Part shown: one piece after another, positions 1-62,881 of the stretch
How the letters are laid out: each line of letters opens with the position of its first letter
Numbering within the stretch: position 1 is the stretch's first letter
Assembly: GCA_018653085.1 (NCBI GenBank)
Contig: JABIAY010000072.1
Coordinates: 1-62,881, forward strand
Direction of reading: 5' to 3'
Length of the DNA stretch: 62,881 bases
From: Nitrospina sp.
GTDB taxonomy: Bacteria; Nitrospinota; Nitrospinia; Nitrospinales; VA-1
Made by a program: the position numbers and the translations under genes
The notes under the pieces: model-generated
Told to the model about the DNA's origin: nothing
The model's input: only the letters and a program-made list of their open reading frames with translations
The model's database searches: none

Positions 1-921
1 CTCTTTATCGCTCACTTTCCGGAAAGATCGTATTTGCCTGCGTTTTTTGGCGATGCACATAAATTGTCCCAGAATCTCAAAATAACTTTTTATCTTGAGT
101 CCCAACCAGCCATGTATCAGGGCATGAACAATCTGGGCCAGTTCTATAACAACCAGGGCAGGGAAAATCAGGATCAGGGTTTTGCATTCCATATTTTTGA
201 AAAGGATGTGGAGCCGGTTTTTTTCAGACCGATAAAACTTATGCACACCTTTATTAAAATTATAGTGGTGATAGCAAACCGACTTGGGTGTCACCATCAA
301 GTTCCACCCACCCAGCCTGATTCTCCAGGATAGGTCGTGGTCCTCATGATAAAGAAATAGATCCTCATCGAACCCACCCACCTGCTCATACACTTCCCGG
401 CGGAACATGAATATTCCGCCGCACGCCGTCTCGGTTAAAGGCAAATCATCTTTATCCTGCTGATCTACAAGGTTCGGGCAAGCTATCCCCGTATAATTTA
501 CTAAAACCCCGAACGAATTGATCATCGCCGAATTGTTCAGAGATGGCTCCTGACCATCCGAGTGATAAAGAATCTTTGGAATCGCCGCCCCAATATGCTG
601 GTCAGATTCCAGCAAATCCACAAGTTGTCCAACACAATCGGGAGCCAGTTCCAGATCATTATTCAAAAACAGAAAATAATCCCCTTCAGCTTTTTCTAAT
701 GCTCGGTTAACGGCTGAACCGAAGCCCAGGTTCTCTCCGTTTTCCAGCAAACGCACAGAGGGATAAAATTCTCTCATCATCGCTTGTGAGCCATCCTCCG
801 AGCCATTATCGCTGACCCAAATTTCCAGATTTTTATAATTCTGTTTTAACAGGGATTGAAGGCAGCCGGACAGAACGTCCTTGCCATTCCAGTTCACAAC
901 AATTGCGGAAACTTTTTTCAT
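1..921 (-). CDS. Family 2 glycosyltransferase, partial at window edge
   Basis: Reading leftward from the ATG at 921, an open frame runs off the window start, so 307 codons are visible and the C-terminus is missing. The N-terminus starts MKKVSAIVVNWNGKD, typical of GT-A fold family 2 enzymes. It continues with an ENGENLGFGSAVN stretch for nucleotide-sugar binding, a DXD-like LNNDLEL motif near residue 100, and a GGFDEDLFLYHEDHDLSWR acceptor/catalytic block. The tail after about residue 245 is hydrophobic. It resembles rhamnosyltransferase-like enzymes that build O-antigen or capsule at the cytoplasmic membrane. The CapF-like genes upstream on the same strand support a surface-polysaccharide cluster. 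The sugar and acceptor cannot be told. Confidence 0.88.
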   Translation of the reverse strand, partial: MKKVSAIVVNWNGKDVLSGCLQSLLKQNYKNLEIWVSDNGSEDGSQAMMREFYPSVRLLENGENLGFGSAVNRALEKAEGDYFLFLNNDLELAPDCVGQLVDLLESDQHIGAAIPKILYHSDGQEPSLNNSAMINSFGVLVNYTGIACPNLVDQQDKDDLPLTETACGGIFMFRREVYEQVGGFDEDLFLYHEDHDLSWRIRLGGWNLMVTPKSVCYHHYNFNKGVHKFYRSEKNRLHILFKNMECKTLILIFPALVVIELAQIVHALIHGWLGLKIKSYFEILGQFMCIAKKRRQIRSFRKVSDKE

Positions 922-1022
922 TCTCTTAAAAGGGAGGAGGGTTTCTCAAACTCGATGATCACACCTGCGCGCCAGGGAAATCCAATGGTATGAAATACTG
1001 CCGACCGGATGACAATTGAAAA

Positions 1023-1427
1023 TTATTCCAAAATTTTTTCATAATAGGTGTCGGGATCTTCCGGGTCAAATTTTTCATTACAGTACACAAGAAGAACCAT
1101 ATCCCCCTCACCAATATTTTTGATGGCATGAATGGTTCCGGGTTCTATCTTGATGGTCTTCAAATCATTCACACCCATGATCAGTTCTTGGGTCTTCCCG
1201 GTTTCCCTGTCTTTAAGCAAAATTTTACCGGTTCCGGTCGGAACACAAAACCATTCCACCTTTCTCGTATGGTAATGGTTTCCTCTCACTTTACCAGGGT
1301 AAGCAACCGAAACATGAAGTTGGCCAAACTCCTTGCACCCTTCCGGTAGTTCGCCTCCCAAAACTTCTATCAACCATCCTCTCTCATCTGATTTTTTGTC
1401 CAGATCCTGAATTTCATACTTCTTCAC
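1023..1427 (-). CDS. CapF C-terminal-like cupin (sugar epimerase domain)
   Basis: This is a 134-residue single-domain cupin. The metal-binding motif GNHYHTRKVEWF lies near residues 49-60, and the end (KFDPEDPDTYYEKILE) closely recalls the C-terminal cupin of Staphylococcus aureus CapF, the bifunctional reductase/epimerase for UDP-N-acetyl-L-fucosamine. The start codon is GTG and shares GTGA with the stop of the upstream reductase gene, so the two are translationally coupled. Together they look like CapF cut into two polypeptides. A WxcM/FdtA-type sugar isomerase is the alternative. The cupin family is clear; the substrate is inferred. Confidence 0.8.
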   Translation of the reverse strand: MKKYEIQDLDKKSDERGWLIEVLGGELPEGCKEFGQLHVSVAYPGKVRGNHYHTRKVEWFCVPTGTGKILLKDRETGKTQELIMGVNDLKTIKIEPGTIHAIKNIGEGDMVLLVYCNEKFDPEDPDTYYEKILE

Positions 1428-2281
1428 GTTATTTTTCTCCCACGGTAATAGGACAGGGTCTGCTCAATCCCTTTAGACAAAGAAACCCTGGGTCGCCAGC
1501 CATATTTCCCGGAAAATTTGGAAGGGTCGCAACAATAGGAAATTCCCGCATTCTTTTTATCCGTTAAAAATTCGACTCGGGTGTTTTTATGCAACCGGCA
1601 GATTTGCCGCACAATTTGCTTTATTGAAGTCTTCCGTCCGGAACTCACGTTAAAAATTTTTCCCGTACCTGACACAAGCTCGAACCCGGCAAGAACGAGT
1701 GCGCTCACTGCATCATCAATATAAACAAAATCTCTGCCTTGCCGACCATCTCCGTTAACTACCAAAGGCAAACCCTTCACCGCCCTGTAGCACATTGTCG
1801 CGACGACAGAATTGTAATTCGGCCTGCACCCCGGCCCATAAACATTCGAAAACCTTAATATCGTAAACGGAACCCCGGAAATTCTTATAAGGTGTTCGGC
1901 ACCCTGCTTGCTAACCCCATAAACTGTGTCGGGGTTCGCTTTCCTTGTTTCACGGATGGGTGTTTTACAGTTAGCCATGGAATAGACCTGCGCAGAGGAC
2001 ATAAAAATAAGACGGGCGGAGGACTTGCCGTTGTCTAAAATGGCTTCCAGCAATCGCGAGGTGCCAGAGATGTTTCCTTTGAGAATCTCCTCGTCAGTAT
2101 CCCGGTTCACCCCTCCCAGATGAAAAAAAAGGTCCGTACCCGTGACAAACCGTTTGAGCTCCTGCTTTCCAGGGAGTCCTTTTTTCTTGCGCGGAAGCGT
2201 GACCACCGTTCCACGTTTCTTTAACGCGGATAGCAGATACTTTCCTATAAAACCCTTTGCTCCGGTTACGCCTATACGCAT
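1424..2281 (-). CDS. NAD-dependent epimerase/reductase, CapF N-terminal-like
   Basis: This 285-residue extended SDR protein has an N-terminal Rossmann motif GVTGAKGFIGKYL (residues 4-16) and the catalytic YxxxK in VYGVSKQGAEHL near residue 120. The stretch RPNYNSVVATMCYR matches the equivalent block of CapF, which reduces the 4-keto sugar in UDP-L-FucNAc synthesis. The family is certain; the CapF assignment rests on this block and on the coupled cupin gene immediately downstream. The ATG at 2281 has no strong Shine-Dalgarno. Other nucleotide-sugar 4-epimerases or reductases remain possible. Confidence 0.85.
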   Translation of the reverse strand: MRIGVTGAKGFIGKYLLSALKKRGTVVTLPRKKKGLPGKQELKRFVTGTDLFFHLGGVNRDTDEEILKGNISGTSRLLEAILDNGKSSARLIFMSSAQVYSMANCKTPIRETRKANPDTVYGVSKQGAEHLIRISGVPFTILRFSNVYGPGCRPNYNSVVATMCYRAVKGLPLVVNGDGRQGRDFVYIDDAVSALVLAGFELVSGTGKIFNVSSGRKTSIKQIVRQICRLHKNTRVEFLTDKKNAGISYCCDPSKFSGKYGWRPRVSLSKGIEQTLSYYRGRKIT

Positions 2282-2493
2282 TGATTTTGCTGTTTGATTT
2301 TTTTGGTACCCAAGTCACGTTCTCGCATCAGAGTTTTGGTCGAAATATGAGTTTAAAGTTGCACACACTCACATTAAAGGGACGGGTCGTTGCTTTGCGG
2401 AATTCGGCAAGAAAGTAAGACGATTTCATCAATCGTTGCATTTACTGCGCCCAGTATACCCCTTATTCCTATATCAAACCAGACCGAACCTTG

Positions 2494-2499
2494 TATAAT
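2494..2499 (+). promoter_or_regulatory. Candidate -10 box for the lipocalin-like gene
   Basis: A perfect TATAAT lies 33 bases before the ATG at 2532. I see no good -35 hexamer 16-18 bases upstream, so this is a weak call. The 250-base gap 2282-2531 separates divergent genes and holds nothing else that I recognise. Confidence 0.35.
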
Positions 2500-2531
2500 T
2501 AACGGTGTTTTTCTTCATAAGCTTGAGACCT

Positions 2532-3623
2532 ATGCGCCTTGCCATAACATTTCTGGCCTTGTTTGTCAGCCTGCCAGCGACCAACACACAAGCCCAAAAA
2601 CCTGCTCCGTTTAAACAGGCACTGCCCGGATACAACTACCAGTTCCCTCGCGATGATTTTTCGCACGATGCGTTTCGCATCGAATGGTGGTATTACACCG
2701 GAAACCTGAAAGATGAAAAAAACCGTCCCTTCGGCTATCAACTCACTTTCTTCAGGGTCGGACTCGATGACTCCACCGACAACCCTTCTGCCTGGAAAAT
2801 CGACCATATCTATTTCGCGCATATGACAGTCTCCGATATCCATAAAAACAAATTTCATTTCTTTGAACGCATCAACCGGAAAGGAATCAAAAACGCAGGG
2901 GCCGAGTCCGACAAACTGCATGTGTGGAATGAAGACTGGAGCCTGACTGCAAAAGACAAGTCCCACCAGCTTCAAGCCCGGGAAAATGGAATTGGACTCA
3001 ACCTGAAACTGACACCAATGAAAAAACGGGTCCTGCACGGCAAAGAAGGGATCAGCAAAAAAGGCAGTGGCTCCGGGAACGCCTCACATTATTTTTCTTT
3101 CACACGCATGGAAACCACCGGACAGCTATTCCTCAAAGGAGAGGCGGTCCAGGTCCAGGGAACCAGTTGGATGGACCATGAATTTTCCAGCAACCAGTTG
3201 AACGATAGTCTGGTTGGTTGGGACTGGTTTTCCATAAAGCTCGACAACAAGACCGAACTCATGCTCTACCAGTTACGCGACCAAAAAGGCGGCAGAGATC
3301 CGCATTCCAGCGGAACCCTTGTTTTTCCCGATGGGCAATCCCGTCACATCGCTGATCACGAGTTTTCCATCACCCCCCAAAAATTCTGGACCAGCCCACA
3401 CACAAAGGCTATCTACCCGGCGAGTTGGACTCTCACCCTGCCCGAAGGGGAACTCAACGTCACCCCCGATTTTTCGGATCAGGAACTTTATGACCTGCGT
3501 TCCATCTCCGGTTCCTACTGGGAAGGAAGCGTCTCCATAACAGGCAAATTTCAAGGAAAAAAGGTGTCAGGAAAAGGCTATGTCGAACTGGTGGGCTACG
3601 AAAAAGTCCTCAAAACCCACTAA
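2532..3623 (+). CDS. CrtC/AttH-like lipocalin-family secreted protein
   Basis: This 363-residue protein has a signal peptide (MRLAITFLALFVSLPA, cleavage near residue 22). It then carries the hallmarks of the CrtC/AttH lipocalin-like family (two eight-stranded barrels): RIEWWYYTGNL near residue 50, YQLTFFR, an AHMTVSD block and WMDHEFSS near residue 215. The family includes hydroxyneurosporene hydratase and the AttH component of some ABC export systems, so it probably binds or modifies a lipid in the periplasm. The ATG at 2532 has GAG seven bases upstream; a GTG at 2505 is possible but would spoil the signal peptide. Its TAA is followed directly by CCACTAGG, the cap of the dispersed repeat. 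Confidence 0.82.
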   Translation: MRLAITFLALFVSLPATNTQAQKPAPFKQALPGYNYQFPRDDFSHDAFRIEWWYYTGNLKDEKNRPFGYQLTFFRVGLDDSTDNPSAWKIDHIYFAHMTVSDIHKNKFHFFERINRKGIKNAGAESDKLHVWNEDWSLTAKDKSHQLQARENGIGLNLKLTPMKKRVLHGKEGISKKGSGSGNASHYFSFTRMETTGQLFLKGEAVQVQGTSWMDHEFSSNQLNDSLVGWDWFSIKLDNKTELMLYQLRDQKGGRDPHSSGTLVFPDGQSRHIADHEFSITPQKFWTSPHTKAIYPASWTLTLPEGELNVTPDFSDQELYDLRSISGSYWEGSVSITGKFQGKKVSGKGYVELVGYEKVLKTH

Positions 3624-4489
3624 CCACTAGGCCTCGCTGCTAACCGCCGGCTAAAGACCTTCCAGGTCAGCAGGCCCAGACCGTACAGGTTCATGAGAGA
3701 AATGAGCAGGATCAAAAATAATTCCAACTGACCCAACAGGGAAAAAATCACCAGCATTATATTATTGGTGCATAAACATAATGGACTGATCCCGGCAAGA
3801 AATTTTTTATCGGAATACCAGTCTTCATCATCAGGAACCCGAGCAAGCCTTCGGCACAGTGCATCCAACTGTTCCACCATCTTATCCTGCCAGCCATAAA
3901 CCCAGACAAACAGAGTTTGCAGTCGCAAGTCCCAGGGGTCTGCCCCTTCCGCGTTGGCCCGGTCCTCTTCGGTCACACTTTCATCCACCCGGTTTTTTTC
4001 ATAGGAACCCACGCGGGAAGTGTAATTGACCAGATAAAAAACAAAAAAGGTGCTTTGCATAAAACAGGTGAGCAGTCCGAGCAATCCCAGCACCCAGTAC
4101 TCAGGAGCTCCTGTTGTCCGCACCAGAACCACCGTCACGGCAATATAAACCAGAACCGTGACCCCAAAGTCGGTAAGCGAGTCGAGAAACCTGCCGAACC
4201 GCGATGTCGTTCCCCTCACCCTGGCAAGGTTGCCATCCACATTATCGAGAAACACTTTTCCATAAAGAAAGACCGCACCCCACACCAAAGCATTGGGAGT
4301 TCCCGAAACATAAAAACCGGCAGAGGCTAAACCAAAAACCAGGGAAAGAACAGTGATCTGGTTCGGCGTCACCGATGTCGGATACAGCAGGCGAACGACC
4401 CAGCGGTTCATGAAATACCACAGCTCGTTCACATCGAAAAACCGTGCCTCGACAGGAAGCTTATTCATTTTTTCAATATCAAAAGCCAT
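3620..4489 (-). CDS. CDP-alcohol phosphatidyltransferase family protein
   Basis: A 289-residue integral membrane protein with the complete family signature DG-x2-AR-x8-G-x3-D-x3-D, seen as DGNLAR...GRFLDSLTD around residues 85-107, flanked by several transmembrane helices. Such enzymes move a phosphoalcohol from a CDP-lipid to an alcohol, for example in phosphatidylglycerol, phosphatidylinositol or ether-lipid synthesis. The substrate cannot be read from sequence. I chose the ATG at 4489; a TTG at 4516 would add nine residues read from repeat-like sequence. The gene converges on the lipocalin-like gene, and their last four bases overlap. Confidence 0.85.
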   Translation of the reverse strand: MAFDIEKMNKLPVEARFFDVNELWYFMNRWVVRLLYPTSVTPNQITVLSLVFGLASAGFYVSGTPNALVWGAVFLYGKVFLDNVDGNLARVRGTTSRFGRFLDSLTDFGVTVLVYIAVTVVLVRTTGAPEYWVLGLLGLLTCFMQSTFFVFYLVNYTSRVGSYEKNRVDESVTEEDRANAEGADPWDLRLQTLFVWVYGWQDKMVEQLDALCRRLARVPDDEDWYSDKKFLAGISPLCLCTNNIMLVIFSLLGQLELFLILLISLMNLYGLGLLTWKVFSRRLAARPSG

Positions 4490-4576
4490 ACTGCTCGCCG
4501 CAGGGGCAACTGGCAAGAGCCCGGTTGGCTCTCAATACCCTTTGCTCGCCCGATTAAGTTTTTATTATTTCCTCCG

Positions 4577-4683
4577 CCTATTCAGCCGAGACAACTCTTT
4601 TACCCCTGCGGGGCACGAAAGCTTAGGAAAAATATCACGGCTAGCAGACAAAGTAATTGCCAACTGCCTGCGGAGGCACTCCG
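4577..4683 (+). repeat. Dispersed repeat: CAGCCGAGACAAC core, CCCCTGCGGGG and CGGAG-hairpin caps
   Basis: Carries AGCCGAGACAACTCTTT, then ACCCCTGCGGGGCACGAA and ATATCACGGCTA, a module repeated at 20857, 43991 and (inverted) 52687. It ends in CTGCGGAGGCACTCCG, a CGGAG-TGC-CTCCG hairpin that directly abuts the stop of the radical SAM gene. The same cap abuts the pagL-like stop at 36953. Confidence 0.75.
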
Positions 4684-6396
4684 CTAGCAGAGGCCGCATA
4701 TGTGACAGATAGCGGTATCGCAAATGGGAGTGTGTGCGGCTTTCAACCCACGCTGGTAATCCTCCCACAGGAAGTTGTTACGATAGCCGTGATCAACAAT
4801 ATCCCAGGGAAGGTAATCTTCCTTGCCATACTGGCGGTATACATACTGGTCGGTGGAATGCTTTTTCAACGCACTCTTGGCATCGTGACCGTTATTCAGG
4901 TAGGTTTTGAAAAAAGTGTGCACGTTCCGATCTCCCCGCGACAAATAGGTTTGCAGGTAGGCTTCGTTCGGGGAGCCAAAACTCATTTTCAGGTGTGGCA
5001 ATTTACCCAAGGCCTTTCTCACCTTGGAAAATTTTTTCTTCAAGCTCTTCACCTCTTCCATCGGGTGCCACTGAAAAGGAGTGCCCGGTTTTGGCACCAG
5101 CGGACTCAAGCCGATGGTCATCCGGCCAATGTTTCCCCGTTCACGGCACTCCTCGACATACGCCGCATGGACCCGCTCGACCAGTTGAATGAACTGGTCA
5201 ATGTCTTCATCCGTTTCATGCGGCAGACCAATAATGGAATAGATTTTTAAATGCAGGATGCCCTTTCGAGTCAGAAACCGACATTTTTCTACGATGAAAT
5301 CATCCGTGGCGGCTTTATTGATGACATCGCGCATTCTCTCGGAAGGCCCGTCCACGGCAACGGTCAATGTTTTCTGACCGCTCTTGAGAATCATATCCAC
5401 CAGCTCATCGGTGAGCGTTTCCATGCGCAGGGAAGAGAACGAAAGTTTTTTTCCCTCTTCGATAATTTTTCGTGCCAGTGCTGGAAGATCCGGATGATCC
5501 GTCACCGATGGCCCAACCAGACCCACTGTCTGCACCGATTTCCCCTGCCCGTTGAGCACGACATTCATGGATTGATAGGTTTTTTCCAGGTCGGGTAGAC
5601 GTGGAGGACGATATATAAAACCCGCCGTGCAAAATCGGCAGGCCCAAATGCACCCGCGTGTAACCTCCATCAACGCCATATCCTTGAAAGTAGAATCTTC
5701 ATCCGGCAAAACCGAATGAGTACAAAGCGACGCTTCCTGTTCCACCCAATGCCGCGTCACACGGGGAGGAGCCTTATCCAACGCGGAAAGTCCGACTTGC
5801 CGGTCTTGCTCCATCTTTGGTCGATAAGATTGCGGCACATAAATTCCGGCAATGGAAACAGCACGCTCCAAAACCTGATCCCTGCTGCCATCTTCACGGA
5901 ACAATCCAAAAAAGCGTTCAGCCATGCCCTCCCCTTCACCGATGAACAAGACATCCATGCATTCCGCCAACGGTTCGGGGTTGATGAATATTGCCGATCC
6001 TCCTGCGGTAATCATCGGGAACGAGGCATCCCGCTCATCCCGGTCCATGGGAATGCCAAAGTATTTCAAGGCTAAAACCGTATTGAGGTAGTCGGGCTCA
6101 AACGAAATCGAAAACGCAATGACATCGAACTCACGCGGATGCATTTTTAAATCTATCGAACGCAACGCCTCGCGCTCCAGAGATTCCGTTTCCGGCTTCC
6201 ACCCAATCGGCAAGGCATAGCGGTCGCACACCACCCCTTCAATTTGGTTTAACAGGGAATAAACCTGCTGAAAACCCAGGTTGGCCATCGCCACATCCCG
6301 CGTGTTGGGGTAGACAAGAAGCACCCGCAACCCGTTACGCAAAAGGGTCGAATCAAGGGACGAATCGGATAAATCAGAAACCTGCATAAACACCAT
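4684..6396 (-). CDS. B12-binding-domain radical SAM protein (TIGR03960-like)
   Basis: This 570-residue protein has an N-terminal cobalamin-binding-like Rossmann domain (RVLLVYPNTRDVAMANLGFQ, then ITAGGSAIFINPEPLAE near residue 130). The radical SAM domain has C-x3-C-x2-C in TRGCIWACRFC near residue 250, with the RPPRLPDLEK stretch found in a widespread uncharacterised family usually fused or adjacent to DUF2344. The C-terminus ends in a cysteine-rich ICHICGLC, possibly a second metal site. The reaction is unknown; modification of tRNA or a related substrate has been suspected for relatives. Starts at 6396 (ATG), 6387 (ATG) or 6399 (TTG) are all possible. The gene is divergent from the TrpD-like gene. 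Confidence 0.85.
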   Translation of the reverse strand: MVFMQVSDLSDSSLDSTLLRNGLRVLLVYPNTRDVAMANLGFQQVYSLLNQIEGVVCDRYALPIGWKPETESLEREALRSIDLKMHPREFDVIAFSISFEPDYLNTVLALKYFGIPMDRDERDASFPMITAGGSAIFINPEPLAECMDVLFIGEGEGMAERFFGLFREDGSRDQVLERAVSIAGIYVPQSYRPKMEQDRQVGLSALDKAPPRVTRHWVEQEASLCTHSVLPDEDSTFKDMALMEVTRGCIWACRFCTAGFIYRPPRLPDLEKTYQSMNVVLNGQGKSVQTVGLVGPSVTDHPDLPALARKIIEEGKKLSFSSLRMETLTDELVDMILKSGQKTLTVAVDGPSERMRDVINKAATDDFIVEKCRFLTRKGILHLKIYSIIGLPHETDEDIDQFIQLVERVHAAYVEECRERGNIGRMTIGLSPLVPKPGTPFQWHPMEEVKSLKKKFSKVRKALGKLPHLKMSFGSPNEAYLQTYLSRGDRNVHTFFKTYLNNGHDAKSALKKHSTDQYVYRQYGKEDYLPWDIVDHGYRNNFLWEDYQRGLKAAHTPICDTAICHICGLC

Positions 6397-6478
6397 CAAA
6401 AAAGATTGTAAACTGTAATAAGTTAGGAGTTATTATCATACTCTAATTGACTGTCTCAAGATAAGGAAACCACGCCAA

Positions 6479-7564
6479 ATGCCGCAAACGGATCCGGAAA
6501 CAAGAATGAAGGACGCTCTGCAAAAAATTGCGGCCGGTCCGCGTTTGAGTAAAGACCTCACCGAAGAAGAAGCCGAAGATGCCCTGTCATTGATTCTCGA
6601 CGATCAGGTTTCAAAAGTCCGCGCCGGAGTCTTTCTCATTGCCGCGCGCATGAAGCTGGAAACCCTGCCCGAAAATATCGGCTATTGGCGAGCCCTGCAA
6701 AACCGTGTGTCCCCGGTCACGGTGGATCTCGACCAACTTCTGCAAATCGCCGATCCCTTTGATGGGTTCCAGCGCATTCCCTATTTCGGTTTTTATGCTA
6801 TCCCGGTAATAGCCGAGTTGGGCCTGCCAACATACGGTCACTCGGCCCTGCCGTTACCGCCGAAATTCGGCATCACCTTCGAAGAGGTTTTACTGAATCA
6901 GTATGGCGTTGTAGATGGCAAAGGCGAACAACGTATGGCTCTGCTGGAAAAATATAAATTCGGTTATGTCAGCACCCAGGACACCCTGCCGCAGTTGGAA
7001 GCATTGCGGTCTTTGCGTATTGAAATCGTCAAACGCACCATGCTGTCCACTTTGGAAAAAATTCTTCTGCCCCTCAAAGCCAGAAAGAATATTCTGGCTA
7101 CCACCTATTTTCACCGAGGCTACGAAGTCGCGCTCACCGAAATCGGCAAGCTCAGTCAATTCGACAGAGTAATCATCGGCAACGGTATGGAAGGCACCAC
7201 CTTGTTCGGCGTGCATAAAGAAGCAAAAGTGTTTGTTCAGGATAAGACCGGGAAAGCAGAGCAGAAATCCCTGTCCTTGAAAACCCTCTACAACGAAGAA
7301 ACCGCAGAACGCATCGCCGACGCGCAGGAAGAATTAAAACCGATCGAGTCCACTCTTGCGACCCTGACAAAGATGGGGGAAGAAGCTCTGCAAACAGGCC
7401 AGGGACCAGCAAGCCTGCAAATCGCCAGCCAGGCCGGAACCCTGACTCACCTTTCGGGATTATTCGCCACCGCTCAAGAAGGATTTGATTCAGCCCTTGC
7501 CGTGTTGGAATCCGGCACTTGCTATGAAAAACTGATGCAGTGGGTTGAGGAAATAAAAAGTTAA
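6479..7564 (+). CDS. TrpD2-like / glycosyltransferase family 3 protein
   Basis: A 361-residue protein with the fold signature of anthranilate phosphoribosyltransferase: an N-terminal helical domain with SKDLTEEEAEDALSLIL (residues 21-37) and a longer alpha/beta domain. The catalytic GTGGDG motif of TrpD is replaced by DPFDGFQRIPYFGF near residue 92, and KHGNR by GHSALPLPPKFG. The sequence also has an unusually well conserved RVIIGNGMEGTTLFG block. It therefore fits the YbiB/TrpD2 group, which in E. coli binds nucleic acid and is not a tryptophan enzyme. The start ATG has AAGGAAA upstream. Function is uncertain; the family is fairly sure. Confidence 0.8.
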   Translation: MPQTDPETRMKDALQKIAAGPRLSKDLTEEEAEDALSLILDDQVSKVRAGVFLIAARMKLETLPENIGYWRALQNRVSPVTVDLDQLLQIADPFDGFQRIPYFGFYAIPVIAELGLPTYGHSALPLPPKFGITFEEVLLNQYGVVDGKGEQRMALLEKYKFGYVSTQDTLPQLEALRSLRIEIVKRTMLSTLEKILLPLKARKNILATTYFHRGYEVALTEIGKLSQFDRVIIGNGMEGTTLFGVHKEAKVFVQDKTGKAEQKSLSLKTLYNEETAERIADAQEELKPIESTLATLTKMGEEALQTGQGPASLQIASQAGTLTHLSGLFATAQEGFDSALAVLESGTCYEKLMQWVEEIKS

Positions 7565-7569
7565 CAACT

Positions 7570-8217
7570 TCATTTTGTTAACATCGGTTGCAGGCGTTCC
7601 CAGACCAGATCAGTGACAATGCTATAACCAGAGGCGACAGGATGCAGTCCATCCGGCTGGGTGTGTTTGCGCTCCCCTGCGACTCCCTCCAGCAGAAAGG
7701 GCAGAAAATCCAACTTATGCTTTTCGGCAAGCTCGGAAAAAACGCTTTCAAATTCCTGCATATAATCTTCACCGTAATTGGGCAGAGCCTTCATTCCGGC
7801 AAGTAAAATCCGGGCATCATGTTTGCGGCAAACGCCGATCATGAGTTCCAGGTTTCGGCGTATTTCAGCGATGGAAAATCCGCGCAAACCATCGTTGGCC
7901 CCAAGTGCCAGAATGACGATTTCCGGCTCGTGTTTCATCAACCAGCGGATGCGCCGCACCCCACCCGCCGTTGTGTCGCCACTCACCCCGGCGTTGATCA
8001 CCTTGTGGGGAAACCCGGCAGAGGCCACCTTCAATTGCAATCTGGAAGGATAGCTTTCTTCCTCTTTCACGCCAAATCCTGCTGTCAAACTATCTCCCAA
8101 CGCTAAAATCACAGGTTTCTCCTTCGATAAAGCAGATGCCGGGAACAACAAAACCAGCACCCCGAGCATAATAACCAGCCGGCATTTTTGATTAAAGTTT
8201 AGCAAATTCACTAGCAT
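7570..8217 (-). CDS. tesA: Periplasmic SGNH esterase / acyl-CoA thioesterase I
   Basis: A 215-residue secreted hydrolase with an N-terminal signal segment (hydrophobic LVIMLGVLVLLFPASALS). The SGNH blocks are complete: GDSLTAGFG (nucleophile serine, block I), GVSGDT (block II glycine), GANDGLRG (block III asparagine) and DGLHP (block V Asp/His). E. coli TesA is a thioesterase, lysophospholipase and arylesterase of the same size and motif order. As in E. coli, the gene is divergent from ybbA-ybbP. It ends five bases from the convergent TrpD2-like gene. Confidence 0.92.
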   Translation of the reverse strand: MLVNLLNFNQKCRLVIMLGVLVLLFPASALSKEKPVILALGDSLTAGFGVKEEESYPSRLQLKVASAGFPHKVINAGVSGDTTAGGVRRIRWLMKHEPEIVILALGANDGLRGFSIAEIRRNLELMIGVCRKHDARILLAGMKALPNYGEDYMQEFESVFSELAEKHKLDFLPFLLEGVAGERKHTQPDGLHPVASGYSIVTDLVWERLQPMLTK

Positions 8218-8234
8218 CTTTTTATACTACAATA

Positions 8235-8300
8235 CCACTAGGCGTGGGGCCAGTGTGCCGTCGCTTTATTTGGCGAACAAAGAATTTATCTCGGCTTAAG
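8235..8300 (+). repeat. Dispersed repeat, CCACTAGGCGTGGGG cap plus core
   Basis: Starts with CCACTAGGCGTGGGGCC and continues through GTCGCTTTATTTGGCGAAC to TCGGCTTAA. It fills the whole divergent gap between tesA and ybbA, so any ybbA promoter must lie in or beside it. Confidence 0.85.
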
Positions 8301-8306
8301 GGAACC

Positions 8307-8981
8307 ATGATTGAAATAACCCAACTAGTAAAAACCCTGCGTGGCGGTGGGCATGCAGTTGAAATTCTAAAATCCCTCGACCTCACGATTCCCACCGGCC
8401 AGTTGATAGCGATCACCGGCGAATCGGGAAGCGGGAAAACCACCCTGCTTAGTCTGATCGCGGGACTGGACACCCCGACAAGCGGACAAATTGTGATCGA
8501 TGGGCAGGATATCACGAAACTCGACGAGGATGAACTCGCTCTCCTGCGCGGAGAAAGGTTCGGCTTCATCTTCCAGAATTTTCATCTCATTCCTACTTTG
8601 ACAGCATTGGAAAACGTGGTGCTCGCGGCGGAACTGAACAACACTCCCGGCGCGACAAAAAAAGCCAGCGACCTGCTGGGCACCGTCGGTCTCAGTGATC
8701 GCCTGCATCATTACCCTGCCCAACTCTCTGGCGGGGAACAGCAACGCCTGTCCTTGGCCCGCGCCTTTATCAACGAGCCGGATATCATTCTCGCCGATGA
8801 ACCCACAGGCAACCTCGACTCTAAAAACAGCGACTGCGTTATTGAGCTCATGCTCGAACTGCATAGAGTAAAACAGGCCACCATCATCCTGGTGACACAC
8901 GAGATGCATGTCGCCGAACGCTCCGAACGCATCCTGACCCTTGCGGATGGGCAGATCATCTCGGACAAACCGAACCCATAA
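8307..8981 (+). CDS. ybbA: ABC transporter ATP-binding protein YbbA-like
   Basis: A 224-residue ATPase with Walker A GESGSGKTTLL (residues 38-48), Q-loop FQNFHLIP, signature LSGGEQQRLSLARA, Walker B IILADEPTGNLDS and the H-loop THEMH. It belongs to the LolD/MacB/YbbA group that drives FtsX-type permeases. The ATG at 8307 is chosen because an earlier in-frame Met at 8244 lies inside the dispersed repeat and would add 21 residues with no homology; AAGGGAA precedes 8307. It overlaps ybbP by ATGA. The gene order with tesA matches E. coli. Confidence 0.92.
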   Translation: MIEITQLVKTLRGGGHAVEILKSLDLTIPTGQLIAITGESGSGKTTLLSLIAGLDTPTSGQIVIDGQDITKLDEDELALLRGERFGFIFQNFHLIPTLTALENVVLAAELNNTPGATKKASDLLGTVGLSDRLHHYPAQLSGGEQQRLSLARAFINEPDIILADEPTGNLDSKNSDCVIELMLELHRVKQATIILVTHEMHVAERSERILTLADGQIISDKPNP

Positions 8982-11536
8982 TGAAACCTTCGCAATTAAA
9001 TCTTCGGCAACTTTTTACATTGGTCCTCTGTGAATCGCGTGGCGCGTGGAGGCGGATGCTGTTTTTTATTCTCTGCATCGCCATAGGGGTCGGCGCGGTG
9101 ATGACGGTGAAAAGTTTTTCCAACCTGGTCGGCGAAACCATACAAGGCGAGGCGAAAGGACTTCTATCCGCCGACCTCGCCATCAAAGGAAGCTGGGAAC
9201 AAACACCGGAAGATCTGGACTATCAGGAAAAGATTTTACCCCCGGAAACCGAGTTCCTCTTTATCAAGGAACTGCATGGCATGGCGCAATTCAAAAATCC
9301 GAAAACCGGAGAAAAATCCGCCTCCCTGATTACCGAACTCAAAGCCGTTCCACTCACCGGCCCGCAATACCCTTTTTATGGAGAATTCAAAAACAAACCG
9401 GAAAAACCGTTGGCAGAGCTATTGACACAAGACGGTGCCGTGGTCGAACCTTCTTTCCTGTTAAAAACCGGTTTGAAGCCGGGAGACAAATTTTCTCTGG
9501 GAAAAGTTGAAGTGCGCATCACCGCAGTGGTGCTCTCAGAACCGGATCGCATTTCAAGAGCATTCAGCATTGGCCCACGCGTATTTATTTCCCGCGCATC
9601 TTTGGACAAATCCGGATTAGTCCAGCCCGGAAGCCGGGTCAAACATCGAACCCTTGTACAACTGCCTTCCGACTTTGCATTGGAAAAGGCCGTGGCACTT
9701 CTGGAACGGGGCTTGAAGGACAAGTCGATTTCCATCCGCACCTATAAGGACATGCAGTCCTCTTTATCCAATTCCATCGAGAGGATGGGCCAGTACCTCG
9801 GCGCACTGGGGGTCATCGCTCTGCTCATGGGAGGAATCGGTGTCGCCATGATCGTTCGCACCTTCATGGCACAGAAACTCGACACACTGGCGATCTTGAG
9901 TTGTCTGGGCGCTTCGTCCCGGACCCTGCTCAAAGTGTACCTTCTCCAATCCATGCTGATGGGTCTGGCAGGCAGTCTTTTGGGCGTGAGCCTCGGGTTC
10001 GCTCTCACATTCCTGCTTCCCTCCAAAATGGAAGGATTGATCAACTTAAAACTGGAGCCGGTCTTCTATTGGATACCCGCTTTGCAATCGCTTGTTCTCG
10101 GTTGCGCGACCACTCTTTTATTTTGCCTGTGGCCTTTGATCCGGGCAGTGAGGACCCGGCCCCTCCGCCTGTTCCGCAGAAATTTTGAGGAAGAAGAACC
10201 CCGATGGGAACGCTGGGTTTCCGGCATAGTGCTTGGACTGGGTTTAGCAACGATGATTTGCTGGCAGGCAGGATCCATAAAACGCGGCATGACTTTTCTT
10301 GCCGCACTGGCGATCTCTGCCGGAGTATTCGCGCTGGCATCCTGGCTTTTGTTAAAACTTTTGAGAGCATTGCCGCCTTCCGGTTCCATGGTCCGCCGTT
10401 ATGGCATGTCCAACCTCATGCGGCCAAACAATCAGGCCACCTCCATCATCACCTGTCTCGGCATGGGCATCATGCTGATCCTTACCGTGCGCCTGGTGCA
10501 AATGGATATGCTGGCCATGCTGGACAAGAACACCGAGATGAGTCCGCCGAATTATTTCTTCATTGATATCCAGCACGACCAAAGACAAACTTTCACTCAG
10601 GTTCTTGATCAGGTCGCACCGGAAGCGGAGCGGACCCTCACGCCTTTGGTACGTTCGCGCCTGCATAGTATTGATGGCAACTTGATAGCAAACTGGACCT
10701 ACAAGGACAAACGGCGGGAAGAATGGTTCATGAACCGCGAGTTCATATTGACCTATATGGCTGGCCCACCGCCAAAAGATAATGAAGTCATCGAAGGAAA
10801 GTGGTGGACTGAGACCCATAACGCCGAAGTCTCCCTGGAACAAGACGCGGCAAAAAGATTGCACGCCAAAATCGGATCAGAACTCATAATCGACATTCAG
10901 GGCATTCTTGTACCCGCCACCGTGACCAGCATCCGCAAGGTAAACTGGCGCAATATGCGCACAAATTTCTACATGATCTATTCGCCGGGAGCCTTGCAAG
11001 GCGCACCGCTTACCTATGTCGCCACGGTCCATGTCCCCGATGCCAAAGAGTTGCAACTGCAACACGCCATTGTCGAGGCCCTGCCTAACATCACCGCCTT
11101 GAGCACACGCGATATTGTCAACACCATTGAATCCACCGTAGCCAAACTGACCACCCTTGTCGATTTTATGTCCGGATTCGCCATCGCGGCCGGACTGTTC
11201 ATCCTCTCCGGTTCCATTGCTTCCACCAAGTTCAGACGCTTGCGGGAATCGGCGATACTTAAAATACTGGGAGCCCGACGCAAAGCAGTCACCGCTATAC
11301 TGGCAATCGAATATGCTACATTAGGAGTCATCGCCGCACTGGTGGGCATTGGGCTGGCGCAAGGGCTTTCCTGGGCGGTGATGAAAACCATGATCAAATC
11401 CGACTGGCACGTCCAACCCATAACCGTTGCCTGGGCGTTTTGTTTCGCAGTTTTGATCACAGTGAGCACCGGAGTTTTAAGTAGTCTGGATGTGATCCGC
11501 AACAAGCCGTTAAAAACTCTCAGGGAATCGGCGTAG
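8981..11536 (+). CDS. ybbP: FtsX-like ABC permease YbbP-like
   Basis: This 851-residue permease has an N-terminal transmembrane helix (residues 24-44), a large periplasmic MacB-like domain, then FtsX cores: three helices around residues 265-390, a second group around 410-470, another periplasmic domain, and a C-terminal FtsX unit (residues 725-845). That is the architecture of YbbP. Together with YbbA it should form an inner-membrane mechanotransmission-type ABC complex rather than a classical importer; its substrate is not established in E. coli either. The TAG stop is followed by degenerate repeat sequence. Confidence 0.9.
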   Translation: MKPSQLNLRQLFTLVLCESRGAWRRMLFFILCIAIGVGAVMTVKSFSNLVGETIQGEAKGLLSADLAIKGSWEQTPEDLDYQEKILPPETEFLFIKELHGMAQFKNPKTGEKSASLITELKAVPLTGPQYPFYGEFKNKPEKPLAELLTQDGAVVEPSFLLKTGLKPGDKFSLGKVEVRITAVVLSEPDRISRAFSIGPRVFISRASLDKSGLVQPGSRVKHRTLVQLPSDFALEKAVALLERGLKDKSISIRTYKDMQSSLSNSIERMGQYLGALGVIALLMGGIGVAMIVRTFMAQKLDTLAILSCLGASSRTLLKVYLLQSMLMGLAGSLLGVSLGFALTFLLPSKMEGLINLKLEPVFYWIPALQSLVLGCATTLLFCLWPLIRAVRTRPLRLFRRNFEEEEPRWERWVSGIVLGLGLATMICWQAGSIKRGMTFLAALAISAGVFALASWLLLKLLRALPPSGSMVRRYGMSNLMRPNNQATSIITCLGMGIMLILTVRLVQMDMLAMLDKNTEMSPPNYFFIDIQHDQRQTFTQVLDQVAPEAERTLTPLVRSRLHSIDGNLIANWTYKDKRREEWFMNREFILTYMAGPPPKDNEVIEGKWWTETHNAEVSLEQDAAKRLHAKIGSELIIDIQGILVPATVTSIRKVNWRNMRTNFYMIYSPGALQGAPLTYVATVHVPDAKELQLQHAIVEALPNITALSTRDIVNTIESTVAKLTTLVDFMSGFAIAAGLFILSGSIASTKFRRLRESAILKILGARRKAVTAILAIEYATLGVIAALVGIGLAQGLSWAVMKTMIKSDWHVQPITVAWAFCFAVLITVSTGVLSSLDVIRNKPLKTLRESA

Positions 11537-11616
11537 CCGCCGATGGCGATAGGCCATAACTCTTGACTGTTAACAACCTTGTTCTCGGCTTAATGAGTCA
11601 TTGCTCACTGCCCTCA
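11537..11616 (+). repeat. Degenerate copy of the dispersed repeat
   Basis: CCGCCGATGGCGATAGGCC just after the ybbP stop and TTCTCGGCTTAATGAG at 11582 match the repeat core, but the hairpin cap is decayed. No separate promoter for the next gene is obvious. Confidence 0.45.
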
Positions 11617-11648
11617 CCAAGATATTTCAAACAAAAATGAGGAAACTG

Positions 11649-12200
11649 ATGAACATTAAAATAATTTTTCTGGTCAGCTTTTTCATCCTGCACTCGGCAG
11701 TTGCCTGGGCCGAACGAGCGCCTTATGAGGCACCGCCCTGGGTACCTCCCCCACCGCCAGAGTCCCGGGTTCATCTGGTTGATAATGGTGATGGAACACT
11801 GACCGAAACCAAGACCCATCTGATGTGGACCCAAAAAGACAGTTATGCCGATCTCGGAAAATGTTTGAACTGGTATCAGGCCACAGACTATGTCGAAAAT
11901 CTTAAGACCGGCGGACATACCGACTGGCGATTGCCCATGGTGTTTGAATACGGAATGATTTATGACAACACAAAAGAAAACAATATGGCATTTGACCACG
12001 ACCCGGACCAGCCCCTGGCCCTGTCGGAACAATTCGCTGATGGCGCGGCCTATTGGTACTGGTCAGCGGAATACGAGGAGACCGACCTGACAGATTGTTG
12101 CACCCGCGTTGCGTATTTCGTAACCGGCCGGGCTTTCTCGCGCAACCTTTCGAACTGCAAACACGGCGGCGTTCGTGCCGTCAGGGATTTGGACCACTAG
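11649..12200 (+). CDS. DUF1566 (Lcl C-terminal-like) secreted protein
   Basis: A 183-residue protein with a signal peptide (MNIKIIFLVSFFILHSAVAWA) and a proline-rich linker. The DUF1566 domain shows TKTHLMWTQKD, DWRLPMVFEYG near residue 95, WYWSAEY and a final VRAVRD. DUF1566 domains resemble the C-type-lectin-like fold and are found on cell-surface proteins; the ligand is unknown. The ATG at 11649 is chosen because GAGGAAACTG lies just upstream; Met codons at 11637 and 11601 give worse signal peptides. The last codons read Asp-His-TAG, with CACTAG supplied by the dispersed repeat. Confidence 0.8.
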   Translation: MNIKIIFLVSFFILHSAVAWAERAPYEAPPWVPPPPPESRVHLVDNGDGTLTETKTHLMWTQKDSYADLGKCLNWYQATDYVENLKTGGHTDWRLPMVFEYGMIYDNTKENNMAFDHDPDQPLALSEQFADGAAYWYWSAEYEETDLTDCCTRVAYFVTGRAFSRNLSNCKHGGVRAVRDLDH

Positions 12201-12230
12201 GCGTGGGGCCGATTGGCAGTGGCTTTATCA
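12194..12230 (+). repeat. Short dispersed repeat between two convergent stops
   Basis: CCACTAGGCGTGGGGCC followed by GTGGCTTTATC. It supplies the TAG of the DUF1566 gene, and its far end contains the TGA of the convergent molybdoenzyme gene, so both genes end inside one copy of about 37 bp. Confidence 0.75.
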
Positions 12231-14885
12231 GGTCTTTTTCACCACAGTAACCACGGTATCCATAAAACGCTGTTGCCCGGCAATCGGGTCACCTTTATTG
12301 GGGATGATCCAATTCGGGTGAACCCCGTTGTCCTTCCACCAAATCCGCTTCAGGTCGGGGTAGCCATCGCGTCCAAAGGGACTTTTCTCCTTACCCGCTG
12401 TCGCGAAGCGACCGTGCGCCCAATGTCCGCAGTGATGGGAAATGGCAATAACGCCGGGGACAACACTTTCCCGGACATCCAGTGTCGTCACAATAGATCC
12501 AATTTCCGAGGTGACTTCGACAGTCTCTTTATCGCTCAGCCCCAGCTTCCCAGCGGTGACAGGATTGATCAGTGCCGGATTTCGATGATAAATCTCGCTC
12601 AAGAACGCATTGCTTTGGGTGCGGGAGTGGCTTTGCATTGCCACCTTGTAGGTCGTCAGGATCAACTCATCGGGTTTAAGGTTTTCATGTTCTGGAATCG
12701 GCATCCACGTTGGCAGTCCGGGAAATCCTTTATCTACGAGGAACTGGGAGTGGATCTCCAAGTAGCCGCTCTTGTTTATTTTGTCGGGCGGAAAGCCTTT
12801 GTATGGGATATTGCCAATCATCTGCCCGACATATTTTTTATACGCTTTTTTGGTGGTTGTGTAGTCTTGTCCCGGTTTCCCTTTCCAAATGACGCCTGTT
12901 TTTTCATCAACAATTGCGCCCTCCAGTTTTTCCGGCGTAAGAACTTTAGCATGCTGTTCATATAAAGGCTGTTGTGTGCGGTCATACCATGCACCATATT
13001 GTTTCATGTAATCGAATCCGCCAGCTTCCTTCACACCCGGCGTGTGTTCACACGCATCTTTAACAAATTCTTCCGCGCTTTGGATCATAAAAGACCCATC
13101 GCCGCCTTGTGCCGGGTCACCCATGCCTATTTGCCTGGCGAGTTCGCAGACCACATCTTGAAAATCCCGTACTTCACCGGGCAGACTCGGAAGTGCCGGC
13201 TGACGAATGTAGTATTCCGGAATTTGATTTTGCGAAACCATGTCTTCCCATGCCCAGCGTTCAAGATAATAGGCATCCGGCAATACCAGATCCGCATATT
13301 TGGTTCCTTCGCCATACCCGACATCAACGGCAATGCTAAAGGGAATCAGCGTTTCGTCTTTGAGGATTTCAATATTTTCCCTGCAATCGCCGTTTGCATA
13401 CGTTGCGTTGTAGCAGTACGTCATATAGATGTGAGGACGCCCATGCGCTCCTTCTTTGATCATGCGCAGAACCTGGTGGCTGGCATGATGAGTCGGCAGG
13501 GCATATCCTTCGCCATCTAAAATTTTAAGCTTTTTGGAGTGTCCTTTCGGTTTTTTGAAAGAGGATTTCCATTTGCCGTTGACCGCCATCAACCGTCCGC
13601 CCTTGGCATTGATGTAACCGCACAATGCTTCAAGCATGAAGATGGCGCGCTCGGTCATAACGCCGTTGTAATGCGCCACCGCTCCGCGATAGGAGATAAT
13701 CGTACCGGGTTTTGCTTTCGCATACTCAATGGCAATCCGTTTGATGGTTTTCGCTGGTACGCCACTGATTGCTTCTGCCCACTCGGGGGTGTAGTCCTTA
13801 ACATGCGCTTCAATGTCGGCAATCGTTGTATTCGTCCACTTCTCGTAAAATGCCTGGTCGTAGAGTTTTTCGGCAATGACGACATGTGTCATCGCCAGCA
13901 CGACTGCAAGATCCGTCCCCGGTTTGATAGGAACCCATTGAGTGGACTTGGCACCCGTCTTATTTAATCGCACATCAAAGGTATACATCGGCACATGTTT
14001 ATTTTTGACCATCTCCATAATCCTTTGGGAAAATGGAATATGAGACGTATGCGCTTCAATGGGATTGGAACCAAAGATCAAGATGCAGTTTGTGTTCAAG
14101 ACATCATTGACGTCATAGTGTTTCCCCCACGTCAACTCTTGGGCGGTCCACTTGCCGCCTTCACAAATCGATGTGTGGTTGCCAATGGTTTTTGTGCCGT
14201 AGGCGGCCAGGAAATACGATTTGATCAGCTTACTTGTTGATCCCTTCATACGACCGTAATGGAACATAAACTCTTCGGGATGGCCTTCGTCGCGAAGCGT
14301 CTTGAGGCCTTTCACCTTTCGACCATCTATCTCACCCCCGCGCACAATCAAGTCAAGAGCTTCCTCCCAACTGATGCGTTCCCATTGGTCATCGCCACGT
14401 TTACTACCCTCTTTACGTTTCATGGGATGGAGCAGGCGGTCCGGGTCTTCCAGATGCTGATGACCGGCTCTTCCTTTAACACAGAGCCTGCCATTGCTTC
14501 GTGGCAGGTTGATATTTCCTTCCATTCTTTTTACCTTACCCGTCCGGTTATCGATCACGGCAATCGCGCCGCACCGGGAGACACATTGCCAGCAGGCGCA
14601 GGGAACAAAACTTTCTCTTCCGTTGGACAATGCGGCGATGTTGATTGCCGGAGGTCTGCCCAAAACATTGGCTTCCGTTTTGTCCTCTTTTGCCCTAAGT
14701 GCAGTCTCCACCTCAATAAATGGAGACTTCTTTAAAGCACGAGTGGCTTGCTTCTCGTCCATGAAGATGTTGCGTAGCACTAATTCTCTTGCAACGAGAT
14801 ACGAAGGGCCAGCAAAGACGATTGCTCCACCCACAACGATTCCACACGCCTTTCTCAAAAAGCTCCTACGGGTATCGGTATCCAT
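12228..14885 (-). CDS. Molybdopterin oxidoreductase catalytic subunit (Psr/Phs/Ttr-like)
   Basis: This 885-residue subunit is the catalytic part of a complex iron-sulfur molybdoenzyme. It has a Tat signal (RRSFLRK, residues 6-12), so it acts in the periplasm. It also has a [4Fe-4S] site C98-x2-C101-x3-C105-x29-C135 and a likely Mo-ligating cysteine in SICEGGKW (C241). Large molybdopterin-binding and C-terminal MoCo-dinucleotide domains follow. Relatives are polysulfide, thiosulfate and tetrathionate reductases and arsenate reductase; the substrate cannot be assigned from motifs. GGGAGG lies upstream of the ATG. It is the last gene of a three-gene operon (FeS, NrfD, catalytic) that lies next to modABC. 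Confidence 0.88.
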   Translation of the reverse strand: MDTDTRRSFLRKACGIVVGGAIVFAGPSYLVARELVLRNIFMDEKQATRALKKSPFIEVETALRAKEDKTEANVLGRPPAINIAALSNGRESFVPCACWQCVSRCGAIAVIDNRTGKVKRMEGNINLPRSNGRLCVKGRAGHQHLEDPDRLLHPMKRKEGSKRGDDQWERISWEEALDLIVRGGEIDGRKVKGLKTLRDEGHPEEFMFHYGRMKGSTSKLIKSYFLAAYGTKTIGNHTSICEGGKWTAQELTWGKHYDVNDVLNTNCILIFGSNPIEAHTSHIPFSQRIMEMVKNKHVPMYTFDVRLNKTGAKSTQWVPIKPGTDLAVVLAMTHVVIAEKLYDQAFYEKWTNTTIADIEAHVKDYTPEWAEAISGVPAKTIKRIAIEYAKAKPGTIISYRGAVAHYNGVMTERAIFMLEALCGYINAKGGRLMAVNGKWKSSFKKPKGHSKKLKILDGEGYALPTHHASHQVLRMIKEGAHGRPHIYMTYCYNATYANGDCRENIEILKDETLIPFSIAVDVGYGEGTKYADLVLPDAYYLERWAWEDMVSQNQIPEYYIRQPALPSLPGEVRDFQDVVCELARQIGMGDPAQGGDGSFMIQSAEEFVKDACEHTPGVKEAGGFDYMKQYGAWYDRTQQPLYEQHAKVLTPEKLEGAIVDEKTGVIWKGKPGQDYTTTKKAYKKYVGQMIGNIPYKGFPPDKINKSGYLEIHSQFLVDKGFPGLPTWMPIPEHENLKPDELILTTYKVAMQSHSRTQSNAFLSEIYHRNPALINPVTAGKLGLSDKETVEVTSEIGSIVTTLDVRESVVPGVIAISHHCGHWAHGRFATAGKEKSPFGRDGYPDLKRIWWKDNGVHPNWIIPNKGDPIAGQQRFMDTVVTVVKKT

Positions 14886-14915
14886 GATTATTCCTCCCTT
14901 TGGAGAAAATGTATC

Positions 14916-15803
14916 TCAAGCAAGCGGTAACGCAAGACCACCCACAACGACAACATACCGCATGGCATAAATTCCTATCATCACCAGTACAGACGCAAGT
15001 GTGTAACTGGCAACCGTTTTCCGGGTCATTAAAAGTATCAGCGGAACCAATGCACCTAACCCAAGTTCCACACCCAGGAAAACCAGACTGAAGCTTCCCT
15101 GTGTGAGCAATACAAAATGAGCATAAACCGTCTCAGAACCCACTGCCATTGTCAGAAGATCGGTGAAGATGAGGAACAGGTCCAAAACAATCAACCAAAC
15201 CAGCATCTTACCCATGTCAAAAATGAGCCGCTCTGCATAACGCTTTCCCTCCGGCAAAAACAGGTTCATTGTGGCAAGCACGAAAATCAGTAAAGCGATG
15301 CCGGACACGATGGCAGAAACCAGAAACAAGGTCGGCATCAGCGCGGTATGCCACAGGGCGCGGGCCTCAACCAATCCGAGGATGAAACCGGTATAGCCAT
15401 GCACCGAAATTGCCAGAGGAATACCAATGGCCCCAAACACCTTGGTCAATTTGAGATCCGCCGTCCACATAAAATACCCGTAAATCAGGCAGTTTAGCGG
15501 ATACACAATGAGCAAAAGCGTTCCCCAACTCATGGCAGATGTCGGGTTAAATGCGAACAGCAGGTACCAAAACCGGAGTGGCTGTTCAAGCTCGGCTATT
15601 AAAAACAGCGGCGCAAGCACCAGAAGCGTAAAAGCCAGCGCGAGACTCACTTTTCCAATTTCTTTGAATTTCTCCATTCCAAAAACATAGGCAAGGGTAG
15701 ACAGGACAAACGATCCCGCGCTCAATCCCGTGAAATAGAAATAAGCAGCAACGAGCCAAGTCCATGTGGGTCCATTTCCAAAGTCCGCAACGGTGTCAAC
15801 CAT
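14916..15803 (-). CDS. NrfD/PsrC-type membrane quinone-binding subunit
   Basis: A 295-residue polytopic membrane protein with about eight predicted helices, beginning with the family-typical WTWLVAAYFYFTGLSAGSF near residue 15. NrfD/PsrC proteins anchor periplasmic iron-sulfur and molybdenum subunits and exchange electrons with menaquinone or ubiquinone. A strong AGGAGG lies seven bases before the ATG. It sits between the iron-sulfur and catalytic genes with gaps of about 30 bases, which makes a single transcript very likely. The direction of electron flow (quinone reduction or oxidation) cannot be told. Confidence 0.87.
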   Translation of the reverse strand: MVDTVADFGNGPTWTWLVAAYFYFTGLSAGSFVLSTLAYVFGMEKFKEIGKVSLALAFTLLVLAPLFLIAELEQPLRFWYLLFAFNPTSAMSWGTLLLIVYPLNCLIYGYFMWTADLKLTKVFGAIGIPLAISVHGYTGFILGLVEARALWHTALMPTLFLVSAIVSGIALLIFVLATMNLFLPEGKRYAERLIFDMGKMLVWLIVLDLFLIFTDLLTMAVGSETVYAHFVLLTQGSFSLVFLGVELGLGALVPLILLMTRKTVASYTLASVLVMIGIYAMRYVVVVGGLALPLA

Positions 15804-15831
15804 CTCTTGCCTCCTTTTGGAAAAGAATAAG

Positions 15832-16599
15832 CTACCCTAGTTCCTCATACTTGCCACCCATTGTTTCTGCGGTACTTCGATTAAGGGCAATGTAGAAGAC
15901 TTTAGGTTTTGTTCCTCTTTCCGGACTCAAAACCTGCACCGGTTCCGTATCCATTATTTTTCTAATCTCGCTATTCGAATCGTTGAGATCGCCAAAAATT
16001 CTGGCTCCATAAGGGCACGCGTCCACACAAGCCGGCAACTCACCTCGCATAACCTTATGCGCACAAAAGGTACACTTATCAGCAACTTCGGTTTCCGGGT
16101 TAATGAACCGCGCCCGATAGGGGCAAGAAGAAACACACATGCCACAGGTCATGCATCGATCCTCGTTGATCAAAATAAGCCCATCGTCATTTTTGTATGT
16201 CGCGTTGGTGGGGCAGTTGCGCAAGCAAGGCGCATCCTCGCAGTGCTGACATAAACGCGGCAGGAAATGAGAAGAAACATTCGGATAAGTTCCCTTTTCG
16301 ACTATTTTTACCCAGGACCTGAAAACACCCAGTGGAACACCATTTTCAGACTTGCAAGCGGTCGCGCAGGAACTGCATCCAACACATTTTCTAAGGTCAA
16401 TGAGCATTGCCAAATTTCTGCGCTGTTTCCCACCGTTATTTTCGGCATTCTCTGATACTGCCGCCACGATTTTTCCAGGAGCCGTAATGCTCGCGATCCC
16501 CACGGCTGAGGCCCCTAGCGCGGCTTTTTTCAGAAATTCTCTCCTACCAATTCCAAGGCCTGCTTTTTTTTGGTCTCTTGTTTTGCCTTCTTTTTTCAT
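15832..16599 (-). CDS. Four-cluster ferredoxin subunit (PsrB-like) with Tat signal
   Basis: A 255-residue electron-transfer subunit. It has its own Tat signal (GRREFLKKAALG, around residues 18-29), then four cysteine groups typical of DMSO/polysulfide reductase B subunits: CVGCSSCATAC, CQHCEDAPCLRNC, CMTCGMCVSSC and CTFCAH...CVDACPYGA, so four [4Fe-4S] clusters are expected. I start at the ATG 16599 with GAGG upstream; reading back to 16791 would add residues encoded by the dispersed repeat. First gene of the operon. A Tat signal on both the B and A subunits is less usual than the A-only arrangement. Confidence 0.88.
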   Translation of the reverse strand: MKKEGKTRDQKKAGLGIGRREFLKKAALGASAVGIASITAPGKIVAAVSENAENNGGKQRRNLAMLIDLRKCVGCSSCATACKSENGVPLGVFRSWVKIVEKGTYPNVSSHFLPRLCQHCEDAPCLRNCPTNATYKNDDGLILINEDRCMTCGMCVSSCPYRARFINPETEVADKCTFCAHKVMRGELPACVDACPYGARIFGDLNDSNSEIRKIMDTEPVQVLSPERGTKPKVFYIALNRSTAETMGGKYEELG

Positions 16600-16725
16600 G
16601 GGGAACCTCAGATTCAGAGGCCAAGCTCTAATAAACAATCGCAAAGCTCTCACTAGTAAATATGTGCTCGATTCAAAATATATCAAGCACTCCTTACCAG
16701 TTTTTTGTGCCTGCCACCCACTTCG

Positions 16726-16982
16726 TAGCCCCTTGGCAGGGGAGGCAGATAGCAATGGCTCGTTAAGCCGAGCTAACTTTTTGTTCGCCACCCTCTAGCG
16801 AGGGAGGCAAATAGCAATAGCTTATTAAGCCGCCAACACGATTGCTAGCCAGAGAAAGCTATTGCATACTGGCCTCACGCCTAGCCCACTCCCGTGGGTG
16901 GGAATATAGCAATTACTTTTTGAGCCGAGATAGCCATTTGCTAGCTTGACAGGCTATTGCCAGTCGGCACCACGCCTAGTGG
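16726..16982 (-). repeat. Cluster of repeat copies between the molybdoenzyme and mod operons
   Basis: At least three adjoining copies, read on the minus strand. Cores (GAGCCGAGATAG, TTAAGCCGAGCTAAC, TTAAGCCGCC) alternate with caps CCCCTTGGCAGGGG, CCACTCCCGTGGG and GGCACCACGCCTAGTGG. The last cap supplies the TAG of modC. The gap 16600-16975 holds nothing else I can recognise apart from the Shine-Dalgarno of the iron-sulfur gene. Confidence 0.8.
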
Positions 16983-18052
16983 ATCATTTTGATGGCTTTG
17001 ATGTGGGCATAAACCGGTTGACCCGGTTTGAGGTTTAAGTTGGCGAGAGACTTTCTTGTGATCGTTGCCAGAATCGGCTGACCGGCATCCAGTTCAATAT
17101 CTACGGAATATCCCCCGAGGGTTCCAATTTTTGCAACCTTCGCCTGCAAAATATTCAGCACACTGGTAACTCCTGCGGGAGGAGCGGTCGAAAGGCTCAC
17201 ATCCTTGGAATGGATGTGAACCCTGAGGTTTTGTCCCACAGGAATATTTTGTTTGGGAACATTCAGGGTCTGCCCCATGAAATCCAATCGGGTGAGTTCG
17301 AACTCTTCATCATGTCCCGCAACCGATGTTTCGAGTACCGCTCCCAACTGTTCTTCTCCCAACACTTGCCTGAGCCGGACATCCGAGAACACTTCCTGTA
17401 CCGGCCCGAAGTTTGCCACTTTCCCCGCTTGCAAAATCACCATAGTGTCTACAAGTTGCAGTACCTCATCCACCGAATGCGTGACATAGATGATAGGCGT
17501 CTTGAACTCGTCTTCTATTCTTTTGATGAAAGGAATGATCTCGGCTTTTCGTTGCATATCCAGCGAGGCCAAAGGTTCATCCATGAGCAATAGTTTCGGG
17601 CTGGTGAGCAGAGCCCGACCAATCGCCACCCTTTGCTTTTCTCCCCCCGACAATTTATCAGGAGTGCGTTTTAACAACGCCGCCAACCCCAGCACTTCTA
17701 CCACCTCATCCAAGTGCAAATTACGCTCAACAGACTGGGTACGTTGATAACCGTAGAGCAGGTTTTGCTGAATACTCAAATGCGGGAATAGCCTCGACTC
17801 CTGAAACACCAGCCCCACTTTTCTTTGATGGATAGGAATGAATATTCCGTCGTCCTGCCAAACCTGACCCGCCAGTTTCAGGGTTCCTGACGGAGCCCTT
17901 TCCAGTCCCGACAAGCAACGCAACAAAGTGGTTTTACCGGAGCCAGAAGGACCAAACACCACCGTAACGCCCTTGGCCGGGAGGGTCAGTTCTACATCCA
18001 GGTTAAATCCCGGATAGTCCATTTTAAAGTTTGCTTCCAATAAATTTTTCAT
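16976..18052 (-). CDS. modC: Molybdate ABC transporter ATPase ModC
   Basis: This 358-residue ATPase has Walker A GPSGSGKTTLL (residues 35-45), signature LSGGEKQRVAIGRAL, Walker B LLLMDEPLASLD and a C-terminal MOP (molybdate/tungstate-binding) domain after about residue 290. It powers molybdate uptake with ModAB, feeding molybdenum cofactor for the neighbouring enzymes. The start overlaps modB by ATGA. The protein ends Met-Ile-His-TAG, with CACTAG belonging to the dispersed repeat. Confidence 0.95.
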   Translation of the reverse strand: MKNLLEANFKMDYPGFNLDVELTLPAKGVTVVFGPSGSGKTTLLRCLSGLERAPSGTLKLAGQVWQDDGIFIPIHQRKVGLVFQESRLFPHLSIQQNLLYGYQRTQSVERNLHLDEVVEVLGLAALLKRTPDKLSGGEKQRVAIGRALLTSPKLLLMDEPLASLDMQRKAEIIPFIKRIEDEFKTPIIYVTHSVDEVLQLVDTMVILQAGKVANFGPVQEVFSDVRLRQVLGEEQLGAVLETSVAGHDEEFELTRLDFMGQTLNVPKQNIPVGQNLRVHIHSKDVSLSTAPPAGVTSVLNILQAKVAKIGTLGGYSVDIELDAGQPILATITRKSLANLNLKPGQPVYAHIKAIKMIH

Positions 18053-18732
18053 GTCACCTGTACCGGTAGTCGGCGGTTGATGGAATAAACCATCACCAGA
18101 ACCAGAAAAGAAAACAGGAGCAATCCGGCAGAAAGGATATGCGCCTGGGTATATTCAAGCACTTCAACCCGGTCATAAATCTCAATGGAAATCACTTTGG
18201 TCTTTCCCGGAATATTGCCACCTACCATCAGTACCACGCCAAATTCCCCCAGGGTGTGAGCAAAGCCCAGTACGATCGCAGTCAGGTAACCCCGGCGAGC
18301 CAGAGGACTGATGACCGAAAAAAAAGCGTCCAAACGGGAAGCGCCCAGCGACTGTGCGGTTTCCATGGGAACTTTGCCAACAGACTCGAAAGCACTGTGA
18401 AGCGGTTGCACCACAAACGGTAAAGAATAAAGGCAGGAAGCAAAAACCAGCCCGGCAAAAGAAAAAGACAGCGCGGAACCCGTTAAAGCCTGGACCGGTC
18501 CACCCACCCAGCCATGCGGTCCCAGCAGAATCAGCATATAAAATCCCAACACCGTAGGAGGTAAAACCAAAGGCAAAGCCACCACCGCCTCCACCACCAC
18601 CCGGAAGCGAGAACGGGTATGCGCCAACCACCACGCCAGCGGAGTGGCCCATACCAAAAGAATCAATACCGTCACTCCCGCCAATTGCAGTGACAGCCAA
18701 ATGGGTTGAAGATCAATCAGGGGTAAATCCAT
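18049..18732 (-). CDS. modB: Molybdate ABC transporter permease ModB
   Basis: A 227-residue inner-membrane permease with about five helices and the EAA-like loop ETAQSLGASRLDAFFSVISPLARRG (residues 139-163) that contacts ModC. The VLPPTVLGFYML stretch is typical of ModB. It starts four bases after the modA stop and overlaps modC, so modABC form one transcript. Confidence 0.95.
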   Translation of the reverse strand: MDLPLIDLQPIWLSLQLAGVTVLILLVWATPLAWWLAHTRSRFRVVVEAVVALPLVLPPTVLGFYMLILLGPHGWVGGPVQALTGSALSFSFAGLVFASCLYSLPFVVQPLHSAFESVGKVPMETAQSLGASRLDAFFSVISPLARRGYLTAIVLGFAHTLGEFGVVLMVGGNIPGKTKVISIEIYDRVEVLEYTQAHILSAGLLLFSFLVLVMVYSINRRLPVQVT

Positions 18733-18736
18733 TTCT

Positions 18737-19624
18737 TTATTCCTCTATAAAACCATAACCATAGGACTGCATGATTGTTTTTGCCGCAGAACTTTTTAAA
18801 TATGCCAGAAACTGTTTTGCGGCAAAATTGGCAAGTCCTTGTTTTAATAAAATGGCCTGCTGGGAAACTGGATCGTGCAGACTCAGAGGCACCTCCCACC
18901 GACTTCCCTTAAGCCTGAAGCGTGGATCTTCCACCTGTGATTTGGCGACCAATCCCAGCCCTGCGTTTCCGGTAGCGACAAACTGCAGGGTCTGGGAAAT
19001 GTTTTCTCCCTGCACCAGAAACGGTCGTAGTTTTTTCCAGAGGCCCAACCGTTCCAGAACCTGCTCTGCCGCCTTGCCATAGGGTGCGGTTTTCGGGTTG
19101 GCTATCGCCAGCTTGCCCTTGTCCATTTTTTTTAAAGATTCTACTCCCTGTATTTTCTCCGGGTCTGCGCTCCATAAAACCAAAGCCCCTATGGCATAGG
19201 TGAACCGAGTACCCATTACACCTATCCCTTCCTGTTCCAGCAGGACCGGCCTTTTTGCATCCGCCGCCAGCAAAACATCAAAGGGCGCACCGTGTCGGGA
19301 CTGGGCATACAGCTTGCCGGTCGATGCCGAAATCAGGATCAGCGTGTTTCCCGTATCTTTTTCATAGCGTTTGGCAATTTCCTTGAGCGGATTCAAAAAA
19401 TTGGACGCGACCGCAACATGAACGTCTTCCGCCCAAGCTGATGCCGACACACCTAGAAGACAAACCACCATCCATGCCCCGAGCCTGCATATTACATGAA
19501 TACTAAAATGTTTAACCCCCCTAGCCCCCCTTATCAGGGGGGAATTGATCGTCCCCCTGATAAGGGGGATTGAGGGGGTTGCTTTTTCTGTCCTGGCACA
19601 GGCCAACGCTCTCTTATTTCCCAT
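18737..19624 (-). CDS. modA: Molybdate-binding protein ModA with repeat-altered N-terminus
   Basis: The mature part is a normal periplasmic ModA: VHVAVASNFLNPLKEIA after the signal cleavage site SAWAED, then STGKLYAQ oxyanion-contact and FAAKQFLAYLKS near the end. The ATG at 19624 has a good AAGGGAA, but the first 36 codons include a translation of a dispersed palindromic repeat (IPLIRG and SPLIRG, residues 19-32). The signal peptide hydrophobic core comes only at residues 48-63. An internal ATG at 19471 would leave a signal peptide without a basic N-region. I therefore keep the long start. Export efficiency of this odd leader is unknown. Confidence 0.9.
   Translation of the reverse strand: MGNKRALACARTEKATPSIPLIRGTINSPLIRGARGVKHFSIHVICRLGAWMVVCLLGVSASAWAEDVHVAVASNFLNPLKEIAKRYEKDTGNTLILISASTGKLYAQSRHGAPFDVLLAADAKRPVLLEQEGIGVMGTRFTYAIGALVLWSADPEKIQGVESLKKMDKGKLAIANPKTAPYGKAAEQVLERLGLWKKLRPFLVQGENISQTLQFVATGNAGLGLVAKSQVEDPRFRLKGSRWEVPLSLHDPVSQQAILLKQGLANFAAKQFLAYLKSSAAKTIMQSYGYGFIEE
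19514..19580 (-). repeat. Palindromic CCCCCTTATCAGGGGG repeat inside modA 5' end
   Basis: Two inverted arms, each AACCCCC...CCCCCTTATCAGGGG, facing each other. The same half-unit occurs at 24825, 30229, 33927 and 36791. Here it lies in the modA coding frame. Confidence 0.8.
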
Positions 19625-19653
19625 CGTTATTCCCTTGCATATATAACGGTTGC

Positions 19654-19681
19654 ATCGTTATATACCATTAAGCATAACGAT
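19654..19681. promoter_or_regulatory. ModE-like operator upstream of modABC
   Basis: A 28-base inverted repeat with perfect outer arms ATCGTTAT / ATAACGAT. It fits the published ModE pattern of two 11-base half sites (ATCGNTATATA) around six bases: the left half ATCGTTATATA is exact, and the right half matches at 8 of 11. It lies 30 bases before the modA ATG, with another half-like TATATAACGG at 19641. ModE with bound molybdate would be expected to repress modABC here. No modE gene is in the window. Confidence 0.7.
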
Positions 19682-19796
19682 TGTCAAACTAATGCATGCC
19701 TGGGAAAAAGCACATTTTTTTATATTGGGGCTAAAGTTTTAATGTTTTCTGCCGATAGAGCCACCACGGACAGCTGTACCAACAAGGGGTCAAAAC

Positions 19797-20588
19797 ATGG
19801 AAGTTCAAACAATTCAAGCACGTACGCAGATCGTGTTTGTGGGAAGTACCGGCCGGTGCGACGATTGCGATGAAGAAACCCGGACTGAGGACGCACTCAA
19901 AAGAGGCATAGAGGAAGACCGTGTCAGCCTGTCTCCCGCCTCTCTCTCCCTTGCTAACGATGCATCCAAAACCGGTGAAGCGGAAAATGAGGAAGAGGAA
20001 AACACAACCGGGCAAACAGGCTCCAAGCAAACAGGCCCCAAAACCGATTTGGAGTTATCTGAAGAAGAACGCCGGATACTGAATGAACTCCGGACGCGGG
20101 ATGCCGAAGTGCGAGCTCATGAGCAGGCCCATCTTTCCGCCGCCGGCCCCTATGCCAATGGTGCCCCAAAATTTGAGTTTCAAACCGGGCCGGATGGCAA
20201 ACAATATGCGGTAGGTGGAGAAGTATCCATCGATACGTCCCCGGTTCCTGGAAACCCCGAAGCAACCGCTCGCAAAGCCCAGACTATAAAGCGAGCCGCT
20301 CTGGCCCCTCGCGACCCCTCCGGGCAAGACCTGGCAGTAGCCGCTCAGGCGGCGCAGTTGGAAGTCCAGGCCAGACAGGAAGCCAAAGCTGAAAAAGCGG
20401 AAGAAAATGAATCAGAACCCGTCCCCTCTTCCATAGAAGAGAGCGATGAGCCTGAAGAAGGAAGCGGTGAGGCAAATTCCGAGAGTGGCAACGAGTCCAA
20501 TCAAGGCTCTCCCTTTGCCAGACGGATAGCGAACCGGTTTAATCCATCCAGCATCACCTCCGGCAACCTCCTCAACGTTATCTCCTGA
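19797..20588 (+). CDS. SprA-related putative metalloprotease (HEQAH)
   Basis: This 263-residue protein has a short N-terminal part with a CDDC-like pair (residues 17-21) and an acidic low-complexity linker (residues 55-90). The SprA-related domain spans about residues 95-200: RDAEVRAHEQAHLSAAG, with HEQAH fitting an HExxH zinc-protease motif, then GPDGKQYAVGGEVSIDT. The C-terminus is again acidic. The domain is common in Gram-negative bacteria (CJM1_0395-type annotation), but its substrate is unknown. GGGG lies upstream of the ATG. No signal peptide is visible. Confidence 0.78.
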   Translation: MEVQTIQARTQIVFVGSTGRCDDCDEETRTEDALKRGIEEDRVSLSPASLSLANDASKTGEAENEEEENTTGQTGSKQTGPKTDLELSEEERRILNELRTRDAEVRAHEQAHLSAAGPYANGAPKFEFQTGPDGKQYAVGGEVSIDTSPVPGNPEATARKAQTIKRAALAPRDPSGQDLAVAAQAAQLEVQARQEAKAEKAEENESEPVPSSIEESDEPEEGSGEANSESGNESNQGSPFARRIANRFNPSSITSGNLLNVIS

Positions 20589-20616
20589 CAAAACCACTAG
20601 CAGGTCGCCGGGCACT

Positions 20617-20652
20617 AAAAAAAACGGGCCAAACCCTCTAAAGGATCGGCCC
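20617..20652 (-). terminator. Rho-independent terminator after the tRNA pair
   Basis: On the minus strand GGGCC pairs with GGCCC around an AT-rich loop, followed by C and a run of eight T. It lies nine bases after the tRNA-Asp 3' end. Confidence 0.75.
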
Positions 20653-20660
20653 TAAAAAAA

Positions 20661-20737
<77 letters not shown>

Positions 20738-20753
20738 GCGGTCGTTTACTAAA

Positions 20754-20829
20754 TGGTAGGCGGAACAGGGCTCGAACCTGTGACCCCCGGCTTGTAAGGC
20801 CGGTGCTCTCCCAGCTGAGCTACCCGCCC
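20754..20829 (-). tRNA. tRNA-Val (TAC)
   Basis: 76 bases including an encoded CCA. D arm TAGCTCAGCTGGGAGAGC, anticodon loop CCTTACAAG with anticodon TAC, T arm GGTTCGAGCC. The acceptor closes with G-U pairs at both ends. It lies 16 bases before tRNA-Asp. Confidence 0.95.
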
Positions 20830-20856
20830 ATTCGGCATGGGTCCAACGTGTATAGA

Positions 20857-20955
20857 CTCGTTGAGCCAAAATAACTCTTTTACCCCTGCGGGGCACGAAG
20901 ACTGAGGAAGAATATCACGGCTACCAAAAAACATGGCTTATTACCCGCAGAGGCT
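20857..20955 (+). repeat. Dispersed repeat, CCCCTGCGGGG/ATATCACGGCTA module
   Basis: Second copy of the module at 4577, beginning TTGAGCCAAAATAACTC and containing ACCCCTGCGGGGCACGAAG and ATATCACGGCTA. It lies at the 5' side of the tRNA pair. The rest of the gap to 21207 holds no gene I can support. Confidence 0.7.
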
Positions 20956-21207
20956 CTCTGCCCTCACTTCAATATTAGAGAAGGGTTGCTTCTCTCCAAC
21001 AAGAGGATGGGAGTATATAAACGAGCACCAACTCTGTCAAGCGATTTTGTTTTCGGTCTTTCGCACGCAAAATATTGAACAGATTGATTTTAAAATGATT
21101 GACAGCCATCCCACCTCGCTATAAGATGCCTTTTAGAGTCTGAAAATAGGATTTTCGGACACTTCTCAAATGTTTTTGTTTCCTGGATACCCCCCGACTG
21201 CTTCACC

Positions 21208-21654
21208 ATGATAGAAAAAATCATGGCTTCTCTCGAGAGCCTGCCGACAGAAGACCTTCTTGAAATTCGGAAAAACCTCGACGAATTGATTCGATCAAAA
21301 TATGACGATGATCTCGGAAAAAGAAAAGGCAAACGGGCCAAAGTCAAAATTGCCGGGAACGTGGAAATTGAACGGGAAAAAGAATTCTTTTTCAACCTTC
21401 ATAAAATCGTCCTTCTGGAAATGTCGGTCAACGGTTTGGTTTTTTCCATAAAGGCAACCGTCATCGATGGAGATATTTTGCATGTCTCTTTTAGAGTGCC
21501 CTCGACCGGAGAGAAAAAAATCATCGATTGCCAGGCTGTACGGGTTCAGGAAACAAAACCCGGCACAATCCCTGAATATGAAGTCGCCGCCATTGCGGTC
21601 AGCAAGGAAGCGGTAAAAGATTATAAGGACATGCTGAGGAAAAGAGGCCAATAG
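21208..21654 (+). CDS. PilZ-like domain protein, hypothetical
   Basis: A 148-residue cytoplasmic protein. Residues 1-35 form a charged helix (LPTEDLLEIRKNLDELIR). After a basic linker, a beta-rich domain carries VEIEREKEFFF and EMSVNGLVF, which resembles the PilZ (D/N)xSxxG motif with Glu in place of Asp. A clear RxxxR is not visible, so c-di-GMP binding is doubtful. The next gene, 23 bases downstream, has a GGDEF-like domain and the one after is mreB, so a signalling or shape-control role is a reasonable inference only. Confidence 0.6.
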   Translation: MIEKIMASLESLPTEDLLEIRKNLDELIRSKYDDDLGKRKGKRAKVKIAGNVEIEREKEFFFNLHKIVLLEMSVNGLVFSIKATVIDGDILHVSFRVPSTGEKKIIDCQAVRVQETKPGTIPEYEVAAIAVSKEAVKDYKDMLRKRGQ

Positions 21655-21677
21655 CCAGAACCCACAAAGCAGAAATT

Positions 21678-23102
21678 ATGACTCCAGCCAACCCCATTTT
21701 GAGGCATCTCATTGAACTGATCGGAAATGTTACCGATGCCCACACCGTAGCCTTGTTTACAATGGAGCCCGGAGGGAAGACCCTCGCCCTGCGCGAATAT
21801 TTTTCCCTCAGCAAGCACCTGAACCCGGGGGCAAAAATCGCTGTTGGCAAAGGCCCAATAGGTGTGACTGCACAAACCCGCAAACATCAGTTGATCGAAA
21901 ATTTTGATCAGGACACGAGTTTTCTCGGCATCTACAAAAAAAATGAGGAACTGAAAAATTTTATTGCCCTGCCGGTAATTTATGGGGATCAGGTAGCAGT
22001 CCTGGCAGTAGACTCCAAAGAACGCTACCAGTTCTCCATCAAACTGGAAAAAATACTGACTGAATTCGCTCAACAGATTGCATGGAACCTGCAATCCGAG
22101 AACCCGGACGATTCTGAAAATCCGTCTCCCCAGCCGTTTTTGCAGGAGATCAATTCCTACTGCCGGTTTCTCGCTGAATCACCTGACCGGTCATCCGTTG
22201 CCGACAGGCTGACGCAGATCCCCTCATCCCTGATTCCCTGCACTGCCATTGCTACAGTCTGGTTCGAAGGAAATCAGCAGGAAGGACAAATCATCGGGCA
22301 CAGGGGTTTTGCTCATGACCTGTCTGAAATCAGGGTATTGTATGGCAAGGGGCTGGTGGGTTCCTGTGCAAAAAACAGGTCGCCTCTTCTTATACAGGCT
22401 CATGAGGGCCGGAAAACAGTTGTGTTTTCCGAGGACGAAAAATCCGAAGACCTGCAATGCATTGCGACTCTTCCCATTCAACACAACGACACCCTTTACG
22501 GAGTCCTTATGATCGGTTCCTCAGAACCCGATGGAGTGACCCACGCCGATCTGGATAAGCTGGCACTGGTTGTTTCCGCCGCGGCCTCTGCCCTGTTCTG
22601 CACAGATACCAAGGACCGCTGGGTCTACGACAAAAACCTGGACCCTGTCACCGGGGTTCCCAATCACCGATTTTTGACGGAACATAATCTTGCGGTATCG
22701 GAAGAAGTGTTTCAGCCCAACCGTACCGTATTTTTTCTTACTTTCCACCTCACCAACCTTACAGAACTTTATGAAGCCCACGGTGTAGACCGGGGCGATG
22801 CCTACCTTAAGCAATTAATGGCACTGTTCTCAAAACTGATCCCATCTCCCAAATTTGTTTTCCGCCTGTCGGAAACCTGTTTCCTGATCATGCTTATGGA
22901 TCGAGATCAGAAAGATGTAGAACACCTGATATCAAAACTGAAACATCTGCTGGAACACAAGCCGCTCAACATCAACGGAACTCCCATGGAGGCCCAAACC
23001 CAATGGGGACTTTCTGTCTACCCCAGGGATGGGAGAGCATTGTTCAGCCTCATTAACCAATCACGCATCCGGCTGACCCAAAAAATGAAAGCGATGGCAT
23101 GA
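21678..23102 (+). CDS. GAF-GAF-degenerate GGDEF protein
   Basis: A 474-residue cytoplasmic protein with a GAF domain at about residues 5-140 (VGKGPIGVTAQTRK), a second GAF at about 165-305 (YGKGLVGSCAKNRSP), and a GGDEF-like domain from DPVTGVPNHRFLTEHN (residue 328) to the end. The catalytic GGDEF loop reads RLSETCF, so diguanylate cyclase activity is not expected; the fold may bind nucleotide or interact with partners. Its stop overlaps the mreB start by four bases (ATGA). It is therefore translated with mreB, which suggests a function in regulating cell shape. Confidence 0.82.
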   Translation: MTPANPILRHLIELIGNVTDAHTVALFTMEPGGKTLALREYFSLSKHLNPGAKIAVGKGPIGVTAQTRKHQLIENFDQDTSFLGIYKKNEELKNFIALPVIYGDQVAVLAVDSKERYQFSIKLEKILTEFAQQIAWNLQSENPDDSENPSPQPFLQEINSYCRFLAESPDRSSVADRLTQIPSSLIPCTAIATVWFEGNQQEGQIIGHRGFAHDLSEIRVLYGKGLVGSCAKNRSPLLIQAHEGRKTVVFSEDEKSEDLQCIATLPIQHNDTLYGVLMIGSSEPDGVTHADLDKLALVVSAAASALFCTDTKDRWVYDKNLDPVTGVPNHRFLTEHNLAVSEEVFQPNRTVFFLTFHLTNLTELYEAHGVDRGDAYLKQLMALFSKLIPSPKFVFRLSETCFLIMLMDRDQKDVEHLISKLKHLLEHKPLNINGTPMEAQTQWGLSVYPRDGRALFSLINQSRIRLTQKMKAMA

Positions 23103-24133
23103 TAAAAAAATTATTCAACAGCATGTTCAGCTGGTTCTCTACCGATCTGGCGATGGATTTGGGAACAGCAAACACCCTGGTTTATATTACCGAAAAAGGA
23201 ATTGTACTGGACGAACCATCCGTGGTCGCAGTAAACGTGGATGACAACTCCGTTGAGGCAGTTGGACTGGAAGCAAAAAAAATGTTTGGCCGGACCCATG
23301 CCCGGGTCAACACCGTCCGCCCCATGAAAGACGGGGTCATTGCCGACTTTGATATAACCAATCGGATGATTCAGTATTTTCTTAAAAAAGTGCTGAACCA
23401 ATACCGGTTCTTTAAACCCCGCATGGTTGTCGGCGTACCGACCTGCATTACCCAAGTGGAAAAAAAAGCAGTGATCGATGCTTCCCTCATGGCGGGAATC
23501 CGGGAAGTCCATCTGGTAGAAGAGCCTATGGCGGCCGCAATCGGCGTTGGCATTCCCGTACACCGGCCTGAAGGAAATATGATTATCGACATCGGAGGCG
23601 GCACCACCGATGTAGCAGTCATTTCCCTGTCCGCCATCGCTTATGGAGAATCCGTGCGCGTTGCCGGAGACGCGATTGACGAGGCCATCGTCCGCTATAT
23701 GCGACTTCAGCACCACCTGAACATTGGCGTCTTCGAAGGCGAGAGCGCTAAAAAGCAAATAGGCAGTGCGTTTCCGCAAGCAGGAACCCTGACTACTGAA
23801 GTCAAGGGATTGAATGTTAAAACCGGTGTCCCCATGTCTATCGTCATAAGCGATGAAGAAATCCGTGAAGCCCTGAAAGAACCCTTGACTACCATCATTG
23901 CTGTCATCATGCGCGCCCTGGAAAAAATTCCTCCGGAACTTTCTTCTGATATTCACTCCAATGGCATTTACCTCACCGGAGGCGGTGCCCTCATCCGCGG
24001 ACTGGATAAAATGATCGAAGAAAAAACTACCCTGAAAGTCTTTATTCCCGAAGAACCCCTTCTCAGTATTGTCAAGGGAGCCGGAGCGGTTCTCGATGAC
24101 TTCCCCAATATGAAAAAAGTCTGTATCAATTAA
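23099..24133 (+). CDS. mreB: Rod shape-determining protein MreB
   Basis: This 344-residue bacterial actin has the phosphate-1 motif DLGTANTLVY (residues 20-29), VRPMKDGVIADF, VEEPMAAAIG, the phosphate-2 motif DIGGGTTDVAV and the adenosine motif TGGGALIRGL. The N-terminal MIKKLFNSMFSWF is an amphipathic membrane-targeting helix. It forms filaments that guide lateral wall synthesis. No mreC/mreD follows; instead, repeats fill the downstream gap. Its last 28 bases, including the TAA, are duplicated at 24339-24366. Confidence 0.97.
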   Translation: MIKKLFNSMFSWFSTDLAMDLGTANTLVYITEKGIVLDEPSVVAVNVDDNSVEAVGLEAKKMFGRTHARVNTVRPMKDGVIADFDITNRMIQYFLKKVLNQYRFFKPRMVVGVPTCITQVEKKAVIDASLMAGIREVHLVEEPMAAAIGVGIPVHRPEGNMIIDIGGGTTDVAVISLSAIAYGESVRVAGDAIDEAIVRYMRLQHHLNIGVFEGESAKKQIGSAFPQAGTLTTEVKGLNVKTGVPMSIVISDEEIREALKEPLTTIIAVIMRALEKIPPELSSDIHSNGIYLTGGGALIRGLDKMIEEKTTLKVFIPEEPLLSIVKGAGAVLDDFPNMKKVCIN

Positions 24134-24366
24134 CCCCCCCCACTAGGCGTGGGGCCAGCGTGCCGCCGCTTTATCTGGCGAGCAAAAAGTTGGCTCGGCT
24201 CAAAAAGTCTTTGCCGTATTCCCTCCCACGGGAGTGGGCTAGGCGTGGGGCCAGTGTGCAGTCGCTTTATCTGGCTGGCAAAAAGTTGACTCGGCTCAAA
24301 AAACCATTGCGAGTTGCCTCCCCTGCTAAGGGGCCACTTATGAAAAAAGTCTGTATCAATTAACCC
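24109..24366 (+). repeat. Tandem repeat copies flanked by a 28-bp direct duplication of the mreB end
   Basis: 24109-24136 (last codons and stop of mreB) is repeated exactly at 24339-24366. Between them lie two tandem copies of the dispersed repeat (24137-24236 and 24237-24338), each with AGGCGTGGGGCCAG, a CTTTATCTGGC core and CGGCTCAAA. The joint between them is CCACGGGAGTGGG and the right end is CCCCTGCTAAGGGG. Confidence 0.9.
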
Positions 24367-24415
24367 ACCTGCGATACAATTTTTCGTCACCTTACCCATT
24401 AGCGTAACGAAAAAT

Positions 24416-24739
24416 ATGAATCCGGTTTGTCAGGAATGTGAAACACAGGTAAATACTGTGCCCACGATAATCGAATATCAAGGAGAGGAAATTTTTCTAT
24501 TCGATCCCGTGGTTTGCGAGCCCTGTCTGCACAAACTGTGCGAACGCTACTCCACTCAGTGCGCCAATTGCGGCGGCTGCATCCCTCCCTATTCACAGGT
24601 AGGAGTGTTAAAAGGGAACGAGGGACGAACTCAGGTTGTACACATGACCACCTCCTGCACCACAGTGGGAAGCGCGTTTTACGGCTATTGGGGCAAAGGG
24701 CAATTGAGAAATTTCATACAAATCGAAGCCTGCTCCTAG
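24416..24739 (+). CDS. Cysteine-rich zinc-ribbon-like hypothetical protein
   Basis: A 107-residue protein I cannot assign. It has three cysteine groups: C-x2-C at residues 5-8, C-x2-C-x4-C near 34-42, and C-x2-C-x2-C in CANCGGC near 49-55, which suggests one or two zinc sites. The C-terminal half contains TTSCTTVGSAFYGYWGKG. No signal peptide or membrane segment. The TAG stop is directly followed by a CCGCCAGCGTGACGCTG repeat. Confidence 0.6.
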   Translation: MNPVCQECETQVNTVPTIIEYQGEEIFLFDPVVCEPCLHKLCERYSTQCANCGGCIPPYSQVGVLKGNEGRTQVVHMTTSCTTVGSAFYGYWGKGQLRNFIQIEACS

Positions 24740-24923
24740 CCGCCAGCGTGACGCTGAACCCAAATGGCAATCGCTTTATTTGGCGGGCAAAACGTTATCT
24801 CGGCTGAATAGAGCCTTGGCTCAACCCCCTCAATCCCCCTTATCAGGGGGAATATTAAAAGTGTTGCGCTTGAGGGCTTGGCCTGCTTGACGGGTAATGC
24901 AGTACCGGCCCCACGCCTAGTGG
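24737..24923. repeat. Composite dispersed repeat with several caps
   Basis: CGCCAGCGTGACGCTG, then the core TCGCTTTATTTGGCGGG to TCGGCTGAA, then AATCCCCCTTATCAGGGGG, ending in GGCCCCACGCCTAGTGGG in inverse orientation. A near-identical right half lies at 36795-36890. Confidence 0.8.
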
Positions 24924-24997
24924 GAGAAAATAATTGTGTATTTTGCTTCGAATCGGTATGATCCGGGCAACTTAAAACATCCCTGATGAGACCCGCT

Positions 24998-25288
24998 ATG
25001 CTGAAAGTTCATTTTGAGAGAGAAAATCGTACCATTCAGGTTGAGGCCGGAGAAAACCTGCGGCAAGCGGCTATCCGCAATAAATTCAGTATTTATGCCC
25101 ATATTCATAAAATTCTGAACTGTCGGGGTCGGGCTCTTTGCACCGCCTGCACCGTCCAGGTCGTTGCGGGAAACGTGGCTCCCAGGAATGAAGCTGAAAC
25201 AGAAAAGCTGGCCAAAAAACCGGCAGACTTCCGTTTGGCCTGCCAAATCGCCGTCGATGATGATCTGGTAATCAAAACCCACCCTTGA
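24998..25288 (+). CDS. [2Fe-2S] ferredoxin
   Basis: A 96-residue ferredoxin with a ubiquitin-like beta-grasp fold. Cluster ligands are C-x5-C-x2-C in NCRGRALCTACTVQV and a final cysteine in FRLACQIAV, the adrenodoxin/ISC spacing rather than the plant C-x4-C. I prefer the ATG at 24998 (MLKVHFERENRTIQV); the ATG at 24986 adds four residues. It heads a run of iron-sulfur-related genes on the plus strand. Confidence 0.87.
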   Translation: MLKVHFERENRTIQVEAGENLRQAAIRNKFSIYAHIHKILNCRGRALCTACTVQVVAGNVAPRNEAETEKLAKKPADFRLACQIAVDDDLVIKTHP

Positions 25289-25350
25289 AGCCGTTGGGCA
25301 CATGGCCCAAAACTATTTGACAACAAATCCCTAAAGTCACAATATAATGT

Positions 25351-26100
<750 letters not shown>

Positions 26101-26102
<2 letters not shown>

Positions 26103-26240
26103 CCACTCGGCGCCGGCGAGCCGCCGGTGGCAGATTGCAAAAACTCGTTGGGCCGAGTCAGCTCTTTGCTAGCCAGAAAAAGCTATTGCAAATTGGGTCC
26201 AGCGGCACGCTGGCGGCGGTTCGCCGGTCACGCTGGACCT
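26101..26240. repeat. Dispersed repeat with CCAGCG palindromes
   Basis: CCACTCGGCGCCGG, then the core in inverse sense (GGGCCGAGTCAGCTCTTTGC), then GTCCAGCGGCACGCTGG and a GGTCACGCTGGACC end, lying between the ferredoxin and NifU-like genes. Confidence 0.7.
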
Positions 26241-26257
26241 TAAAAACAGGGAATGCC

Positions 26258-26479
26258 ATGAGAGAAGAAGTCGAAGAAGTACTGGAGAGTGTCCGACCCA
26301 TGCTCATCAAAGATGGGGGCAACGTTGAGCTGGTGGACATTGAAGACGGGGTTGTGAAAGTACGGCTCATGGGGGCCTGTGTTTCCTGTTCCAGCTCAAC
26401 CATGACTCTGAAAATGGGCATTGAAAAAGCTTTAAAAAAAGCCATCCCTATGGTGCGTTGCGTTGAAGCGGTAGAATAA
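26258..26479 (+). CDS. NifU C-terminal domain iron-sulfur scaffold
   Basis: A 73-residue protein that is only the NifU C-terminal (Nfu) domain: VRPMLIKDGGNVELVDIEDG and the cluster-binding C-x2-C in GACVSCSSSTMTLK. Nfu proteins assemble or carry [4Fe-4S] clusters to apo-proteins. The ATG at 26258 follows CAGGGA; the upstream open frame from 26135 is repeat sequence. It fits the local theme of ferredoxins and cluster assembly. Confidence 0.92.
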   Translation: MREEVEEVLESVRPMLIKDGGNVELVDIEDGVVKVRLMGACVSCSSSTMTLKMGIEKALKKAIPMVRCVEAVE

Positions 26480-26534
26480 CTTCCTTGGCAGCAACTATTT
26501 CTTACTATCTGTCGCTGGCGGCTCGCCGACATTT

Positions 26535-27044
26535 ATGATCTTCATGAAAAAATTCGTAATACTTTATTGTTTGGCATGTGCATTATTTTTTTCAACCATC
26601 TCCCTGGCGCAGTCTGAAGAAGCCATCCCAGCACCGGACTTCACCCTCAAATCCCTCAACGGAGAAGATGTCAGCCTCAACCAGCACAGAGGGAAATACG
26701 TTCTGGTAAATTTCTGGGCAACCTGGTGCGGTCCCTGCAAAATGGAAATGCCCGCACTGGAAACTTTGTACCAGCGTTTTAAATCCAGGAATTTTTCCCT
26801 GCTTGCCATATCCAATGACATGTTCGGGGCAAAAATTGTCGAACCTTTTATCAAAGCCAATGGTCTTTCCTTCCCCATCCTTCTGGACCAGCAATTGCAC
26901 GCCAGCAATAAATTTGGGGTAGTCAGTCTTCCCACCACCTTTATGATTGACCCCAAGGGAAATATCATTGGTGAACTGAGAGGGGCAGAAGACTGGGCCA
27001 GCCCGGACAACCTGCTGTACTTTGAAAATCTTTTGAGAAACTGA
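26535..27044 (+). CDS. TlpA-like periplasmic thioredoxin
   Basis: A 169-residue protein with a signal peptide (MKKFVILYCLACALFFSTISLA) and a thioredoxin fold with WCGPC near residue 64 and the cis-Pro loop SLPTTF. TlpA/ResA proteins reduce periplasmic disulfides, for example in cytochrome c maturation, and receive electrons from CcdA/DsbD. A CcdA domain is encoded in the next gene 11 bases downstream, so the two probably form one redox path. The start could be 26535 or 26544. Confidence 0.9.
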   Translation: MIFMKKFVILYCLACALFFSTISLAQSEEAIPAPDFTLKSLNGEDVSLNQHRGKYVLVNFWATWCGPCKMEMPALETLYQRFKSRNFSLLAISNDMFGAKIVEPFIKANGLSFPILLDQQLHASNKFGVVSLPTTFMIDPKGNIIGELRGAEDWASPDNLLYFENLLRN

Positions 27045-27055
27045 GCGCGTTGTCC

Positions 27056-28873
27056 ATGAAAGAGCTCCTGATCCTGCCTGCAAAAAATCCGGCCCATTCA
27101 GCAAACCTGTTTTTCCGTTTGGCTGGAAGCCTTGTCCTATCACTGTTCGGCCTTCTATTGTTATGGCCTCATGAAGGGTGGTCGCAAGAGGAGCACGATT
27201 ATTCCCTTGAAGGGGACATGGTCTATATTCCCCCCGGCCCTTTTATATTTGGCACCGATAAAAAAGACGAGTCCGCCGAGGCACTTTCCATGGGCATTCC
27301 AAAGCCCTGGTACGCCGATGAAACTCCACAGCAGAAAATTTTCCTCAAGGAATTTTATATTGACCGCTACGAGGTCACCTACAAACGCTATAAAAAATAT
27401 GTCGACGCTTTGGATGCCGTAGTTCCCCTGAACTGGCAGGGCTCGAATTTCCCGGAAGGCAAGGATAACGAGCCAGTCGTTCACGTCAGTTGGTATGACG
27501 CGGCCAACTTCTGCCAATGGGCGCAAAAAAAATTACCTACAGAAAAACTGTGGGAGCGCGCCGCAAGAGGCAAAGAAGGCAATGAATACCCTTGGGGAAA
27601 CCAGTTTCAGGCAGGGTGGGCAAACCTTTCGAAACGAACCGGTAGTAAAAACCAGCCCGTAGCCGTTGGGGCTTTCCCAAAAAGTGCCAGCCCGGAAGGT
27701 GTTCATGACCTGATCGGCAATGTTTGGGAATGGGTGGATGACGATTACCAGCCTTATAAGGGGAGCACGTATCAAAGCGAGTATTACCAGGCTGGGTTAA
27801 AAATTCTGCGCGGCCATTCCGCCAGTGACATCGGGCATTTTCCTCAATACGACCAAGCCATCAGGATGTTTTCCCGTAGCGGCTACCGGCAATACTCCAA
27901 CGCCGATGAACCGGCGCCAGATGTTGGGTTCCGCTGTGCAAGCGCAACCCAGCCTGCCTTCATGAAAACGGAAACCTCTTCTTTCCGTAACGGCCTGAAA
28001 GGTTCTTTTTCTTCTCCTACGCTCACCAAGCCCTCTCTTTCTTCCACGGCTGTGGAACCCACGGCTTCAAAACCCGCTCCACTGAATCCTTTTCAGCCTA
28101 AACCCAACCTGCCCAATTCAGGAATCGTGGCTCTGACCTTATTGGCATTCATTGCGGGAGGATTCAGTTTCTTATCCCCCTGCACATTACCCATTCTTCC
28201 AGCTTATTTCGCGGTGACTGCGCAATCCGATCGAACACGTATGGGTCGCATGTCCCTGGCTTTCTTTTTCGGGCTGGCAACCTTGTTTGTCGCAATGGGA
28301 GCCTCTGCCAGTGCGTTGGGCCAGATTCTCAGGGACTATATGTTCCAGATCACCCAGGTCGGCGGTGGCATCGTGGGAGTATTCGGCGTCATGACTCTGT
28401 TCGGCAAAGGTTTTTCAGGAGCCACCTTTAAAGGCAGACCGGCTTCCACTTTCGTAGGCTATTTCCTGTTTGGCGCAACCTTCGCGTTAGGCTGGACACC
28501 TTGTGTCGGGCCCATCCTTTCCAGCATTCTTATGCTCGCGGCGGCAGAAAAAACCGTTTTGCAGGGAATGATCCTGCTGTTTTTCTATGCGGTGGGACTA
28601 GGGCTTCCTCTCATCATAGTCGCCACGCTGTGCGGCAACCTGCCAAAAGACGGTTTGTTCTGGACCCTGCTTCGGGGAAAAGGATGGGATATCACTGTAG
28701 GAGGGAAAACCTTTCTTCTGCATACCACCAACCTGTTCAGCGGAATCCTGCTGATCGCGCTGGGCATCGTTCTGGCAACGGGTTACATGACTTATATCAA
28801 TAGCCTTATCCCCATAGAAGTCCAACTCTGGTTCAGTAAATTCGAGGAAGCCGTCTTGCACTGGTTCATGTAA
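27056..28873 (+). CDS. Fusion: FGE-sulfatase-like domain plus CcdA thiol-disulfide transporter
   Basis: A 605-residue fusion. After one N-terminal membrane helix or signal (residues 18-40), residues 50-300 form an FGE-sulfatase/SUMF1 domain (MVYIPPGPFIFGT, YEVTYKRYKKYV, LPTEKLWERAARG, NVWEWVDDDY, VGFRCA). A Ser/Pro-rich linker (310-355) leads to a six-helix CcdA domain with both redox cysteines (SFLSPCTLPILPAYF, LGWTPCVGPI). CcdA moves electrons across the inner membrane to periplasmic thiols. The FGE domain lacks the catalytic cysteine region (RGHSASD replaces the usual GGSWxC), so it is more likely a binding module. TlpA upstream is the likely redox partner. Confidence 0.85.
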   Translation: MKELLILPAKNPAHSANLFFRLAGSLVLSLFGLLLLWPHEGWSQEEHDYSLEGDMVYIPPGPFIFGTDKKDESAEALSMGIPKPWYADETPQQKIFLKEFYIDRYEVTYKRYKKYVDALDAVVPLNWQGSNFPEGKDNEPVVHVSWYDAANFCQWAQKKLPTEKLWERAARGKEGNEYPWGNQFQAGWANLSKRTGSKNQPVAVGAFPKSASPEGVHDLIGNVWEWVDDDYQPYKGSTYQSEYYQAGLKILRGHSASDIGHFPQYDQAIRMFSRSGYRQYSNADEPAPDVGFRCASATQPAFMKTETSSFRNGLKGSFSSPTLTKPSLSSTAVEPTASKPAPLNPFQPKPNLPNSGIVALTLLAFIAGGFSFLSPCTLPILPAYFAVTAQSDRTRMGRMSLAFFFGLATLFVAMGASASALGQILRDYMFQITQVGGGIVGVFGVMTLFGKGFSGATFKGRPASTFVGYFLFGATFALGWTPCVGPILSSILMLAAAEKTVLQGMILLFFYAVGLGLPLIIVATLCGNLPKDGLFWTLLRGKGWDITVGGKTFLLHTTNLFSGILLIALGIVLATGYMTYINSLIPIEVQLWFSKFEEAVLHWFM

Positions 28874-28952
28874 CCAAGATAAGCCATTGAATACGGGAAT
28901 CGTTATTTGCTAGAATGTGCGTTGAAATAAGGCTATTTCACTCGGAGCGATC

Positions 28953-29429
28953 ATGAACCTGACATGCAAAATTTTATTGGTGTTGTTGTTGGCCCTTCCG
29001 GCCTGCTCGGGAGTAGATTCGGTCACCAAAAAACGCTGGAGCAATTCTGAAAATACCATCTCGATCGTGGATATGACGTCCAGAGATTTCCGCCTTATGG
29101 ACGCAGGCTCCAAACTACAGGGAGCCGTTGAAGAACAACTCCAGTTCACAGGTTATGTCCTGGCCGGGAAAAACTCCCGCTACCACTTGAAATTTAAAGT
29201 GCTGGAATTTGATGAAGGCAGTCGAATGGCCCGCATCGCGACCATGGGCATATCCGATTCCGCAAAAGGCGAACTCCGGGTAAAGGCCGCGCTTTATGAC
29301 GGCGGAGATATGGTCGGTGCCTGGGAGGTCGACTCCTGGGTTTCAGGAGGAATCACCGGCGGCTCCGATCAGGACCTTTTTGATTCTGCCGCAATGGAAA
29401 TTGCCGACCACCTGCGAGGCGATTTTTAA
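28953..29429 (+). CDS. DUF4410-like lipoprotein
   Basis: A 158-residue lipoprotein with signal peptide and lipobox LPACS (Cys18). The body has KFKVLEFDEGSRMARIATMG and a following beta region, as in DUF4410 proteins, and an acidic C-terminal helix. The function of the family is unknown. CGGAG lies upstream of the ATG. It is convergent with the second FGE-domain lipoprotein gene, 29 bases away. Confidence 0.7.
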   Translation: MNLTCKILLVLLLALPACSGVDSVTKKRWSNSENTISIVDMTSRDFRLMDAGSKLQGAVEEQLQFTGYVLAGKNSRYHLKFKVLEFDEGSRMARIATMGISDSAKGELRVKAALYDGGDMVGAWEVDSWVSGGITGGSDQDLFDSAAMEIADHLRGDF

Positions 29430-29458
29430 AGGAATCCCCACTTATTCCTTTTCCCTCG

Positions 29459-30154
29459 TTATACATCCTTGGCACAACGAAAACCCATGAAGTTCAGCTT
29501 CGCAGACGGGTCCATCCAGTTGCGGAACCAGGTCGGCGAAAACTGAATAGTAAGATGTGTCTGCAACACTCCACCGCGAACAACTTTGAATTTTTCGTCC
29601 CGCCCCTCAAGCGTATAATCATCCACCACCCACTCCCAGACATTATGGCCCATGCCATAAATTCCATAGGGACTGATCCATTCCGGCCTTTTGTCCACCG
29701 GTTCCGGCATGAAACCCGAAAACCCGTTGTTGGGATGCGTGATATAAATTTTCCAGGGCCATTTGCGTCCGTCCGTACCCCTCGCCGCTTTCTCCCATTC
29801 GACTTCGGTGGGTAGGCGCTTGCCCTGAGCCTGACAAAAAGCCTCAGCCTCGGCAAACATCATAAACGCCACCGGCCAACGAGCTTTTTTTGGAGAGAAC
29901 GAATGCTCTGGGTTTAATTTTTTGTAATCTTCATGGCTTACCTCATAACGGTCCATAAGATACGCGCCGGACGTTACAGGTTTTCCTCCGTATGTTTTCG
30001 GTTCCTCCGCATCTCCCATGATGAATTCCCCCGCCGGGATGTAAACCATCTCTTCAGGAACAACGAGTCCAGCGGGAACCACTACCGGGATCTGCTCAAC
30101 AGTATGAGAGTCGCAGGAAGAAAGAAAAATGAAAAGCAGGATAAAACGAATCAT
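29459..30154 (-). CDS. FGE-sulfatase/SUMF1-domain lipoprotein
   Basis: A 231-residue protein with lipobox FLSSC (Cys14) and an FGE-sulfatase domain: MVYIPAGEFIMGD, YEVSHEDYKK, LPTEVEWEKAARG, NVWEWVVDDY, VVRGG and FMGFRCA. The formylglycine-generating catalytic cysteine pair is absent (VRGGVLQTHLT), so enzyme activity is unlikely or different. It is a paralogue of the domain fused to CcdA nearby. Envelope anchored, role unknown. Confidence 0.85.
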   Translation of the reverse strand: MIRFILLFIFLSSCDSHTVEQIPVVVPAGLVVPEEMVYIPAGEFIMGDAEEPKTYGGKPVTSGAYLMDRYEVSHEDYKKLNPEHSFSPKKARWPVAFMMFAEAEAFCQAQGKRLPTEVEWEKAARGTDGRKWPWKIYITHPNNGFSGFMPEPVDKRPEWISPYGIYGMGHNVWEWVVDDYTLEGRDEKFKVVRGGVLQTHLTIQFSPTWFRNWMDPSAKLNFMGFRCAKDV

Positions 30155-30225
30155 GCGGGAGACCCAAGTTTAAAAAAACCCTTAATGTAAATCACCCCGG
30201 CCCTCTTTAAAAAAGAGGGAGAAAA

Positions 30226-30341
30226 ACCAACCCCCCTAGCCCCCCTTATCAGGGGGGAATGGGGCAAGAGCCCATCATACCGAGACAACTTTTTTCCAGC
30301 CGATTATAGTTATTGCCCATTACTACCGGGCGTTGCCCGGC
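30226..30341 (-). repeat. Dispersed repeat overlapping the sulfite-oxidase-like gene end
   Basis: CCCCCTTATCAGGGGG cap, core ACCGAGACAACTT, and CCGGGCGTTGCCCGG cap, the last also found at 52810. The minus-strand gene stop (30310) and its final residues lie within it. Bases 30190-30225 hold an AT-spaced CCCTCTTT/AAAGAGGG stem. Confidence 0.75.
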
Positions 30342-31077
30342 GGTCAAAGTAGTGGAACACTTCCCCGCCATTTATGGGAAGAGGTTTCTTGTTAAAGTCC
30401 AAGGGGTGATCCACGCCGGGCTGGATAGTCCCATCCACCGAGTAAGGCCCGTTGTTCGCCCAGTAATTGCGTTTCTGTGAATCGAGAAATTTGATGCGGG
30501 TGATGTATTTGATATTTTTGTAGCCATACTTGAACGGCATGATCAATCTGAGAGGAAACCCATGTTCCCGACTCAATGACTGGCCGTTCATACGCAGGAC
30601 AAAAAGGACGCGAGGCCGGAGCAACTCTTCCAGCGCAAAACTTTCGTAGTAGGAATCGGCAGACTGGATATAAACAAACTTCGCAGACGGGTCGGGCTGA
30701 ACCTGTTTCACAAGTTCCTCAAAGCGGAACCCCTCCCACTTTGCTTTGGCAGACCAGCACTCGACACATTTAAGCCGTGAAACCTGGGAATGCCTTTTTA
30801 ATCCGAACAGGTCCTCATAAGCCAGGCCGACAGGATTTTTAACCATCCCCCCTATTGCCAGACCCCAGCTTTGCATGTCCACACCGAGAAACGGATTGGC
30901 ACTGCGAATATGAAAGTCGGGAGTATCCCGATTCTGGATGTATTGTTTGGGAATGTTTTTGTCGTTACGAAAATCTTCCGCCGCTGTGGATTTTTTCGGC
31001 ACCAACGCAGACAAGGTGGTCAGAGAAAATATTTTCAGGAACTTCCTGCGATCAAATTTTAAGGACGATAGGTTCAT
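30310..31077 (-). CDS. Sulfite-oxidase-family molybdopterin protein (YedY/MsrP-like)
   Basis: A 255-residue protein with a Tat signal (DRRKFLK) and the sulfite-oxidase molybdopterin domain. The Mo-ligating cysteine is probably in KCVECWSAKAKWEG (around residue 104), followed by IMPFKYGYKNIKYI. The final RRATPGSNGQ is encoded by the repeat. MsrP relatives repair oxidised methionine in the periplasm; other family members oxidise sulfite. No YedZ-like heme partner is adjacent. It is probably transcribed after dapB, 14 bases away. Confidence 0.85.
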   Translation of the reverse strand: MNLSSLKFDRRKFLKIFSLTTLSALVPKKSTAAEDFRNDKNIPKQYIQNRDTPDFHIRSANPFLGVDMQSWGLAIGGMVKNPVGLAYEDLFGLKRHSQVSRLKCVECWSAKAKWEGFRFEELVKQVQPDPSAKFVYIQSADSYYESFALEELLRPRVLFVLRMNGQSLSREHGFPLRLIMPFKYGYKNIKYITRIKFLDSQKRNYWANNGPYSVDGTIQPGVDHPLDFNKKPLPINGGEVFHYFDRRATPGSNGQ

Positions 31078-31090
31078 ACCTTCCTTCTAT

Positions 31091-31891
31091 TCAGCGCAAA
31101 CCCAAAACATCCTGCATATCGTAGATGCCATTAGGTTGGCCTAAAATCCATTGCGCGGCACGAACAGAACCTCTGGCAAAAGTTTCCCGGCTCTGTGCGC
31201 GATGAAATACCTCAAAATTTTCTCCCATGCCGCCGAACAAAACCCGATGCTCGCCGATAATGTCTCCCGCCCGCAAAGTATGAATACCGATTTCTTTTGG
31301 AGTGCGTACGGCTATGCCTTTTCTTCCATAAACGCCAACCTCTTCGAGGTTTCTTCCCAGAGAATCGGCGACAATTTCTGAAATACGCACAGCGGTACCG
31401 CTGGGCGCATCTTTTTTAAATTTATGATGCGCCTCAACAATTTCCACATCGTACGCATCACCCAGTACCCGCGCCGCATCCGCAACCAACTTGAACAACA
31501 CGTTAACACCAATGCTCATATTGGGTGCCACCACACAGGGAATTTCTTTTCCGATTTGCTCAATTTCCTTACGTTGCTCCGGAGAAAATCCGGTCGTACC
31601 CACCACAACAGATTTCCCTTTATTCACAGCGGCATTAAGGGTGAAAATACTGGAAGCCGGAGTGGTGAAATCAATTGCCACATCACAGGTTTCAAAAGCT
31701 TTTGCCGGGTCATCCATCACCACGACTCCCTTGCTCCCGATCCCTGCCACTTCACCAATATCTTTACCGATGGCCTCACCGCCCGCACGCTCAGTCCCAC
31801 CGCCCAATTCCACACCTTCAGTGTCTTCAATGCATCCGGCGATGGTCTTTCCCATACGACCAGCAATACCTATTACGAGAATCTTGGTCAA
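31091..31891 (-). CDS. dapB: 4-hydroxy-tetrahydrodipicolinate reductase DapB
   Basis: A 266-residue enzyme of lysine and diaminopimelate synthesis. NAD(P)-binding GIAGRMGKTIAG (residues 8-19), FTTPASS, and catalytic EAHHKFKKDAPSGTA near residue 155. The start codon is TTG with AGGAGAAAAG before it. It is the third gene of dapF-dapA-dapB on the minus strand. Confidence 0.96.
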   Translation of the reverse strand: MTKILVIGIAGRMGKTIAGCIEDTEGVELGGGTERAGGEAIGKDIGEVAGIGSKGVVVMDDPAKAFETCDVAIDFTTPASSIFTLNAAVNKGKSVVVGTTGFSPEQRKEIEQIGKEIPCVVAPNMSIGVNVLFKLVADAARVLGDAYDVEIVEAHHKFKKDAPSGTAVRISEIVADSLGRNLEEVGVYGRKGIAVRTPKEIGIHTLRAGDIIGEHRVLFGGMGENFEVFHRAQSRETFARGSVRAAQWILGQPNGIYDMQDVLGLR

Positions 31892-31905
31892 AACTTTTTC
31901 TCCTG

Positions 31906-31924
31906 TGCCAGCATCACGCTGGCA
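31906..31924. repeat. Palindrome between dapA and dapB
   Basis: TGCCAGC-ATCAC-GCTGGCA, a perfect seven-base-pair stem. It is related to the CCAGCGTGACGCTGG palindromes at 24741 and 52614. Confidence 0.55.
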
Positions 31925-31929
31925 TCAAT

Positions 31930-32802
31930 TTACAATAACGAGTAAGACTTGAGTACTGCCGTTAACTGCGCCAGACTTTCCTCTGATGGCGGACACAGTG
32001 GTGGACGAAACTCATTTTCAATCCGGCCCATGAGCACCAACGCCGCTTTAACAGGAATCGGGTTGGTCTCGATAAACATGATATCGTTCAGCTTTAACAG
32101 CTCATAGTGCAGAGCCTTTGCTGTTTCAATGTCCCCTTCTTTGGCGGCCTGACACAGCTTGGCACATTTGCTGGGAACCAGGTTGGCGGTCACCGAGATC
32201 GCTCCCTTGCCACCAATAGCAAGAATCGGCCACGTCAACGCATCCTCGCCAGAGATCATCGCAAAGTCCGGTCCGCAGGCATCAATGATTTCGCTGACCT
32301 GCACCAGAGAACCGGAAGCCTCTTTAATACCGATAATATTTTTGATGACACTCAAACGTGCAACCGTGCCGGGTTCCATATTGACAGCGGTACGACTGGG
32401 AACGTTATAAAGCATGATGGGCAGATCGGACTCTTTCGCCACAGCAGAAAAATGCTGATACAACCCCTCCTGAGTCGGCTTGTTGTAATAGGGCGTGATC
32501 AACAACGCCCCATCCGCCCCAAATTCCTGTGCGCGCTGGGTTAACTCCACCGCTTCATGGGTGGAGTTGGACCCTGTACCCGCCAGAACAGGAATCCGAC
32601 CTTTGCAGGTTTCAACCGCAATGCGGATCACCTCTTCGTGTTCAGCGTGGTTTAAGGTCGCCGACTCACCCGTGGTGCCGCAGGGCACAATTCCATCGGT
32701 TCCATTTTCGATATGAAACTCAATCAACCCGCGCAGAGCCGAGGCATCTACCTTTCCGTTTTTAAACGGAGTCACTATGGCAACAAACGATCCTTCAAAC
32801 AT
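31930..32802 (-). CDS. dapA: 4-hydroxy-tetrahydrodipicolinate synthase DapA
   Basis: A 290-residue class I aldolase condensing pyruvate with aspartate semialdehyde. Motifs: GTTGESATLNHAEH (residues 43-56), catalytic Tyr in MLYNVPSRTAVNM and the Schiff-base Lys in IIGIKEASGSLVQ. ATG start; 22 bases after dapF. Confidence 0.97.
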   Translation of the reverse strand: MFEGSFVAIVTPFKNGKVDASALRGLIEFHIENGTDGIVPCGTTGESATLNHAEHEEVIRIAVETCKGRIPVLAGTGSNSTHEAVELTQRAQEFGADGALLITPYYNKPTQEGLYQHFSAVAKESDLPIMLYNVPSRTAVNMEPGTVARLSVIKNIIGIKEASGSLVQVSEIIDACGPDFAMISGEDALTWPILAIGGKGAISVTANLVPSKCAKLCQAAKEGDIETAKALHYELLKLNDIMFIETNPIPVKAALVLMGRIENEFRPPLCPPSEESLAQLTAVLKSYSLL

Positions 32803-32824
32803 GGGAACCTGATATTCTCATCGG

Positions 32825-33661
32825 TTAATATTCCCCCAACGTGCCTTCAAAAGCAATGCGGGTGGGTCCTTCCAGATAAACTTCGGTCACGGGTTCTTCC
32901 CCACCGTTGGGCGATGCAAAATCCACTTTCAAAATGTCTCCGCCCCGGGTCTCCACTTCGACAGGAGGCTGGACCAGATTTTTGTAAGACGACAACAGGG
33001 CCGAGGCAACCACTCCGGTTCCGCAGGCCAGGGTCTCGTCTTCAACACCCCGTTCGTAGGTGCGGATTTTAAGCGCCTTATCACCGACCTTCTGCACAAA
33101 GTCCACATTGGTTCCGGCCGGGGCGAACGCCTTGTGGAAACGAATGCCGTGACCCGCTTCCTTCACATTCACATCCTCGATATTGTCGGAGTAAACGATG
33201 GCGTGCGGCACACCAGTATTGAGACTGTCTATCCTGTACTCCGTTCCATTCAGGGCAAGAGCAATATCCTGCTGTAAATTTTCAGGCTGAGTGAGTTTGA
33301 CCTTCACAATTTCATCATTCACTTCCGCGCCAACGATACCTGCCAGAGTTTCCAAGGTCATTTTGTTGGCGGAAACCATATTCTTTTCTACTGCATAGCG
33401 GGCCAGGCAACGGCCTCCATTGCCGCACATCTCAGCGGTGGAACCGTCTTCATTATAAAAATCCCATTTGATATCAGCGCAATCCGAGTTCTCGACAAAG
33501 ATCACTCCATCGGCACCGATGGACATCCTGCGGTCGCACACACGCCGGACGAAATCGCGCTTCTTGTCGTCCTCAATAACCGGCACCCGATTGTCAATGA
33601 TGATGAAATCGTTGCCACTGCCACTCATTTTTGTGAACTGAATTGCCATATCCAAACCCAT
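32825..33661 (-). CDS. dapF: Diaminopimelate epimerase DapF
   Basis: A 278-residue PLP-independent epimerase converting LL- to meso-diaminopimelate. Both catalytic cysteines are visible: EMCGNGGRCLARY and LACGTGVVASAL. GNDFII near residue 16 is typical. The ATG at 33661 or 33649 could start it. First gene of the dapFAB operon that supplies lysine and peptidoglycan precursor. Confidence 0.96.
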   Translation of the reverse strand: MGLDMAIQFTKMSGSGNDFIIIDNRVPVIEDDKKRDFVRRVCDRRMSIGADGVIFVENSDCADIKWDFYNEDGSTAEMCGNGGRCLARYAVEKNMVSANKMTLETLAGIVGAEVNDEIVKVKLTQPENLQQDIALALNGTEYRIDSLNTGVPHAIVYSDNIEDVNVKEAGHGIRFHKAFAPAGTNVDFVQKVGDKALKIRTYERGVEDETLACGTGVVASALLSSYKNLVQPPVEVETRGGDILKVDFASPNGGEEPVTEVYLEGPTRIAFEGTLGEY

Positions 33662-33837
33662 CTATAAAATATTGTGTTCTTTACTAGGATGCCAAAAAGC
33701 CCGGGAAGGTTGCAAACCCCAACCAATCAAAGATATTGAAAGTCTTCGCCTCAGGCAGATCATGCGATTTTACCACACCCTTGGCAAGTTGCTAAAAAAC
33801 CTTTTTTATCCACCGATGAACACGGATTGACACAGAT

Positions 33838-34036
33838 AGAAAACCCCCTCTTTGAAAAAGGGGGAGTAAAATCCAACCCTCCCTCAGTCCCTCCCTATGA
33901 AGGGAGGGAAATAACATAACAAGGCAACCCCCCTAGCCCCCCTTATCAGGGGGGGGACTGGGCAAGGGCTCGTTAAGCCGAGATAACTTCTTGCTCGCCA
34001 AATAAAGCGACGGCACACTGGCCCCACGCCTAGTGG
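33838..34036 (-). repeat. Dispersed repeats between dapF and the MMPL gene
   Basis: A CCCTCTTTGAAAAAGGGGGA stem, a CCTCCCTATGAAGGGAGG stem, CCCCCTTATCAGGGGG, then the core TTAAGCCGAGATAACTTC...GCCAAATAAAGCGACGG and the cap GGCCCCACGCCTAGTGG directly against the MMPL stop. The gap 33662-33837 holds nothing else recognisable. Confidence 0.8.
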
Positions 34037-36760
34037 CTAGACGCGCCAACCTTTAGCGGTACTGAGTTTTAGCAGTGCGGGCAGGAAGGTGACCGAAGCG
34101 ATGAGGCAGTTGAATACTCCTATGGTCAGCACTAAGCCGAGGCTGAACACACCGCTATGGTCGGCCACCATCATACTGCCGAACCCTATCATGGTGGTGA
34201 GGGAACTGAGCAGAACCGCCTGGCCCGTACTTTTTCCTAATACGCTGGCGCGTTTATCTTCTTCCTCGCGGTAACGGTGGGTGATGTGAATTCCATTGAC
34301 CACGCCGATGCCGAGAATGAGCGGCAGGATGACCATGTTCGCCATGTTCAGCTTCAGTCCGATCAGCTCCATAACGCCTACTGTCCAGATGGACCCGGCC
34401 AGGACCGGAAGCAGAACGAAAAAAACCGTACGCAGGTTGCGGAACATGAAAAACAAATAAATGATGATCGCGGTCATGGCATAGAGTCCGCCCTTGACAT
34501 AGCCTTCTGTCATCAGCCGTGTGGATTCGAACATATGCACTGCGGTGCCGGTGACATTGGGGTCCACCGACCTGAGGTCGTTTAAATATTTCCGGCGTTC
34601 ATCCAGATCCCAGATATCCACGCTGGGGTAGATATGAATCACGTACTTGCCTTTTTGGGAGATGTAACGCTCTCTTAATTTTTGCGGAATTTCTTCCAGT
34701 CGTACCGATTGCGGATCGGCATTGGCCTTGAGCTCACTCATGAGATTGCGGTAATCGGCAAAAAGCAATGCAGAAAATTTTTCAAGCCTGCTTGTCGCCA
34801 GACCCGGCTCTATCTGCTGGCTTTTTTCGATAAAATTTCTGAGACGGTTTCCTGCCACCTGCACGGGGTCAGGCGAGTCGCCACCTTCTTCCCGACCCTG
34901 CAATTTGAACTGGATGCGTTTGAGAGTTTTGTTCAAGGATTTTAAGGAAAAGGCGACATCTTCCGGTTCCACTTCCAGCTCTTTTAAAAGGGGCGCGAGG
35001 TCTTCCCGGATGGTGCGCAGGTTTTCCTCCTGATGTTCCGGAATCACCACCGAGATGCTTTCAAACCTGGCGACCGTGGGCAGGGCTTTCAGTTGAAGTT
35101 CCTTTTCCTCAACCTCCTTAAGAGAGTCGGCCAGCATGGCGGCGGACCAGGCGGAACGCCCGGCACTTTCAAGAATTTTCATTTCATACTGAACCGCCTC
35201 GGTACCCTTGGCCTGCAGGTTGAGCAGGTTGTAGTCAAAACGCAGGTCTTTCAATGACACGGAAGCGATGAGAACCAGAACGGTACACACTCCGATAATG
35301 AAATAATAATGATCGAACAACTTATCGGCCCATCCCGTTTGTCCGGGAGTTGCGGTTTTTTCCTGCACGTAACTCGGCTTTCGCCATTTTTCTTCCAGCG
35401 TAACCAGAGCAGGGAGAACCAGAAGCATGGCGACCATGCAGAAGAGAATGCCCCATCCTGCTATCCAACCCAGTTCCACAATGCCGATGAAGTCGGTTAG
35501 CACCATGGCACCAAACGCCATGGCGGTGGTGATGGCACCGGAGAAGTTTCCTCTTCCTGTTCCCTGCAAGGTTTTTTGCAGGGCTGAAAGAATTTCATTA
35601 CCCCTTAGCCGCTCCTCTTTATAACGCTCAAGAATATGGATACCAAAATCTATGCCCAGTCCAATCAGGATGGTGGTAAATACTATGGAAAGAATATTCA
35701 GATGACCAATGGTCAAGGTCGTGAAACCCATCGTCCAGCACAACGCAAGCAGAAGGCAGAACACAGCCAGAAGGGGTTTGACCACTCCCCGGTAAGCAAT
35801 GATGAACAACAGGGCTACCCCTGTTAACGCGATTTTGGAGGCGGTCTCGACATCGGCCTGGGTGGTCACCATTTCGTCGCTGGATATAACCTCTTCCCCG
35901 GTGAGTCCCACTGTAATATCCGGGAAGTCTTTTTTTGTTTCGGCTATGTATTGGCGGGCCAGGGCTACTGCGTCCTTGTAACCGGTAAAACTGGTTTCAT
36001 CTTCGTTGGGAACCACCAGAATGAAAAGCAGATCCTCGTTTTCAGAAACCATATACCCTTCTTCGCGCAGGGAATCGGGTCCGCCGGTAAATAACGTCTG
36101 CCAGGGTGAACGGTAATCGGTCTCACCCATCAGGTGCCGAGTCATTTCTTCCAGTAGCCGGATCAGCAGGTTGAGGTCTCCGGCATCTGCGGTTTCTTCC
36201 TCATCGTCCCCGCCCAGGAAATCGGTCAACAGAGAATCGACCATGCCGGAACTGATTTCAGCATTGATGCTGGATAAAAGCGTGTGGAGTCCGGGTGCGT
36301 CATTCACCGATTCCAGAAAACCCTGATGGTCCATCAGTTTCCGGGTCAGTGATTGCAATTCATCCTGATTGAGATAAAGCAGGAACCGTGAGCGAAAGTA
36401 ACGGGTATCGATTTTATAAACAACCTGGGAAAACAGATGGGACTGGGTTCGCAGTTTTATTGCCAGCGCTTCGGCAAAGCCTGCCATGTCCGCGGGGTTT
36501 TTTCCTTCCACCACCACGACCATGCCTTCGAGGTCTTCAAATTGTTCGCGGTAGTTTTTATATTGTTCGACATAAGGCAGACCCTTGGCTACCAGATCGC
36601 CCCGGCCGGTTTTGAAAGTGAGTTTTTCTGCGGTCACCCACAAAGAGAGGATGGCTAAAACCAGGGATACCGAAATGACAAGCAGGGAACGGCGATAAGC
36701 AAAACGCTCAATAACAAAAAAGAAACGGTTGAGGATACCGGAAGTAGATGGGGATGACAT
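34037..36760 (-). CDS. RND/MMPL-family exporter
   Basis: A 907-residue membrane protein of the RND superfamily in one polypeptide. There is one helix near residue 30, a large periplasmic domain (50-290), five to six helices (300-465), then a second copy (helix at 488, periplasmic loop 510-740, helices 745-905). It resembles hopanoid-associated HpnN and other MMPL lipid exporters. The substrate is not visible. No hopanoid genes are in the window. The TAG stop directly abuts the repeat cap. Confidence 0.85.
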   Translation of the reverse strand: MSSPSTSGILNRFFFVIERFAYRRSLLVISVSLVLAILSLWVTAEKLTFKTGRGDLVAKGLPYVEQYKNYREQFEDLEGMVVVVEGKNPADMAGFAEALAIKLRTQSHLFSQVVYKIDTRYFRSRFLLYLNQDELQSLTRKLMDHQGFLESVNDAPGLHTLLSSINAEISSGMVDSLLTDFLGGDDEEETADAGDLNLLIRLLEEMTRHLMGETDYRSPWQTLFTGGPDSLREEGYMVSENEDLLFILVVPNEDETSFTGYKDAVALARQYIAETKKDFPDITVGLTGEEVISSDEMVTTQADVETASKIALTGVALLFIIAYRGVVKPLLAVFCLLLALCWTMGFTTLTIGHLNILSIVFTTILIGLGIDFGIHILERYKEERLRGNEILSALQKTLQGTGRGNFSGAITTAMAFGAMVLTDFIGIVELGWIAGWGILFCMVAMLLVLPALVTLEEKWRKPSYVQEKTATPGQTGWADKLFDHYYFIIGVCTVLVLIASVSLKDLRFDYNLLNLQAKGTEAVQYEMKILESAGRSAWSAAMLADSLKEVEEKELQLKALPTVARFESISVVIPEHQEENLRTIREDLAPLLKELEVEPEDVAFSLKSLNKTLKRIQFKLQGREEGGDSPDPVQVAGNRLRNFIEKSQQIEPGLATSRLEKFSALLFADYRNLMSELKANADPQSVRLEEIPQKLRERYISQKGKYVIHIYPSVDIWDLDERRKYLNDLRSVDPNVTGTAVHMFESTRLMTEGYVKGGLYAMTAIIIYLFFMFRNLRTVFFVLLPVLAGSIWTVGVMELIGLKLNMANMVILPLILGIGVVNGIHITHRYREEEDKRASVLGKSTGQAVLLSSLTTMIGFGSMMVADHSGVFSLGLVLTIGVFNCLIASVTFLPALLKLSTAKGWRV

Positions 36761-36769
36761 GATAACTCT

Positions 36770-36952
36770 TTGCTAGCAGGAAAAAGCAACCCCCTCAATC
36801 CCCCTTATCAGGGGGAATATTAAAAGCATTGCGCTTGAGGGCTTGGCCGACTTGACGGGCAATGCAGTACTGGCCCCACGCCTAGTGGTTGAGCCGAGAC
36901 AACTCTTTGCTCGCCAAGAAAGCTATTGCTAGTTGCCTGCGGAGGCACTCCG
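36770..36952. repeat. Dispersed repeats between the MMPL and pagL-like genes
   Basis: AACCCCCTCAATCCCCC with TTATCAGGGGG, then ATTGCGCTTGAGGGCTTGG, then the cap GGCCCCACGCCTAGTGG, then a second core (GAGCCGAGACAACTCTTTGC) ending in CTGCGGAGGCACTCCG against the pagL-like stop. Confidence 0.8.
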
Positions 36953-37558
36953 TTAGAAGCGCATACCCATGGTAATCATGTGGGCGTTGAGTCCGATATT
37001 GGGGAACTGGATTCCGGCATTGGAAACATGGAACAGCCGGTAATTGATAGAGTACGCACCTTCCTTCTTGAAATATTCCAATCCGGCTCCTAAATGAAGC
37101 AAGAACTGGAACTCACTGCCCAATTCTCGTGTGGCTTCATCTTTCCAGTCCGTCATCGAAAAACCAGCACCCAACAGAACATTCGGTGCCCACCTTCTTT
37201 TAGAGCTCAAGAATTTATATTGGGCCATCACTGGTGACCACCCAATCAGGTATCCCTCGTTTCGATCAGAAAGGGCAACTCCGGCTTCCATATGATAGAA
37301 CCAAGAACCCTGGTACCATGAGGATTTGCCAATCACCCCTGTCAAATTGTGCTGCCAGTTGGGGAAAAAGAATAAAAAACCCAGGTCCGTACGGTTTGGT
37401 CCGGGTGGAATATCTGCCGTCCAACCCCAGCCCAGCTGGGCTCCAAAGTCAGAGCTGCCTTTCTTGAATCTCTCTGAAAGGGTTTCAGCTCCTGCAGTCG
37501 CCACCGCGAACATCAAAAGAACCGCAAGCCAAAGTAAGGCGCATCGTGCAATCTTCAT
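36953..37558 (-). CDS. Lipid A 3-O-deacylase, PagL family
   Basis: A 201-residue outer-membrane beta-barrel protein with signal peptide (MKIARCALLWLAVLLMFAVATAGA). It has the PagL catalytic region YRLFHVSNAGIQFPNIGLN near the C-terminus (His-Ser pair in HVSNAG) and a terminal aromatic residue (MRF). PagL removes an acyl chain from lipid A. Its stop abuts the CGGAG-hairpin repeat. Confidence 0.85.
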   Translation of the reverse strand: MKIARCALLWLAVLLMFAVATAGAETLSERFKKGSSDFGAQLGWGWTADIPPGPNRTDLGFLFFFPNWQHNLTGVIGKSSWYQGSWFYHMEAGVALSDRNEGYLIGWSPVMAQYKFLSSKRRWAPNVLLGAGFSMTDWKDEATRELGSEFQFLLHLGAGLEYFKKEGAYSINYRLFHVSNAGIQFPNIGLNAHMITMGMRF

Positions 37559-37654
37559 ATCTCATTGTTTCCTAAAGATTAAATTTCGTTATTTTGCCCA
37601 GAAAACTGATGAATTGTAGCATAAAAAGGCATAATTCCAGGCAATTATTTGCAT

Positions 37655-37682
37655 TTGTCTTGATTCCTGTTTGTGTTATAAT
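37655..37682 (+). promoter_or_regulatory. Sigma-70 promoter for tatA
   Basis: TTGTCT at 37655 and a perfect TATAAT at 37677 with 16 bases between, 35 bases before the tatA ATG. Confidence 0.65.
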
Positions 37683-37717
37683 CGGCGTTTTCTCAAATAA
37701 ATAAAGGGATTTTTGCC

Positions 37718-38017
37718 ATGATGGGAATAGGTTTTCCAGAATTAATGATCATTTTGGTCATTATCATGATCATCTTCGGGGCTGGGAAGCTTCCGGAAAT
37801 TGGTAGCGCTTTTGGTAATAGCATTCGGAACTTCAAAAAGTCCATGAAGGAAGCTGAAGAGGACACAGGAGAACTTGGCGAAGCCACTGATGGTGAAGCC
37901 ACTGATGGTGAAGCCACTGATGCTGATGCGGCAAAAGAGGTCACCGAAGGAAATAGCGAGGAACCCGAAACCGCAGAGAACCCTGTAGCCTCAACCGCTG
38001 AACCGGAAGACAAGTAA
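37718..38017 (+). CDS. tatA: Sec-independent translocase TatA/TatE-like subunit
   Basis: A 99-residue Tat pore component: a short N-terminus, the transmembrane helix [21 protein letters not shown] with the conserved FG hinge, an amphipathic helix ([18 protein letters not shown]), then an acidic tail. The tail contains three in-frame copies of a 15-base unit (GEATD) from 37880. It would export the Tat substrates seen here (molybdoenzyme subunits, sulfite-oxidase-like protein). No tatBC is adjacent. TatB is the alternative, but the short length favours TatA. Confidence 0.9.
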
Positions 38018-38043
38018 GTCACCTTATCTACCCCTGCTCCCTC

Positions 38044-38070
38044 CCCTTCCAGCTAAGGATGGGTTTTTTT
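38044..38070 (+). terminator. Rho-independent terminator after tatA
   Basis: CCCTTCC and GGATGGG pair around AGCTAA with one mismatch, followed by seven T. Confidence 0.65.
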
Positions 38071-38222
38071 ACAGTGTTTCGCCCTTATTTGACGAATCGC
38101 TTTAAGATTGAAAGCATCCTACAAATAACTGGATAGAAAAGGGGAATTGCAAATCCCGGCGGGTTCCCGTCAAAGAAACCCGTGCCTTTTCCCAACAGAA
38201 AGTAAAACTGGATTTGCTCTTT

Positions 38223-38852
38223 ATGTCCTTTTCCCAGCAAAAAGAAGATAAAGAAATAGAAGAAGCTTTAGTCAGGGATCTTCAAGCAGGTAACCTTGAA
38301 GCCTATGACAAGATAGCTGAGTTGTATCAAAAGAAAATATATGGCCTCAGTTTCAACCTGGTGCGCAACCAAATGGACGCTCAGGATGTGACCCAGGAGG
38401 TTCTTCTGACACTGTTCAGGAAGATCAATACGTTTCAGGGCAAGTCGGCATTTTCAAGCTGGGTTTATCGCATTACCTTGAACGCCAGCTATATGAAGCT
38501 GAGGAGCAAGAAAAAAGAACCTAATATTTCCATTGACGAATTGCTGCCCTCCTTCAACGGAGCCGGGTTCCAGCAGGAAAAAATTCAGGACTGGTCGGGA
38601 AATACCGAGTCCTTATTGTTTACCAACGAAACGCGGGAGGTCATCAAAAAAGCCGTTGACCTTCTACCGGAAAAAGAAAAAGTGGTTTTCTTATTGCGAG
38701 ATGTAGAGGGGCTCTCAACTGAAAAGGTGAGCGAGGTATTAGAGCTGACCGTTCCGGCGGTAAAATCGAGACTACACCGAGCGCGATTGTTTTTGAGAAA
38801 AAAGCTTTCCGGCTATTTTGAAGAATACAATTCCCGAAAGGGGGAAGCATGA
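38223..38852 (+). CDS. ECF-family RNA polymerase sigma factor
   Basis: A 209-residue sigma-70 factor of the ECF type. Region 2 has YGLSFNLVRNQMDAQDVTQEVLL (around residues 43-65) and FSSWVYRITLNASYMKLR; region 4 has LPEKEKVVFLLRDVEGLSTEKVSEVLELTVPAVKSRLHRAR. The ATG at 38223 is preferred over the upstream TTG at 38214. It overlaps the anti-sigma gene by ATGA, so it is probably held inactive by that protein. The trigger is unknown. Confidence 0.92.
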   Translation: MSFSQQKEDKEIEEALVRDLQAGNLEAYDKIAELYQKKIYGLSFNLVRNQMDAQDVTQEVLLTLFRKINTFQGKSAFSSWVYRITLNASYMKLRSKKKEPNISIDELLPSFNGAGFQQEKIQDWSGNTESLLFTNETREVIKKAVDLLPEKEKVVFLLRDVEGLSTEKVSEVLELTVPAVKSRLHRARLFLRKKLSGYFEEYNSRKGEA

Positions 38853-39097
38853 TCTGTTGTAAAGAGTGCATTGACCTTCTGTATGACTATATCGAAGGGG
38901 CTCTGGACCAAAACACCACGAAATCCCTTGAAGAACATTTTCAGGACTGCCCCCCTTGCATCGCTTTTTTGAACACGTACAAGTCGACAACCACCCTTTG
39001 TCGAGAGACCTTGAATCAAATCGAAATTCCCGATGAAGTTCGCCGTACTCTACAAAATTTTCTAAAAGAACATAAAACTCAGCAGGAAAAGCTGTAG
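38849..39097 (+). CDS. Soluble zinc-finger anti-sigma factor (zf-HC2)
   Basis: An 82-residue protein with CCKECIDLLYDYIEGAL at the N-terminus and the ZAS motif H-x3-C-x2-C in EEHFQDCPPC. Such domains bind and block the partner ECF sigma and often release it on zinc loss or thiol oxidation. There is no transmembrane segment, so it acts in the cytoplasm, like RsrA. Translationally coupled to the sigma gene. Confidence 0.87.
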   Translation: MICCKECIDLLYDYIEGALDQNTTKSLEEHFQDCPPCIAFLNTYKSTTTLCRETLNQIEIPDEVRRTLQNFLKEHKTQQEKL

Positions 39098-39151
39098 ACC
39101 CTCTCTTAAACGCAGGAAACAGTTGCAACCTTTCTGCGTCTAATACGGTGA

Positions 39152-39180
39152 TTGACAAACCCAGCAGGTTTATCTATATT
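39152..39180 (+). promoter_or_regulatory. Sigma-70 promoter for the bifunctional nuclease gene
   Basis: Consensus TTGACA and TATATT 17 bases apart. The start codon lies 77 bases downstream, leaving a 5' leader of about 70 bases. Confidence 0.75.
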
Positions 39181-39256
39181 TTTTAGATAGCATTGTATTT
39201 CAGGTTTTACAGGTAAAGCCGTTTATTATTTTGGACCCACTCTTGAGGCAAAGGAC

Positions 39257-39745
39257 ATGGTTGAAATGAAAGTTGAGGGCCTTACGTTGGATCCGCTTAC
39301 CAACATGCCCATCATAATCTTGAAAGATTCAACCGGTTCCAAAGCTCTTCCCATATGGGTGGGTTATTTCGAAGCCAATGCAATCGCCCTGGAAATAGAA
39401 AAAATCTCCACGCCACGCCCCATGACACATGATTTGCTCAAAAACCTGATTCAAAATATGAAGGCGGAGGTCAACCATATCCTTGTCAATGAATTAAAAG
39501 ACAATACCTTTTATGCGGTCATTTCCCTGGCATGCGGGGACACTACTCTTGCCATAGACTCGCGGCCCTCTGATGCCATAGCACTGGCACTGAGAACCAA
39601 GGCTCCCATTTATGTTGAAGAAAAAGTTATTGAAGCCGCTAAAAGCCTGGACCTCCCCGATCCGGGAAAAATCAAAACAGACGATGACCAGCAGTGGAAA
39701 GACTGGCTGGATAAAATTAAACCGGATGACTTCGGTAGACTTTGA
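39257..39745 (+). CDS. Bifunctional nuclease family protein (DUF151)
   Basis: A 162-residue protein with the BFN domain: LPIWVGYFEANAIALEIE near residue 35, RPMTHDLL, and SRPSDAIALALRTKAPIYV near residue 100. Plant and bacterial relatives have RNase and DNase activity; the physiological role in bacteria is unclear. AAGGAC precedes the ATG. Confidence 0.9.
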   Translation: MVEMKVEGLTLDPLTNMPIIILKDSTGSKALPIWVGYFEANAIALEIEKISTPRPMTHDLLKNLIQNMKAEVNHILVNELKDNTFYAVISLACGDTTLAIDSRPSDAIALALRTKAPIYVEEKVIEAAKSLDLPDPGKIKTDDDQQWKDWLDKIKPDDFGRL

Positions 39746-39872
39746 TACCACGAGTACGGAGAACCTCCGCTGGCAAACTGCAATGTCTTTATTTTTCGGG
39801 CAAATATTTACTCGGCCCAACGAACCATTGCCAGTTGGCCCCACGCCGAGTGGACGCCGAGACAACCTACCG
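39746..39872. repeat. Dispersed repeat before nadK
   Basis: CGGAGAACCTCCG hairpin, core TCTTTATTTTTCGGGCAA and ACTCGGCCCAACGA, then TTGGCCCCACGCCGAGTGG in inverse sense. A copy with hairpins at both ends. Confidence 0.75.
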
Positions 39873-39916
39873 TTGTAACTTCCCAACCCTAGCCTTCATG
39901 CCTGAATGAGGAACCA

Positions 39917-40774
39917 GTGAAAAACATAGGGTTATTTTGTAAACATCATCCCTCCATCGAGCCAAAAGTGGCTAGCGATCTGGTCCAATGGTTACGGGCA
40001 CGGGATTGCAACCTTTATATGGATCAGGGCATAGCCGAACTGATCGGCGAAACTGCATCCTGCTCCCAGGAAGAAATTCCTGCCCGCTCCGACCTGCTCA
40101 TTGTGCTTGGAGGAGACGGAACTTTGCTCAATGTATCCCACATCGCTCACCCGCACGGCGTCCCTATTTTGGGAGTCAACCTCGGAAGCCTGGGTTTTTT
40201 GACCGAAACCACCCTGGAGGATCTCTACCCAACACTGCAAAGCACTTTGGATGGTGAGTGCGAAATTGAACACCGTATGTTGCTCAACGCCTCCCTCTGG
40301 CGCGATGAAACCAAATTACATGATTTTAATGTCTTGAATGATATTGTGATCAACAAAAGCGCCTTGGCGAGAATCGTAAATCTCACAGTACAGGTTGACG
40401 ACCAGCCTATGACATCGTACCGGGCCGACGGATTAATAATCGCCACACCCACAGGTTCCACCGCTTACTCCCTCTCGGCAGGGGGACCCATCATTCATCC
40501 CAGCATGCACGCTTTAGTATTGAGTCCGATCTGCCCCTTTACCCTGACAAACCGACCCATTGTCATTCCCGATACCTCCAGGATCAAAGTACAACTGACC
40601 AAACGCCATGAAGACGAAGATGTCGGAATAACGCTCGATGGGAAAAAGGGTTACGCAATGAAGTCTGGTGATATCCTGAAAGCAGAAAAAGCCGGTGTTT
40701 CGGTGAAACTGATACAGGCTCCTGGAAAAAACTATTATCAAACTCTGAGGAAAAAACTTCACTGGGGCCACTAG
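39917..40774 (+). CDS. nadK: NAD kinase
   Basis: A 285-residue kinase making NADP from NAD. Motifs: LGGDGTLL (GGDG, residues 56-63), GVNLGSLGFLTE, LNDIVINK, ATPTGSTAYSLSAGGPI and VLSPICPF. Start codon is GTG with GAGGAACC before it. It ends Trp-Gly-His-TAG; that stop lies in CCACTAG, and a second CCACTAGG follows directly. Confidence 0.96.
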   Translation: MKNIGLFCKHHPSIEPKVASDLVQWLRARDCNLYMDQGIAELIGETASCSQEEIPARSDLLIVLGGDGTLLNVSHIAHPHGVPILGVNLGSLGFLTETTLEDLYPTLQSTLDGECEIEHRMLLNASLWRDETKLHDFNVLNDIVINKSALARIVNLTVQVDDQPMTSYRADGLIIATPTGSTAYSLSAGGPIIHPSMHALVLSPICPFTLTNRPIVIPDTSRIKVQLTKRHEDEDVGITLDGKKGYAMKSGDILKAEKAGVSVKLIQAPGKNYYQTLRKKLHWGH

Positions 40775-40845
40775 CCACTAGGCGTGGGGCCGGTGTGCCG
40801 CCGCTTTATTTGGCGAGCAACGAGTTGCCTCGGCACAATCAAGTG
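40775..40845 (+). repeat. Dispersed repeat after nadK
   Basis: CCACTAGGCGTGGGGCC, core CGCTTTATTTGGCGAGCAA to CCTCGGCACAA. CCACTAG occurs twice in tandem at its left border (40768-40781). Confidence 0.85.
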
Positions 40846-40866
40846 CTTGCCCAGTTCCCTTACGAT

Positions 40867-41760
40867 ATGAATCAAAATATCATTGCCTGCGGTCATAAAA
40901 AAGATATTGGAACCCGTGTGGTTTTATGGCACGAAGGCGATGGGTTTAATTGCCCTAACAAGAGGGGCCGGTCCAACTGTTCCCATCACGACTCCAAGCT
41001 CAATGACGCACCATCCAGAAAAGATTCGGCCTATAAAATCCTAAAACCCGAATCGGCATACAGGGAACTGGTTCAGCACGTCCACCAGTTTGTCCTGCAT
41101 TATGATGGATGCTACAGCTCCCATCATTGTCACCAACTGATGGCAAAGAGTCCCTTCAAGGGGAGTCACTTCTATCTCGATCTCGATGGCACCCTTTACC
41201 AGACCTGTGACTTGTACTGGAAAACCAATACCGCACCTGCCGATGACCGGCAAGGGAACGAAAGGGCTATTCATGTCGAAATAGCAAACCTTGCGTGGGA
41301 AGCTCTGGCCTGTGAATCCGAATGGCTCCCTACCCCTCGCGATAAATACCAAAAGAAAAGAGGGCAGTGGCTACTGGAACTTCCCGATGCCTACCGCAAA
41401 AAACTTCAGACCACCGACTTCAAAGTCACCCCGTCACGCGCTTACGGTGAAAGGGGATACTTCAGCAGAAAAATAAATGGTCGAGTAGTGCGTATGTGGG
41501 ATTTTACCGAGGAACAATATCAAGCCCTGACTAAACTCTGCATCGGGGTCAACCACCTTCTGCCCAAAATTAAACTACAAGTACCCTTCGACAAAAAAAC
41601 CGGTCGGCACCCTCTCGACAGATTAAAAAACTACTCTAAGTTTTCCGGCATCCTGGGTCACGCCCATGTGCAAAAAGGCGAAAATGGAGTCGAGTGCAAA
41701 TACGATCCCGGCTCAGCCTTCAACTGGGCTCGATTAAAAAAAGCCTTCCACCGCCGCTAG
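40867..41760 (+). CDS. N-acetylmuramoyl-L-alanine amidase (Amidase_2-like)
   Basis: A 297-residue protein with an Amidase_2/PGRP-like zinc fold: FVLHYDGCYSSHHCH near residue 74, FYLDLDGTLYQTCD, NERAIHVEIAN, and GHAHVQKGEN...YDPGSAFNW near the C-terminus with likely zinc ligands. Typical family enzymes cut the MurNAc-L-Ala bond of peptidoglycan. I see no signal peptide, and the ATG at 40867 follows directly on repeat sequence, so cytoplasmic recycling (AmpD-like) is possible. Longer than AmpD, with a middle insertion of about 90 residues. Ends in CGC-TAG at a repeat. Confidence 0.72.
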   Translation: MNQNIIACGHKKDIGTRVVLWHEGDGFNCPNKRGRSNCSHHDSKLNDAPSRKDSAYKILKPESAYRELVQHVHQFVLHYDGCYSSHHCHQLMAKSPFKGSHFYLDLDGTLYQTCDLYWKTNTAPADDRQGNERAIHVEIANLAWEALACESEWLPTPRDKYQKKRGQWLLELPDAYRKKLQTTDFKVTPSRAYGERGYFSRKINGRVVRMWDFTEEQYQALTKLCIGVNHLLPKIKLQVPFDKKTGRHPLDRLKNYSKFSGILGHAHVQKGENGVECKYDPGSAFNWARLKKAFHRR

Positions 41761-41778
41761 GCGCGGGGCCAGTGGTGG
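41757..41778 (+). repeat. Short repeat-cap fragment after the amidase gene
   Basis: CTAGGCGCGGGGCCAGTGG, containing the amidase TAG; the core is missing. Confidence 0.6.
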
Positions 41779-41849
41779 AATAGGGGTTGACGTTTGGTCC
41801 GGTTTGGGAGAAGCTTGATACACTCTATAAATTTTGTTACAAACTATTC

Positions 41850-42365
41850 ATGCACAAATTCTTTTGTATCCGGTTTTCAATGATTCTGTCGGGTGTGGTG
41901 ATGCTTTTGCTTCCCCATCTGGCAACAGCCGAAACCTGGTATGTTAAAAAATCGTCCACCAAGCTACAGGCCGAAGCTTCGGCACGGTCGAAAGTGCTTG
42001 GCAAGCTTCAAAAAGGCACCCCGGTAAAGGTGGAGAAAAAATCCCGCAAATTTTTTCAGGTCTCCACAGGTGGGAAAACCGGATGGATATTCCGGTTCAA
42101 GCTTTCCAAAAAAGCTCCGGCTCAAAAACAGGGAGACGGGGATATGCTGGGGACTCTGGGGGGAAGCCAGAAAATGGCCGCTCGGGAATCCGCTTCCGGT
42201 TCCAGCATAAGGGGTTTGAGTCCTGTTTCAGAGGAGCATGCCAGGAAAAAGGGGGCGACACCTGAAAGTATTCAGGCAGTCAAAGATATGGAAAATTTTA
42301 AAGTTCGGTCCGAAGAACTGGACCGATTTCTTCAAACAGGAAAACTCGGAGAGTACTCCCAATAA
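41850..42365 (+). CDS. Bacterial SH3-domain exported protein
   Basis: A 171-residue protein with a signal peptide (ending PHLATAETW) and an SH3b domain (residues 29-88): WYVKKSSTKLQAEASARSK, VLGKLQKGTPVKV, GWIFRFKLSK. The tail is Gln/Ser-rich with a charged end. SH3b domains bind peptidoglycan or proteins. The ATG at 41850 is chosen over a TTG at 41787. Nine bases separate it from the M48 peptidase gene, so the pair probably act together in the envelope. Confidence 0.78.
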   Translation: MHKFFCIRFSMILSGVVMLLLPHLATAETWYVKKSSTKLQAEASARSKVLGKLQKGTPVKVEKKSRKFFQVSTGGKTGWIFRFKLSKKAPAQKQGDGDMLGTLGGSQKMAARESASGSSIRGLSPVSEEHARKKGATPESIQAVKDMENFKVRSEELDRFLQTGKLGEYSQ

Positions 42366-42374
42366 AAATCCATC

Positions 42375-43412
42375 ATGCGCAAAAATAATTTAAAAATTTT
42401 CGGGGTTTCTTTTTTCTGCCTGTCGGTCCTGGGACTTTCGCTATGGGTAGCTCCCTCCCATGCTTTCAACCTGGACCGGTTCCTGAAGGATGTGGAAAAA
42501 TCCACTCAGCCTCAACCCAAACCGAAGCAGGAGGAATTGGATATTACGGTAGAGGAACCCAAGTCTCCTCCTCCCCCGGAACCGCAACAAAGTACCGGCA
42601 ACGATGGGATGATCGGTTTGGGCCAATCACTGGGAATATTTGATAAAAAAACCTCCAAGATTCTCAAACAAAGCGTGAACACCCTTCAGGCCCTTCAGCC
42701 CATTGCCTACAAGGAGGAAAAAGCTATAGGCGGAAGACTGGCTGTGGAAGTGTTCAGTCGGTATGGCGGTGCTTACAACGATCCCAAGTTGCTCCATTAT
42801 ATTAATCTGGTGGGGCAGGCTGTTGCCGATGTTTCCACCCGCCCGGATATCGATTACCATTTTGCGATTTTGAACACCGAGCTTCCTAACGCTTTTGCCA
42901 CCCCCGGGGGTTACGTCTTTGTCAGTATCGGATTATTAAGGATGCTCGAAAACGAGGCACAATTAGCCGGGGTACTGGCGCATGAGGTTGCGCATATCAG
43001 CCAAAAACATGCTCTGCAAACTTTGGGGCGAAGTCGGAGTTTGCAGGGAATCAGTGCCCTGACGCTCACAGCGATGGATAAAAACCCCGGCTTGTTTGAC
43101 AAACTGATCGACGAAGTATCCAACGTCCTTTTCACCAAGGGGCTGGACAAAAATCTGGAGTTTGAGGCAGACCGATATGGGCGAGAATTTGCCTACCGCA
43201 TGGGCTACTATCCGGGCGGACTGCAAAACTTTATTCGCAAGCTGGGCACCAGCAAGGCAGGGGGAAGTTCGATATTTATGAGCACCCATCCCTCAACAGG
43301 CGAACGTTATAACAGATTGAAAAAAACCTGGAGCCGGTACAAGAAAGCTTCCCTCTACCCCGTACTGGGAAAACGATTTTTCTCAGTATTCAAGAAACCC
43401 GGTAAATCATGA
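42375..43412 (+). CDS. M48 family periplasmic metallopeptidase (BepA/LoiP-like)
   Basis: A 345-residue protein with a signal peptide, a proline-rich linker (residues 45-75) and a peptidase domain with HEVAHISQKHA near residue 197 (HExxH) and FEADRYGREFAYRMGY supplying the third zinc ligand. E. coli BepA works on outer-membrane protein assembly. Overlaps the HAMP gene by ATGA; operon SH3-M48-HAMP. Confidence 0.9.
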   Translation: MRKNNLKIFGVSFFCLSVLGLSLWVAPSHAFNLDRFLKDVEKSTQPQPKPKQEELDITVEEPKSPPPPEPQQSTGNDGMIGLGQSLGIFDKKTSKILKQSVNTLQALQPIAYKEEKAIGGRLAVEVFSRYGGAYNDPKLLHYINLVGQAVADVSTRPDIDYHFAILNTELPNAFATPGGYVFVSIGLLRMLENEAQLAGVLAHEVAHISQKHALQTLGRSRSLQGISALTLTAMDKNPGLFDKLIDEVSNVLFTKGLDKNLEFEADRYGREFAYRMGYYPGGLQNFIRKLGTSKAGGSSIFMSTHPSTGERYNRLKKTWSRYKKASLYPVLGKRFFSVFKKPGKS

Positions 43413-43861
43413 AACGGAATTCCATTTTTCGGGATGAACTCCCGGGAGAAAAGAAGAGCATCATCAACCTACTGATGACCGGCTACATTGTTGTCATTTC
43501 CTGCCTGGGCTATGCCGCGTTCTTTCTCTACATCCAACTGGGACAGGTTGAGAGGATTGTGGGGACCATGGATACCCAGACCTTAAAGCCCGATCAAATC
43601 GAGCTGTTAAAGGACCGGATCGTTCGCAGTGCCGTGCAACTGAAAAATGAAATGATCGGGATGGCCATTGTCGGCACTCTGGTTTGTATCATTGGCGGAT
43701 TCTATACCGTCAGCATGATTATAAAACCGCTTAGAAAACTGGTACGGTTCGCGGAGGAACAAGGAACCACCGAGCTTCCCGAATTTAAATCCAATACCGA
43801 AATCAAACAGTTGGCAACAGCCCTCACCCGATTGACGGAAAACCTGAAACAACCCCACTAG
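43409..43861 (+). CDS. Small two-helix membrane protein with HAMP-like domain
   Basis: A 150-residue protein with helices at about residues 20-42 and 75-98, a periplasmic segment between them, and a HAMP-like linker afterwards (MIIKPLRKLVRFAEEQGTTELP). No kinase, cyclase or chemoreceptor output follows, so it lacks an output domain. It may pass a signal to another protein, perhaps the M48 peptidase it is coupled to. Ends Pro-His-TAG with the TAG from the dispersed repeat. Confidence 0.75.
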   Translation: MKRNSIFRDELPGEKKSIINLLMTGYIVVISCLGYAAFFLYIQLGQVERIVGTMDTQTLKPDQIELLKDRIVRSAVQLKNEMIGMAIVGTLVCIIGGFYTVSMIIKPLRKLVRFAEEQGTTELPEFKSNTEIKQLATALTRLTENLKQPH

Positions 43862-43955
43862 GCGTGGGGCCAATGTGCCATCGCTTTATTTGGCTAGCAA
43901 AGAGTTGTCTCGGCTCAAAGAGTCCTTGCTATCTGCCACCCCTGCTAAGGGAGAG
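43857..43955 (+). repeat. Dispersed repeat, near-consensus copy
   Basis: CCACTAGGCGTGGGGCC, core ATCGCTTTATTTGGCTAGC, TTGTCTCGGCTCAAAGAG, right cap CCCCTGCTAAGGG. A good reference copy. It supplies the HAMP gene stop. Confidence 0.9.
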
Positions 43956-44151
43956 CTTTGCATAAGTCGAAAAAGCTCAAAAGCGAGATGCTTCTACCCC
44001 TTCGAGGCACGAAGACTAAGGTGAAATATCACGGCGGCTCAGCATGACAAACCAAGCCCCACAGGTCGTCTTCGCGAGCCGCAAAGCGGCATGGCGATCC
44101 AGAGTTTCGCTGGATTGCTTCACTTCGTTCGCAAAGACGACTTATGCAAAG
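43956..44151. mobile_element. MITE-like element with 14-bp inverted ends
   Basis: Perfect terminal inverted repeats CTTTGCATAAGTCG and CGACTTATGCAAAG. Inside are the CCCCTTCGAGGCACGAAG/ATATCACGGC module and a GCGAGCCGCAAAGCGGC unit with CAGAGTTTCGCTGG. No open frame. It lies directly after a core-repeat copy; a TAGTGG remnant lies to its right (44161-44166). Confidence 0.75.
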
Positions 44152-44172
44152 GGCTCCTGCTAGTGGCTGGAT

Positions 44173-44934
44173 TCAAGAATCGTTAAAATTCCTTATCTTC
44201 CCTTTCAATTCATCATCGAAGGAAAAGATCTCTTTTTGGGGAATGCCCACCTCCTCCAACAACTGAATATAGTAGTCAAAGGTCAAGGTTTCTTTCAGAC
44301 GCTGGATCGCCTTCTGGATCTTCTGCTCAGACTGCACCCCCGGCACCAGATCGTTGCAAAGCAGTTCTACGGGAAGCGGTTCATTGGAAAGCCGAGCCAT
44401 GAGGACTGAAACTTTAGAAATCTCCAGGCCTCGCCGAAAAGCCGGCCTGGCTTTTATTTCCATTTCTACATACTTCACACATTTTTCGTGGAGGATGAGC
44501 CTTTGCTTCCAAGGTTCGGTTTTTTTCCATTGCTCAAACCGGACTTCTACAGGTTGGCGTTCGCTCAACTCGCTTATTTCGTCCATGCGGGATTGGTAAT
44601 CTTTAAGGAGAGCTTTTTGAACCTCGACGCGATTCAGTAATTCGTCATCGTAATATTTTTCGTTGAACTCTTTATCCTCTTTCCGTTTTTTCTGCCATTT
44701 TTCATAACGGAGGGCAATCACTTCCTCACGGGTCATGGATTCAATTTCATGGTAGAGCTGTTGGGTCTCCTTAAGATGAAAAGACTTGGCCTCTTCAACC
44801 ATTTGCGTGTATTTTTCCGGATGCTTTTCCTCTAACTCCGCCAACACAGGTTTGAACGCTTCCCATTGAAGGTTAGCCTGCCACCCCCCATAGACCAGTC
44901 CTCCAAAAATTATCAATTTGATGAGTTTTTTCAT
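44173..44934 (-). CDS. Coiled-coil-rich hypothetical protein
   Basis: A 253-residue protein I cannot assign. A short hydrophobic N-terminal segment (LIIFGGLVYGGWQANL) may be a membrane anchor or signal. The rest is charged and helical with Lys/Glu-rich heptads and repeated EVIALRYEKWQKKR / PVEVRFEQWKKTEPWK blocks. Downstream of an orphan receiver on the same strand with a 54-base gap. Confidence 0.6.
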   Translation of the reverse strand: MKKLIKLIIFGGLVYGGWQANLQWEAFKPVLAELEEKHPEKYTQMVEEAKSFHLKETQQLYHEIESMTREEVIALRYEKWQKKRKEDKEFNEKYYDDELLNRVEVQKALLKDYQSRMDEISELSERQPVEVRFEQWKKTEPWKQRLILHEKCVKYVEMEIKARPAFRRGLEISKVSVLMARLSNEPLPVELLCNDLVPGVQSEQKIQKAIQRLKETLTFDYYIQLLEEVGIPQKEIFSFDDELKGKIRNFNDS

Positions 44935-44988
44935 GGTTTTCTTTATGGGTTATTCTGCCTGAATGAAAAGTCAAGATGCTCAGTTGAC

Positions 44989-45402
44989 TTAGAGACAGTT
45001 GCTTCTAACCGTTTTGACAAATTGGACCCAACCCTCATAACTTATCGGCTTTTGATGAAAACTGTTTACCCCCAGGCTATAGCAAAGATCAACATCTACA
45101 GGAGAGCAACTACCGGAAAACACAATGATAGGAATTTTTTGGAGTTCAGAATTTAAGCGAATGGCCGCAATCGCTTCTATTCCACTCAGGCGAGGCATTT
45201 TGATATCGACAATAATAACTTTGACCGGACTGTTGAGTTTCTTTTCAGGCCCCAGAAAAAAATCCACCAGTTCCTGACCGTCCCTGACCCTCTTAATCGC
45301 AAGAGCCTGTCCACTATCCCGAATTGCCTCCAGGAATAATAGATAATCGTCTTCGTCACTCTCGGCAAGTAAAATATCAAGCTGGGGTTTTAAATCCCGC
45401 AT
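44989..45402 (-). CDS. Single-domain response regulator
   Basis: A 137-residue receiver domain: acidic pair in LAESDEDDYLLF, phosphoacceptor Asp in VIIVDIKMPRLSG, Ser in VFSGS and Lys in FHQKPIS. It belongs to the Rcp1/CheY-like group with two extra residues after the acidic pair and no output domain. No kinase is adjacent. ATG at 45402 preferred over TTG at 45420. Confidence 0.85.
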   Translation of the reverse strand: MRDLKPQLDILLAESDEDDYLLFLEAIRDSGQALAIKRVRDGQELVDFFLGPEKKLNSPVKVIIVDIKMPRLSGIEAIAAIRLNSELQKIPIIVFSGSCSPVDVDLCYSLGVNSFHQKPISYEGWVQFVKTVRSNCL

Positions 45403-45495
45403 AAATATCCATATATCCAAATATAAGGGCTAGTATTCCCTTATCGGATACACAGTGAAACTCTTTAGGCAAATTGTCCAGCAAAAAAGGAGGGA

Positions 45496-47040
45496 CTAGT
45501 GTTTGAAATGGCGGGTGCCGGTAAACACCATGGCTATTTTGTGCTCTTCAGCCGCTTGCAGGACTTCCTCATCGCGAATGGAACCACCAGGGGAAATGAT
45601 AGCCGTGATTCCATTTTTCGCGGCTTCGTCAACAGAGTCGCGGAAGGGGAAAAATGCGTCCGAAGCCATTACCGCTCCCTGCAAAGATTTGCGTGCTTTC
45701 TCGATCGCAACACGGGCAGAGTCGACCCGGCTCATTTGACCTGCACCGATACCAAGAATTTCATGGTCTTTAGCATAAACAATAGCATTGGATTTAACAT
45801 GTTTGGCTACAATCCAGGCTAATTGCATATCCTCCATTTCCCGGTCATTGGGTTTTCTTGCACCCACTTCTTTGAGTTGCCCCTCAACATAGGTCAACAC
45901 ATCCCGACTCTGGACCAACAGGCCACCGCCTATTCGTTTCAGGTCAAATTTTTCAGCATCTGTAGAAGACCCTATTTCCGGCATCTGCATAAGACGGACA
46001 TTTTTTTTCGTAGCGAACAATTTCAAAGCTTCCGGATCAAATCCGGGTGCCACAACCGCTTCAACAAAGTTTTTGACGATCTCCTCCGCTGTCTGGGCGG
46101 TAACCGGTCGGTTGAACCCGAGAATTCCTCCAAACGCCGATATCGGGTCCACCTCACGGGCTCCGATAAACGTTTTTAACTGGTCCTCGCCTATCGCCAC
46201 CCCACATGGATTGGTGTGCTTGATAATCACTACCGCGCCCTTATCAAATTCCTTGACCAACTCCCAACCCGCATTTAAATCAATAAAATTATTAAAAGAC
46301 AACTCCTTGCCTTGAAGTTGCCTGGCGGAAATAATTTCGGATGGTAAGGGAGAACTTTCTTTATATAACGCGGCAGACTGGTGAGGGTTTTCGCCGTAGC
46401 GAAGTTCCTGCACTTTTTCAAACGGCTGGTTCAATATAGGAGGAAAACCATCATCCCATTTTTCGGTTAAATAAGTTGCGATCAAAGAATCATAACGAGC
46501 CGTATGCGCAAACGCATCCCGACTCAATCGCCTGCGTGTTTCCAATGCCACGGCCCCAGACTCCATCTCATGCAAAACCTTACTGTAGTCAGTTGGGTTT
46601 ACAATCACCACCACATCCTTGGAATTTTTTGCCGCTGACCGAACCATTGCAGGACCACCAATATCGATATTCTCGATAGCATCCTCCAAGGAACAATCTT
46701 TTTGCGCCACCGTCTGCTCGAACGGATACAAGTTGATCACCACCAGGTCGATGGGCCGGATTCCATGATCTCCCATTGCCTTGACATGCTCGGGCACATC
46801 CCTGCGGGCCAGAATCCCGCCGTGAACTCGGGGGTGCAGTGTCTTGATCCTCCCATCCATCATTTCAGGGAAGCCGGTGTAGTCGGATACCTGAATCACA
46901 GGGATTCCTCCCTTGCGCAACAGGTCCGCCGTACCACCGGTGGAAAGTATTTCGACACCGTATTTCTGTAGTTCAAGAGCAAAATCTAATATACCGGTCT
47001 TATCCGATACGCTTATTAATGCCCGTTTAATGGGTTTCAT
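45496..47040 (-). CDS. purH: Bifunctional AICAR transformylase/IMP cyclohydrolase
   Basis: A 514-residue enzyme for the last two steps of IMP synthesis. The N-terminal MGS-like cyclohydrolase has [23 protein letters not shown] and [18 protein letters not shown]. The C-terminal transformylase has [13 protein letters not shown] and the KHTNPCGVA motif. ATG at 47040 (TTG at 47043 in frame). Probably co-transcribed with the small upstream gene. Confidence 0.97.
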
Positions 47041-47061
47041 CAAAATCGAAAAGTATTAAGT

Positions 47062-47220
47062 TTACTGGGGAAGTTTTTTTTTGGGAGCCGGAGACTTCGA
47101 TATGAGAAAATCCGGGGTCAACGCACTAATCAGCTTCAATACCCAGACTGGAAAAGATCCGTAGGACTCCCAAAGTGCGGGTTCTTCTTTTGGGGTTTCA
47201 GATTTTTTGGGATCGGTCAT
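47062..47220 (-). CDS. Small 52-residue protein upstream of purH
   Basis: An open frame of 52 codons with a strong GGAGAGGGGACTG before the ATG, ending 21 bases before the purH start. It is rich in Pro, Lys and Ser, with a hydrophobic middle (FPVWVLKLISALTPDFL) and a lysine tail (PKKKLPQ). I recognise no family. The clear Shine-Dalgarno and position make translation likely; it might be a membrane-associated microprotein. Confidence 0.55.
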   Translation of the reverse strand: MTDPKKSETPKEEPALWESYGSFPVWVLKLISALTPDFLISKSPAPKKKLPQ

Positions 47221-47312
47221 CAGTCCCCTCTCCAATGTTTAAAGGGTTCTAGCTCGGGATTCATATGAAGTGCGAAGTCTACACTTTTTCGCCCCATTTT
47301 AAAATAAAAATC

Positions 47313-47417
47313 CCCCCACTAGGCGTGGGGCCAGTGTGCCATCGCTTTATCTGGCTAGCAATCGTATTCTCGGCTCAAAGAGCGATTGCTTATCTGCCTC
47401 CCCTGCTAAGGGGAGAG
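47313..47417 (+). repeat. Dispersed repeat, full copy with both caps
   Basis: CCCCACTAGGCGTGGGG, core ATCGCTTTATCTGGCTAGC, TTCTCGGCTCAAAGAG and right cap CCCCTGCTAAGGGG. The right cap contains the TAG of the DUF6178-like gene on the minus strand (CCC-CTT-AG frame). Confidence 0.88.
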
Positions 47418-49184
47418 CCGGAGGAGGAGGCCCTGGGCAAATTTCCAATCAATAGGACGGGTCAGGTCAAGACTGCCAAACTGGGCTTCAAGGTTTTTGG
47501 AACATTCGCCAAGCAAGTCCTGTAAATGTGTCTTATCCGAATCCGTCCAAGCCATGGGAGATTTTAGCAATTCCTGCTCGAAAGCGGCAATGAGGTCTTC
47601 ATTGCAGACCTTTACCTCATCCCGAAAGATGCCTGGCAAAAAAATCGTCTCCAGAAAATTCTTTGCCGCTACATCAGGAAGCGGATCACAGGATATCCGG
47701 GCGAATAAAACATAATGCGCCAATGCTGTGGTCACCAAAGTTAAAAGGTTCACGGCATCCAGGCTATCCGGGTAATCAAATTCTCCCAGCGAAGACGAAA
47801 ACATTGACTCACTCAGCCCCAGCCCTTGCTTTGCGAAACGACTGTAAAATTTCCACCGGTTTATAAAGTCATTGATAGCCTGGATATCTTTAATGCATTC
47901 AGGATCCCGCCAATTAAAAGAATCCTCGATTATTTCGCCAACCTGCGGAAACCGAAAAGCCAAAGCACCCAGCCTTTCCTTGTCCGCTGATGAAATAAAA
48001 TATTCAATATAGGCACCATTCTCACTAATGAAGGTACTTGCCGCAGATCGAACCTGTCGCAATTGTTGGTAACCCACCTGAAAAAATGACTGTATCCAAA
48101 CCTTATCCAGCAAGGCGGCTCCCTTTTCAGGATCCCCTTCTGCCCCCAGTTCCAAGCCAATGTTTATATAACCCCGTGTTTTTCGCAGAGCCCGGTGCCG
48201 AATATCCATGGATGACAGGTCAAGTCCATCGGCAACAATAACCTTGTTGGCCAGACACACCAGTTCCCAACGCAGGGTTTCAAGACGGTTTTCGTCTTCC
48301 AGCATAGCGAGACATTGGGTAAAAAAAAGGGCCTCGTCCAAATGGGCCAGAGGGTATCGGGGAGAAAACCTGAACCGGCTTGAAGGGAGCTCTTCCAGCG
48401 AAGGTAGTTTCAACTTTAACGTTTCCGGGTCTAAACGGCTATATATGCCTATCGCCTCCTCAAATTCAGGAATACCTCTTGCGGCGGTGCGGCCCACTCT
48501 CCATTGATACGCCTTCTCTACCGTAAGAGTAACGGGATACCAGATCACCCCTTCCAGCAGGTCGTAAAAAAGGCGTTGGTCTTTTTCGTAAAGTAAAAGC
48601 AACAATTTTTTGATTTCTTTACTGTTTTCAACTTTGAAAAAAATATCATAGACCCCGTCAGGGGTAAAATGTTCCAGGCCCTCCACCCCTTCATAGGAGT
48701 CAGTCATTTCATCATTCTTATAGACCTTCAAAAAGGCCTGAAGCAACACTACCTTTTGGTCAAAATCTTCCCCCAAAAACCATTCCAGGGTTTCAGGGTC
48801 CTGACATTGATCCAGCAAAGCAATCCAACTCAAAGCCCGCTCAGGTTGAAACTTGTCACCCTGCCACCATTCCACATCAAAAATGTATTGCAGTTGATCC
48901 GGAGAAGCCATGGATAAAACCAGAAGCGAATCTTCCACTTCTTTAATTAAATTATAAACCTCTTCAACAGGAAGGGACTGAGTCACCTCAACCGCTTTTT
49001 CGGAAAGCACGAGAAGACTCTGTTGTAGATGAGGATCAAGTCCAAGAATAGCCCGCACCTGCTCTTCCACCGACAAGCCGGATAAAATCTCTTCCACCTT
49101 GCGCGGCTGGGTTCTCACCCACTCCACCGGAAATGGCAAAGTCTCCCCGCCAAATGAATTTTCTTTATTTATTTTATCGATCAT
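47406..49184 (-). CDS. DUF6178-like large hypothetical protein
   Basis: A 592-residue, mostly helical, acidic cytoplasmic protein. It looks like the DUF6178 family of deltaproteobacteria-like genomes (VEWWQGDKFQPERALSWIALLD near residue 105, GYQQLRQVRSAASTFI near 370), but I recall the family only by pattern. Function unknown. No membrane segment or signal. Its TAG lies in the right cap of a dispersed repeat. Starts at ATG 49184, 31 bases after the pgeF gene, so probably the same transcript. Confidence 0.6.
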   Translation of the reverse strand: MIDKINKENSFGGETLPFPVEWVRTQPRKVEEILSGLSVEEQVRAILGLDPHLQQSLLVLSEKAVEVTQSLPVEEVYNLIKEVEDSLLVLSMASPDQLQYIFDVEWWQGDKFQPERALSWIALLDQCQDPETLEWFLGEDFDQKVVLLQAFLKVYKNDEMTDSYEGVEGLEHFTPDGVYDIFFKVENSKEIKKLLLLLYEKDQRLFYDLLEGVIWYPVTLTVEKAYQWRVGRTAARGIPEFEEAIGIYSRLDPETLKLKLPSLEELPSSRFRFSPRYPLAHLDEALFFTQCLAMLEDENRLETLRWELVCLANKVIVADGLDLSSMDIRHRALRKTRGYINIGLELGAEGDPEKGAALLDKVWIQSFFQVGYQQLRQVRSAASTFISENGAYIEYFISSADKERLGALAFRFPQVGEIIEDSFNWRDPECIKDIQAINDFINRWKFYSRFAKQGLGLSESMFSSSLGEFDYPDSLDAVNLLTLVTTALAHYVLFARISCDPLPDVAAKNFLETIFLPGIFRDEVKVCNEDLIAAFEQELLKSPMAWTDSDKTHLQDLLGECSKNLEAQFGSLDLTRPIDWKFAQGLLLRLSP

Positions 49185-49215
49185 AATTCCACAATATTAA
49201 AAACATGAAAACCCA

Positions 49216-49995
49216 TCATGGTCGCAACATGATTGTTGAAAGAATTCTTCCTGTTTTTCCCTCGCGCCGATAGGAGTACATTTTCCGGGCAGAACAACAA
49301 GTGCAATGATCCATTGAAAAAATATTTTTCTGAAGAAGACCAGCCTTTTCACCTTCCATTTTATTCACCGCAATCAAGTCGAGAAAACATTTACCCGACA
49401 GACCGGCCCGAAACCAACCCGTTTCATCAGGGAATATTTTTTTAAACGGCTGAGCACAGTCCTCACCCACCTCATAACAACATCCTCCGATTGCCGGCCC
49501 AAAACCCACTACCAGCTCTTCAGGACGAGATCCATACACGCGCCCCATCTCTCTAACTACCTTAAAAAGAATGCTTTGCTCCGACCCCTTTCGGCCAGCA
49601 TGAATAGCCCCGATCACTTTCAATCGCGGATCATAAACTAAAATGGGAAGACAATCCGCTGTAAAAACTCCGATGGGCTTTCCAGGGATATGAGTCAACA
49701 AAGCATCGGCAGAAATTTTCATTGCATCACTAAAAGCAAGGTCTGCATCATTCAATACAAAAATTTTGTCGCCATGAACCTGATTAACAAAAAAAAGACC
49801 GCTGTTTGTTATCCCGATGGATTCTAGAAACACTTTCAAATGGTCTTTTGTTTTCCCAAAATTGTCATTACCTAAAAAAGAAAAATCCTCAATTTCACCT
49901 TGATCGTTTTCAAAACAACGGGGACTGACAGCATGAACCAATTCAGGAAATGTTTCGAACTGATTAAATTTTAACTTTTTGAGCAAAATATTCAT
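49216..49995 (-). CDS. pgeF: Peptidoglycan editing factor PgeF (YfiH/laccase-domain)
   Basis: A 259-residue protein with NQVHGDKIFVL, ADCLPILVYDPRLKVIGAIHAGRKGSEQ (metal-binding His/Cys), GPAIGGCCYEVG and a C-terminal CTCCSARKMYSYRREG. The YfiH family was called multicopper polyphenol oxidase but acts in E. coli by preventing mis-insertion of serine into peptidoglycan precursors. It sits in an envelope-rich region. Confidence 0.9.
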   Translation of the reverse strand: MNILLKKLKFNQFETFPELVHAVSPRCFENDQGEIEDFSFLGNDNFGKTKDHLKVFLESIGITNSGLFFVNQVHGDKIFVLNDADLAFSDAMKISADALLTHIPGKPIGVFTADCLPILVYDPRLKVIGAIHAGRKGSEQSILFKVVREMGRVYGSRPEELVVGFGPAIGGCCYEVGEDCAQPFKKIFPDETGWFRAGLSGKCFLDLIAVNKMEGEKAGLLQKNIFSMDHCTCCSARKMYSYRREGKTGRILSTIMLRP

Positions 49996-50209
49996 AAAAA
50001 ATTAATTATTTTTTTCAAACTCCTCAAAGCATCCAACGAATAAATTCAGTATACTCGCAAAAATTAAAAAAAACTAAATAAGGTGTTTCCCCCTGTGTTT
50101 ATGCGGGTTTCCCGTGACCCTATAAAAATGACTTATGTTAAACTCGCACCCGTGATTTTCATGGCAACCTAACGGACAACCTGAAACATTAATTTCCCTT
50201 AATATTCGC

Positions 50210-50237
50210 TTGACATCAAACGTGTATCGCATAAAAT
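50210..50237 (+). promoter_or_regulatory. Strong sigma-70 promoter for the H1-like gene
   Basis: Consensus TTGACA and TAAAAT 16 bases apart; the ATG is 59 bases downstream. Expected to be strongly transcribed. The rest of the gap 49996-50209 holds no gene I can support. Confidence 0.8.
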
Positions 50238-50295
50238 GATAACGGTATTTGGGCGCTGAAACGAATACCGATATGACGTAAGAAAGGAGATCTTG

Positions 50296-50547
50296 ATGGC
50301 AACCAAGAAAAAAGCAAAGAAGAAAGCTACAAAGAAAAAAGCTACGAAGAAAAAGGTAGCTAAGAAAAAAGTAGCTAAGAAAAAAGTAACAAAGAAAAAA
50401 GCTACAAAGAAAAAAGCTAAGAAAAAAGTAACAAAGAAAAAAGCTACAAAGAAGAAAGCTACAAAGAAGAAAGCTAAGAAGAAAGTAACAAAGAAAAAAG
50501 CTACAAAGAAGAAAGCTAAGAAGAAAGCTAAAGCTAGAAAAAGATAA
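50296..50547 (+). CDS. Lysine-rich histone H1-like protein
   Basis: An 83-residue protein made almost entirely of KKKAT, KKKAK and KKKVA units after MATKKKAKK and ending KAKARKR. About two thirds is lysine; there are no acidic or aromatic residues. This is the composition of histone H1 tails and of bacterial H1-like nucleoid proteins (Hc1, AlgP/BphP3). GGAG lies six bases before the ATG. Likely DNA- or RNA-binding. Its repeated codons make it prone to length change by slippage. Confidence 0.85.
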   Translation: MATKKKAKKKATKKKATKKKVAKKKVAKKKVTKKKATKKKAKKKVTKKKATKKKATKKKAKKKVTKKKATKKKAKKKAKARKR

Positions 50548-50689
50548 GAAGGGTAGTTTAATTTTCTTTTCAGCCAATGCTGGATGTAGTGAACTGACTC
50601 TCAATTCATTTTCGAACGTATTAACTCATATCGTTTCAGCGCCCAATAAGTACCGCCACTTCGTCCGCTAACCACCTGTTTTTATAGCC

Positions 50690-51886
50690 TTACGGCCCTA
50701 CCCTGATATAGGTGGATTTCAAATAGAAAGCCTCTGGAAACGTTGCCGGGTGGTCCTGAGCGTGCTCCGTTCTGGCAATCTCTTCACATTTTTTCCCCGC
50801 AGAGCGAATTCCGAGATAAACCGCGTCATAAAATTCATTTGCGGGCACATGTGCCGAACAAGAAGCCGCAAATAATACTCCAGATGTTAACTGCGCGCCT
50901 GCTTGCGCCAGGTTGGTATAAGCATCCAGCGCCAAGGCTTTATGTTTCTTCTTTCTTGCAAACGCAGGCGGATCTAAAATCACCAGGTCAAAAAAGCGCT
51001 TTTCGGATTTTAGCCGCGCAAGCATTTGGAACGCATCACCTTCCTTTTGGACAAAGTTTTCCGCTGGAAATGATTTTTCAGGAAAATTCAATTTCATGTT
51101 TCTCAATGATGTCTCCAGAGCAAATGGGTTACTGTCCACCTCCACCACAGAGCCGCACCCACCAGCCCATGCGTAAACCGAGAACCCCCCCGAATAGCTG
51201 AATACATTCAACACGGATCGCCCTTTAGCCATTTCCCCGATTTTTAACCGGTTCTCCCTTTGATCCAGGAAAAATCCGGTTTTCTGCCCAGCAATAACAT
51301 CAGCCGCAAACTTCAAGCCGTTTTCCTTAAACTGCACCCAGCCCGAGTCCCCGTGTCCATACAAAATCTGCCCATCCCGATAAGTAGACCCAGACTCCAA
51401 TGACTTGCTAACGTTCCGGGCTAGTCGCAACACCACCTGCTGACTCTTGAATTCGTTTTGAAATAATTCACAGAGTTCATCCAGAAACAGAAACCAGCTT
51501 GTCGTATACAGTTTCAAGACCAGAGTATCTTCATAACGATCCAACACCAGCCCGGGAAACCCGTCATTTTCACCATTGATGACTCGATAGCCTGTCGTTC
51601 CCTGGCTTTCCAGTCCCTGCCTGATTTTTATTGCTGACTGTAGGCGTTCCCGGAAAAAGCCTCTGTCAATTGCCTGCGGTTTACCCAGATTCAACACTCT
51701 AAAACAAAGATCCGAACAGGGGTCCCATAAACCTACCGCCAGAAAATGGTTATTATGATCGTAGATCACTCCCAGGTTTTCCTGATTTTCATCGGGAATC
51801 TGGTTTTGGATTTGATACTTGAAAACCCAGGGATACCCTTTGCGGATTTTGCTCTGGTGCGTCTTGGATATCTGAATCTTGATCAT
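50690..51886 (-). CDS. rlmI: 23S rRNA m5C methyltransferase RlmI-like
   Basis: A 398-residue SAM methyltransferase with N-terminal PUA domain (KIRKGYPWVFKYQI), central EEHD-like part and a Rossmann domain with FSYSGGFSVYAWAGGCGSVVEVDSN and catalytic LDPPAFARKKK and SCSAHV motifs. E. coli RlmI methylates C1962 of 23S rRNA. Overlaps mtgA by four bases. Confidence 0.88.
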   Translation of the reverse strand: MIKIQISKTHQSKIRKGYPWVFKYQIQNQIPDENQENLGVIYDHNNHFLAVGLWDPCSDLCFRVLNLGKPQAIDRGFFRERLQSAIKIRQGLESQGTTGYRVINGENDGFPGLVLDRYEDTLVLKLYTTSWFLFLDELCELFQNEFKSQQVVLRLARNVSKSLESGSTYRDGQILYGHGDSGWVQFKENGLKFAADVIAGQKTGFFLDQRENRLKIGEMAKGRSVLNVFSYSGGFSVYAWAGGCGSVVEVDSNPFALETSLRNMKLNFPEKSFPAENFVQKEGDAFQMLARLKSEKRFFDLVILDPPAFARKKKHKALALDAYTNLAQAGAQLTSGVLFAASCSAHVPANEFYDAVYLGIRSAGKKCEEIARTEHAQDHPATFPEAFYLKSTYIRVGP

Positions 51887-52602
51887 TTAATATGCACTCG
51901 TATATGTGGCAGGGCATCCAGAATTTTGATTTGCCGGGCCTTCACGTGGGCAGGGGTAGGTCTATGTGTCCAGCGCCGCGGACTGGGTAATACAGCCGCC
52001 ATCCATGCCGACTCAACAGGTGAAAGAATTTCCGATGAATGCTGGAAATACGTCTGTGCCGCCTGCTCACATCCAAATATGCCATCCCCCCACTCAATCA
52101 CATTCAAATAGACTTCAAGAATCCTCTGCTTGCTCCAAAAAAATTCGATTAATACTGTGAAATAACTTTCCAATAGCTTCCTCAACCAGGTTCTGCTTTG
52201 CCACAGGAATACATTGCGCGCGGTTTGCATGGAAATCGTACTGGCACCCAGTTTTCGATCTGTCGTGATGTTGGTCTGGATCGCGTGCTCAATAGCCAAC
52301 CAGTCGAACCCCTTGTGGATAAAAAATTTCTGGTCTTCAGCGGCTATAACTGCTTTCTGGATGTTCGGGGAAACCTCTTCAATGGGTATCCATGAGTTCA
52401 GGCTTAGAGGAAGGTTTTGCTGAGCCCCACTTTCCACCCAGCGTATCCACATCAGGGGTGTTGTGGGTGGGTTCACGAACTTGTATAGAAGGACGGGAAC
52501 CAGAGTAAGGGCGATAAAACACAGCAAAAGATCAAAAATAATTCTGCCAATACGAATGCGAATTGGCTTTTTGCCCTTGCCTCGTTTTCGTTTTTTTGCC
52601 AC
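51883..52602 (-). CDS. mtgA: Monofunctional peptidoglycan glycosyltransferase MtgA
   Basis: A 239-residue protein with a basic N-terminus, one transmembrane helix (residues 18-40) and a GT51 domain: EDQKFFIHKGFDW (catalytic Glu), GASTISMQTARNVFL, and LEVYLNVIEWGDGIFG. It polymerises lipid II at the inner membrane. GTG start with GGAGGTTCT. First of a pair with rlmI. Confidence 0.94.
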   Translation of the reverse strand: MAKKRKRGKGKKPIRIRIGRIIFDLLLCFIALTLVPVLLYKFVNPPTTPLMWIRWVESGAQQNLPLSLNSWIPIEEVSPNIQKAVIAAEDQKFFIHKGFDWLAIEHAIQTNITTDRKLGASTISMQTARNVFLWQSRTWLRKLLESYFTVLIEFFWSKQRILEVYLNVIEWGDGIFGCEQAAQTYFQHSSEILSPVESAWMAAVLPSPRRWTHRPTPAHVKARQIKILDALPHIRVHIK

Positions 52603-52613
52603 AGAACCTCCAG

Positions 52614-52628
52614 CCAGCGTGACGCTGG
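52614..52628. repeat. CCAGCGTGACGCTGG palindrome upstream of mtgA
   Basis: A near-perfect palindrome (CCAGCGT-GACGCTGG) 12 bases before the mtgA GTG; related units lie at 24741, 26202 and 31906. Confidence 0.5.
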
Positions 52629-52686
52629 ACTCAATTACCCCCTTAGCCCATATATTGCGTGAGAGGTTCTAAATCACCCCAGCCGC

Positions 52687-52826
52687 CGTGATATTTCCTC
52701 ACTTGTCTCGTGCCCCGAAGCGGGTACTTTAAAAAGAGGGGTCCATTGAAGCGACCCCTTAAGCCGAGACAACTCTTTGCTCGCCAAATAAAGCTATTGC
52801 CCATTTCCTCCGGGCGTTGCCCGGGG
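52687..52826 (-). repeat. Two dispersed repeat modules downstream of the M23 gene
   Basis: On the minus strand: CCGGGCAACGCCCGG cap against the M23 stop, core ATAGCTTTATTTGGCGAGC and TTGTCTCGGCTTAA, then the GGGGCACGAGACAAG...ATATCACGGC module (52687-52728), which matches 4577 and 20857. Confidence 0.75.
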
Positions 52827-53951
52827 TTAGCTTTCTTTTATCACAGCGTTATAGAGCTTAACAGTTTTCTGGAAGGACGGGTAATGCTGGGAAGGAATTT
52901 TTCGCGTGTAACTTTTATGATGCTTGAAGGTAAAAGGATTATAAATTATTTTTTTATTTTTCCGTTTCTGGATCTCATAGTGCAAATGGGGGGCAAACGT
53001 TCTCCCTGTATTTCCCGATTCAGCAATCTGTTGACCCACCCGGATAGTCTGACCCGGTTTGACTTTTACACGGCTCAGATGAAGATAAAGGGTTTTGATC
53101 CCCAGCTTCGGATGATCAATTTCGACACAATAACCGTTTGCCCGTACATTCCAGTTAGTGCGAGTGACCTTACCCGAGAATCCTGAGTAAATGGGAGTCC
53201 CCACCTCGGCTTTAAAATCCGTGCCGGAATGCCCTCCCATCCCTTTGCGAAAATCTCCAGGCAGGGAAGTGATTTCAATATAATGCCGGATAGGACTTTG
53301 CGCTTCGACAATGCGCTGGGCAATCTCTTTTCCCTCTCTATCGAAATATCCGCCATTTTTCGGGTCGAACTCATCAAAATAGAATGCTTCAAATGTTTTG
53401 CCGAATAACTTGCTCTTATAGGAAAGTTTGAGGATTTTAAACTGTTCGGGACCTTCCAGTTGTTGGTAAACAACTTCCAGGTAATCGCCGTTTCTCACGC
53501 CCTTTTTGATATCCATGAACCATGCCATAAGACGCCCCAGATGCGCGGAAAGCGCGGCACAACCTTTTTCACGGGAAATTATTCTACACACGCTATAGTT
53601 CAGGGAATTCCGCACTTTAAAATTCAGGGAATGGATGGTTTTGCCCTCTACCTTCCTCTCGGATGGAACCGTAAAGGACACAGGCGTGATAACAGCCGTC
53701 CTGGTAGCCTGCGAAGTCTTAACAGGTGGAGAAACTTCTTTTTTATATACCTCGGGCAGTTCAAAAAGGGGTACTACCTCAGAGTCCTGCGGTAAAGACG
53801 CGACAACAACATCCTTTTTTTGATTAAAATAGAGGAGATAAATATTCAGTCCCACCGAAATGACAAAGAGAAAGACAAATCCGAATCGAAAAGAAAACTC
53901 ATTCTTCTTTTCGATGTGCTGGTTATGTAGCGAGGAGGGAGGGATGTCCAT
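52827..53951 (-). CDS. M23-family peptidoglycan endopeptidase (LytM domain)
   Basis: A 374-residue protein with one N-terminal transmembrane helix (residues 25-47). A middle OapA/LysM-like region (GDYLEVVYQQL) precedes a LytM domain with zinc site HSGTDFKAEVGTPIYSG (HxxxD) and HLHYEIQ. Such enzymes cleave peptide crosslinks or activate amidases. The ATG at 53951 follows GAAGGAAAC; the upstream open frame to 54113 is repeat sequence. Confidence 0.9.
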   Translation of the reverse strand: MDIPPSSLHNQHIEKKNEFSFRFGFVFLFVISVGLNIYLLYFNQKKDVVVASLPQDSEVVPLFELPEVYKKEVSPPVKTSQATRTAVITPVSFTVPSERKVEGKTIHSLNFKVRNSLNYSVCRIISREKGCAALSAHLGRLMAWFMDIKKGVRNGDYLEVVYQQLEGPEQFKILKLSYKSKLFGKTFEAFYFDEFDPKNGGYFDREGKEIAQRIVEAQSPIRHYIEITSLPGDFRKGMGGHSGTDFKAEVGTPIYSGFSGKVTRTNWNVRANGYCVEIDHPKLGIKTLYLHLSRVKVKPGQTIRVGQQIAESGNTGRTFAPHLHYEIQKRKNKKIIYNPFTFKHHKSYTRKIPSQHYPSFQKTVKLYNAVIKES

Positions 53952-53979
53952 TTTGTTTCCTTCAGTTAAATGATACAGT

Positions 53980-54075
53980 GGTTGCGGAGAGACTCCGCTG
54001 GCGACTGGCAATAGATTTTTACCGCTAGCAACCGCTTTTCTCGGCTTAACGAGTTCTTGCTCATTGCCTCCATAA
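53980..54075 (+). repeat. Dispersed repeat between the M23 and SPL-like genes
   Basis: CGGAGAGACTCCG hairpin, ACTGGCAATAGATTTTTACC, TTCTCGGCTTAACGAG. It occupies the divergent promoter region. Confidence 0.7.
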
Positions 54076-54136
54076 AAAAATCTGCAGGCAAAAACAACTG
54101 AGGCACCCTGCAAAATTCAGCCCATTATATAAAATA

Positions 54137-55267
54137 ATGCCAAATAATACAATAGGTTCCAGCTCCACCCTCATAGACTACCAGCCTGAAATTATTTTGC
54201 TGGAAGATGGGGTAGAAGAGTATCCCCTGGTGCAGGAAATCCTCTCGAGGCTCCCCTCAGAAATTCCCCGGAAGAAATTCCAGGATATTTCCACGCTCAC
54301 AGAGCAGATGAGGTCCTCACAGCACGATGTGTTTGGAGAAGGAAAAAAACGTTTGGCGTTATCCCGTTTTAAAGGTTCCTTCCTGAAGAAGTGTCCGGGT
54401 ATCAGCCCGGGTATGGTGTGTTGCAATTACTATGTTGTCAACTTGGCGAAAAACTGCATCTATGATTGCTCTTATTGTTTCCTGCAGGATTTTTTAGGCA
54501 ACAACCCCATGCAGGTGGCCTATGTTAATGTTGAAGACCTGCTTGGCGAGTTGGAAGAAGTATTCAAACAATATCCGGATCGCAACTTTCGGGTCGGGAC
54601 AGGGGAGTTGACAGACAGCCTGGCTTTGGATGCCACCATCCCCTACACAGCCTATCTGCTTCCTTTTTTCAACCAACAGACAAATGCCGTACTGGAGTTA
54701 AAAACCAAATCGGACCAGGTTGCAAACCTGCTGAACCATTCCGACCCTACAAATATAATTGTATCCTGGTCGCTGAATCCACAAACCATCATTGACCTGG
54801 AAGAAAAGGGGACACCGAGCCTGGCCCAACGGCTTGAATCTGCCAGGGCGTGCATAGACAAGGGCTACCGCGTTGGGTTTCATTTTGATCCGATTATTTT
54901 GATACCAGGTTGGGAGGAAGCCTACCGACAGTTAATAGATATTTTGTTCGATAGCCTGCCCATTGCCAAAGTGGAGTGGGTGAGCCTGGGAAGCTTTCGA
55001 TACCGCCCCTCCCTGAAACACATCATTAAAAACCGGCATCCAGAAACCCGCTTGTTCACCAGCGAACACTTGCCCGGAAAAGATGGAAAGTTCCGCTACC
55101 TTCGACCCTTGCGAAACCACGCCTACGAAACCATTCGCGGTTATCTTAAATCCCGCTCGGAAGAATTAAGCGTTTATCTTTGTATGGAAACCCGGGAAAT
55201 ATGGGAGGGCGTAACCGGGAAAACACCAAGGAGCGATAAAAAACTGGATCAGTTTTTCGACCTTTGA
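54137..55267 (+). CDS. SPL-like radical SAM protein (spore photoproduct lyase family)
   Basis: A 376-residue protein with the SplB-type cluster C-x3-C-x2-C in NCIYDCSYCFLQ (near residue 110), then NVEDLLGELEEV and SWSLNPQTI, GFHFDPIILIPGWEEAYR matching the SPL fold. The region equivalent to the catalytic Cys141 of Bacillus SplB reads VGTGELTDSL with no cysteine, so spore photoproduct repair is not expected in the classical way. Similar SPL-like proteins occur in non-sporulating bacteria with unknown function. Convergent with dnaN. Confidence 0.82.
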   Translation: MPNNTIGSSSTLIDYQPEIILLEDGVEEYPLVQEILSRLPSEIPRKKFQDISTLTEQMRSSQHDVFGEGKKRLALSRFKGSFLKKCPGISPGMVCCNYYVVNLAKNCIYDCSYCFLQDFLGNNPMQVAYVNVEDLLGELEEVFKQYPDRNFRVGTGELTDSLALDATIPYTAYLLPFFNQQTNAVLELKTKSDQVANLLNHSDPTNIIVSWSLNPQTIIDLEEKGTPSLAQRLESARACIDKGYRVGFHFDPIILIPGWEEAYRQLIDILFDSLPIAKVEWVSLGSFRYRPSLKHIIKNRHPETRLFTSEHLPGKDGKFRYLRPLRNHAYETIRGYLKSRSEELSVYLCMETREIWEGVTGKTPRSDKKLDQFFDL

Positions 55268-55286
55268 TTGAAATTCCAGAGATACT

Positions 55287-56393
55287 CTAAAGACGCATGG
55301 GCATGACGATGGTCTTATACTGATCATCATCCGCCACCGTAAACAGGCAGGAGTGGTTTTGATCTTTTAGATTCAGAGTCACCGAATCCCCTTCAATAAC
55401 ACTTAGGATATCCAGGACATATTTTGCGTTAAGTCCGATTGAGACTTCCTCTCCCTCATACTCAAGGGCCATTTCCTCAACGGCGGCTCCCAGATCCGTA
55501 TTATCTGAAACCAGGTTCAGGTTGCCTTTGCGGACTTCAAAGCGGACCATTTTCGATTTTTCATCTGCCAGTAGAGCCACACGCTTCAGGGCATGGGTCA
55601 GGTCTTCCTTGCTGGCTTTGGCCTTCAGGTTATTGTCCCCTGGAATTACTTGCCGGTAGTTGGGAAATTTTCCGTCTATTTTGCGCGACACAATCACCTG
55701 CTTGCCGCAAATGAAAGCCAGGTGATTATCCTGAGAAGAGAACCCGAATGTTTCGTCTTCATCCTCCATTAATTTCAGTAACTCTGACAACGCTTTTTTG
55801 GGCAAAAGAAAACTCAGGTTTTCCCCTTTTGCGACATTTGACTTGACCGGTCGGGAAATCATCGCTAATCGATGTCCATCGGTACCCACCAGATTGACGC
55901 TATCCCCTTCCGACTCCAGCAACAACCCGTTCAAAGCCTGCCGGGTTTCATCAGGAGAAACGGAGAAAAAAGTTTTGCGAATCATTTCCTTTAAAATTTT
56001 GCCATCAAATTCCAACAGCGGTTTATCGCTGTACTCCGGCAATGGCGGGAAATCTTCAGGGGGAAGCCCGGGCAAACGGAATTTGGACTTTCCACACTTT
56101 AATGTAATCCAGTTATTTTCTTCCTTTTTCAAATGAATTTCTTCATTGGGAAGTTCCCGGACAATATCAAAAAGTTTTCTGGCATTGAGCGTCACGGCCC
56201 CGGGTGCGGTTACATTCGCCGCATAATGGCCCAAAGTACCAATTTCCAAATCGGTGGCTCTAATACTGATGGTGTCTTTCTCGGCGGATAGATGCAGGTG
56301 GGAAAGAATGGGCATCGCCCCTTTTGGCTCAACGATTCCCTGAACTTTGTGCACACCGTTCAGAAGGACATCCCGGCTTATTCTGACTTCCAT
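55287..56393 (-). CDS. dnaN: DNA polymerase III beta clamp
   Basis: A 368-residue sliding clamp with three similar domains; MEVRISRDVLLNGVHKVQGIVEPKGAMPILSH at the N-terminus, GKFPNYRQVIP in domain 2/3 and the C-terminal YKTIVMPMRL that forms the peptide-binding cleft. It tethers polymerase III to DNA. dnaA and recF are not beside it; glnS lies 209 bases upstream on the same strand. GGAG lies upstream of the ATG. Confidence 0.97.
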   Translation of the reverse strand: MEVRISRDVLLNGVHKVQGIVEPKGAMPILSHLHLSAEKDTISIRATDLEIGTLGHYAANVTAPGAVTLNARKLFDIVRELPNEEIHLKKEENNWITLKCGKSKFRLPGLPPEDFPPLPEYSDKPLLEFDGKILKEMIRKTFFSVSPDETRQALNGLLLESEGDSVNLVGTDGHRLAMISRPVKSNVAKGENLSFLLPKKALSELLKLMEDEDETFGFSSQDNHLAFICGKQVIVSRKIDGKFPNYRQVIPGDNNLKAKASKEDLTHALKRVALLADEKSKMVRFEVRKGNLNLVSDNTDLGAAVEEMALEYEGEEVSIGLNAKYVLDILSVIEGDSVTLNLKDQNHSCLFTVADDDQYKTIVMPMRL

Positions 56394-56602
56394 GGAACTC
56401 CTTTAAGGTAAGTATATAGCCCAATTTCAGGCTTGAGGATTATTAGCATAATTGCAAAAACCTGTCAAAGAGAAATGAAGATTCCGGCAAGTCACACCCC
56501 TCCCGCCAAAACCACAATTAAAACCCTCTACTCAATAAAGTATTCAGGAAGTGAACAGAACACAGTCCAAAAAGGCAAAAACATTGAAAAATCTTCCCAA
56601 AA

Positions 56603-58312
56603 TCAACCAGACTTCTTGGTAATTTTCGCCCAGGTGTCGCGGAGCGTTACGGTCCTGTTGAACACAGGAGCCCCGGGGCTGGAGTCCTCACTATCCACGC
56701 AAAAATATCCCAGCCGTAAAAACTGGAACCGGCCCACCGCATCCTTCAAGTAGGGCTCGACAAACCCATTCCCAATAGTTTCCAGAGAATCAGGATTCAA
56801 GCTTGATTTCAGGTCAGGACACTCTTTCTCATCTGCGGGATTCTCTTTGAGAAAAAGATGGTTGTATAGTCTCACTTCGGCGCGCTGGGCATGAGCCACA
56901 GAAAGCCAGTGCAGGGTGCCTTTCACCTTCCGGCCTTCCTGAGAAGAGCCGCTTTTGGTTTCCGGGTCATAAGTACAGCGTAACTCGACCACCTCTCCCG
57001 TGTTTTCATCCTTAACCACCCGTTCACATTTGATAATGTAAGCATGCTTCAACCGCACCTCCCTGCCCGGAGCGAGGCGGAAAAACTTTTTGGGAGGATC
57101 TTCCATAAAATCATCCCGCTCAATATAAAGAACCCGGGAAAAGGGAATTTTGCGGGATCCCCCTGAAGGGTCTTGCGGGTTGTTCTCGGCAATCAGTTCT
57201 TCCACCTGATCTTCCGGGTAATTCTCAATCACTACTTTCAGCGGTCGGATCACCGCCATCACCCGGGGCGAGGTCCGGTTTAAATCTTCTCGCACACAAT
57301 GTTCCAGCAAAGCAAAGTCTATCGTGCTGTTACTTTTGGCAACTCCAATCCGTTCACAAAAATCACGAATAGCCTCCGGCGGGTAACCCCTGCGGCGCAT
57401 GCCCGATAAAGTCGGCATGCGTGGGTCGTTCCATCCGTTCACATGCCCCTCTGCCACTAACTGTAAAAGCTTGCGCTTGCTCAGTATCGTGTAGTTCAGG
57501 TTGAGCCGGGCAAATTCTATTTGCTGAGGACGATAAATACCCAGCTCTTCCAGAAACCAGTCATAAAGAGGCCGGTGATCCTCAAACTCCAGAGTACAGA
57601 TCGAGTGGGTGATCCGTTCCAGGGAATCCGATTGACCGTGTGTGAAATCATACATGGGATAAATGCACCACTTATCTCCGGTACGATGATGAGTTGCTTT
57701 CAAAACCCGGTACAACACCGGATCGCGCAAATTCAAATTACCCGATGCCATATCAATTTTGGCCCGCAAAACCATTTCGCCTTCGGCAAACTCACCGGCC
57801 CGCATCCGTTTAAACAAGCCCAGGTTTTCCTCCATCGGCCTGTCACGGTGAGGACTGTCCCGCCCGGGTTCGGTAAGCGTACCCCGGTACTCACGAATTT
57901 GTTCCGGACTCAATTCATCCACATAAGCTTTGCCCTTCTCGATCAACCGGACCGCATACTCGTAGAGTTGATCAAAGTTTTCTGACGAATAATACAACCG
58001 ATCTTCCCAGTCGAACCCCAGCCACCGCACATCTTCCATAATGGCTTTTACATATTCTTCCTCTTCCTTACTGGGGTTGGTGTCATCAAACCGTAAGTTG
58101 CATTTGCCAGAATATTGCGAAGCCAGGCCGAAATTCAGGCAAATGGACTTGGCATGACCTATATGCAGGTATCCGTTGGGTTCAGGAGGGAAACGGGTGT
58201 GAACCCGTCCATCATACTTCCCGGTTTTTAAATCTTCCTCGATAATGTGCTGGATAAAATGAGTCGAGGCTTCTGAATCATCTATTTGCAAAATCTTTTC
58301 TCCACTGGGCAT
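56603..58312 (-). CDS. glnS: Glutaminyl-tRNA synthetase
   Basis: A 569-residue class I synthetase: [22 protein letters not shown] (HIGH, residues 42-63), [13 protein letters not shown], the KMSKS-type loop in [12 protein letters not shown], and two C-terminal anticodon-binding beta-barrels. The first ATG (58312) falls in GGCCCCATGCCCAGTGG, a one-copy variant of the repeat cap GGCCCCACGCCTAGTGG. A TTG at 58291 with GGAG eight bases before it could be the older start, losing seven residues. Confidence 0.94.
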
Positions 58313-58335
58313 GGGGCCAGCACTGCATTAGCCAT
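58302..58335 (-). repeat. Degenerate repeat cap overlapping the glnS start
   Basis: Read on the minus strand, GGCCCCATGCCCAGTGG; the C-to-T change in CACGCC creates the annotated ATG. The core is not preserved. Confidence 0.6.
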
Positions 58336-58393
58336 AAAGCAGGCTGAGCACTCAAGCGCAATTCTTTAATATTTTCCTCCTGACAAAGGAACC

Positions 58394-58524
58394 CTTTGCA
58401 TAACCCGATTTTTTATATACAAATCAAACCCCAAAGAATCGTCATCGCGAGCCGCAAAGCGGCGTGGCGATCCAGAATTTCGCTGGATTGCTTCACTTTG
58501 TTCGCAACGACGGCCTATGCAAAG
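58394..58524. mobile_element. Second MITE-like element with CTTTGCATA ends
   Basis: Inverted ends CTTTGCATA and TATGCAAAG with the GCGAGCCGCAAAGCGGC and CAGAATTTCGCTGG unit, as in the element at 43956, but without the ATATCACGGC module. 131 bp. Similar GCGAGC...GCTTCAC repeats are widespread in bacteria. Confidence 0.65.
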
Positions 58525-58617
58525 CTCTCCCTGCCAAGGGGCCGCAAATTTGGTTTCCCTACAAAGGCTTTTTTAAGGTAAAAATAGGCTCCCCTAAATG
58601 CCAGATAATACGTTTGA

Positions 58618-61600
58618 ATGACCCGTAATCGCAAATTTATAATTCTCCTGATCTTTATGATCGGAGTGACATCCACCTTCTGGCTGGTTTCCCGTTATCC
58701 GGCTTTGGATACTAAAGCCGCTCTCTCTGGCAGTGAAGCCTTTGAAGACCCGCTCACTCATCAGGCCCATTTTCACGCTCCGCGCAAAGCAGGTTTTGTC
58801 ACGCAGGTGGCTTATACCGCCCTGAACTGGTACGAAACCAATTGGTGCGGAATGGCGTTTGGCCTGGTCCTCGCGGCCGGATTCTATACCCTGCTTAAAT
58901 ATGTCCCCCGCCAGTCTTCGGACCGTCGCTTTCGTAACAGTTTTATGGGAATGTTTGTCGGCACCCCACTTGGAGTCTGTGTCAACTGTGTCGCACCTAT
59001 CGCCAAAGGCATGTATGAAGCCGGCAGTAAAATGGAAACTGCGCTGGCTGTCATGTTCAGTTCCCCTACCCTGAACATTATCGTCCTCACCATGCTGTTC
59101 TCGATTTTTCCTTTTTACATGGCGGTGATGAAACTGGTGGCGACTTTTATTTTGATCCTCATAATCGTTCCCCTGATCTCGGAGAAAACGCGAACCACGC
59201 CGGAAAATCAGGCCTGTGAAATCGACCCCGCCACAACCTGCGATCTCAGCCTTGAGCAAAAATCCTGGGCGATGGCTTTCAAATCTGCCAGCCAGGATTA
59301 CTGGAAAAGTTTGTGCTACATCTTTATCCGCACCGTCCCCCTGATGTTCCTGGCAGGCGCGCTTGGGGCTCTTGCCAGCCACCTGTGGAGTTTTGACCAA
59401 CTGATCGGGGCACCGGTCAACCTGGCTAGCCTGAGTCTGCTCTCCTTTATGGGAACGCTGATGCCTCTGCCCATCGCGTTCGACCTTATGCTGGCGCAGG
59501 CCATGATGATGTCGGGACTTTCTCCCGCGTTTGTCACCACGCTTGTGTTTACTTTCGGGACATTCAGCATCTATTCCGCCATGATCGTTGCTCGCACTTT
59601 CTCCTTTTTTCTGGCGGTAAAACTATTTGCCATTGTCTTTGCCATCGGCATCGTCCTTGGGTATGCCGCCAACGGTTTCATTGAATACCGGCATGTCAAA
59701 TGGTTAACACAATACGACCAGATCATCTCAACCCCTGATCGGACCACCTCTACCCTCTCTACCCGACCGGAGGTCAAAGTTCCCGAAAAAATTGATTCGC
59801 CCATGCCCCCCATCATCCTCAAACAGGAAAACCTGGAAGTTCGCGCTCTGGCTCACAGATCACGCAACAAGCAAACCGATAAGCCCTTCACACAACGCCT
59901 GGGGGCGGATATGGGAATCACTTATTCCAATTCCCTGACACCAAAAACATTTCTCGATCCCCTGTTTTTCGGCAGGGGCATAGCTTCCGGTGATTTCAAT
60001 CTCGATGGTTGGGCAGATATTGCGGTAGCCACGAATAACGGGTTTGAGCTCTACCAGAATATGAAGGGTACCCGATTCAAAAAAGTGTTCAGCGGAGTCG
60101 AGGCGTTGAACGGAAAACAGGGAATCAATATCGCCATGGTGGACTTGAATAATGACGGCTGGCTCGATATTTTCCTGACTACTTTTAACGAAGGGAATTT
60201 CTTAGTGCTCAATCCCCTGCCCGATGATGGCAAGGTAAAAGTTCTTCCCGTTCCCAACGGTGGAGCTCTCTTAACCAGTGCATCGGCCTTTGCCGATCTC
60301 AATCGGGATGGTTTCCCCGATATCGTTAACGGAAATTATTTTTTAGGGGTTCTCACCCGCAAACCAGTAGGACAAGCCGCTGACCAATGGATTCTCAATC
60401 ACAACCTGGAATTCAAATCGCATCCCCTTGACGGAATTCCCGGACAAACCCACAGCGTCCTGCTTTCGGATATCAATGCAGACGGTAACCCCGACCTCAT
60501 AATCGGCAACGACTACCGGGTCGGCGACACTTATTACCTCGGCATAAACGAAGAATTCAAAAAAATCCGCCAGCAGGATGGCATCATCCCCCTGACTACG
60601 CAGAACACCATGAGCATCGATACCGCCGATTTCAATAATGACCTGATTCCGGATATTTATCTCGCCAATATCGGGATGTCGCGCGGACTGGATGTGGTTT
60701 CCAATATCTTCGGCGACACCATGCAAAATAGCGGACTGGATTTTTGCGACACCGGAAAATCTGTGCTCGATAAAAAAACCTGCCACCAGTTCAACCAGCT
60801 AACAACATTGTTGAATCCGGAAAAGCAGGATATCACCGAGCATTGCACCCGGCTGGAAAACCCGCAATGGATTAAAGAATGTATGGCCACACGCATGATT
60901 CTCGTGGCTACCAGCAGGAACATTCCATCTCTGTGCAAAAAAATTCCCTTTGCCCTCAACCGCAACTATTGCCAAAAATTTTTCCAGGCCGAGCACCTTG
61001 ACCTTTCGCGAGAAAATGAAATCCCCATGCAAACCCAGTTCAACCTGCTGTTATCCGGGCAGGCGGACCATACCTTTAAGGATGTCTCGGAACAAACAAA
61101 AATCTCCACCGCCGAGTGGAGCTGGAACGCCCGGTTCGCCGACCTCGACAACGATGAATGGCAAGATCTTTTTGTGGTCAACGGAGTGCCCATCACCCAG
61201 GAGTTTGCCTCAAATAATTTTTTCCATAACCAGAATGGCAAATCCTTCATCCCGGCGGAAGCAGAGTTTGGCCTGGACGACCGCGACCACAGTTCTTCCT
61301 ACACCTACATCGACATCGACCGGGATGGAGACCTCGACATTATCGCCAACACGTTATACGGTCCGTTCAAGGTCTACACCAACAACAATACCCAGGGAAA
61401 CAGCGTGACCCTCAAACTGATTGATGAGCAGGGCAATCGGTTCTGCCTGGGTTGCACAGTCATTATTCGCTATGGGTCAGATGGCGAACGCCACCAGATG
61501 CGTGAGATCAAAACCGGCGGCGGATTCCATTCCTATGATGCGCCCATCGCCCATTTTGGTCTGGGAGAATATGAAACCATAAGCCAAATTGAAATAACCT

Positions 61601-61689
61601 GGTCCACAGGAGAAACCTCAATACTAAAACATAACTTCCCAGCCAACCACCACTACACCACCACTAGGCGTGGGGCCAGCGCGCAATAA
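58618..61689 (+). CDS. Fusion: ArsP/DUF318-like permease plus FG-GAP repeats and ASPIC/UnbV
   Basis: A 1023-residue fusion. Residues 1-355 are a multi-helix permease of the DUF318/SO_0444 type with a cysteine motif in VCVNCVAPIAKGM. After a Thr/Pro linker come about seven FG-GAP/VCBS calcium-type blades (ASGDFNLDGWADIAV, MVDLNNDGWLDIFL, FADLNRDGFPDIV, SDINADGNPDLIIG, IDTADFNNDLIPDIYL, FADLDNDEWQDLFV, YIDIDRDGDLDIIA), then an ASPIC/UnbV domain. The FG-GAP part should be periplasmic, as a propeller fixed to a transporter. The last residues (TRRGASAQ) come from the repeat. A seven-codon frame at 58598 overlaps the start. Confidence 0.85.
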   Translation: MTRNRKFIILLIFMIGVTSTFWLVSRYPALDTKAALSGSEAFEDPLTHQAHFHAPRKAGFVTQVAYTALNWYETNWCGMAFGLVLAAGFYTLLKYVPRQSSDRRFRNSFMGMFVGTPLGVCVNCVAPIAKGMYEAGSKMETALAVMFSSPTLNIIVLTMLFSIFPFYMAVMKLVATFILILIIVPLISEKTRTTPENQACEIDPATTCDLSLEQKSWAMAFKSASQDYWKSLCYIFIRTVPLMFLAGALGALASHLWSFDQLIGAPVNLASLSLLSFMGTLMPLPIAFDLMLAQAMMMSGLSPAFVTTLVFTFGTFSIYSAMIVARTFSFFLAVKLFAIVFAIGIVLGYAANGFIEYRHVKWLTQYDQIISTPDRTTSTLSTRPEVKVPEKIDSPMPPIILKQENLEVRALAHRSRNKQTDKPFTQRLGADMGITYSNSLTPKTFLDPLFFGRGIASGDFNLDGWADIAVATNNGFELYQNMKGTRFKKVFSGVEALNGKQGINIAMVDLNNDGWLDIFLTTFNEGNFLVLNPLPDDGKVKVLPVPNGGALLTSASAFADLNRDGFPDIVNGNYFLGVLTRKPVGQAADQWILNHNLEFKSHPLDGIPGQTHSVLLSDINADGNPDLIIGNDYRVGDTYYLGINEEFKKIRQQDGIIPLTTQNTMSIDTADFNNDLIPDIYLANIGMSRGLDVVSNIFGDTMQNSGLDFCDTGKSVLDKKTCHQFNQLTTLLNPEKQDITEHCTRLENPQWIKECMATRMILVATSRNIPSLCKKIPFALNRNYCQKFFQAEHLDLSRENEIPMQTQFNLLLSGQADHTFKDVSEQTKISTAEWSWNARFADLDNDEWQDLFVVNGVPITQEFASNNFFHNQNGKSFIPAEAEFGLDDRDHSSSYTYIDIDRDGDLDIIANTLYGPFKVYTNNNTQGNSVTLKLIDEQGNRFCLGCTVIIRYGSDGERHQMREIKTGGGFHSYDAPIAHFGLGEYETISQIEITWSTGETSILKHNFPANHHYTTTRRGASAQ

Positions 61690-61804
61690 CTCTATCTGGC
61701 AAACAAAGAGTTATCTCGGCTTAATGAGGTTTTACCCCCTCTTTCTCAAAGAGGGTTGGGGTGATTTACCACAAGTTTTTGTCAGTTGGCCCCACGCCAA
61801 GTGG
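61660..61804. repeat. Dispersed repeat with caps at both ends in inverse orientation
   Basis: CCACTAGGCGTGGGGCC at the left and TTGGCCCCACGCCAAGTGG at the right, with the core ACTCTATCTGGCAAAC to TCTCGGCTTAATGAG and a CCCTCTTTCTCAAAGAGGG stem inside. The arrangement looks like a MITE with 17-bp imperfect inverted ends. Confidence 0.85.
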
Positions 61805-61873
61805 ATTGCTCATTGCCCCCGGCAGTTCGCTGGTGGTACAATTTCGGCGGATAAATGTAGGGAGCATCGAAGT

Positions 61874-62254
61874 ATGTCACTTTGGCTAATAGTAGGCATT
61901 GGCGGGTTTTTTGGGGCGATTTTACGCTACTGGGTCAGCGGGTGGATTCAGAGTGGATTCGTCACCTTCCCTTTTGGTACTCTCGGGGTAAACTTTATCG
62001 GCAGTCTGCTACTGGCGCTGGTCATGTACGCCTCCGAATATCGGGGCCTTTTTGGTGAAGAAACACGAGTGTTTCTCACCATCGGCGTTCTGGGTTCGTT
62101 CACCACCATGTCCACCCTCAGCTATGAGTCGATGAAACTTTTGGAGCAGGGCGAGCATATGCTGTTCGGACTCAATCTGGCAGGAACCGTAACACTCTGC
62201 CTGCTGGCCGTTTACTTGGGGGAAATTTTAATCACCGTTACAGGACTGGAATAA
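61874..62254 (+). CDS. crcB: Fluoride channel CrcB/Fluc
   Basis: A 126-residue four-helix membrane protein: GGFFGAILRYWVSGW, PFGTLGVNFIGSLLLAL, GVLGSFTTMSTLSYE (central Na+ and pore motif). CrcB dimers export fluoride. GGGAG lies upstream of the ATG. I looked for a fluoride riboswitch in 61805-61873 and saw none. DUF190 follows at once, as in many genomes. Confidence 0.95.
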   Translation: MSLWLIVGIGGFFGAILRYWVSGWIQSGFVTFPFGTLGVNFIGSLLLALVMYASEYRGLFGEETRVFLTIGVLGSFTTMSTLSYESMKLLEQGEHMLFGLNLAGTVTLCLLAVYLGEILITVTGLE

Positions 62255-62255
62255 G

Positions 62256-62597
62256 ATGAAAAAAGAATCCGATGCTGTGCTTCTTAGAATTTTTATCGGT
62301 GAGTCCGACAAGTATGAAGGCGTGCCGCTTTCCAGGTATCTGGTAGAATTTTTTAAGAAGGAAGGTTTGGCAGGAGCCACCGTTTTAAGAGGAATCAGCG
62401 GATTCGGGAAATCCAGCAAACTGCATACGACATCCATATTAAGGTTGTCTGATGACCTCCCCATCGTGATAGAAGTAGTGGACCGGAAAGAAAATATCGA
62501 ACGCATCAAACCAAAACTGGATAACGTGATCGAAGAAGGACTGATCACTGAAGAAGAGGTTAAAATAATCCTCTACGAAGGCCGGCCAGCCCACTAG
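62256..62597 (+). CDS. DUF190 family protein
   Basis: A 113-residue protein with LRIFIGESDKYEGVPLSRYLVEFFKKEGLAGATVLRGISGFG near the N-terminus, SDDLPIVIEVVDRKENIE in the middle: a PII-like ferredoxin fold. DUF190 genes often lie beside crcB and may tune fluoride export, though this is not proven. One base separates it from crcB. Ends Ala-His-TAG with CACTAG from the repeat. Confidence 0.9.
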   Translation: MKKESDAVLLRIFIGESDKYEGVPLSRYLVEFFKKEGLAGATVLRGISGFGKSSKLHTTSILRLSDDLPIVIEVVDRKENIERIKPKLDNVIEEGLITEEEVKIILYEGRPAH

Positions 62598-62742
62598 GCG
62601 TGGGGCCAGTGTGCCATCGCTTTTTCTGGCTAGCAAAGAGTTGTCTCGGCTTAACTAGCTATTGCAATCTGCCTCCCCTGTCAAGGGGTGCTAGGCGTGG
62701 GGCCAATGTATGCTTCCCCCTGATAAGGGAGATCGAGGAGAT
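62592..62742 (+). repeat. Two dispersed repeat copies after DUF190
   Basis: CCCACTAGGCGTGGGGCC, core ATCGCTTTTTCTGGCTAGC, TTGTCTCGGCTTAAC, CCCCTGTCAAGGGG; then a second shorter copy from CTAGGCGTGGGGCCAATG to a TCCCCCTGATAAGGGAGA hairpin. Confidence 0.85.
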
Positions 62743-62800
62743 TAATGGTTGGGTAGATTTCTTTTAACAAATCACCCTTGGCAAACACATAATTTTTTGC

Positions 62801-62877
<77 letters not shown>

Positions 62878-62881
62878 TATA

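What the first reader, a model, noticed from the sequence alone, without database searches (positions are those of the whole stretch)
8235..62742. Dispersed repeat family whose hairpin caps sit on stop codons
About 20 loci share a core (CTTTATTTGGCTAGCAAAG, then TCGGCTTAA), but the ends differ: CCCCAC-TAGGC-GTGGGG, CGGAG-N3-CTCCG, CCCCTGCTAAGGGG, CCCCCTTATCAGGGGG, CCGGGCGTTGCCCGG. In both orientations a cap abuts or supplies a stop: 12200, modC 16976, HAMP 43861, DUF190 62597 and amidase 41760 use the element TAG; lipocalin 3623, ferredoxin 26102, MMPL 34037, PagL 36953, the radical SAM gene 4684 and M23 52827 end within a few bases of a cap; DUF6178 47406 uses a TAG in the other cap. A constant core with swapped palindromic ends precisely placed at gene 3' ends suggests a mobile element aimed at stops or terminator hairpins, or a 3'-end RNA module. 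I know of no such described family.
Basis: partly seen in the sequence, partly recalled or inferred. Interest (0 to 1): 0.85.

Follow-up and report, generated by a model that had tools for sequence, protein, structure and literature searches.

The report
Hairpin-capped repeats abutting stop codons
Nitrospina-like bacteria carry many copies of a short mobile repeat with a fixed middle and exchangeable hairpin ends, and these copies often sit exactly at the end of a gene, touching or even supplying its stop codon; nothing we found explains how that exact spot is chosen.

Summary
The window holds 23 matches to a ~98-nt element: hairpin cap, core, hairpin cap. Named relatives are Nitrospina/Nitrospinaceae MAGs; the family is in 15 of 15 congeners and 0 of 15 genomes outside the genus. 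It is mobile on an evolutionary scale: some sites are empty in relatives, three with clean junctions against an 86.5%-identical genome, while at other gene ends several species carry differently capped elements. Stop preference is real and unusually exact: GC-rich hairpins begin 0 nt after 40 of 734 stops (12 times the per-position background), or 18 of 396 in the part not chosen around hits; two genomes outside the genus give 0 of 180 and 3 of 183. Caps at 0 nt mostly follow native stops; where the cap's own TAG is the stop, the C-terminus usually differs from orthologues. No associated transposase was found among four families searched. Best reading: a REPIN/MITE-like non-autonomous element of a new variety, with an unexplained targeting rule.

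The parts
4500..4560 (-). element, degenerate; the radical SAM gene stop at 4684 is followed at gap 0 by another cap (CGGAGTGCCTCCG)
   Evidence: HMM match E 2.9e-4; stop context
8235..8301 (+). element with A cap CCACTAGGCGTGG, right half not matched; not at a stop
11545..11615 (+). element; stop of 9056-11536 lies in the loop of the cap ATCGGCG-TAGC-CGCCGAT
12194..12232 (+). left cap and arm; TAG of the cap is the stop of 11649-12200
16736..16982 (-). three consecutive element copies; TAG of the outermost cap is the modC-like gene's stop (16976); 4 relatives compared have no element within 150 nt of that stop
24140..24226 (+). element, A cap left and D cap (CCCACGGGAGTGGG) right; 6 nt after the MreB stop; no element within 150 nt of that stop in 4 relatives
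24239..24326 (+). second tandem element, right cap CCCCTGCTAAGGGG
24758..24824 (+). element with B-type cap (CCAGCGTGACGCTG)
26126..26201 (-). element, caps CCAGCGTGCCGCTGG and CCGGCGGCTCGCCGG; the ferredoxin stop (26102) abuts the composite cap at gap 0
30252..30330 (-). element, cap CCGGGCAACGCCCGG
33947..34036 (-). element; A cap starts 0 nt after the MMPL stop (34037); other caps at the same stop in several congeners
36888..36937 (-). element; its cap CGGAGTGCCTCCG starts 0 nt after the PagL stop (36953)
39772..39853 (+). element, I cap on the left, A-type cap inverted on the right
40775..40859 (+). element 0 nt after CCACTAG, the stop of the NAD-kinase gene; no element at this stop in 5 relatives nor in G012
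41754..41766 (+). cap only (CCGCTAGGCGCGG, pairing kept by a double change); its TAG is the amidase stop
43855..43944 (+). element whose cap TAG is the stop of 43409-43861; C-terminus shorter than in orthologues; empty in 5 relatives, but G012 has an A cap after its own stop here
47316..47412 (+). element; TAG in its right cap (CCCCTTAGCAGGGG on the - strand) is the DUF6178 stop (47406); differently built elements near this stop in several relatives
52736..52815 (-). element, cap CCGGGCAACGCCCGG about 2 nt after the M23 stop (52827)
54001..54071 (+). element with GCGGAGAGACTCCGC cap
61661..61740 (+). element read into by the 58618-61689 gene (stop TAA inside the element)
61773..61804 (-). partial element (cap and arm)
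62591..62680 (+). element; TAG of the cap is the DUF190 stop (62597)

Best explanation
These are short, non-autonomous mobile DNA elements of the REPIN/MITE type. A conserved core of about 65 nt lies between two terminal hairpins. What is kept at the ends is the hairpin rather than its sequence, so caps of many families can be exchanged. Shown: dispersal, insertion at sites that are empty in relatives, cap interchange, retained pairing in variable caps, and enrichment at 3' ends with exact abutment to stops or a gene end supplied by a cap that carries TAG. Inferred: an enzyme encoded elsewhere recognises the folded single-stranded hairpin ends (as Y1 transposases are held to do with IS200/IS605 or REPIN ends), and insertion or retention is favoured at the stop codon. 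Selection against insertions that leave a gene without a prompt stop would explain why the cap frame carrying TAG is the one seen. Selection alone does not explain the spike at 0 nt.
For: 83 copies in 453,587 nt not chosen around hits (183 per Mb); 43 of 79 intergenic copies within 15 nt of a stop against 18.4 expected under random placement in the same gaps (19.2 in the rerun), and 39 of 63 against 20.5 when only copies and placements at least 80 nt from a start are kept. A caps: 31 at -7 (own TAG), 20 at 0, 6 at +3, of 120. Six other cap patterns also show gap 0: B 4 of 36, Crc 2 of 62, Drc 2 of 24, Erc 2 of 11, G 3 of 36, H 1 of 16; I, J, K, L, Lrc, C, D, E and inverted A show none. Sequence-blind hairpin test: 40 of 734 stops (12x), G012 13 of 430 (8x), G013 4 of 96 (6.6x); outside the genus 0 of 180 and 3 of 183. 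Empty/filled pairs. Cap A 96.7% paired, each of its four pairs with one or two double changes. Own-genome nearest neighbours 0.83 against 0.57 shuffled in G000. Left and right cap types occur in many combinations.
Against: No candidate enzyme: Y1_Tnp, IS110 and TnpB-type domains absent from G000, RVT_1 absent from 9 of 11 congeners searched. No consistent target-site duplication in the few clean junctions. Own-genome clustering is not above shuffling in G012 (0.29 against 0.28), G003 (0 of 6) or clearly in G013 (0.21, shuffled mean 0.08, maximum 0.37). Stop proximity is not above chance in G003 (5 of 12 against 4.4, p 0.43) or G008 (2 of 2 against 1.3) and is 0 of 1 in G005; gap 0 is 0 in G002, G005, G008 and G010 (182 stops together). 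Compensatory evidence is modest: double changes in cap A are 7 cells of about 330, and when all 3' partners are slid by 1-3 columns the counts of double changes stay similar (12 pairs against 10-14), though paired cells fall from 85.5% to 32-48%. Several sites hold some element in more than one species, which also fits long-term retention.
Confidence: 0.62

Rival explanations
1. Ancient 3'-UTR RNA modules: the caps act as termination, stability or translation-termination hairpins, are kept by selection at the stop, and change sequence by compensatory drift and gene conversion.
For: Caps stay paired while varying; at the MMPL stop about 10 of 14 genomes have, by eye, a hairpin at or within a few nt of the stop, of differing sequence, 2 have a degenerate one and 2 none; the ferredoxin site has an element in G000, G013, G003 and G002.
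Against: Some sites are filled in G000 only among the relatives compared (16976, MreB 24133, 40774); nearly half of the A caps are not at stops (56 of 120); arrays of 2-3 units are absent from G012; cap types are discrete and shared genome-wide, unlike drift at one site; none of 120 A caps is followed by a T-rich stretch.
Confidence: 0.2
2. Plain tolerance: elements insert at random and survive only where harmless, which happens to be gene 3' ends; stop codons supplied by caps are by-products.
For: Cap-internal TAG is in frame in 31 cases, as selection for a prompt stop predicts; C-termini of that class differ from orthologues (3 of 24 pairs the same length, against 202 of 271 for other genes).
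Against: Spacer 1-8 nt after a stop should be as tolerant as 0 nt, yet gap 0 holds 40 hairpins against 2 to 8 at each of gaps 1 to 8 (gap -1 holds 11); 43 of 79 against 18.4 within the same intergenic gaps, little changed when the neighbourhood of starts is excluded.
Confidence: 0.13
3. A DNA target motif such as CTAR explains the stops: the element inserts 3' of CTAG/CTAA, which occurs at many stops.
For: Gap-0 stops are TAG 29, TAA 18, TGA 3 of 50, against 202, 302, 230 of 734, and C precedes 33 of 50 against 222 of 734; 7 of 120 A caps directly follow a CCACTAG-like string.
Against: Away from stops only 1 of 56 A caps follows CTAR; TGA stops are used too.
Confidence: 0.12

Closest known systems
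REPINs / REP sequences with RAYT transposases (PMC3116915 and PMC3733652, passages seen)
   Same: Many intergenic copies, two palindromes flanking a spacer, tandem clusters of near-identical units, non-autonomous behaviour. In E. coli many REPs lie within 15 nt of a stop (PMC12306157, passages seen: 260 of 496 in an earlier study it cites, 446 of 4,072 by its own count).
   Different: No RAYT found in G000; the two RAYT-like genes of congeners lack these caps in the ~3.3-kb loci fetched; cap sequence is not constant and no constant tetranucleotide tag was seen; abutment at exactly 0 nt rather than within 15 nt.
Bacterial MITEs (Correia/NEMIS, RUP, ERIC, YPAL; PMC2229807 and PMC3733652, passages seen)
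   Same: Small, dispersed, intergenic, both orientations, no transposase of their own.
   Different: No fixed terminal inverted repeat and no consistent target-site duplication seen; ends are exchangeable hairpins.
CGTC-tagged palindromes and Rickettsia palindromic elements (PMC3733652, passages seen)
   Same: Palindromic repeats that seem to lack a dedicated transposase.
   Different: CGTC repeats carry a fixed tetranucleotide; RPEs are found in-frame inside genes, here the elements lie between genes and at gene ends.
G-rich heptamer repeats of Xanthomonas and Nostoc (PMC4692102, passages seen)
   Same: Preferentially within 50 bp of stop codons, sometimes overlapping them.
   Different: Tandem heptamers thought to form quadruplexes, not hairpin-capped units.

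Membership tests
REPIN (RAYT-mobilised) | two inverted REP palindromes with a spacer, many dispersed copies | tested here: inconclusive
   Two terminal hairpins and a core, many copies, but the two hairpins are of different families in most typed copies
REPIN (RAYT-mobilised) | RAYT (Y1_Tnp) gene in the genome, flanked by the repeat | tested here: not met
   0 matches in G000; the two congener genes (G005, G013) have none of nine cap patterns in their loci; L099 (G005) has one weak core-like HMM match, E 5e-3, about 0.6 kb from the domain
GTAG/CGTC-tagged REP | constant tetranucleotide at one foot of the hairpin | tested here: not met
   Bases before A caps are variable
MITE | constant terminal inverted repeats | tested here: not met
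   Ends belong to at least nine cap families
MITE | target-site duplication | tested here: inconclusive
   Few clean junctions; no shared duplication
Intrinsic transcription terminator | hairpin followed by a T-run | tested here: not met
   0 of 120 A caps have 5 or more T in an 8-nt stretch within 12 nt after the cap; other caps not counted
Known Rfam RNA family | match at gathering threshold | tested here: not met
   Only three tRNAs in the window
Integron attC sites | cassette organisation with RYYYAAC/GTTRRRY core sites | tested here: inconclusive
   Read by eye only: GCTTAAC occurs in some cores and not in others; flanking genes are syntenic across species; definition recalled; no integrase search

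The most novel reading that the evidence does not exclude
Insertion is guided by translation termination itself, for example through an RNA intermediate or an mRNA end made at the stop codon, so that the element enters directly 3' of whichever stop (TAG, TAA, rarely TGA) the ribosome uses, independent of cap sequence.
Probability: 0.08. Interest if true: 0.9.

Novelty: new variant of a known kind. Interest (0 to 1): 0.62.

Why it matters
It is a genus-wide family that rewrites gene ends. In the stretches not chosen around hits, 13 of 396 genes take their stop from an A cap and 23 more have an A cap or GC-rich hairpin starting at 0 nt; in the whole, hit-enriched sample the figures are 31 and 51 of 734. 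Interchangeable hairpin ends suggest recognition by shape, and the 0-nt spike at stops is a targeting rule for which I know no accepted mechanism. Both can be tested in close strains.

Tried and rejected
Rfam: nothing but tRNAs in the window. Plasmid and phage collections (blastn of 121 bases) and IMG/VR (one exact degenerate pattern): no match. Four domain families (Y1_Tnp, RVT_1, IS110, TnpB-type) gave no candidate shared by the genomes that hold the element; RVT_1 is present twice in G000 and in G004 and G006, but absent from 9 of 11 congeners searched. CTAR as a DNA target: rejected as the sole cause. A fold of the whole element: single-copy folds differ from copy to copy, and the alignment supports the caps more than the core. 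A CTAG on both sides of one copy (L033) was not general (read by eye). The print mixed orientations and was replaced for MMPL and 9056; the DUF190 site was then only used through.

Numbers and rows to note: the A-cap count is 116 (14 nt of flank required) and 120. The notebook says 826 kb for the G000 sample; the right figure is 822,629 nt, of which 20 stretches were chosen around hits and 20 were at arbitrary positions on contigs that also appear in the hit list. Alignment A1 used 83 of the 107 near-full copies; copies with large inserts and some others were left out. Cap typing used 158 of 178 matches; 35 left and 57 right ends stayed untyped. Gene calls are my own; at least the calls at 50296-50547 and 62681-62878 (over a tRNA) look false. 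The gap-0 figures differ by definition: 40 (maximal stems), 50 (any stem starting there), 51 (A pattern or stem).
Full report
What was checked. The core string gives 11 near matches in the window where 0.01 are expected, and the repeat finder lists a family of up to 98 nt in both orientations. Starting from one window copy, an iterated nhmmer search gave 119 non-overlapping matches in 431,923 nt (window plus 20 stretches of the same genome chosen around hits), 23 of them in the window.

Where it lives. Relatives found by the DUF6178 protein are Nitrospina and Nitrospinaceae MAGs. The window genome G000 has 3.16 Mb in 78 contigs. The element occurs in 15 of 15 congeners and in 0 of 15 genomes outside the genus, 3 of the same family and 12 of the same order. 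G013 is taken to be LS_NOB (LFLA01), G012 SRR3967319_bin.10, and G003, G008 and G010 the records CALAGQ01, JABHBK01 and JACNKA01; these names rest on equal contig lengths. It was not found in the plasmid, phage or IMG/VR collections with the queries used.

Anatomy. A full copy reads: cap hairpin, arm, core (CTTT..TGGC, GCAA, CTCGGC..AA, TTGC), arm, cap hairpin, about 98 nt in all; tandem arrays have the same period. Left caps are mostly CCAC-TAGGC-GTGG (A), also CCAGCG-TGA-CGCTGG (B) and others. Right caps are CCCCT-GNNA-AGGGG (C), CCCAC-GGGA-GTGGG (D), CCCTC-GCTA-GAGGG (E) and others. Of 158 copies typed (of 178), 93 have left cap A, combined with at least eight different right caps; 35 left and 57 right ends could not be typed. 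At stops the left end faces the gene in 72 cases and the right end in 27. In an alignment of 83 of 107 near-full copies, cap A is paired in 96.7% of cells and each of its four pairs has one or two sequences with both sides changed; core helices pair in 75-93% with few double changes. Shuffles of the 3' letters never reach the observed pairing (0 of 500), but sliding the partners leaves the number of double changes much the same, so the compensatory signal itself is modest. RNAalifold predicts only the cap and one short core helix.

Stops. With my own codon-score gene calls, the part of the sample not chosen around hits (window plus 20 stretches, 453,587 nt) holds 83 copies, 79 of them placeable between genes, 1 inside a gene and 3 at edges. 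43 of 79 lie within 15 nt of a stop against 18.4 expected from random placement in the same gaps; 4 against 9.3 lie within 15 nt of a start. Leaving out copies and placements near starts changes little: 40 of 71 against 18.8 at 40 nt, 39 of 63 against 20.5 at 80 nt. By genome: G013 13 of 29 against 5.1; G010 3 of 5 against 1.1 (p 0.026); G002 3 of 3 against 0.9 (p 0.019); G003 5 of 12 against 4.4 (p 0.43); G008 2 of 2 against 1.3; G005 0 of 1 against 0.2.

Exactness. In 822,629 nt of G000, 120 A caps were found. 31 have their own TAG as the stop of a called gene, 20 start exactly after a stop, 6 start three nt after, 11 more lie elsewhere within -20 to +60, and 52 are further away. Cap patterns B, Crc, Drc, Erc, G and H show gap 0 as well, in 14 cases together; the other patterns (I, J, K, L, Lrc, C, D, E, inverted A) do not. 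A test that ignores cap sequence counts GC-rich hairpins (stem of 4 or more, loop 3-5) by start position after each stop. Gap 0 has 40 for 734 stops against a mean of 3.3 per position at gaps 8-40; the part not chosen around hits 18 of 396 against 1.85; G012 13 of 430 against 1.58; G013 4 of 96 against 0.61; G003 1 of 55; G002, G008, G010 and G005 0 of 64, 55, 30 and 33. Outside the genus G017 has 0 of 180 and G016 3 of 183 against 1.61 (Poisson p 0.22). Gap -1 is raised too, 11 in G000 and 4 in G016. Orthologue comparison: genes with a non-A hairpin at gap 0 have the same C-terminal length in 11 of 11 pairs, A cap at gap 0 in 11 of 17, stop inside an A cap in 3 of 24, all other genes in 202 of 271 (pairs count several genomes per gene). 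So one class mostly follows native stops, and in the other the C-terminus has usually changed. Gap-0 stops are TAG 29, TAA 18, TGA 3 of 50, against 202, 302, 230 of 734, with C before the stop in 33 of 50. Yet only 1 of 56 A caps away from stops follows CTAR, so a plain DNA motif is not enough.

Mobility. Against G012 (86.5% identity over aligned blocks) an array of three units (L031), an array of two (L035) and a single copy inside an intrinsic-terminator hairpin (L102) are absent, with short clean sequence in their place. The L112 and window 40775 copies also lack a counterpart, but with altered flanks. could compare 16 places out of 138 clusters; the remaining ones hold elements or pieces of them in both genomes, with different parts, or differ by more than the element. 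In the syntenic window region, 16976, 24133 and 40774 are filled in G000 only among the relatives compared; 43861 is filled in G000 and, after its own longer C-terminus, in G012, and empty in 5 others; 45496 is filled in G013 and G003 only. The output was cut, so genes between about 26.5 and 39 kb were not read there. At the MMPL stop 14 genomes were read: by eye about 10 have a cap within a few nt, L135 and L139 a degenerate one, L130 and L140 none. Near the DUF6178 stop, HMM matches lie in L082, L085, L086 and L087 and, about 240 nt away, in L083; L084 and L088 have only cap-like remains, L081 and L089 nothing clear. Orientation is opposite in L086 and L087. Copies in G000 have their nearest neighbour in G000 in 0.83 of cases against 0.57 shuffled; G012 0.29 against 0.28; G013 0.21 against 0.08 (maximum 0.37); G003 0 of 6; G010 2 of 4. 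This fits a recent burst in G000; for the others it says little.

Enzyme. Y1_Tnp is absent from G000 and from 5 of 7 other genomes searched; the two hits (G005, G013) lack the caps nearby, though the G005 locus has one weak core-like match. IS110 and TnpB-type domains are absent from G000; among the seven congeners searched each was found in one, G010 (IS110 also weakly, below cut-off, in G016). RVT_1 occurs in G000, G004 and G006 but not in 9 other congeners searched. Other recombinases or nucleases were not searched.

How it may work. Best supported is a non-autonomous element whose folded ends are recognised by shape, moved by an enzyme that remains unidentified; this step is inferred. Selection then removes insertions that leave a gene reading on, which would explain the frame of the cap-supplied TAG. 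The spike at 0 nt after stops is left over: neutral tolerance predicts no difference between 0 and 1-8 nt. Possible causes are targeting linked to termination, selection for a hairpin touching the stop, or conversion tracts that carry a stop-cap junction from one gene to another. I cannot decide among them.

Literature. Nine searches, on Nitrospina repeats, REP/RAYT and stop codons, palindromic miniature elements and stops and double-hairpin elements (59), listed no paper that by title, abstract start or the passages seen describes this family; only open-licence papers were searched. Passages were seen of PMC12306157, PMC3733652, PMC2229807, PMC4853749, PMC4692102 and PMC3116915. REPs within 15 nt of stops and their effect on translation are reported for E. 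coli (PMC12306157). REPIN tandem clusters and a two-palindrome 'clover' fold are described in PMC3116915.

Noticed in passing
window 4601-4638, 20881-20918, 43995-44032 (- strand); 12 matches to one pattern in the G000 sample: A second short repeat (GTGATATTyTTCCT..AGC.TTCgTGCCCCGnAGGGGTA) lies in some cases inside cores and cap loops of the first family, for example in G012 inside a CCCTTGC/TAAGGGG cap.
   Followed up: partly
L082 near 4577-4646 and 10323-10392; L049 7636; L087 3014: Other cores (such as ..TCAAGCAACC..TTTAAAGCCAGCC..) carry the same caps and arms, so caps seem shared between core types.
   Followed up: no
window after 43944; L032, L043, L046 right flanks: A further repeat, GGAGACCTTTGCATAACCCG or similar, follows the right cap in several copies.
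   Followed up: no
window 19500-19541, 24809-24850, 30215-30256, 33912-33953, 36774-36815 (and inverted at 19545-19588): Another palindromic repeat with CCCCCTTATCAGGGGG.
   Followed up: no
window 50284-50559: Array of a 15-nt (sometimes 12-nt) repeat in a region where an ORF is listed on the - strand.
   Followed up: no
L048 (G000 contig C12, 11,349 nt): The contig ends inside a tandem copy of the element, so the family may break assemblies.
   Followed up: no
G000:C5:905-1546 and C70:11996-12547: Two reverse-transcriptase-like genes in G000, absent from 9 of 11 congeners searched.
   Followed up: no
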